DNA from: Hemicentrotus pulcherrimus
Lineage: Eukaryota; Echinodermata; Echinoidea; Camarodonta; Strongylocentrotidae
Assembly: GCA_003118195.1 (NCBI GenBank)
Contig: BEXV01001630.1
Coordinates: 36,623-73,086, forward strand
Length of the DNA: 36,464 nucleotides
Reading direction: 5' to 3'
The position numbers were made by a program, and so were the translations under genes. Positions 1-36,464 of the stretch are shown here, piece after piece. Under the pieces are notes generated by a model. It ran no database searches. It worked only from the letters and a program-made list of their open reading frames with translations, and was not told where the DNA came from. Each line of letters opens with the position of its first letter. Position 1 is the first letter of the stretch.

Positions 1-77
1 ACCCCATTTGTTGAATTATAAAATGCGAAATTATTGCGAAACAAATCGTTCCCAATCGAAATCGTGTTCGGATATAC

Positions 78-242
78 CTTTGATGTTGATGCCTCAGAGG
101 CCATCGTTGAGTAGAACTCATCACTCAGCTTCACGCTGGCCAGTTTCAGTGATCGAAGATTCGGCATGGAGCAGAGACCTCTCGCGTAATGAGAGGATGC
201 AGCAGAACCCAGTTTTGCCGTATCGTGCGTTAGCTCCTCAAT
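78..242 (-). CDS. LRR cassette exon L19 (165 nt)
   Basis: 55 open residues: IEELTHDTAKLGSAASSHYARG, second LRR SLKLASVKLSDEFYSTMASEASTSK. It is the last cassette in the window; the array sequence continues to position 1. The donor is GTATAT as in L10. Its first 40 nt match L4 and its second half matches L10, so it looks like a hybrid. Acceptor is CACCAG. Confidence 0.85.
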
Positions 243-853
243 CTGGTGATGTTACAGGACAGAATAGATAGATTTAATAGTATTGACAAGTATTGACGAC
301 TTGTCTAATTTGCATATTTTATATTGTCCTCTACTTAGACTTTTAAAGCAAAGGAGAGAAAGAAGGGAGAGAGAGAAAGAGAGAGCGAGAGGGAGAGAGA
401 GAGAGAGTCCGGGACAGAGGAAGGGACATAATGAGAGTCAGAGAGTTAAAAAAAACATATGAAATGGGTGTGGTAATAGCGAAGAAAGACGAGATGGAAA
501 CAAAAAGTAATTAGTTATAGATAGTTAGAAGGTAGACCATGGTCTGTTCTAGCAGAATTAAAGGGCTATAAATATGTCCTTCTTTTTACAATGCACTTAT
601 AAATGAAATTCCTGCAGCCACTGACAAAATTTAAATAATTACTAAATATAGAACGGGAACTACTATTTATAGGATAAGTACTTTTACACACGGTGTTTTA
701 TGCATCTATATCATGTTATGAAACCAAAGTTCATTCTATTCACATGATTTAATTCCTTGTCAGCATGAACAAACTGCTTATTATATCGATATGATAGTAC
801 TCGTGACATATGTTTATAAATCGTTTCCAACTGAAATCGAGTTTGGGTAAAAC

Positions 854-1018
854 CTTTGATTTTGGTGCCTCAGTGGCCATCGTTGAGAAGAACTCATCAC
901 TCAGCCTCACACCCATCAGATTCAGTGATCGAAGATTTGGCATGGAGCAGAGACCTTTCGCGTAATGAGAGGATGCAGCAGAACCCAGATCTGCGCCCCA
1001 GAGCGTTAGCTACTCAAT
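854..1018 (-). pseudogene. LRR cassette exon L18, with nonsense codon
   Basis: Full-length 165-nt copy, but the third codon is TAG (ATT GAG TAG from 1018 downward) and the donor reads AAAG|GTTTTA instead of GTATAC. The rest stays open (second LRR SLNLMGVRLSDEFFSTMATEAPKSK). Two independent defects mark it as a dead unit, or as an exon that would end the protein if included. A single-base sequencing error could explain the stop but not the donor as well. Confidence 0.8.
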
Positions 1019-1660
1019 CTGGTGATGTGACAGGACAGGTTGAATAGAGTGAAAAGTGTTATCAAGTATACACGACATAAATTGTCTAAGTTTGATATTC
1101 TTACTGTCATTAATGTAACATTATTAACCTCTGATTACACGTTTAAAGCAAGAGAAAGAGAAGGGAGAGAGAGAGAGAGAGAAAAAAAACGAAAATGGGT
1201 GTGGTGAGAGAAAAGAAAGACGAGATAAAGAAATACATACAAATGTGATTAATTAGAATGAGTTAGAAAAGAGAGACCGTGTCTGCTCAAGCAGAATTTA
1301 AGTGTTATTTATGTCCGTCTTTTACAATGCATATTTCAGGTAAATTCCTGCAACTATTGACAAAACGTAAATAATATCTAAATATAAAACTCGAACTACT
1401 ATTTTTTTTTATACGTTTCTTGAAAACACTCTTTTATATGACTCTATATAATGTTTACAACGAATTCATTGTATTCATGTGATTTATTTACTTGTTAGCA
1501 TGGCCAAACTATTTGTAATACCGATATGAGAGTGCTCGTAACTTATAACAAGAAATGAAGTCTTTAAAAAAAAAAAGAACAGTTACCTCATATTAATTTT
1601 AGTATAAAGAGTGTAAACTGGCAACAAATCTTTTTCCAATAGAAATCGTGTTTGGTATAC

Positions 1661-1825
1661 CTTTGATCTTGACGCATTAGTGGCCATCGTTGAGTAGAAC
1701 TCATTACGAAGCTTCACATGGGTGAGATTTAGTGATCGAAGATTTGGCATAGAGCAGAGCCCTCTCCCGTATTGAGAGGATGCAGTAGGACCGAGATCGG
1801 CGCGCCAGTGCTCTAGCTCCTCAAT
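1661..1825 (-). CDS. LRR cassette exon L17 (165 nt)
   Basis: 55 open residues: IEELEHWRADLGPTASSQYGRG, second LRR SLNLTHVKLRNEFYSTMATNASRSK. It is diverged at otherwise fixed scaffold sites (SQYGRG for SHYARG, RNEF for SDEF, TNAS for SEAS), which may mean relaxed constraint. Acceptor is CACCAG, donor AAAG|GTATAC, both intact. Confidence 0.8.
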
Positions 1826-2490
1826 CTGGTGATGTGACAGGACAGGTTAAATAGAGTGAAAAGTATTATCAAGTATAGACGACATGTCTGATTTCAATAA
1901 TATTTGTTATTGTCATCAATGTAATATCATTAACCTCTACTTAGACTTTTAAAACAAGGGAAAGTGAAGGGAGACAGAGGGAGAGAGAGAGAGAGAGAGG
2001 GAGAGAGACAGGGAAAGGAACAGATACATCATGAGAAAATACCCGATGGAAATGGGCGTGGTAAGAGAAAATAAAGACGAAATGAAGAAAGACAAACAAA
2101 GGTGAATATTGATCGATTGGTAAACACAAGAGAGACCGTGTCTGTTCAAGCAGGATAAAAGTGTTACACCCGTCTATTTACAATGCAAATGTAAAATTAA
2201 TTTCCTGCCACTATTGGTTAACTATAAGTAATTTCGTTTGAAAAAATGCGAATTACTATTCATAGGATAAGTTAAGTTATGCAGGCTTTTTTTATGAATC
2301 TATATCGTTATGACACCAAAGTTCATTCTATAACATGATTTGTTTCCATATCAGCACGGCCAAACTGTTGACATGAGAATACTCATGACTTATGTTTATA
2401 AATGATTGCTTTTATCAAGTGTGAAAATACAGTTGCCCCACATGTTTAATTTGAAGAATGCAAAACTCTTTCGAAACAAATCGTTACGAA

Positions 2491-4275
2491 TTTGATTTGA
2501 TTTGATTTATTTACCAACAGCATCACAGTAATACATTTCATACTGTGTGTTTACATACAAGGAGAGAAACTATTGGTTGGTAAAATGGGCCGGATAATAG
2601 CTAGTCGAGCCTAACCCTTTAAACAGCTAAACAAAGTAATTAGGTACAATCAGTTTAGAAAACGTAACACAACAAAAACTAATGAATTTACAATTATAAT
2701 CGATACTTTAAAAAATAAGAATACTTTATAAAGTCTTGTACATACTGATAATGTAGAATATAATTTGTGTACATAACTTTGCAGATTATATCATTCATAA
2801 CTTGTTCAACAAATGACTTGTTACAGAATTCCGAAACCTATTTCTAGATCTTATTGATCTGACATTAATAATAATAAACAATAACAACGTTGCTTATAAA
2901 GCGCTTACCACCGAAGTCTCCTAAGCGCTAATATGTAATCTATTTCAAAATGCACTGCCCACAAAAGACGATGAAAATTGACCTTGTGTCGTTCTAAATT
3001 TTGGAAGACGTAATTTTCCACCTTCGTTTTGTATTGTGGATTAGCTATGCTCTAAAATGTCACAGTGCTCTATCAAAATGTCAGGCAAAGTATCATTGGC
3101 TAGAGCAAACATGAACGTAGAAATTGATAAATCATGTAAATTATACACATTTAGGATTTGAAATCTTTTAAATAATGAAGCTGTTCTCAAATCAATATTA
3201 TGTTATAACACTAACTGCCATTTTCTGCGAATACAATATACTTCTTAGGCTAATCTTATAAGTGCTTGCCCAACCTCTGTTTTATATGAAAAGTGTGGTT
3301 GTATAAATGCTTTATATAACAATATCACCGTACGGCTAGGAACAAAATGTCACAATCTAAATAGCACCCCAACTTTATTTCTAAATACACTGATATACGA
3401 AACGAATATGACTATTCCGAGACAAATGTTTATCAATGTGGACCCCAACAAAAGTGGCAACATCACCCTCTTTAATATCCTCGCCAGCGATTTTCAGTTT
3501 ACCATTCATACATATTTTGTCCCTCCTACTAATTATTAACATGAAATTAGTTTTCATTGATTGAATTGTAAGTTTATTAGCAATGCACCATGTATGTATC
3601 TTTTGTGATTCCATGACATTTGCTCCGGCGACAATTGCTCCGCTGTAAATTTCATACACTGATCGAATGGCTAACTTCAACCCTGGATTCAACACTATAC
3701 CCTACCCTAAACCTAACCCTAAACCTAACATAAAACCCTATTGAAACCCTAACCCTAACCCTACATCTTAGACGAAATAAAGCCCGGAGCAATTGTCGCA
3801 GGAGCAAATGTCGTGTCACCATCTTTTGTATGTTGTTGTTAACTTCATTTACATCAATTTCACCCTGGTCAGCAGGAAAAGTATGAAATAGGTTGGAATC
3901 ATCGGCAAACAGCCGAAAATTGAAATAATCAGTCACTGTTGGCAAACCATTTATATAGATACAAAACAGAATTGGCCCTAATACTGATCCTTGTGGAACA
4001 CCACATCTTACCTTCCTTCTTTCAGATAACGTTTGACCACACGGAACAAACTGAAATCGGTTACTGAGATAGTACTCTAACCATTCAAGAGATAACCGTC
4101 GAATGCCATAACCAGATAGTTTACCTAGTAATATATTATGATTAATTATTGTGTCAAATGCTTTTTTTTTCAAATCGATGAGACCAGAGTTACTTTCCCC
4201 TGATCTATAGATTTCAAAGTTTCTTTATTTCATCTGGAACCTTGCCAGTTTCTAATGACAAGGTAAATATATATG
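2491..4275 (-). mobile_element. 5'-truncated CR1/Jockey-superfamily LINE, degenerate
   Basis: Inserted in the array unit next to L16. On the minus strand the reverse transcriptase fragment (about 4185-3845) shows KKAFDTI with the first catalytic Asp region, YLSNRFQ, CGVPQGSVLGPILFCIYI and FADDSNLF (the YADD box as FADD). It continues after a MITE insertion as WCIANKLTI (about 3590-3550) and on to 3381. The low-coordinate end is a short TTTGA tandem repeat at 2491-2510, as expected for a LINE 3' tail. The 2520-3380 part is 3' ORF/UTR with no clear frame. Boundaries at the high end are approximate. The copy is broken and cannot be active. Confidence 0.78.
3607..3820. mobile_element. MITE with 9-bp target duplication inside the LINE
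   Basis: A 214-bp element flanked by a perfect 9-bp duplication ATCTTTTGT at 3598-3606 and 3821-3829. Inner terminal inverted repeats of 28 bp (3615-3642 and 3785-3812) match at 27 positions; the outermost 8 bp match less well. The centre holds ACCCTA/AACCCTAAC-like tracts (about 3690-3765), resembling telomeric repeats but far from any chromosome end signal. A 9-bp duplication fits a Mutator-like or related DNA transposon. Removing the element and one duplication restores the LINE reverse transcriptase frame. Confidence 0.82.
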
Positions 4276-4301
4276 CCAGTTGAAATACTGTTTGGGTATA
4301 C

Positions 4302-4466
4302 CTTTGATCTTGATGCCTCAGTGGCCATCGTAGAGTAGAACTCATCACTCAACTTCACACTGTCCAGATCAAGGGATCGAAGATTTGGCATAGAGCAGAG
4401 ACCTCTCGCGTAATGAGAGGATGCATGAGAACCCAGATCTGCCGTCTTGTGCTTTAGCTTCTCAAT
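4302..4466 (-). CDS. LRR cassette exon L16 (165 nt)
   Basis: 55 open residues: IEKLKHKTADLGSHASSHYARG, second LRR SLDLDSVKLSDEFYSTMATEASRSK. Acceptor is CACCAG, donor AAAG|GTATAC. A LINE insertion begins only about 25 nt beyond the donor on the sense strand, leaving the donor itself intact. Confidence 0.86.
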
Positions 4467-5144
4467 CTGGTGATGTGAAAGGACAGGTTGAATAGAGTGA
4501 ATAGTTTTATCAAGCAAAGACGAAGTGTGTAATTTAAATATTGTCTTTGGATATTGATATAACATCATTAACCTCTACTTACATTATTAAAGCAAAGGAA
4601 AGAGATAGAAGTGCGAGAGATAGACCGGGATATAGCCTGAGACATCATGAGAGACATAGAGATATATGAAGAAAAAACCGTGGGAAATGGGCTTGGTAAG
4701 AGCAAAGAAAGACGAGTTGAAGAAGACAAACAAATGATAGATTGTTATAAAAGAGAGACCGTGTCTGTTTAAGCCGAAGAAAAGTGTTTTTCGGTCCATT
4801 TACAATACACATGTAAAATTAACTTCCTGCGACTACTGACAAAATATACATAATTTCTTAATATAGAATGCGAAATACTATTTATAGAATATATATGCTT
4901 TTAAAACACGCTTTTATATGAATCTATATCATTATGACACCTAATTTCATTTTATTCATGTGATTTATTACCTTGTTAGCATGGCAAAACTATTTGTAAT
5001 ATTGATATAAGAAGCGCTCCAAACTTATAAAAATACATGATGTGTTTTATAAAAGTGCGAAAAAACAGTTATTCCAAAAGTTGAGTTTGAAGAATGCAAA
5101 AATGGCAGCAAATCGCTTTCCAGTTGAAATCGTGTTTGGTATAC

Positions 5145-5309
5145 CTTTGATCTTGATGCATCAGAGGAGATCGTCGAGTAGAACTCATCACTCAGCTTCA
5201 CACCGTCCAGATCCAGTGATCGAAGATTTGGCATAGAGCAGAGACCTCTCGCGTAATGAGAGGAAGCAGCAGAATCCACATCTGCGCCCTTGTGCGTTAG
5301 CTTCTCAAT
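5145..5309 (-). CDS. LRR cassette exon L15 (165 nt)
   Basis: 55 open residues: IEKLTHKGADVDSAASSHYARG, second LRR SLDLDGVKLSDEFYSTISSDASRSK. The acceptor is CACTAG, the only TAG acceptor among the cassettes; it remains usable. Residues ADVDS replace ADLGS. Donor is AAAG|GTATAC. It is the partner of L13. Confidence 0.85.
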
Positions 5310-5934
5310 CTAGTGATGTGACGGGAAAGGTTGAATAGAGTTTATAGTAATATAAAGTATAGATGACATGTCAATATAAATATTTTCTATTGTCATTAAT
5401 GTAAGATCATTAACCTCTACTTAGGGTTTTAAAGTAAGGGAAAGAGAAGGGAGAAGTAGAGAGACTTGGACAAACCCGGAGATAATGAGATATGAAGAGA
5501 GGTAGAGAGAATAAACCCGAAGGGAAATGGTTGTGGTAAGAGGAAAGAAAGACGAGATTAGGAACGGCAAACAAATTTGATTAATTAAAGATAGTTAGAT
5601 TAATTTCCTGCCACTATCGGTAACCTATGAGTTATTTCATTTGAAAAATGAGCAATATTATATTCATAGGATAATTAATTTTATACAGGTTTTTTTATGA
5701 ATCTATATCATTATGACACCAAAGTTCATTCTATTCACCCGATTTATATCCTTGTCAGCATAGCAAAACTATTCATTGAATTGACATGAGAGTGCTCATT
5801 AGTGACTAATGTAAATAAATGATTATTTGTTTTTAAACTGTCCCCAAAAAACAGTTACCCAAAAGGTTGAGTTTGAAGAATGCGAAACTATTTGGAAACA
5901 AATCGTATTGAATTGAAATCGTGTTTGGGTATAC

Positions 5935-6099
5935 CTTTGATTTTGATGCCTCAGAGGCCATCGTCGAGTAGAACTCATCACTCAGCTTCACACCGACCAG
6001 ATTCAGTAAGCGAAGAATTGGCATTAAGCAGAGACCTCTCGCGTAATGAGAGGATGCAGCAGAACCCAGATCTGCCGTATCGTGCTTTAGCTCCTCAAT
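5935..6099 (-). CDS. LRR cassette exon L14 (165 nt)
   Basis: 55 open residues: IEELKHDTADLGSAASSHYARG, then LMPILRLLNLVGVKLSDEF. Ile replaces Asn in the usual PNL. It is the partner of L12 in a two-unit duplication. About 90 nt upstream of its acceptor on the sense strand, the intron is interrupted by a 2-kb insert of unknown type. Acceptor is CACCAG, donor AAAG|GTATAC. Confidence 0.87.
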
Positions 6100-6187
6100 C
6101 TGGTGATGTGACAGGACAGGTTGGATATTGTGAATAGTATTATCAAAAATAGACGACATGTCTGATGTCAAAATTCTTAGTATCATT

Positions 6188-8190
6188 ACCCTACAAATTT
6201 TCGGAGATTGCGCCGCAGCCGCTTGGAATTTTAAATTGTCGTTTCATGATTTCATTTTTGTCCTCAAGTCTTACACATATTTTGATACCATTTTAGTCGA
6301 AATCGGATATACTATATATATATATATATATTATATAAGGTGTTACATTGTTACATAACAATTAGTAATGCGCATGTCATCAAAAGGTGTTATAATTGCA
6401 TATATTCATGTATAAGCAGAAATGTGAATACAGGTTTAGATGTATTTCTTCATAAGTGGGAGATATGAATTGATATCAAATTGCTTTGATAATGTTTCTC
6501 AAAGTAACTTGATGTATTCCAGAACAAAATAATACATAACAAATAAAACAATGGATATAATAAGAAATATAACTAACAAAACAATACATAAGAAAATAAA
6601 ATGATGAATTTCGAACTTTTTTTCGGATATGAGCAGTGATATGCAGATGGTTAGTGGAGAAATATTACTCTTCAGTGAGAAAGTGGGTAAAATTATTGTT
6701 TTGGGCTTTGCTCACAGTGCTAAAAATACTTTCAACAACAACAAAACAAATAATCATAATTAGCGTGTTCATTATTTATGCAAATTAACCTATGCATTTT
6801 TCAAATTTCATAAAAAATAATGAAACTTCATGAATTTGAAATGAAGGAAGCATTTATTCAATACGTTTTCAAAATTCACCACTAGTCTAGAGACAAATAA
6901 GTAGGGTTTTCTGTAAAGTGAATACAATTAGTATTTTGCATAATTAATAAGGCTTTAACGACAACATTTTTATATTAGGACATTATTGTTCCTTTCGTGA
7001 ATTTCTACAAACATGCAAATTTTCGCGTTCATCGAACATTCAGGAATTTTCAAAAATTAAAAAGGGAAACAAAACCAAATTTAGTGCAAGGACAGAGAGG
7101 GGAAAGGGAAGAGAATAGGATAGACAAGGAAGAAGGTGAAGGAGAAGGAAAGAAAGAGAGAGAGTTCATAAGAGTTCAAGCAAGTACATTGTTCAGACGG
7201 GGGCTTCCTAGTCGGAAGAGAATATGATAGACAAGGAAGCAGGTGAAGGAGAAGGAAAGAGAGAGAGAGAGTTCATAAGAGTTCAAGCAAGTACATTGTT
7301 CAGACGGGGGCTTCCTTGTCGGCGTAAGTTAAAGGTAAAGACCAGTATTGGAAATGCCCCAATTTCAAAAAATGAAATGGAAGCTCTCATTACATCTTTC
7401 TGTGTATAGTGCTTGTAACTTTACGAAGAATGGGCAAAATTTCTTATCATTTTGATGATTACAGAACCTTGCAGATGCTTGATGCTAGATGATCAATCTT
7501 TTCTGATTGATTCCACAACGTTTCTTTCACAATGCAATCGCATGACCATAACTGGTCTTTACCTTTAATCCCTGCAGCGGTAAATATCTCATGAATATAT
7601 GACTCAAACCATTAGTTGTCCACACCCGCTCTTACTCGGACCAACTTGATTTAGTTGACACGACCTTCCACCGAACCAGTCTTACCGCACTAATCGACCT
7701 CAACTCACCTTCAGCATCAAAACCGTGCGAAATCTAATTTTCAGTTTCGATTGTAAACAAACAACCCTCTTGAACTTGTCACATATACTCCGAATGCCAA
7801 ATGAGAGCATCAGCACGTTAAACTTACGCTACCCTCTGGTCGTGTTAACGCGTTACCCCTGGAAAAAGCCAGGAGTAAATCGGTCGGCGTAAAGGTAGGC
7901 GTAGCTAACACGACCATCGTTCAGACAATCACTACTCCGACCTTTACGCCGACCTCACCATATTAACACCGACTAGCTCTTAACACGACCTTTACCCCGA
8001 CCAAAATTGCCATTGTCTGAACAAGACTTAAACTGTCAAGCTTTAATATTGCGAGAAGCCTATTGAAATTTACAAAGGGAGAAACCTGTTGAAGGTATGT
8101 GCATGGTTCTCTGCGTTATATACATCTGAATACACTATGGTTCTGTTTGCCAAGTCCTGCATCCACAAATAATCGTAACATTTTCTCTAA
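6188..8190. mobile_element. unclassified 2-kb insertion in an array intron
   Basis: The unit sequence breaks off at about 6187 and resumes at about 8190 (AACATCATTAACCTCTACTTAG), so the block between is an insertion. No convincing coding frame. It contains an AT dinucleotide run at 6308-6332, a 107-bp tandem duplication (7111-7320) and short perfect inverted repeats such as 7882-7896 with 7940-7954. The foldback structure suggests a non-autonomous DNA transposon, perhaps composite; family not recognised. Confidence 0.5.
7111..7320 (+). repeat. 107-bp tandem duplication
   Basis: Two near-identical copies, 7111-7217 and 7218-about 7320. Each runs from GAGAATA-GATAGACAAGG through a GA-rich stretch to GTTCAGACGGGGGCTTCC. 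Only a few bases differ. Both copies are open in a plus-strand frame, but composition is simple and no protein is suggested. Confidence 0.85.
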
Positions 8191-8471
8191 TTTAACATCA
8201 TTAACCTCTACTTAGATTTTTAAAGCAGGGGAAATAGGAGGAGGGATAGAGAGAGAGAGAGAAAGGGGGGACAGACACATGGACATAGTGAGAGATAGAG
8301 AAAAAAACCTGAAAGGAAATGGGCGTGGTAAGAGAAAAGAAAAACGAGATGAAGAAAGACAAACATAATATGTGAATAATCATAGATAGTTAGACAAGAG
8401 AGGCCGTATCTGTCAAAGCAGAATAAAAGTGTTATATCCGTATATTTAAAACGCACATGAAAAATTTATAT

Positions 8472-8506
<35 letters not shown>

Positions 8507-8567
8507 TCATCATCAATAGTGATCTGTCAGTTTATGACAGGTTCAGTGACCCATTCAAAATTCTATA

Positions 8568-8888
8568 TCAAGTGTCTCTCCGAGTTTCTCTCCAAGTTCC
8601 TCGGTCTTGGGCCAAACGTTTCATCGTTTCATATCCTGTTGCTCCACATTGTGTGCTAACATCGTCTAGATAGCCTTTACGAGGTGTCCCCCTCTTCTTC
8701 TTTCCATGGATACGACCTCCTATGACTCTGAGCGTCAAACCCTCATCCTGCCGCATTATGTGTCCAAGCCATTTCTTCTGTCTCTCTCTAATCGTTTGAA
8801 TCAGCATCCGCCTTTCTTGGGCTCGATGCAACACCTCTTCATTCGAGACTCTGTCCCTCCAAGACACACCTAGTTGCGTCAGAACCAC
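8568..8888 (-). pseudogene. RTE ORF C-terminal segment
   Basis: Open minus-strand segment of 106 codons with EVLHRAQERRMLIQTI, KKWLGHIMRQDEG and GTPRKGYLDDV, the recurrent C-terminal tail of endonuclease/reverse-transcriptase LINE proteins. It is separated from the RT by stops near 9030 and 8890. Confidence 0.8.
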
Positions 8889-9031
8889 ATTTCGACCGCC
8901 TCCAATCGCTGCATGTCCTTTTTAGTGAGTGTCCACGTCTCAGCCCCATACAACAGTACATTCCATCCTTTGGACTTCACAAGACGTTTTCTCAAACTAA
9001 GATCAATGTTGTGGCTCATCAGGATATCTTG

Positions 9032-10172
9032 TCATTGAAAGAAGGCAGCTCTTGCCAGAGCTGAGTGCAAGTTGACCTCTTTGGCAGACTTGCCAACCTC
9101 AGTCAGCACACTGCCTAGATATTTGAAGTGGTTGACTTGCACAAGTCTGTTGCCATTTATCATGATAGTTATTTCTTTTGTCTTGCCTTTACTTATCATC
9201 ATCACCTTCGTTTTCTTCTCGTTGATTCTCATGCCATAGCTCCTGACCACTTGATCCATCGGCAGTGACAGCGAGCGTGGCCTGATCATCAGCATACCGT
9301 ACAGACCTAATCAACCCTCCTCCAACGATCACTCCTTCTAACATTGCCAGAGCTTCTCTTACCATTGCCACTGCATAGATATTGAAGAGAAGAGGAGACA
9401 GAAGGCATCCCTGACGTGTTCCACGTCCAATGACGGCTGGTTCACAGACCCCATCTCCAACGCGAACGCTGGCAGTCTGAGACATGTACAAGGATGCAAC
9501 CAATCTACGGTCTTTCCAATCAACACCAATGGCTGACAGCACTTCCATCAACCTAGTCCAATTGACACGATCAAATGCCTTTTCGTAGTCCACAAAACAG
9601 ATATATAGGTCCTGATCATGCTGTATACATCTCTCACTTAGTATTCTCATCACAGCGATTGCTTCTCGAGTGCCGACCCCTTTTCGAAAGCCAAATTGGT
9701 CTATTCCAATATAATCTCTGGACCTCGCTTCAATCCGATGGTAGAGTACCTTTAGTAATACTTTTGAAGCATGTGATACCAGGCTGATAGTGCGGTGATC
9801 CTCGCATCTGATTGCCTTTGTGGTCTTCTTGATGGTTATCAACTGGCTTCTTGTCCAATCATCTGGCCAGATTCCCTGCTCATATATATGTTGACATAGT
9901 TCAGTCAGTGCCATTATGCCAGCTTCCCCCATATTCTTGAGCATTTCAGCCGTAATGTTATCTTCACCAGCCGCCTTTTTCTCCTTTAACTGACAGACTG
10001 CACCACGCACCTCTTCTGGAAGTAAGGAAGGGCCAACGTCATCTGCCATGACATAATCTTCAATTTCCAAGGGCAGAGTGACTGGTTTATTGTCCCTTGC
10101 ATACAACTCCTCTACGTACTGACGCCATCTCTCCTCTATGTCCCGTTGGTTGGTTAGCAGTTCTCCATTCAC
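9032..10172 (-). pseudogene. RTE reverse transcriptase domain, frameshifted
   Basis: Open from 10172 to 9189 with RT motifs in order: FRKGVGTREA, ICFVDYEKAFDRVNW (first catalytic Asp), GTRQGCLLSPLLFNIY and RYADD (9296-9285). A frameshift just after YADD moves the reading to a second frame (9295-9032) that continues with RINEKKTKVM and HFKYLGSVL. It is followed by another stop before the C-terminal segment at 8888-8568. Conserved catalytic residues are present; the copy is dead by frameshift. Confidence 0.87.
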
Positions 10173-10340
10173 ATCCAGAACCCCTACTGTGTTGTTTTTT
10201 TCCTTTCCCTTTGTTCATATCGTCACTAAGAACTTTCACTTTATTGTACATAAGGTCTGTTCTGCCCCTGCGGTTTAGATCCTCTAATTCCTTGAATTGT
10301 TGTTCCCACCAGTTAGTTAGTGCTGTGTCTGTAGCTCTTC

Positions 10341-11588
10341 TTAGTTCGTTATTAAGCCTCTTGTAACCCCTTTTCCTTCTGCAGAGTTGTCATTTTTCAG
10401 CGTTTCTCTCTCATCCATCGTATCTATCATTTCCTCCGTTATCCATGGTTTACGGATCTTCTTTCTCTTACTGAACCCAACGTTTTCTTCAGCACTACCA
10501 TGCAAGGCACCTTTTAGATTTTCCCATTCCTCTTCAACCGAGGGCCCCTCTGGGAGTTCTTTAGAGTTCAGCCGGGATTGGACACCACGTGCATACACTA
10601 ATGCATTCTGTTTCAACTTTGCATTATCTATTTTTGTCACTTTACAGCTCCCTCTCACCTTCTTTAGTTTCAGCTGCACTGTCATCAGCACCAAGTTGTG
10701 ATCCGAGTAGCAGTCTGCGCCTGGATATGCCAGGGACTTTTTAACACTATTCTTGTACCGCTGGTTCACAAGAATATAATCAATCTGGTAGCGTGCGATA
10801 TCCCCAGGTGTTTTCCATGTATAGCGACGTCTAGGGTGCTGTTCAAAGAGAGTGTTGGTCATCACCAGTTTCCTCCTCTTGCAAAACTATACTAGCATAT
10901 TTCCTCTATGGTTTTTCCTGCCAAGACCCCACTCTCCAACAGCATCATCATGTTTTTGTCAGCTTCCAACAACAGCATTCCAGTCACCGAGAAGAATACG
11001 ATAGTCATTTCCTTTCCCTTTGTCCAGCTCCTCATCGATCATGTCGTTAATATCCTCCACATATTTGTCCTAATAGTCACTTGTAGGCATGTACACAACC
11101 AGCACAACGATGTCAACTGGTGATCCTTTTATTCTGACTGCTAACAGTCTATCGCTTACAGCCTCTATCCTACATACATTCTTTGCAGTATGCTTGTCCA
11201 GCAAAAGGGCAACACCACGTTGTCTTGCTTTTCCTCCAGAGTATATCACTCTGAATTCATCACTTATGAAGTCACCACTGTCGAGCCATCTAACCTCAGT
11301 AAGAGCAAGCAGGTTCATGTTATAACGTCGCATCTCACGTTTGATGGTTTCTATCTTGTCGTCTCTCATTGTTCTAACATTCCAAGTGCCAACGCGCGAG
11401 TGAGGACTTTGCTGGATGACGACCTGACCATCCTCACTGCTGGCCCTGCCGGACGCGACAACCTGGCATCTAGTGTCTAGAGTCCCGTTAACGTCTTTGG
11501 CTTGATTTGAATTGACAACTATTGGGTCATCCTGAGGATAATACTGCGGTGGGTTCCCGTTGCCTTCCGCGGGACCAATTTTCATCAT
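10341..11588 (-). pseudogene. RTE endonuclease domain, disrupted
   Basis: Two open segments on the minus strand. 11588-11070 contains GTWNVRTMRDDK, LALTEVRW and the VALLLDKHTAKNV region. 10865-10341 contains the YQIDYILVNQRY and YSDHNLV (SDH) motifs. This is the APE-type endonuclease that nicks target DNA. Stops near 11070, and further ones between the two segments and below 10400, break the frame. Endonuclease core residues are recognisable but the protein cannot be made whole. Confidence 0.82.
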
Positions 11589-12112
11589 GGCTGGACTCCA
11601 TTAGAAGGTTTGCTTTCACTACAGCTGACGAGTACCCTCCACCCGGATTCATGATAAACTAGCCCCCGCTGGACATCATCCCAGTATTTCTATGGACTCG
11701 GGGAAGGCTGTCAGGTGCTACACCTTGCCCAAGTGTGACCTGTAACTTTGCATTAAAGGGTATGGATGTTCAATACCATAAGGCCCTAGAGGCCCGCAAA
11801 CCCATTCTATATATATAAGAAATATTTTCTAAAGAAAATGCATAATACTATTTATAGGATAAGACATTTTATGCAGGCTTTGTTTATGAATCTATGTCAT
11901 TATTACACCAAAGTTCATTCTATTCACATGATTTGTTTCCTTGTCAGCATAGCCAAACTATTTATTGAATTGATATGAGAGTGCATGTGACTAATGAAAA
12001 TGAATGATTATTTTGTTTAAAGTGTTTTTAAAAAAAGTGACCGCATAAGTTGAGTTTGAAGAATGGACAACTGGCAACAAATCGTTTCCAATAGAAATCG
12101 TGTTCGGTATAC

Positions 12113-12277
12113 CTTTGATCTTGATGCATCAGAGGAGATCGTCGAGTAGAACTCATCACTCAGCTTCACCCCGTCCAGATGCAGTGATCGAAGATTTGGC
12201 ATAGAGCAGAGACCTCTCGCGTAATGAGAGGATGCAGCAGGACCCAGATCTGCCGTCCTGTGCTCTAGCTCCTCAAT
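12113..12277 (-). CDS. LRR cassette exon L13 (165 nt)
   Basis: 55 open residues: IEELEHRTADLGPAASSHYARG, second LRR SLHLDGVKLSDEFYSTISSDASRSK. It is closest to L15 in the second half (HLDG against DLDG, same ISSDASRSK ending) and to L11 in the first half. Acceptor is CACCAG, donor AAAG|GTATAC. Confidence 0.87.
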
Positions 12278-13016
12278 CTGGTGATGTGACAGGACAGGTT
12301 GAATAGAGTGATAACTATTACTATAACAAATATAGACAACATGTCTGATTTCAATAATATTTGTTATTGTCATCAATGTAACATCACTCACCTCTACTTA
12401 GACTTTTCAAGCAAGGGGAAGGGAAGGGAGAGAGAGAGACCTGGAAAGAGAGAGACCAGGAGAAAGACAGGGAAAGAGAGAGACCGGGAGAGAGACAGTG
12501 GCACAATGAGAGACAGAGATAGAAAGAAAATCCCAAGGGAAATTGGAGTGGTAAGAGAAAAGAAAGATGAGATAAAAAAAGACAAACAAATGTGACTAAT
12601 TATAGATACTTAAAAATGAGAGACCGTGTCTGTTCAAGCATAACAAAAGTTTTATGTCCGTTTATTTACAACGCACATGTAAAATAAACTTCATGTGACT
12701 TTTGACAAACTATAAGTAATTTCTTGTAATAATTGCAAAATATTTTTTTTTACAGGATAGGCACTTCCATACACGCTTGTTTATGAATCAATATCATTAT
12801 TTACACCAAAGTTCGTTCTATTCACATGATTTGTTTTCTTGTCAGCATAGCAAAACTATTTATTATATTGACATGAGAGTGCTCGTGACTAATGAAAATA
12901 AATGATTTTTTTTTTTTTTAACTGTCCCCCCCAAAAAACAGTTACCCAATAAGTTGAGTTTGAAGAATGCGAAACTATTTCGAAACAAATCGTTTCGAAT
13001 TTGTATTTGGGTATAC

Positions 13017-13181
13017 CTTTGATTTTGATGCCTCAGAGGCCATCGTCGAGTAGAACTCATCACTCAGCTTCACACCGACCAGATTCAGTAAGCGAAGATT
13101 TGACATTAAGCAGAGACCTCTCGCGTAATGAGAGGATGCAGCAGAACCCAGATCTGCGTCCCTGTGCTTTAGCTTCTCAAT
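13017..13181 (-). CDS. LRR cassette exon L12 (165 nt)
   Basis: 55 open residues: IEKLKHRDADLGSAASSHYARG, then LMSNLRLLNLVGVKLSDEF. RLL in place of RSL and NLVG at the exposed strand are shared with L14. Its upstream intron is also nearly identical to that of L14, so the two are products of a segmental duplication. Acceptor is CACCAG, donor AAAG|GTATAC. Confidence 0.86.
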
Positions 13182-13840
13182 CTGGTGATGTGACAGGACA
13201 GGTTGAATATTGTGAATAGTATTATCAAAAATAGACGACATGTCTGATGTCAAAATTCTTAGTATCATTAATGTAACATCATTAATATCTACTTAGACTT
13301 TTATAACAAGAGAGAGGGGGACGGAGACAAAAAACAGAGAGAGAGAGGGATAGAAAGAAAATACCCGAAGGGAAATAGGGTATGGTAATAGAAAAAAAAG
13401 ACAAGATGAGAAGAAGAAAAAAATGTCATCACTTTAGATAGTTAGAAGAGAGAGAACGTGTCTTTTTAAGCAGAATAGAAGTGTTATATCCCTCTGTTTA
13501 CAATGCACATGTAAAATTAACTTCCTGCGACTACTGACAAAATTAACATAATTTCTAAATATAGAATGCAAAATACTATTTATAGAATATATGCTTTTAA
13601 AACACGTTTTTATAAGAATCTATATCATAATGACACCAAAATTCATTGTATTCACGGGATAGATTTCCTTGCTAGCATGGCAAAACAATTGGTAATATTG
13701 ATATGAGAGTACTCGTAACTGATGAAAATAAATGATGTCTTTTTTTAAAGTGTTAACAAAAACAGTTACCCCATAAGTTGAGTTAGAAGAATGAAAAACT
13801 GGCAACAAATCATTTCCAATAGAAATCGTGTTCGGTATAC

Positions 13841-14005
13841 CTTTGATCTTGATGCATCAGAGGAGATCGTCGAGTAGAACTCATCACTCAGGTTTATACG
13901 GTTGAATTCCAGTGATCGAAGATTTGGCATAGAGCAGAGACCTCTCGCGTAATGAGAGGATGCAGCAGAACCCAGATCTGCCGTCCTGTGCTCTAGCTCC
14001 TCAAT
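13841..14005 (-). CDS. LRR cassette exon L11 (165 nt)
   Basis: 55 open residues: IEELEHRTADLGSAASSHYARG, second LRR SLEFNRINLSDEFYSTISSDASRSK. The EFNRIN block is otherwise found only in L2. The ending ISSDASRSK is shared with L13 and L15, so the exon combines features of different relatives. Acceptor is CACCAG, donor AAAG|GTATAC. Confidence 0.87.
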
Positions 14006-14681
14006 CTGGTGATGTGACAGGACAGGTTGAATAGAGTGATAACTATTATCAAATATAGACAATGTCATGTCTGATATCAATATGTTTTATTGTCATTAAT
14101 GTAACATTATTAACCTCTAATTAGACTTTAAAGGCAAGGGAAAGAGAAAAGAGAGAGACCGGGACAGAGACAGAGGCACATTTAGAGACAAAGAGAGATA
14201 AGAAAAACCGGAGAGAAATGTGTGTGGTAAGAGAAAAGAAAGACGAGATGAAGAGAGACAAACATATGCAATTATTTATGGATAGTTGGAAGAGATACCG
14301 TGTCTGTTCCAGCAGAATAGAATTGTCATATCCGTCTATTTTTAATACACATGTAACATTAAGTTCCTGCAACTATTGGCAAATTATAATAAATTTCTTT
14401 TTAAAAATGTGTGTTCCATTATATTGGATAAGCACTTTAATAAACGCTTTTTTATGAATCTATATTATTATGACACGAAATTTCATTCTATTCACTTGAT
14501 TTGTTACTTTGTCGGCATGGAAAAATTTTCATCATATTGTTACAAGTGCTCTTGACTAATGAAAATATATGATTTATTTTTAAAATGTGTGAAGAAAACA
14601 GTTACCCCATTTGTCGAATTTGAAAAATGCGAAATTATTGAGAAACAAATCGTTCCCAATTGAAATCGTGTTCGGATATAC

Positions 14682-14846
14682 CTTTGATTTCGATGCCTCA
14701 GAGGCCAGCGTTGAGTAGAACTCATCACTCAGCTTCACGCTGGCCAGTTCCAGTGAGCGAAGATTTGGCATGGAGCAGAGACCTCTCGCGTAATGAGAGG
14801 ATGCAGCAAAACCCAGATCCGCGTTGTAGTGATCAAGGTACTCAAT
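14682..14846 (-). CDS. LRR cassette exon L10 (165 nt)
   Basis: 55 open residues: IEYLDHYNADLGFAASSHYARG, second LRR SLELASVKLSDEFYSTLASEASKSK. The donor is GTATAT rather than GTATAC and the acceptor is ATTACCAG. The donor variant and the second-half sequence match L19, showing the two share part of their ancestry. Confidence 0.86.
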
Positions 14847-15534
14847 CTGGTAATGTGACATGACAGGTTTAATAGGTTGAACAGTATTATCAAGTATATA
14901 TAGGACACATTAAATCTTGTTTGAATATTCTTACCGTTATTAATGTAACGATATTAACCTCTACCTAGAATTTTAAAGGAAGGGAAAGGGAAAAGAGGGA
15001 GAGAGAGAGGGGGGAGCGAGAGAAACTAGGATAGAGAGAGATAGAGAGAAAAGGGCCAAGGGAAATTGGTCGGGTTAGAGCAAAAAAGACGATATGAAGA
15101 AGGACAAACCAACGTGATTAATTATAGATAGTTAGAAAAGAGAGACCGTGTCTGTTCAAGCAGAATAAAAGTGTTATGTCCATCTATTCACAATACACGT
15201 GTAACATTAAGTTCCTGCGACTATTGGCGTATTATAAGAAATTTATTTTTAGTAATGCGTCTTCCATTTTATAGGATAAGCACTTTTATACACGTTTTTT
15301 ATGAATACATAAATATTATGACACGAAAGTTCATTCTATTCACTTGATTTGTTTCCACGTCAGAAAGGCAAAACTATTTATTATATTGATACGAAAGTGC
15401 ACGTGACAAATAAAATAATTGATTTCTTTTTATAAAAAGTGTGGAAAAAAAGTTGCCCCATATATGGAATTTGAAGAATGTAAAAATATTTTGAAAAAAA
15501 AAATGTTTCCAGAACAAACCGTGTTTGGGTATAC

Positions 15535-15699
15535 CTTTGATTGGGATGCCTCACAGGCCATCGTTGAGTAGAACTCATCACTCAGCTTCACACTGTTCAG
15601 ACCAAGGGATCGAAGATTCGGCATTAAGCAGAGGCCTCTCGCGTAATGAGACGATGCAACAGAACCCAGATCTGCCGTCATGTGCCTTAGCATCTCAAT
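15535..15699 (-). CDS. LRR cassette exon L9 (165 nt)
   Basis: 55 open residues: IEMLRHMTADLGSVASSHYARG, second LRR SLGLNSVKLSDEFYSTMACEASQSK. Glycine at residue 33 and NS at 35-36 are unique to this copy. The acceptor is slightly altered (ATAACCAG); the donor is AAAG|GTATAC. Confidence 0.86.
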
Positions 15700-16376
15700 C
15701 TGGTTATGTGACAGGACATGTTGAATATGGCGAACAGTAATGTCAACATAATGACGACATTTTTTATTTAAATATCTTTCTTTGTCATTCATGTAACATC
15801 TATACTAAGACGTTTAAAGCAAAAGAAAGAGAAAAGGTGGAAAGGGAGAGAAAAGAGAGAGAGATAGAGGGCGACAGAGACAGAGATGTAGAGAGGGAGA
15901 GACGGGCTAAACGCACAAGGGAAATGGGTGTGGTAAGAGCAAGGAAAGACGAAAAAACAAAGACAAACACACGGGATTAATTCTAGATAGTAAGAAAAGA
16001 GAAACCGTATCTGTTCAAGCAAAATAAAAGTGTTGTTTACAAAGCACATGTAAAATAAACTCCCTACGACTACTGACCAAATGTTCATAATTTCTAAATA
16101 CAGAATGCCAAATACTATTTATAGAATACGTGCTTTTAAAACACGCTTTAACAAGAATCTATATCATTATGACACCAAATTTCATCGTTTTTACGTGATT
16201 TATTCCTTGTAAGCATGGCAAAACTATTTGTAATAGGTATGAGAGTACTCGTAACTGTTGAAAATAAATGATGTCTTTTTAAAAAGTGTTTGCGAAAACA
16301 GTTACCCCATAAGTTGAGTTCGAAGAATGCAAAACCGGCAACAAATCATTTCCAATAGAAATCGTGTGTGGTATAC

Positions 16377-16541
16377 CTTTGATCTTGATGCCTCAGAGGC
16401 CATCGATGAGTAGAACTCATCACTCAGCTTCACACAGTCGAGACGCAGTGATCGAAGATTTGGCATTAGGCAGAGACCTCTCGCGTAATGATACGATGCA
16501 GCAGAACCCAGATCTGCGTTCTCGTGTTTTAACTTCTCAAT
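16377..16541 (-). CDS. LRR cassette exon L8 (165 nt)
   Basis: 55 open residues: IEKLKHENADLGSAASYHYARG, then LMPNLRSLRLDCVKLSDEF. Arg at residue 33 and DC at 35-36 distinguish the exposed face. Acceptor is CACCACCAG, donor AAAG|GTATAC. The frame stays open far upstream into the intron because the CT-rich tract lacks stops in this frame; the exon start is set by the acceptor conserved in all copies. Confidence 0.87.
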
Positions 16542-17232
16542 CTGGTGGTGTGACAGGAAAGGTTGAATACAGTGAATAATATTATCAAGTATAGACGACA
16601 TGTCTGATTTAAATATTCTAAGTACCATCAATGTAACATTATCAACCTCTACATAGAGTTTTTTGCAAGAGAAAAGGAAGGGAGAGAGACGGAGAGAGAG
16701 AAAGAAACTGGGACAGAGATCGAGAAATAATTCGAGACAGAGAGAGATAGAGAGAGAAACCCGAGGGAAATGGATGTGGTAAGAGCAATGAAAGACGAGA
16801 TAAAGAAAGACAAACAAATGTAATTAATTCTAGATGGATAGAAGAGGGAGACCGTGTCTGTTCTTGCAAAATAAAAGTGTTATGTCTATTAAAAATGCAC
16901 ATGTAAAATTAACTTCCTGCGACTACTGACAAAATTAACATAATTTCTAAATATAGAATGCAAAATACTATTTATAGAATATATGCTTTTAAAACACGTT
17001 TTTATAAGAATCTATATCATAATGACACCAAAATTCATTGTATTCACGGGATAGATTTCCTTGCTAGCATGGCAAAACAATTGGTAATATTGATATGAGA
17101 GTACTCGTAACTGATGAAAATAAATGATGTCTTTTTTTAAAGTGTTAACAAAAACAGTTACCCCATAAGTTGAGTTTGAAGAATGCAAAACTGGCAACAA
17201 ATCGTTTCCAATAGAAATCTTGTTTGGTATAC

Positions 17233-17397
17233 CTTTGATCTTGATGCCTCACAGGCCATCGTCGAGTAGAACGCATCGCTCAGCTTCACACGGCTGAGAT
17301 TCAGTGATCGTAAATTTGGCATGTAGCAGAGACCTCTCGCGAAATGAGAGGATGCAGTAGAACTCAGTTGTGCCGTCTCGTGCTCCAGCTCCTCAAT
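17233..17397 (-). CDS. LRR cassette exon L7 (165 nt)
   Basis: 55 open residues, beginning IEELEHETAQLSSTASSHF; the second LRR is SLNLSRVKLSDAFYSTMACEAS. It is among the more diverged copies, with Phe for the usual Tyr in SHY, Tyr before MPN, and DAF for DEF. Acceptor is CACCAG, donor AAAG|GTATAC. The intron on its 3' side contains a 283-bp stretch identical to the intron 3' of L11. Confidence 0.84.
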
Positions 17398-17460
17398 CTG
17401 GTGATGTGACAGGACAGAATGAATAAGTTGAATAGTATTATCAAGTATAGACTACATGTA

Positions 17461-17727
17461 CCGGAGTGTTGCCTCAGTCAGTAGAGCGTCCGCCTCACAA
17501 CCGGGAGGTCGTGGGTTCGAACCCGGCCGTGTCATACCAAAAGATGTTCAAAAAATGGGAGTGGTTGCTCCCTTGTTTAGCGTTCAACAAAAAAAGGATA
17601 GAGCAACGTCGATCTGGTGCTGCCCAGTGGCTGCCGGGCTCACAATCAATTGGGCAAAAAGAATTTCCGTTTAGGTTTAATAAAATTTGGAGTGGACTAT
17701 TAGGCTATTATTATTATTATTATTGTG
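17461..17727 (+). mobile_element. tRNA-derived SINE
   Basis: The head looks like a tRNA gene: an A-box-like GCCTCAGTCAGTAGAGCG at 17471-17488 and a perfect B box GGTTCGAACCC at 17514-17524, with normal spacing. A tRNA-unrelated body follows, and the end is an ATT repeat (about 17706-17727). The unit intron resumes at GTCTAATTTAAAC. No clear target duplication. Not a functional tRNA, because the 3' half does not fold to close the acceptor stem. Confidence 0.87.
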
Positions 17728-18099
17728 TCTAATTTAAACATTCTCATTGTCAACAATGTAATATTATCAACCTCTACATAAGCCACCCTAGCCGACACTT
17801 GCACGAATTTTGGCTCCCGCATTGGACCGCGTATCGTTCGTGCAATGCGTAACAACATGATAAGCATCGTCCCGTCACGTTTACGACATACTTACGTGTT
17901 GTTCGCGCCATTATTAACGCATTGTCACGAGATTTTTTCTCCATATTTTTCCCTTCATAGGGATTTTATTGAGTTTCATTTCCAATAAATTAATAAATAT
18001 ATATTCAAGGTAATTAACATGTATAACATGAATAAAATTGGCTTCTCAAGATACAATTATTGTTTAACTGTTGGGTCAAAAGAAAACTAACAAATTTTC

Positions 18100-18900
18100 A
18101 ATAATTTATTTCTGACAAAAATACAAATAAATATCCTGTTATGTAAACAAATTCCTGAATTTAAACCATTTTCTTGTGAATTTATTATTTCTACAATACG
18201 AATCTGCAATATAATTTTCGTTTTTAAAATGATTTATAATCGAAACTCTAATATTATCAAAGTCGGGCAGTTGTTTCTTTATTTTGCAAGTATACACCAT
18301 CTGTCGCAACACAATCAGTATACAATTAAATGAATAATTATTAGAACCTCTCAAACCAAATAGTTTATCTTGTAATGAAAATATTAATTTATTTCTGGTT
18401 CCAGTGTATATCCAATGCTCCAACCTATCCCAAATATGTTTAAGATGCGTACAATCAAATACACATGTATAACTGTTTTAATCTGTTCATTACAAAATGT
18501 ACATTATTGTCTTGGGACTAAATTCATTTTAAACAGTAGATCGTTCGTATATAATATGCGTTGCAAAACCTTAAACCGAAACCATCGTAAGCCCACAGCA
18601 AGGGTCCAATTGAATCCAATGGGACTATTGTGTTTCCTAACACTAAGTTGCATAGATATGTGAACATCCTTAAATACGTTTCAAAATAAATGCCATTGTA
18701 TCTGGGGAAAAGGTGATGTGGCATCTTGTTAAAAATAGTACAATTGATTAAATATTCTCTATTTGCATCGTGTAATCCACGATAAAAATAAAAAAAATAT
18801 TTGAATATTACACTTTTCTTGGAGATGTTCCAGAGAGAAAAAAATATATCACCATTTGTCTCTAAAATGAGAAAACGAAATCCCTTTTTACACAATTTTG
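18100..18900 (-). pseudogene. LINE ORF2 C-terminal fragment, degenerate
   Basis: In shifting minus-strand frames there are LINE C-terminal signatures: GLRWFRFKVLQRILYTN (about 18610-18545) and, further on, KLFGLRGSNN with LIVLRQMVYTCKIKKQLP (about 18365-18265), as in CR1-like proteins. Frameshifts and stops separate them. It lies inside the 17782-19672 insertion, so it predates it or inserted within it. Confidence 0.6.
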
Positions 18901-19288
18901 TAACTATATATTGGGAAATTGCCTATTTTAATGTAACCATTATTCCATAAGGGATGGGATGAAATGGGTTTTTTTCACCATGCACATACAAAAGCGTAAT
19001 ATAAGCCATGAACTTTTCTTTCCAAAAAGGTTCTTTGTTTTACCTACCAGTTCCCGTAAAATAATTGTTTCCCATTTACAATTTTAAATCTTGCAGTTCA
19101 GGCAAGAAAGATTGCAAAAGACAGAGGATATTGTTATCTATTTAGCCTTAATCCAGGAAATCTGTAATGATTGGCACGAGATGCTTTCAGCAGTCACTTT
19201 TTCTTTTCCTATTTCCCTTTCTTTTCTCTGCCGTCGCATGCGCATGGACCTTGCGCAAGTAATGTGAAAACTGTGCGGGAAGCATTAT

Positions 19289-19418
19289 TTTTTTTTCTGC
19301 GGCACAGATTGGGGCTAGGTGCGTATTGAGCCTATGGGAAAAAGTTTAGCGTTAGGGTAAGGGTTAAATCAAGACCTCTTTTTTTTTTAAACCCCCAATC
19401 TGTGCCGCAGAAAAAAAA
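19289..19418. mobile_element. 130-bp MITE with perfect 26-bp inverted ends
   Basis: TTTTTTTTCTGCGGCACAGA... at 19289-19314 is the exact reverse complement of 19393-19418. The 78-bp centre has no coding capacity. It is nested inside the larger 17782-19672 insertion. Target duplication cannot be resolved because the ends are homopolymers. Confidence 0.75.
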
Positions 19419-20250
19419 TGGCGCGTGCGGGAAGTATGCGCTGTCGACGCGCAGCCGATGCGCAAATTATGTGCAATTTATTCATAAATCCGTCGTGAAC
19501 TGTTGAACATTTTGAAAATACTGCCACGAATTTCAAGCCTAGTCCCGCATTGGCCCTCACCCTCCCGCATGTTACGCGAACACTTCCCGTTGTGGCAAGA
19601 ACGTGGCACGAAACAATGCGCAAATTATGCACAAACTATGCGCGAACCGAAATCGTGAAGTGTCAGGGTGCCTATAGACTTTCTTTTTGCAAGAGAAAGA
19701 GAAGGAAGAGAAAGGGAGAGAGAAAGAGACTGGGACAGAGACAGAGAAATAGTGAGAGGCAGAGAGAGATAGAGAGAAACCCTGAAGGAAATGGGTGTGG
19801 TGAGAAAAAGGAAAGACGAGATAAAGGAAGATAAACAAATATGATTAATTTTAGATAGTTGGAAAAGAGAGACCGTGTCTGTTCTTGCAAAATAAAAGTG
19901 TTATGTCTGTCTATTTATAATGCACATGTAAAATTAACTTCCTGCGACTGCTGACAAAATCTACATTATTTCTAGATATAGAATGCGAAATAATATTGGT
20001 AGACTATGTGCTTTTAAAACACGCTTTTTTATGAATCTATATCATGACACCAACGTTCATTGTATTTACATGATTTATTTCCTCGCCAGCATGACCAAAC
20101 TATTTATTTAATTGATAATGAGAGTGCTCATAACTGATGAAAATTAATTATCTCTCAAGAAAGTGTGAAAAAACAGTTACCCATAACTTTAGTTTAAAGA
20201 ACAAAAAAATGGCATTAAATAATTTCCAATAGATATCGTGTTTGGTATAC

Positions 20251-20370
20251 CTTTGATCTTAATGCCTCAAAGGCCATCGTTGAGTAGAACTCATCATCAC
20301 TCCGCGTCAAATAGGGCATATACAGTGAAACAGAACTCATATCTGTGTTCCAGTGCTGTAGCCGCTTAAT
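20251..20370 (-). CDS. LRR cassette exon L6 (short, 120 nt)
   Basis: 40 open residues: IKRLQHWNTDMSSVSLYMPYL, then TRSDDEFYSTMAFEALRSK. A 45-nt deletion, in frame, removes the SHYARGLC helix and the SLDL strand, so a normal second LRR cannot form. Acceptor (CACCAG) and donor (AAAG|GTATAC) are intact. It resembles L1 and L3 in length and in the EALRSK ending. Confidence 0.6.
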
Positions 20371-20654
20371 CTGGTGATGTGACAGGACAGGACGGATGAA
20401 TAAGGTGAATAGAATAACCAAGTATAGACGACATGTCTAATTTAATTATTCCCATTGTCGTCAATGTAATATTATCAACCTCTACATAGACTTTTATTTT
20501 TTGCAAAAGAAAGGGAAGGGAGAGAAAGAGAGAGAGCGCGAAAAACTGGGACAGAGACAGAGAAATTATGAGAGGCAATACAAGGAGAGATAGAGAGAAA
20601 AACCTGAGGGAAATGGGTGTGGTAAGAACAAGAAAAAACGAAATAAAGAAAGAC

Positions 20655-20865
20655 GAGTAGTTGTCCGGGGAGTTAGCTGTTCTTAGGGATAGTTGTCTGG
20701 AAGTCGATGTTCGGGGCTAGTCGTCCTGGGGGTAGTTTTCTGGGGGTAGTTGTCCGGGGGTAGTTGTCCTAGAGGGTGGTTGCCCCCTGGGGTTGTTGTC
20801 CAAGAGGGTGGTTATCCTATGGGTGGTTATCCGGGGTGTGGTTTTCCAGGGGGACGATGTTCTTG
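20655..20865. repeat. GT/GGGG-rich minisatellite
   Basis: About a dozen degenerate copies of a 15-17-bp motif resembling GGGGGTAGTTGTCCT, in the intron between L5 and L6. It replaces part of the normal unit. Strongly purine/pyrimidine-skewed, with G runs of 4-5 on the plus strand. Confidence 0.8.
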
Positions 20866-21084
20866 ACCCCATTTTGACACTAAAGTGCACTGTATTCACG
20901 TGATTTATTTCCTTCTCAGCATTGTCAAACTATTTGTAATATTGATTTGAGAGTACTCGTAACTGATGAAAATAAATGATGTCTTTTTGAAAAGTGGTAA
21001 CAAAAACAGTTACCCCATAAATTGAGTTTGAAGAATGCAAAACTGCCAACAAATCGTTTCCAATAGACATCGTGTTTGGTATAC

Positions 21085-21249
21085 CTTTGATCTTGATGCC
21101 TCAGAGGCCATCGATGAGTAGAACTCATCACTCAGCTTCATACAGTCGAGAAGCAATGATTGAAGATTTGGCATAGAGCAGAGAGCTCTCGCGTAATGAG
21201 AGGATGCAGCAGAACCCAGTTTTGCCGTATCGTGCATTAGATGCCCAAT
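21085..21249 (-). CDS. LRR cassette exon L5 (165 nt)
   Basis: 55 open residues starting IGHLMHDTAKLG; the second LRR is NLQSLLLDCMKLSDEFYSS. The glycine at residue 2 and QSL in place of RSL are unusual. Acceptor is CACCACCAG, donor AAAG|GTATAC. Residues 35-36 (DC) are shared with L8, and both have YSSMASEAS, suggesting a common parental unit. Confidence 0.86.
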
Positions 21250-21894
21250 CTGGTGGTGTGACAAGACAGGTTGAATAAGTAGAATAGCATTAACAAGTAT
21301 ACACGACATGTCTGATTTGAATATTATCATTGTCGTCAATGTAACATTATCAACCTCTACATAGACTTTTTCAAGAGAAAGAGAAGGGAGAGAGATAGAG
21401 AGAAAAACACGAGGGAAGGGTGTGGTAAGAGCAAGGAAAGAGGAGATGAAGAAAAACAATAAAATGTGATTCTAGATAGTTAGGAAAGATAGACCCTGGT
21501 CTGTTCAAGCAGAATTAAAGTGTTATGTCTGCCTATTTGCAATGCACATGTAAAATTAACTTCCTGAAACTACTAAAAAAAATTACATAACTTCTAAATA
21601 TATAAAGCGAAATACTTTTTATAAAATACGTGCTTTTAAAACACGATATTATATGAATCTATATTATGATTGTGAAACCAAAGTTCATTGTATTCAAGTG
21701 ATTTATTATCTTGTCAGCATGGCCAAACTTTTTGTAAAAAGACTAATATTGATATGAGAGTAGTCGCAACTTATGAAAATAAATGATGTCTTCAAAAAAA
21801 AAAGTGTTTAACAAAACAGTTACCCCATGAAATGAGTTCGAAGAATGCAAAACTGGCAATAAATCATTTTCAATAGAAATCGTGTTCGGTATAC

Positions 21895-22059
21895 CTTTGA
21901 ACTTGATGCCTCAGTGGCCATCGTTGAGTAGAACTCATCACTCAGCTTCACATTGTACAGAATGAGTGATCGAAGTTTTGGCATAGAGCAGAGACCTCTC
22001 GCGTAATGAGAGGATGCAGCGGAACCCAGTTTTGCCGTATCGTGCGTTAGCTCCTCAAT
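21895..22059 (-). CDS. LRR cassette exon L4 (165 nt)
   Basis: 55 open residues. The first LRR starts IEELTHDTAKLGS and the second carries SLILYNVKLSDEF, a hydrophobic/aromatic choice at the exposed positions not seen in other copies. Acceptor is CACCACCAG, donor AAAG|GTATAC. Its first 40 or so nucleotides are identical to those of L19, 22 kb away. Confidence 0.85.
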
Positions 22060-22102
22060 CTGGTGGTGTGACAGGACAGGATGAATAAGGTGAATAGTAT
22101 TA

Positions 22103-22856
22103 TATATTAAATGACCTATATCGATACTGATGCACGATTGGTCAAAATGCTGTCACATGACCATTGCTACAAGGATGAGAAGCGTTATATTCAGAGGTAT
22201 GACGTAAATTGCGTCATTATATCCAGAGGTATAACGTAATTTACGTAATACCTTAAGCTCACTCGACAAGTTCAATGCACTTCATACGTACACCCCCGCT
22301 TCGCACACAAATATACACGCATTGCATTATATTGCAGCGCGAAATATGAAATTGCAACAAAATTATTTTCGTCAAAATGGCAGCTTAAACGAGCCGTGAG
22401 GAAGAATTTGACGAATAATTGATAAAAAATACTAAGAAAGTCACCAATGTAGCTGAGAATGTGCTGCAAGCTTACAGTGAATACAGGATTTACAACAATT
22501 TCAAAAACATGTATAGCAACTGAACTGAGTAGTGAGTAAGTTTACTTTTCAGCCTTTGATCATTAATGCTGAGGTTCGTAAATCGAATTGTGAATTGTAC
22601 AGTGAGCGTTCCATGATAGCATTGTGATATGGATTGCAAAGACATTATAAAAAGGTGAGTGATTTCGGTTTTGACATTTTGTAAATGTCTTACAGCACCA
22701 TCCACTTCTGTTAGCATTCATCCCGATATTATAAGTAATACTAGAGTCTAGTCCATGCAGGACCAGGACCAGAACCAAGTACTGCAGCTCTCGTGCTGGT
22801 AAAATTGCACACACAGAAGAGACTGCATCTTGTTTTGTATCTTATAATAGGTCATC
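22103..22856. mobile_element. unclassified insertion in the intron between L3 and L4
   Basis: The unit intron stops at about 22102 (GAATAGTATTA) and resumes at about 23053. The first part of the inserted DNA has short inverted ends (ATGACCTAT at 22111-22119, ATAGGTCAT at 22847-22855) and an internal direct repeat built on AGAGGTATRACGTAA (about 22190-22250). No coding frame was recognised. Confidence 0.45.
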
Positions 22857-22863
22857 ATAATAT

Positions 22864-23045
22864 AACAGATATTGACTTTTTCCGTGGGGAACAATGTAAC
22901 ATTTCATTTCCCTTGGGAAGTTATATCTTTGCCTCAGAATACTACAGTTTTCCTTAGCGCGTAAAATATAATGTCCCTCGACAAAAACATAACTCCCTCG
23001 AGCATCTCAAATGTTATATTGCCCCTCTAGGTTATCAATATCTGT
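22864..23045. mobile_element. 182-bp MITE-like inverted-repeat element
   Basis: Ends ACAGATATTGA and TCAATATCTGT, with imperfect inverted complementarity continuing inward about 40 bp (GTGGGGAACAATGTAACATTT against the right arm). Flanked by a 7-bp direct repeat ATAATAT at 22857-22863 and 23046-23052, which may be a target duplication, although it is AT-rich. Confidence 0.6.
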
Positions 23046-23236
23046 ATAATATTTTATACAAGTATAGAGGACATGTTTAATTTAAATATTCTCATTGTCA
23101 TCAAAGTCACAATTCCAACCTCTTCATAGAATTGTTTTGTAAAAGAAAGAGAAGGGAGAAAGAGAAAGAGAGAGAAAGAGAGAGAAAGAGAAAAGAGAGA
23201 GATAGAGAGAACAACCTGGGGGAAATGGGTGTGGTA

Positions 23237-23455
23237 ATGCCTCAGTCACACCTTCGCGTATTTGACTTGCGTAATGCTGTGTATTTATGGCAAGCCTTTT
23301 AACATTCATTCCTATTTCTTGATATCAAGAAATGATTTTCTGTTGTAAAGCAATGGTAATACTCGATATCAAGAAATAAGAATAAATATTAAAACGACTT
23401 GCCATAAATGGGCAGCAATACGCAAGCTAAATACGCAAAGGTGTGACTTATGCAT
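23237..23455. mobile_element. 219-bp mariner-like MITE with TA target duplication
   Basis: About 58-bp terminal inverted repeats beginning ATGC and containing AGTCACACCTT and GCGTATTT, flanked by TA at 23235-23236 and 23456-23457. Joining the flanks restores the unit motif GTGGTAAGAGCAAGG exactly. The interior includes the perfect palindrome ATTTCTTGATATCAAGAAAT. Non-coding. TA duplication and long inverted repeats fit a Tc1/mariner-derived MITE. Confidence 0.82.
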
Positions 23456-23497
23456 TAAGAGCAAGGAAAGACTAGATAAAGAAAGACGAACAAAAGT

Positions 23498-23828
23498 TTT
23501 AGAATCATATTTATTAACAAATGTTTTTTTTAACTCTTGCCAAAGAATGAAACGAGGCTCGACTAGCACTTGTGCTAACTTCTAGCTCCCATTAACAACT
23601 TCACCTAAATACAGTAATACACATATTTATGTATATATCTTTTGTACATTTAATAGTATGCAGAGCTATGTCTAAATATCGTTTTTTAAACCATTACTGT
23701 TCAATCAACATTATATATGTTATCTATACATGTATCAGTGTTTAGTCTTTGCACTGTATGATTTTTTATTTGTACTGTCATTATTGTGATGTGTTGTTGT
23801 TAATAAATTCAAATTCAAATTCAAATTT
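23498..23828 (+). mobile_element. LINE 3'-end fragment
   Basis: A 331-bp 5'-truncated insertion ending in a repeated ATTCAA tail (about 23805-23828), with a 6-bp target duplication AAAAGT at 23492-23497 and 23829-23834. Such tails are typical of CR1-like LINEs. Only 3' UTR remains. Confidence 0.75.
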
Positions 23829-24190
23829 AAAAGTAATTAATTATAGATAGTTGGAAAAGAGTATTATGTCTATTTACAATGCACATGTTAAATTAACTTC
23901 CTGCGACTACTGACAAAATTTAATGCGAAATACTTTTTATAGTATATGCTTTTAAAACACGCTTTTATATGAATCTATATCATTTTGACTCCAACGTTCA
24001 TTGTATTCACGTGGGGTTTTTCATCGTCAGCACGACCAAACTATTGATCATATTGATAAGAAAGTGCTCATTACTGATGAGAAAAAAAAGGATCTCTTAA
24101 AAAAGTGTGAAAACAGTTACCCGAAAGTTCAGTTTAAAGAACGCAAAAATGGCTTTAAAACGTTTCCAGTAGTAATTGTATTTGGTATAC

Positions 24191-24307
24191 CTTGTATCTT
24201 AATGCCTCAGAGGCCATCGTTATGTTGAACTCATCACTCAGCTTCTCATAGGGCATATCTTCTGCAGCAGAACTCAGACCTGGGTTCATGAGCGTTAGGT
24301 CCTCAAT
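24191..24307 (-). CDS. LRR cassette exon L3 (short, 117 nt)
   Basis: Encodes 39 residues, starting IEDLTLMNPGLSSAAEDM and ending LSDEFNITMASEALRYK. The first LRR start and the second LRR end are kept; the central SHYARGLCSMPNL region is missing (48 nt, in frame). Acceptor CACCAG and donor CAAG|GTATAC are intact. It shares length and the EALR ending with L1, so these short forms may be a sub-class rather than independent decay. Confidence 0.62.
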
Positions 24308-24989
24308 CTGGTGATGTGACAGGACAGGATGAATAGGGTGAATAGGATGATCAAGTATAGACGACATGTCTAATTAAAATATTCTCAATGTCTTCAATGT
24401 AACATTACCAACCTCTAAATATACTCTTTTTTTTTCAAGAGAAAGAGAAGGGAGAGAAAGAGTCTGGGACAGAGACAGAGATATAGAGAGGGAGAGACGG
24501 GCTAAACGCACAAGGGAAATGGGTGTGGTAAGAGCAAGGAAAGAAGAGATCAAGAAAAACAATCAAATGTGATTAATTCTAGATAGTTAGAAAAGATAGC
24601 CCGTGGTCTGTGCAAGCAGAATTAAAGTGTTACGTTTATATTAACAATGCACATGTTAAATTAACTTCCTGCCACTACTGACAAAATGTACATAATTTCT
24701 TAATATAGAATGGGAAATACTGTTTATAGTGTACGTGCTTTTAAAACACGCTCTTATATTATATGAATCTATATCATTAAGACATCCAAGTTTATTGCCT
24801 TAAGGTGATTTATTCCTTGTTAGCATGGCCAAACTATTTGTTATATTGATATGAGAGTACTTGCAACTGATGAAAATAAATGATGTCTTTTAAAAAAAGT
24901 GTTAACAAAAATAGTTACCTCATAAGTTGAGCATGAAGAATTTAAAACTGGTAACATATCATTTCCAATAGAAATTATGTTTGGTATAC

Positions 24990-25154
24990 CTTCGATCTTG
25001 ATGCCTCAGAGGCCATCGTCGAGTAGAACTCATCACTCAGGTTTATACGGTTGAATTCCAGTGATCGAAGATTTGGCATAGAGCAGAGTGCTCTCGCGTA
25101 ATGAGAGGATGCAACAGAACCCAGTTTTGCCGTCTCTTCCGTTAGATCCTCAAT
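24990..25154 (-). CDS. LRR cassette exon L2 (165 nt)
   Basis: Encodes 55 open residues. The first LRR starts IEDLTEETAKLG and the second carries SLEFNRINLSDEF. The donor is GAAG|GTATAC. The acceptor AG is present, but the sequence just upstream is unrelated to the other units (AAATACACGCCACCAG), so the usual pyrimidine tract is lost and splicing here may be poor. The EFNRIN segment is shared with L11, 11 kb away, while the rest of the exon is not specially close to L11. That points to a local conversion event. Confidence 0.72.
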
Positions 25155-25164
25155 CTGGTGGCGT

Positions 25165-25385
25165 GTATTTAAAAGGTAAATTTAACGTTACCATCTTTTG
25201 TTTGCCATAAATTAAGTAGAAAAGGGCCCGTGGACACAGTGTTTGGTCTTGCAATACTTGAGCTTAATGATAAAGGAGGTCGAAAACATGGGAGGGGGAC
25301 ATATGATATTGTGCTGCCCCCCCCCCCCCCCCCCCCCCNTGATTGAAGCCCATGCAGAAATAAATTGCCTACTGACATAGTGTTA
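25165..25385. other. foreign segment with poly(C) and an undetermined base
   Basis: Replaces the part of the array unit just upstream of the L2 acceptor. It contains 22 consecutive C (25317-25338) followed by one N at 25339, the only ambiguous base in the window. No frame or repeat family recognised. The homopolymer length is probably unreliable, and an assembly join is possible here. Confidence 0.6.
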
Positions 25386-25671
25386 AACGAATCCTAGTAT
25401 AGAATCCGAAATACTATTTATAGGACACGTGATTTTAAATTAGATTTTATATGAATCTCTATCATTATGACACCAAAGTTAATTTTGTTAACTCGATTTA
25501 TTTCCTCGTCAGCATGACCAAACTTACTATCATATTGATATGGGAGAGCTCATAACTAATGGAAATAATGTTCTCTTCAAAAAGTGTGAAAAACAGTTAC
25601 CCCATAAGTTCAGTTTAAAGAACGCAAAACTGGCAAAAAATCATTTCCAATAGAAATCGTGTTTGGTATAC

Positions 25672-25788
25672 CATTGATCTTAGTGCCTCAGAGACCATCG
25701 TTGAGTGGAACTCATCACTCAGCTTCACAGTGGGCGTATCCGGTGCATCAGAAATCATTTCTGGGTTCGAGTGAAATAGGGTCTCAAT
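25672..25788 (-). CDS. LRR cassette exon L1 (short, 117 nt)
   Basis: First recognisable cassette after the capping exon. It encodes 39 residues beginning IETLFHS and ending TVKLSDEFHSTMVSEALRSM. The flanks keep the array acceptor (CACCAG) and donor (GTATAC), but the last residue is Met (AATG|GTATAC), so the donor lacks the usual AAG. Compared with the 165-nt cassettes, 48 nt in the middle are absent, removing the SHYARGLCSMPNL block that links the two LRRs; the frame is preserved. It could be a functional short LRR or a decayed unit near the array edge. Open frame and symmetric phase favour coding use. Confidence 0.6.
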
Positions 25789-26359
25789 CTGGTGATGTGA
25801 CAGGACGGGTTGAATAAATTGAATAGTATTATCAAGTATTGATGACGTGTCTTTTTTTTTTTAAATATTCTTACGGTAATTAACATAACATTATCAACCT
25901 CTACTTAGGCTTTTATATCAAGGGAAGAGAAAGAGAGAAAAGGGGGAGGCAGATACAGAGAAAGAAAGACAGAAAAAAAATCCTTAAAAAATGAGTGTGG
26001 TAAGAGCAAAGAAAGATGAGATGAAGAAAGACTGCAGCGAAGAAGAAAAAACAGCAGAACGCAGCCGCCGCAAAGAAATTGTGATTAATTCTAGATAGTT
26101 AGAAAGAGAGACCGCACCTGTTCGATCAGAATAAAAGTGTTATATCCGTCTTTTTACAATGCACATGTCGAATTAATTTCCTGCGACTAATGACAAAATT
26201 TAAATATTTTCTAAAAGTATAATGCTTTTTTGTCAGCATGGTTAGAACATCATATTGATATGGGGTTCTTTTAACTCATGGCAATAAATGATTTATACAA
26301 AGATGCGAAATTCTATTAATAGGATAAGTGCTTTTAAACACGCTTTATAATTCAAGAGG

Positions 26360-26385
26360 TAGTGCGTTAGTTTCTCAGTCTGGAA
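26360..26385 (-). pseudogene. remnant of a further LRR cassette (acceptor end only)
   Basis: A short stretch resembling the acceptor side of a cassette (GTTTCCAG before ACTGAGAAACTAACGCAC on the sense strand) is followed at higher coordinates by unit-like intron sequence, including a GACAGAACAGGTTGAATAAG-like block. The rest of the exon is gone. It marks a decayed unit upstream of L1 in transcription order. Confidence 0.55.
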
Positions 26386-26419
26386 ACGTGACAGAACAGG
26401 TTGAATAAGTGAATACTAA

Positions 26420-26645
26420 ATACATGTTAAGTTTTGTTAGAAATATTTGATCTTCTTGATAATTTATGTAATGATAATTTGTTAAGTTATGTTAGTAATA
26501 TTTTGTTTTCTTGGTAATTTGATTTAAATTCCATTAGTAATATTGATTTTTGTTTGAAGTAATTTTGATTTGTGTACATATACAGCGCTTTTAATCTTTT
26601 GCCACAAGCGCTATATGAATTTGTCATATTATTATTATTTTTATA
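26420..26645 (+). mobile_element. retroposon 3'-end fragment
   Basis: AT-rich stretch ending with AAGCGCTATATGAATTT and an ATT repeat (about 26630-26643). This tail occurs on many invertebrate LINE/SINE copies. The body is too diverged to classify. Confidence 0.4.
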
Positions 26646-28345
26646 GACATCTTTAAACATCTTTAATTGAAGTATTACTTATGTTCAGTTGTGTAACATC
26701 ATGATGGTATGTCGTCGATATATATGCTAAGACTAGGATGGGCTTTCTTTTTGCTAGATTGAAAGAAACTCACAGAATGAGTAAACCGAATGTTGTGCAG
26801 AAGAATGACATGTTTTAACAGGGGAAAGAGAGTAAAACGGATCATATAATCTAATTAATTTCACCTCAATCAACGGTTAAGTTAACCTATTTCAAAAAGA
26901 AAGATAAAACATGTGTGTTCTTTCGTTCAAGTATAACAACTCAATGATATAAACAGATATTAATTAAATCCAGGATAACAGAAGAGAAAATGTACGAGAC
27001 AACAAATATTTAAAAAAAAGAGATGAGGGGAATTTATTGAAAATTGATAATCATAACATTACTGTTCTATTGTCATAATATGCCATATGAAAAATAGGGC
27101 AAACTGACTATGATCATTAATAGTTTCTACTAGCATTTTCTTTTATAAAGCAGGGACAAAAGGAACAATAAAAAAGGTGACAACATGGGGGGAGATTTAC
27201 AATGACCAAGAGAGAAAGAGAGAGAGCATGAAAGAGAGATAACAAGAGAGGCAGAGAGAAAGAGAAATAGAGGGGGTATGGTACGAGCTAAGAGAGAAAG
27301 ATGGGATGAAAATGTGATAGTTACATTATGTCATATGACTGAAAACAATACATACAGAAAATGGCAATGGAGAGAGGACAGGGTATGTTTCAGCAAATGA
27401 AACTTAAAGTAATACACTACTGACACAATAAGAAATAACATGTAATTTCAGATTCAAAGAGAAAATCGGATCCGGGAGAAAACTAAATGACATTTCAGTT
27501 TGCTTAGGAACTTATTCATAGCAAAAACATTCTTTCTCATTTTCTTATCTTGTAAAGCTATTTCCATGTGAATATTTAAATATTCATTAGATATCAAAGC
27601 TATATAGGAATTATTCATAACGCTCGACCTTCTCAATATGCATGACCTGGTACAGTGTCAGTAAAGCAAATTTAATTCCTTTTCAAGTTAATCTCTCATT
27701 CGTCAATATCTCGTTTGCCATTTCAGTAATCGCATAACGAGTGCAGTGGTGGAATTGCCACGGACAGTCGGAATGTTGGATTGATGGCAGATGATCATAA
27801 TTAAAGACCGACTTTCCAGTCTATTCGCCACTGAGGGTGTTTATGTGTATCAACTTGAACTTGCCGCAGGAGAAATGTAAAAGAGTAGGGGTGCATTGGC
27901 GGCAAGGAAAGGCGTCAAGTGAATATTTCTTCCCATCCCGAGTGGAAAATGTCCTGCGTCCTATAATAGTGTGTGAAGTGTACAATATATCATCTTCTAT
28001 CCCTGCGGGAAAAATACCCAATAAAGATTAACCCAGTAAACAAATCAGATATACAAGAAAAACAAGAAGAAAAAAATAAAAGTTAAAACTGATTTCTTCC
28101 TATATTGGAGGGTGGCAAAGACCTTGACTGGGGGTCAGATTTTCCATGATGTCCCAAGCGCCGCCACATACAGACAAAGGAAGATGCATATCAAATGATA
28201 AGTAAAAAGGAAAGCAAGAGAATGTGGGTGGAGCGGAAGGAAGAGGAGAGCTAGACCATTTTACAAGCCTTTCATGATGCTAGACGTCTCACCTTTGTGA
28301 AAAGAAGTGACCGAAATTATGAATGAAAATAAGCACTTTGTTTTT
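26646..28345. other. intronic sequence, one decayed array unit
   Basis: No gene seen. 27200-27440 contains a GA-rich tract, GGGGTATGGTACGAG and CACTACTGACACAAT in the same order as array introns, so an old degraded unit probably lies here. The rest is AT-rich intron of the NLR gene with no recognisable structure; the small frames at 27454-27636 and 27821-28031 lack any family resemblance. Confidence 0.5.
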
Positions 28346-29023
28346 AAAGGGCAAGTCCACTCCAAAAATAATTTACTTTCAATAGAGCCAGACAAATCAG
28401 ACAAACCAATCAAAAAAGGTTTGAGCAAAATCGGATAACTAATAAGAAAGTTATGAATTTTTAATGATATGAAAAACTTCACACAACAAAGCAACTCACT
28501 CATGAGTCTGTGACGTCATGTCCTCACTATGCACTAATTTTTTTCTTTATATTGATAATAAAAATGTCCTTATTTTCCCCCTAAGAATCTTATTTCTTCA
28601 CACCAGCATCCAAGTTAGATTGATAGTAATATGTCGATGCACTAATTTTTTTCCAGTTAAATCATGAAAAATGTGAATTTTGATAAACTTTTTAAATAAA
28701 AATCAATAATTATGAATAAACAATATTCAGAAAATAGTATCGATTCTTCAAATTTCATTAAAAAAATTGTGAAATGTCATGCAATAACCTGGGCAGAGGC
28801 ATGGGGAAATCAAGTTTTGGGGAATAAAAAGGAAAATTAATGGGATTAAACTATGTAAAGCAATTGACGACATAGTGAGGACATGACGTCATAAGCTGAA
28901 CATCAAATTGGCAATTTGTGTAGTGATTTCCATTGTTTTTTAGTTATACATTCTTTTTAAAAAATGCATAACTTTCTCTGCTTCTGTTAAAGGCAAGGTA
29001 TTTTTGGAGTGGACTCGTACTTT
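28346..29023. mobile_element. 678-bp foldback element
   Basis: Ends AAGTCCACTCCAAAAATA (left) and its reverse complement TATTTTTGGAGTGGACT (right). A second inverted pair lies further in: TGACGTCATGTCCTCACTATG (about 28511-28531) and CATAGTGAGGACATGACGTCA (about 28871-28891). The arms are imperfect between these islands. Non-coding. I recall this type of GTCCACTCC-ended repeat as common in marine deuterostome genomes. Confidence 0.72.
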
Positions 29024-29106
29024 GAGCAATACATAGCATGCATCGATTAAGAAATAATGATAATTATGATTTAGAATTCATCAACATCGATATAATAATC
29101 AGAAAC

Positions 29107-29298
29107 CTTGGACTGTGGAGCTGCAGCAGACATTCCTGTGTAGAATTTGTCATCCAGAGGCCTAGTTTTAGTGGTCAACCCTCGTAAGTTCTTCAATGTG
29201 AAGAGACCTACTGCTGCTGCTACATCAGACGATGGTGCGTTAGCTTCGAAGGACTCACTAACACCCAATGTGTCACGAATTGAGGAACTTGTTCTTAC
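29107..29298 (-). CDS. NLR LRR N-terminal (capping) exon, 64 codons
   Basis: This 192-nt, phase 0-0 exon lies between the NACHT exon and the cassette array. The acceptor is TTGTGTAG and the donor is CAAG|GTTTCT. The second half is a diverged version of the array repeat: NLRGLTTKTRPLDDKFYTGMSAAAPQSK aligns with NLRSL-x-L-(3)-KLSDEFYSTMASEASRSK. The first half (IRDTLGVSESFEANAPSSD) has lost most of the LRR pattern. It is therefore probably the divergent first LRR that joins the solenoid to the NACHT module. Its flanking introns do not resemble the array units. It is open throughout, and both neighbours match in phase. A pseudo-exon is possible but less likely. Confidence 0.72.
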
Positions 29299-29375
29299 CT
29301 ACACAACAAATGAATTTTGGCATTCGATAAATAAATAATACTTTCAATAATCTTAATGAAACATACCATGCTAAT

Positions 29376-30050
29376 CACGGGCGGATCCAGGGGGTGCGTC
29401 GGGGCGCATGAAGGCCCCTTTTCCTTCCGAAAAAATAGCAGGAAAAAAGCTAGGAAATATGCACATAAAATATCAGTTTACCCATTCAGAAATGCATCAA
29501 AATGTATCATAGAGCATCTTAAAGACGCATAATCCCGCCAGTGTAGTTATCGCTGCTCTAGTCATCGCCATATTGGTTACGAAGATCGACTTCTAATTTG
29601 CATACAGCTGTCAATCAAAATTCGAGGAGGGGGGAACGCACGCAGGGGACTTACGTGAATGTTGTACGGCCTGCCTTCGCCAAACCAGCTGATCCCTGTC
29701 GATCGTGACGTCACGAAAGTGGGCGAAAACAGCAGCCGGATCAGAGAGCCGAACTGCGATTGGTATTACTTCGGCACATTGTATGCGATAATCGGCATTG
29801 TTCGTGCATTCAGAACATGCCATCTGCGTAAGAGCCGTATTCTGTTGGTGACAATAGGCAGCTAGCACCATCCGCCAGTGCGTACGTATTTTGAACGCCC
29901 ACTGGGATACGGGGAACGTGCGACTTTAAGGTGCAAATTTATCGGGGGCCTTTTTTTTTCCCCGGATCACACGCCGTAAGGGCTTTGCGCTCGCATTTTT
30001 GTACATTTTACGCACCCCCCCCCCTTTGGAAAACCCTGAATCCGCCCCTG
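29376..30050. mobile_element. hAT-like non-autonomous element
   Basis: Ends CACGGGCGGATCCAGGGGGT and, on the other strand, CAGGGGCGGATTCAGGG, the recurrent CAGGGGCGGATCCAG inverted end of hAT-derived MITEs. A C-run abuts the right end. The 8-bp flanks do not match well, so the target duplication has decayed. It lies in the intron between the NACHT and capping exons. Confidence 0.7.
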
Positions 30051-30744
30051 CTTGCGATTGAATTCATGCAAACAATTCTTATAGCATGCATTCGTTTGTA
30101 AAAGGAAAAAAAAACATCAAGTTATTTTTGTTGATATCTTCACCAATAGGCTAGATTCTGACAGCATGTTTTATGTAAATAGAATAGACACAAATACACA
30201 TTCTTATCATAAAGAATTATGGATGGTGAAATGTACAGGACGAATCAAAATTAGAATTATCGTTTGTTTTAATTATATGTAATAAGTATACCTGAAAAGT
30301 GGATAGCTATTGAGGTAGTTATGGAAGGCAAATTGAATATAGAATGACCTATATTTTCTATAGTTCGTCTGGTTGGCTAAGATTTTTCTATTTGTTTAAT
30401 CCTGAAAGAGCCGTATATTGTTACTCTCTTCATTTCTTGGTAAGTCTTTTAAATTTATATATGAGGAAGAGGCAAACGGTGACATAATTCTTGTTTTCAT
30501 GTGAGACTGATTACACATTGGAATACAGCCCACTATAGTACGTTTATATTGAAAACATGGTAGTTCTAAACGATTATGGGTCAGAAGGCTTGACAAAATA
30601 TAACAGAATAATATGTAGTTGTCCTTTTGTTTGTAGCCAAATTTGCAAATGTAATTACTGAAAGCTCAAAGGATGACAGTATTCCGTATAATAACATTTA
30701 CAATTACAATGATGAATTATAATTTTTATATTCACGAAACTTAC
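30051..30744. other. NLR intron, nothing further recognised
   Basis: AT-rich intron 3' of the NACHT exon. It begins (sense strand) with the consensus donor GTAAGT at 30744-30739. No gene, RNA or repeat structure could be supported. Confidence 0.6.
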
Positions 30745-32303
30745 TACTTCCTTCCCTATTGGTTCCAGTGTGTAGAAAAATGCGGCGTTTGAAAGACTAG
30801 GTGGTAACGTAAGATGTGTCTGCGTCTTCAACAGGTTCCTGACGGGTTCAATGGCTTCTGAATCATGACATTCAAATGCACAATCAATGATGAACTCCAT
30901 GTTATAAACTTTCTTGCATAGGGCTTCCAGGACCGACTTTCCTACTTCACCTCCATGAGCTACAGTGAAGTACAAGACATATCTGAATTCCTTGTAGTCA
31001 TTTAACAGCTTGTGTGTCAAGATTCTGTTGAATTCCGAACGATTGTGGTTATACAGCGATGCGAGGTATAGGCTTGCGGTGTGTTCCTGCAGTAGCTTGT
31101 GAGGGAAACAGAACTCTTGAATGAATTGCTTTCCCTCTATTTGTCTGATTTCCTTTGAGGCCAACCTCTTTTTCCCACTCAGAATACCAACCTGACATGC
31201 TACTGCCATCACCGCATCAACATCATCAACCTCATCGCAGGCTTCCATTTCCTCTTTGGTGAAGATGAGCTGATTTTTTAGCAACCCCTCGAAGGCCACA
31301 CGACCAACCTTTGTAATGGCTTCAACAGCCTTCTCCATATGACATTGATACAATCCCTCACTGTCAGTGTATCTTGAAGAATATTGTTCCCTAAGATCGA
31401 AATCAATCTCTTTTATTAGCTGGGATATTGTTTGTAGCTTCTCAGTTGTTTTGCGCTTGGATTCTACTTTCCACATGTTACACAGCATACAGCAAAAGAT
31501 TGGGAATGGTGCCATGAACTCAGAAACTACGCTGTTAGTGTTTATGAAGTGGATGAGACTGGATGCAGAAGCTGTGTCATTTTTGAAAAACTGTTTGATA
31601 TATTCATTTGTGTTTTCTTTGTTAAAACCCTCAACCAGTATGTAGGAGTACTTTTCATGGATTTCAGGAATGCTCTTGATTTGATCAGCTCCAAAAGGAC
31701 GTGAACTAATGAGAACAGATGTGTCAATGAATCTCTCCCTTCTTGCGATCGAGACGATAGCAAGTTTACGGTTTGGACATGTTATGTCCATTTTAGCCTC
31801 GTCCAGTCCGTCCAGTAAGACCAGAACCTTCCTTTGATTCTCCTGGATGTATTTATCAATCCATTCCCCTGTGATCTCTGTGTCATCTGGGAAATGATTC
31901 ATAACAATATCACCAAAGAAGGGGCTATCTTCTATGTCTCGAAATGATTCGTGAAAGAGAAGAGTGATATCTTGGAGACATTTACCCATCGCCCAATCGA
32001 GAGCTATTTTTGCAAATAATGTCGATTTGCCCACACCAGCTTCTCCAAGAAAGGCTAACCGTGTTATGAATCCTTTCTCAGTCTTTGTTTGAATGAAACT
32101 GAACAGATCCTCATATCGAATTTCTTTTTTCTGATATCCTATACACCCTAACATTAAAATGAGACTGACGTAGATATGCTGCAGCCATGTGCGTGACTCG
32201 GGGTCCATAGGAGATACTTTGACCTCGCTAAATTCTTCGATGTATCTAGCCTGTAACTTCTCTCTCAATCGTTGTACTTCGTCGGTCATCTCACCATGTT
32301 CAC
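30745..32303 (-). CDS. NLR NACHT ATPase exon
   Basis: A single 1559-nt exon encodes about 519 residues with no stop. It holds a NACHT domain, the STAND-family ATPase switch of NLRs. The P-loop GEAGVGKST lies at 32046-32020, following LAFL. The Walker B strand reads VLVLLDGLDE, with LLDGLDE at 31818-31798. The sensor-1 strand VLISSRP follows, then hydrophobic helices (FMAPFPIFCCMLCNMW) and a late segment FCFPHKLLQEHTASLYLASL typical of the NLR winged-helix/HD2 region. All expected nucleotide-binding residues are present, so it is probably active. The acceptor has a strong tract (CTCTCCTTTTCAG) and phase 1. The donor GTA|GTAAGT is a perfect consensus at phase 0. A MITE ends about 20 nt upstream of the acceptor. 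Confidence 0.93.
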
Positions 32304-32323
32304 CTGAAAAGGAGAGAGGATCA

Positions 32324-32472
32324 GGGCCCTGTTTCATAAAACTTGATATCAATAACAAGTTACAAGCTACTGTTATAAGCTACTGAAATCATGGCATCTG
32401 ATTGGCTGAGAGCAATTTTGTCATAGAAATTTAGCAGTTGTTATAGATAACAAGTTTTATGAAACGGGCCCC
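32324..32472. mobile_element. 149-bp MITE abutting the NACHT exon acceptor
   Basis: Inverted ends GGGCCCTGTTTCATAAAACT and GGGCCCGTTTCATAAAACTT (the latter on the other strand), a family common in marine invertebrates. Its left end lies about 20 nt upstream, on the sense strand, of the NACHT exon boundary at 32303. Confidence 0.8.
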
Positions 32473-34197
32473 AAAACAAGTCAGATACTAACAACATCTC
32501 ACCGAAGTACGGGAGGGGGCGTCGGGCTACATCTAGACAAATTTGTTCACACTTCCCTTACAAAAAGTACAAAAACAGAGAAATAAAAAAGGGCCTTCCA
32601 ACTACCCTAATTTTCGTAATGAGTGTATTGATTCCATCCAATTTATTATATACGGTCAAGCAATTTCCGCAACATTGTAGTTATATATCCCTTCAATCCA
32701 GATCACGTGTTACTTATTTGTACCCCATACAGTTCACTATATTGGCCTTTATAGGTTCGTGAAGTTTTATCGAAAACCGAGGCAAGAAAAGCGACAATTA
32801 GTGGACAATTAGAGCGCATCTGACAACCCTTCCTGACGTTTATCTTTATCATTGATGTGTGTTTTGCAATGTCCAGTCATACTACATCCTAATGACAAAG
32901 TTTGAGTCAGAGTTAATGTGTAAGCAAAGACAGACCGAGCGGTACCGCTAAAACAAGTCACAACTTCCTATTAAAATCCTTTTAAAAGTTTAATTCTGCT
33001 TTATCTGCCTTCATGCGTCAATTCTTCATTGATTAAAGTGATCCAACGTATCTAAGGTTAATACAAAGAACCTCCTTTAAATCCACTGGATAACCTTAAA
33101 TGATTTTTTAAAGCCAACCAATTCCTTGTCTCATGAAATCTAAGATCTTTCTTCTCACTTTTTCATTGCATCACTTCAAATGAGTAAGGAGCATAATATT
33201 GGTCTTTTTCTCGAAAAGCGCATGAAAACTCAGAGGTTTACTAATTTTGTGAAGGCAAGAAAACAAACATGTTCATAACTACCGAAGGTACTGACAGCAG
33301 ACTTTCATTTTTTTTAAAGGATTCCTTGAGTAAGCTTTGTCCATTTTTAATGACCCAATGGTAATTCAATTCAATTCAATTCAATTCAAGTCAATTCAAT
33401 TCAATTCAATTCATAAGGCTTGTCTTAAACACGGGACGGGAAGCAAAGAGTGTGGCATCATAACAAAGAGAATATCATTAATTCGTGTTTGTAAAAAAAT
33501 GCACAAAACCAATGTGACTAAGTCAGCTACTGATTTCGAACTGGATTAACAAGGGTTTTGGCCCTCTTCCATTTCTTCAGCCAAAATGTGGTACAATAGC
33601 ATTTTGATAATAAATTTTGAAAAACTGCTGCTCAGTCATTCGTGACAGCAGACTAATGAAAAAAAGTTTCATTAGACATAACATTAGTTATAAACTCCTT
33701 AAAATGCAACCACGTTCGATATGAAGAAGAAAAAAAGAAAAATTGAATACATCCCCGAAAAATCATGATACTGAATAAGCAGGGGGTGGGTATTATGAAA
33801 ATATTTCGTCACCCCTTAATGGGGCATTGGTTTATATTTCTTTAATATCAGACGCTTAAACATACTTTCAGATCAACTTTAAATTTGTTAAGAAGCTATA
33901 GTATAAAATATTAATCGCGGAGCAATTATCAGTGGAGTACGTATCGTTTTTCCAATGTAGACAGTATCTATAAAAAAAAAAAAAAATACAATTAAAACTT
34001 CAACTTGGATATGCGCCCATGCATTTTTCCAATTATGACTACTTCTTACTGAAAATTGTTCAAAATATTGTTACTCGGATGAAACATGCCCAATTTTGGT
34101 TCGCCAAACAATGAGGTAAATGTTTGTTCCATCTTTACCAAATATTCCAACCGTAACAATGCGGATCTTAAAAGTTTCTGAACAAAATTGAATTCAC
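32473..34197. other. NLR intron between Death and NACHT exons
   Basis: No gene seen. It holds a pentanucleotide AATTC microsatellite at 33363-33412, with one AAGTC variant, and an A-run at 33972-33986. The remainder is AT-rich without recognisable motifs. Confidence 0.65.
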
Positions 34198-34496
34198 CTT
34201 TCCTTCGCAGACACGTCTCCTCTATTTCGTTCAAGCCAGCCGCCTGGAGAGCAGCTCTAAGAATAGGAAGTTGCTCGGATGGTGTCACCTTCGCAGCCCA
34301 GTTCTGAAGCAGCATCACATTACCATTACTGGTCTTTCTACCTCCAGCCCGATTCGTCTCCAATGCCCGATTTATATCAGCAATCCGGACTCCTAGCTCA
34401 AGACCAAGTCTCCTTATATCACCATCATCCGATACGGCTTTTGCTACTGTGATGATGACGTCATCGAATCCATGTGTTTGCCTCGACGTTTGACCA
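34198..34496 (-). CDS. NLR Death-domain exon
   Basis: This 299-nt exon encodes a Death domain, the homotypic interaction module that recruits signalling partners. The helix pattern is recognisable: an early hydrophobic helix (DDVIITVAKAV), then DIRRLGLELGVRIADINRAL, the hallmark MLLQNWAAK around the conserved Trp, PILRAALQAAGL, and IEETCL at the end. The acceptor is a weak AT-rich TTTTAG. The donor is AAAG|GTGAAT, leaving one base (phase 1), which matches the phase of the NACHT exon. The frame stays open about 150 nt past the donor, so reading it as one unspliced ORF would append spurious residues. The domain sits directly before NACHT, as in sea urchin NLRs. A CARD or DED is less likely given the Trp-centred helix. 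Confidence 0.87.
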
Positions 34497-35164
34497 CTAA
34501 AATATATATTTATTTACTTTTAATTAAAAAGCATTTTATAATTGAATTTATACTACACATGTTATCGAGCTTTCTAATCATTTGATATCACGAATTTGAT
34601 ATCACTAAGTGAATAATCAAACAAAAAATTCTGGTAAATTTTAAATTTCTATCCTGCTTGATCTTTCAAGTCACCGGTATGCGAATCAATTATTTAACCA
34701 GGGAGTTATTACAAAAGCTGCTTGATTTAACATATAGTACCAATAGATTTATCACAATTGTTACTTATTCGTTTTCATAATACATCAGTATGTAAACTAA
34801 TAGTATTCATATATCTAATGTTTACATGTACATGTATATCAAGACTTTAAATATACTAGTCATGTTTTTTAATGTAGTGATAAAGGGATTTTTTTTTATC
34901 CTGATAGTTCGATGTTTATAATTTCTTTTCCTCTGAGATGAATAACGAATAACGTAATCTTTTCATTTCCACGAACGCACCTCCATGTTTCACAACCAGT
35001 GTCGACCATCGATTATATTTACCACCAATATAGTTCATTCGCATGACATTCTAAAGAATGATAACCTGAACTACTCTCAAAAGTGATCATTGGTATTCTG
35101 TGACCAGTGTAAATTTAACTATTATACATGATTCACAGTGGACTTCTGCTTAACATATCTGTAC
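34497..35164. other. NLR intron between first coding and Death exons
   Basis: AT-rich, with no frame, RNA gene or repeat recognised. Confidence 0.6.
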
Positions 35165-35246
35165 CTTGTACTTGGTGTGTTATCACTTGGGGGTTCAGTC
35201 ATCTCTTCGGTTTTCAGTCTCTCTGCCATCGTGAACGGTATCCAGG
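35165..35246 (-). CDS. NLR first coding exon (start codon and 21 codons)
   Basis: A strong acceptor (pyrimidine run ending CTCCTCAG) precedes 17 nt of 5' UTR and an ATG at 35229-35227. The ATG has A at -3 and G at +4, a good initiation context. The encoded N terminus starts MAERLKTEEM and is short, acidic and Ser/Thr/Pro-rich, with no signal peptide, which fits a cytosolic protein. The donor is AAG|GTACAG. The exon leaves two bases of a codon (phase 2), and the Death exon begins with exactly one base to complete it as Ser. That match is the main support for a small exon that homology could not confirm. An upstream non-coding first exon is implied by the acceptor but was not found. Confidence 0.68.
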
Positions 35247-36045
35247 CTGAGGAGAAAAGTCAACATATAAATAGAGATACGTATATGATAAATGATCGCA
35301 AACATGGGGTCCACCGTATGGCGGTTCAAGGATTGCCTTGGGCATAAGTCCTAAGAATTGACCGGTTCACTAACATATTTAAATGTTATAAATTTGTCTT
35401 TCATGGGAACATAATAGTCACGAGTTATTCCATTAACCTGTTATTAATGAATGAACTACACTACTAAGAAGTAGGTTTGCTTAAATTACGTATTGCTATG
35501 TCGGGCCAGCATCGGGCAAGCTTTAAGGTCGTCAAGAACAACATATGTTTATAAAGTATGCATCACATTTGAATAAGTTAGTAAAGCGGTTTATTCCTGG
35601 CAAAAAAAGTTCAGAGACTTTGTTTACTCTCACTGCGCCAGTAATATATGTGACAAACATTCGAGGAGCTTTCAAACACACATTGCTTCACCAAGAAAAA
35701 ACGTTTTTGGTGGTCAACTTATATCAATGTTTAGAGCATGAGTAAAGTATTCTAGATATTATATGAGAAAGTTGCAAATTATGTACAAGATCTTAGACAA
35801 TGGTAAACAAATGAGGAATGATTCTTGTTTTCGATATGAGAGGTCCCAGATAGGCCTACATAATTATGGGGATAAGGGTTTCGTGATTTAAGAGATCATT
35901 TATCACTGACTTCGAACACTCACAAACAAAAGTCAAAACTATATATATACTGTACATATATATATATATATGTATAAAAATAAGTCCGAGAATTTGCAAC
36001 TCTGACATGACAACGGGTGTCCCAGAATATGTAGGCGTGAAGAAA
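35247..36045. other. upstream region of the NLR gene
   Basis: Expected to contain the intron before the first coding exon and possibly a 5' UTR exon and promoter, none of which could be placed. It contains TA-rich runs at about 35941-35980. The plus-strand frames here have no family resemblance. Confidence 0.5.
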
Positions 36046-36120
36046 ATGGTCTAGGAGCGTAAGACGTAGCTGTACTTTACAATTTCGTTATGAGGTTTGC
36101 GAAGCCTTCTTCAGGTTCTG
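36046..36120 (-). mobile_element. possible Penelope-like 3'-end fragment
   Basis: On the minus strand, CTGAAGAAGGCTTCG followed by CATAACGAAATTG resembles the AAGAAGG...GAAACG motif seen at ends of Penelope-like retroelements. Very short; no protein evidence nearby. Confidence 0.3.
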
Positions 36121-36193
36121 AAGTGCGAACACAAACAAAAACAAATACATTGTATGAACAAATATATAAACATGTCACACAAATGTAATATCA

Positions 36194-36440
36194 CTCAATC
36201 ATAGTCAAGCATCATGAACATAGCAAAAATTAGTACGAAAAAAAATCCTTTCGGTATAAACTTGACCGCACATCCTTTATTTCACGTTCACATATATCAC
36301 ATCAACTGAATAAACACACCAACAGCCCAACACACAAGCAAGGTAAAACACATTGAAGTTGCATAATCAATCAAAGTTTATTCCGAAAGTGTTTCTCGTA
36401 CTAATTTTTGCTATGTTCATGATGCTTGACTATGATTGAG
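36194..36440. mobile_element. inverted-repeat element with perfect 45-bp arms
   Basis: 36194-36238 is the exact reverse complement of 36396-36440. Looser complementarity continues inward for about 20-25 bp (CTTTCGG-TAAACTT). The loop of about 100 bp is non-coding. The element sits next to the right edge, so its outer flanks are only partly visible. Confidence 0.78.
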
Positions 36441-36464
36441 CGAATTTGCGACCGGCGCGATTTC

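What the first reader, a model, noticed from the sequence alone, without database searches (positions are those of the whole stretch)
78..25788. Library of about 19 interchangeable LRR cassette exons in one NLR gene
Nineteen exon copies follow one Death-NACHT head. All begin and end in phase 0, all have lengths divisible by three, and 18 are open. Any subset can be spliced together in frame, so the locus could produce many LRR solenoids, in the manner of Dscam exon arrays or VLR cassettes. Sequence shows the array and phases; alternative use is inference. A constitutive protein with more than 30 LRRs is the alternative.
Basis: partly seen in the sequence, partly recalled or inferred. Interest (0 to 1): 0.88.

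Follow-up and report, generated by a model that had tools for sequence, protein, structure and literature searches.

The report
Immune receptor gene with repeated binding cassettes
One animal immune-sensor gene carries a row of at least 19 look-alike, splice-ready exons whose variable letters sit on the predicted binding face of the protein, so it holds a set of binding modules, but whether cells choose among them is untested.

Summary
On the minus strand a Death-NACHT head (e1-e4, 35246-29107) is followed by 19 homologous exons, C01-C19 (25788-78): 16 of 165 nt, two of 117, one of 120. 19 of 19 are AG/GT-flanked, phase 0 and multiples of three; 18 of 19 are open. The broken one, C18, has a TAG at codon 3 and the weakest donor. 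Each long cassette looks like two LRRs. Amino-acid variation concentrates on the textbook concave-face positions: dN/dS 1.89 against 0.54 elsewhere, ML omega 3.68 against 0.50. Shared tracts show the two variable blocks being reshuffled. Elsewhere in the genome: a 3942-nt N-run follows C19 (room for about five more units), then non-cassette exons; a paralogue has the same plan with two cassettes. So the array is modular, expandable and under diversifying selection. Alternative use stays inference: no transcripts could be examined. Frame-preserving LRR exons are known in human and zebrafish NLRs, and spliced LRR exon arrays with concave-site selection in brown-algal ROCO genes. I call it a new variant of a known kind.

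The parts
35165..35246 (-). e1: first exon seen, with ATG
   Evidence: start taken as the ATG that is in frame with e2-e4
34198..34496 (-). e2: Death-like domain exon
   Evidence: Pfam Death E 5.1e-4, 20.6 bits, below the 22.6 cut-off
30745..32303 (-). e3: NACHT and winged-helix exon
   Evidence: Pfam NACHT 5.8e-23, NOD2_WH at its cut-off; NLRP3 is the best PDB match, 3.2e-13
29107..29298 (-). e4: first LRR-like exon, 192 nt, phase 0-0, distant homologue of the cassettes
   Evidence: cassette profile iE 9.4e-6; no Pfam match
26360..26418 (-). relic cassette: acceptor and first codons only
   Evidence: acceptor profile E 2.2e-10
25672..25788 (-). C01, short cassette, 117 nt
24990..25154 (-). 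C02, 165 nt
24191..24307 (-). C03, short cassette, 117 nt
21895..22059 (-). C04, 165 nt
21085..21249 (-). C05, 165 nt
20251..20370 (-). C06, short cassette, 120 nt
17233..17397 (-). C07, 165 nt
16377..16541 (-). C08, 165 nt
15535..15699 (-). C09, 165 nt
14682..14846 (-). C10, 165 nt
13841..14005 (-). C11, 165 nt
13017..13181 (-). C12, 165 nt
12113..12277 (-). C13, 165 nt
5935..6099 (-). C14, 165 nt
5145..5309 (-). C15, 165 nt (acceptor CTAG)
4302..4466 (-). C16, 165 nt
1661..1825 (-). C17, 165 nt
854..1018 (-). C18, 165 nt, broken: TAG at codon 3 and degraded donor GTTTTA
78..242 (-). C19, 165 nt, last cassette before the N-run
13502..13784 (-). 283-nt intron tract identical to 16894-17176 (recent conversion or duplication)
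13866..13939 (-). 74-nt tract inside C11 identical to 25015-25088 inside C02; carries the second variable block between cassettes 11 kb apart

Best explanation
This is one NLR gene of an animal: Death-like domain, NACHT, a first LRR-like exon, an expanded row of two-LRR cassette exons, then non-cassette exons beyond an N-run. Shown: every cassette is a self-contained splice module in phase 0; the cassettes multiply, die and share short tracts; change is restrained over most of the cassette and accelerated at the residues predicted to line the concave face. Inferred: the cassettes are spliced in genomic order into a long curved solenoid whose inner face binds ligands, and since any cassette can be left out without harm to the frame, transcripts vary in how many and which cassettes they hold. 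I expect a default of including most open cassettes with frequent skipping, C18 always skipped, rather than a tightly regulated one-from-many choice. Diversity then comes mainly from germline turnover of the array and second from splicing.
For: Frame, phases and splice sites; more open frames than neutral change would leave; NACHT and the NLRP3 match. Selection, on the 15 open long cassettes: dN/dS 1.89 against 0.54; 0 of 100,000 random 10-codon sets reached the nonsynonymous variation of the ten LxxLxLxx x-positions; ML omega 3.68 against 0.50, likelihood ratio 44.4 against omega 1; nonsynonymous variation is highest at this register among 18 shifts. The seven most variable codons lie in the two strands of the cassette model. 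15 of 15 open long cassettes have different 7-residue signatures. Mosaic exchange: summed longest shared runs of the 16 long cassettes exceed all 1000 permutations. Modularity in evolution: the paralogue on C2338 has the same head and first LRR-like exon but two cassettes; C1347 has two readable cassettes; the exons after the array are shared between loci. By a human donor matrix from memory, 18 of 19 cassette donors score 2.3 to 5.7 of 12.6 bits and C18 -0.2, weak enough to favour skipping.
Against: No transcript was seen; inclusion, skipping and even splicing from e4 into C01 (a 3318-nt intron) are inferred. Head donors e1 and e4 are as weak or weaker by the same matrix (4.1 and 1.4 bits), and the common cassette donor still ranks in the top 8% of the 1928 GTs on the gene strand, so weak donors may not mark skipped exons here. 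The LRR call on cassettes is soft: single cassettes reach at best E 0.033 for a Pfam LRR model (3 matches to LRR models among 15 scanned), seven joined cassettes hit no PDB chain at E up to 1, and the cassette model has no fold match at E 0.001 or better. Only one of five AF2 models was confident (85.1; the others 55.0-61.9). The tree behind omega ignores recombination, which the data show. The synonymous estimate at ten codons is noisy: shift +5 gives pN/pS 1.68 against 1.62 at the true register. The ten sites were fixed from the textbook pattern, but after I had seen the variability table.
Confidence: 0.6

Rival explanations
1. Regulated combinatorial library: cells or challenges select particular subsets of cassettes, so that one gene yields a repertoire of solenoids.
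For: Everything needed is present: phase-0 modules, distinct signatures in 15 of 15 open long cassettes, concave-face selection. Pyrimidine tracts of 18 nt or more sit 108-151 nt upstream of 13 of 19 cassettes, a possible splicing-control site. Brown-algal ROCO genes of similar layout are reported to be alternatively spliced (PMC11378527).
Against: No RNA. No docking-selector complementarity at k=14. Nothing tested here separates regulated choice from plain optional skipping. The pyrimidine tracts may be only a simple repeat carried with the unit.
Confidence: 0.2
2. Constitutive giant LRR protein: all open cassettes are always included and only dead C18 is skipped.
For: Donors of most cassettes are the same (AAG|GTATAC in 15 of 19), so nothing in them singles out exons; [quoted passage not shown]
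Against: The paralogue has two cassettes, so length is not fixed in this family; C18 shows that at least one cassette must be left out; donors are weak by the recalled matrix.
Confidence: 0.13
3. Decaying or non-expressed array: the gene is a pseudogene or transcripts never enter the array.
For: C18 is broken; relic cassette at 26360-26418; retroelement fragments in two introns; weak donors.
Against: 15 of 16 long exons are open where neutral change predicts about 9; all 19 lengths are multiples of three; head open over four exons; restrained change outside the concave sites.
Confidence: 0.05
4. Somatic DNA assembly of cassettes, as in lamprey VLRs, or Dscam-type mutually exclusive splicing.
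For: Superficial: many similar modules behind one constant head.
Against: 19 of 19 cassettes have splice sites and lie in line with the head; lengths are multiples of three; no docking complementarity found at k=14.
Confidence: 0.02

Closest known systems
Human NLR LRR exon modularity and NLRP3 exon-5 skipping (Hoss et al. 2019, PMC6642158; outline and sections 6, 7, 12 read)
   Same: NACHT receptor; in NLRP genes each LRR exon encodes two LRRs; LRR exons strictly frame-preserving; skipping shown for NLRP3.
   Different: There 171 nt per NLRP3 LRR exon, 28+29 aa. Here 165 nt, phase 0, at least 19 cassettes, the 16 long ones 84.6% identical on average, with concave-face diversifying selection.
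Brown-algal LRR-ROCO candidate immune receptors (PMC11378527; outline, passages and section 11 read; Zambounis 2012 and the NB-ARC-TPR paper only as cited there)
   Same: Tandem LRR exons of one length and phase, 16 in one gene shown; positive selection at concave sites; alternative splicing of the LRR exons reported.
   Different: ROC-COR GTPase rather than NACHT; 72-nt phase-2 one-LRR exons; a very distant lineage, so convergent.
Zebrafish NLR-B30.2 family (PMC4852459; search passages read)
   Same: LRRs on single exons, variable number, one LRR type more than 20 times in groups 2b and 4; a fixed last LRR in other groups.
   Different: Its authors call the LRRs not particularly variable and point to B30.2; here the LRR cassettes are the variable part.
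Plant CNL paralogues with selection on xxLxLxx sites (PMC3113787; passages read)
   Same: Strong evidence of Ka/Ks above 1 only at solvent-exposed LRR residues, plus gene conversion.
   Different: There the variation is between whole genes; here between exons of one gene.
Arthropod Dscam exon clusters and lamprey VLR cassettes (recalled; Dscam also as cited in PMC11378527)
   Same: One constant frame plus many variable modules.
   Different: Dscam choice is mutually exclusive; VLR cassettes are joined in DNA. Neither feature is indicated here.

Membership tests
NLR (NACHT-LRR receptor) | NACHT NTPase | tested here: met
   Pfam NACHT 5.8e-23, 82 bits; NLRP3 best PDB match
NLR (NACHT-LRR receptor) | Death-fold N-terminal domain | tested here: inconclusive
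   Death 20.6 bits, cut-off 22.6; the one PDB match is unrelated at E 0.29
NLR (NACHT-LRR receptor) | C-terminal leucine-rich repeats | tested here: met
   Seven joined cassettes: LRR_4 34.2 bits, cut-off 27 (EAL at 41.9 and CdaS_N at 34.4 bits also pass and I take both as spurious); model strand-helix-strand-helix. Against: single cassettes reach at best E 0.033, no PDB chain matches
Modular LRR exons as in human NLRs | Frame-preserving exons with one boundary position, two LRRs each | tested here: met
   19 of 19 multiples of three, phase 0; 16 of 19 have the length for two LRRs, the three short ones about one
Modular LRR exons as in human NLRs | Alternative splicing of LRR exons in RNA | not testable with these tools
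   no transcript data for this genome
Brown-algal LRR-ROCO | ROC-COR GTPase module | tested here: not met
   the head is NACHT; no ROC or COR match for e2, e3 or e4 at E up to 1
Brown-algal LRR-ROCO | Concave-face diversifying selection across LRR exons | tested here: met
Dscam-type mutually exclusive exon cluster | Docking-selector RNA pairing (recalled) | tested here: inconclusive
   no reverse-complement 14-mer from the e4-C01 intron in three or more of 18 array introns; shorter or other placements not tested
Dscam-type mutually exclusive exon cluster | One exon per transcript | not testable with these tools
   needs RNA
VLR cassette locus | Cassettes without own splice sites, joined in DNA (recalled) | tested here: not met
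   19 of 19 cassettes are AG/GT-flanked and in line with the head

The most novel reading that the evidence does not exclude
A germline-encoded combinatorial immune receptor in an animal without V(D)J or VLR: individual cells splice different subsets of about 24 LRR cassettes behind one NACHT engine, and infection shifts which subsets are made.
Probability: 0.12. Interest if true: 0.92.

Novelty: new variant of a known kind. Interest (0 to 1): 0.6.

Why it matters
It offers one gene in which an old question, whether an animal diversifies an intracellular receptor by splicing LRR modules, can be tested with a single amplicon. It also suggests that NLR annotation can miss such modules: of 15 single cassettes scanned, the best Pfam LRR match has E 0.033, so published counts of NLRs without LRRs (for example 22 NACHT-only of 53 in the sea cucumber Chiridota heheva, PMC8913654, passages) might partly be annotation loss; that last point is my inference.

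Tried and rejected
Chance repeats: rejected by E-values and conserved frames. Assembly duplication of one exon: rejected, every pair of the 16 long cassettes differs by at least 9 of 165 nt. More intact cassettes in the large gaps of the window: searched with exon, acceptor and donor profiles; beyond the 19, only a relic at 26360-26418 and a weak donor remnant at 2451-2491, E 0.0025. Cassettes beyond the N-run in C1615:21334-32680: none at E up to 1 by DNA profile; best peptide there E 0.78. Docking-selector pairing: none at k=14. Monophyly of the array against its paralogues: not seen; the four outside cassettes fall among the array's own in a poorly supported tree, so either the diversity predates the gene duplication or exchange has blurred it. 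Pfam support for the exons after the array: none (LRR_4 E 0.18 for one, nothing for the other), so I call them LRR-like by eye only. Fold search of the cassette model: no match at E 0.001 or better, human NLRP1 LRR at ranks 17 and 21 with E 4.0 and 4.3. Relatives in viral contigs: none. Papers: ten searches; judged by titles and starts of abstracts, none listed reports this array or tandem LRR cassettes in an echinoderm NLR, but only openly licensed papers are held.
Full report
What was checked. The window is G000:C1615:36623-73086, plus strand, of a 414-Mb assembly in 4189 contigs. From recalled features of its dispersed repeats and NLRs I think it is an echinoderm; I did not test this.

Anatomy. 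The gene is on the minus strand. e1 (35246-35165, with ATG), e2 (34496-34198, Death-like), e3 (32303-30745, NACHT and winged helix) and e4 (29298-29107) join into one open frame that ends in phase 0. Pfam gives NACHT at 5.8e-23; Death is just below its cut-off. The closest solved relative of e3 is NLRP3. e4 is a distant relative of the cassettes and ends in the same way.

The array. Nineteen exons follow, C01 to C19, from 25788 down to 78. Sixteen are 165 nt, two 117 and one 120; 19 of 19 have AG before and GT after and read in phase 0; 18 are open. The typical spacing is 841.5 nt (median of the 14 short spacings); the other four are 2.2 to 6.2 kb, and reverse-transcriptase sequences lie in two of them. 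C18 has a TAG at codon 3 and a donor that scores -0.2 bits, against 2.3 to 5.7 for the other 18 (the matrix is a human-like one from memory, maximum 12.6). If C18 were included, everything after it would be lost, yet C19 is intact. So either C18 is skipped, or C19 and all beyond are not made from such transcripts.

Constraint. The 16 long exons are on average 84.6% identical; flanking intron stretches of equal length are 55-74% identical with 2.8-4.2 gap openings per pair. The long exons have no gaps, but they were picked for one length. Under neutral change from their consensus 9.2 of 16 would be open; 15 are. Across three loci cassettes have lengths 117, 120, 159, 165 and 171: each is a multiple of three.

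Selection on the binding face. In the LRR pattern LxxLxLxx the x positions are solvent-exposed (textbook; also PMC3113787, passages). I set the ten x codons (2, 3, 5, 7, 8, 30, 31, 33, 35, 36) from that pattern, after I had seen the variability table; they include codons 2, 30 and 31, which are conserved. For the 15 open long cassettes dN/dS is 1.89 there (1.71-2.21 leaving one out) and 0.54 elsewhere; 0 of 100,000 random sets of ten codons have as much nonsynonymous variation. A two-class codon model gives omega 3.68 and 0.50; fixing the first at 1 costs 22.2 log units. Both rest on few synonymous sites, and the second on a tree that ignores recombination. Among 18 register shifts nonsynonymous variation is highest at the true register (0.390), though pN/pS at shift +5 is 1.68 against 1.62. 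The AF2 cassette model has strands at 3-10 and 33-38 and helices at 13-25, 27-31 and 41-53, the order expected of two LRRs; only one of five models was confident. Seven codons chosen after the fact (3, 5, 7, 8, 33, 35, 36) hold 590 of 1436 amino-acid differences between the 15 open long cassettes, and all 15 signatures differ.

How firm is the LRR call? Seven joined cassettes pass Pfam LRR_4 (34.2 bits, cut-off 27), but two unrelated models also pass, EAL and CdaS_N, probably by repetition. Single cassettes reach at best E 0.033 (15 scanned). No PDB chain matches the joined cassettes, and the model finds no fold at E 0.001 or better, with NLRP1 LRR among weak hits. The call rests mostly on the repeated LxxLxL pattern, the model, and the place behind a NACHT domain.

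Turnover. Summed longest shared runs of the 16 long cassettes exceed all 1000 site permutations. C02 and C11 share 74 identical bases that carry the second variable block (0 of 33 differences) while their first blocks differ at 9 of 33; C04 and C19 share the first block (0 of 33) but differ at 7 of 33 in the second. A 283-nt intron tract is identical between 13502-13784 and 16894-17176. A relic cassette lies at 26360-26418. This looks like birth, death and short-tract exchange.

Outside the window. C1615:32681-36622 reads N, ending at the window's edge; it may be an assembly gap or a withheld stretch. Beyond it, C1615:21334-32680 has no cassette but aligns over 1755 nt at 76% with the sequence after the last cassette of C1347, and over 916 nt at 74% with that of C2338. 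By eye it holds an LRR-like exon with a phase-0 start, matched in all three loci, and another at C1615:29200-29580, matched in C1347 only (2 of 2 genome matches). Pfam does not confirm either. By alignment the readable part resumes about 60 nt after a cassette's end (my reading); at 841.5 nt per unit the N-run would hold 4.7 units, if its length is true. So the array appears closed on both sides by non-cassette exons.

Paralogues. The cassette search of the whole genome gave 23 matches: C1615 16, C1347 2, C2338 2, and 3 weak ones (E 3.5e-4 to 8.0e-4) on C3267, C1005 and C1150; the tool calls such counts lower bounds. C2338 has a Death-like exon (64%), a NACHT exon (58%), an e4-like exon (61%) and two cassettes, with no N-run and no further profile match between e4 and the next exon. 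C1347 has two readable cassettes below an N-run. C2932 has a head (60-62%) and e4, but its downstream part reads N, so its array is unknown. The genome has 63 NACHT-exon matches, some of them pieces of one exon. The outside cassettes do not fall outside the array in the tree.

How it likely works. Shown: module structure, constraint, diversification, turnover. Inferred: ordered splicing into a solenoid behind the NACHT engine; ligand contact through the concave face; optional skipping. The most economical reading is a long solenoid by default with frequent optional skipping. Regulated choice is possible and is the exciting case. Nothing here tests it.

Against what is known. Frame-preserving LRR exons and skipping are established for human NLRs (PMC6642158; outline, sections 6, 7 and 12). 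[quoted passage not shown] Brown-algal ROCO genes combine tandem LRR exons, concave-site selection and alternative splicing (PMC11378527; outline, passages, section 11). The present locus puts those features, apart from shown splicing, into an animal NLR. It is therefore a new variant of a known kind.

Noticed in passing
9189-10214, 10341-10886, 11070-11600 (minus strand): Non-LTR retrotransposon remnants inside the C13-C14 intron: reverse transcriptase (RVT_1 2.2e-22) and open frames that look, by eye, like its endonuclease part.
   Followed up: partly
3652-4224 (minus strand): Another reverse-transcriptase fragment (RVT_1 1.5e-11) in the C16-C17 intron.
   Followed up: partly
array introns, 108-151 nt upstream of 13 of 19 cassettes: Pyrimidine tracts of 18 nt or more on the gene strand; 20 of the 22 in the window lie in 1-26300. 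Possible binding sites of a polypyrimidine-tract protein, or just a simple repeat carried with the unit.
   Followed up: partly
C01 25672-25788, C03 24191-24307, C06 20251-20370: Three short cassettes lack the middle of the unit and would make about one LRR of 39-40 aa; all lie among the first six of the array.
   Followed up: no
about 8175-8516 and 23034-23501: Pieces of the array's intron repeat without an exon profile match beside them: possibly units whose exon was lost.
   Followed up: partly
L018:964-1134 (C2338): A paralogous cassette of 171 nt has a repeated TTGCAT-like hexamer at the first strand (ELTHLHLHLHLRSA).
   Followed up: no
25339: A single N in the window, in the C01-C02 intron.
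   Followed up: no
G000:C2932:1-13872 and C1347:55844-66536: Unreadable stretches fall just where the rest of two related loci should be; C2932 (head) and C1347 (cassettes and later exons) could even be parts of one gene.
   Followed up: no
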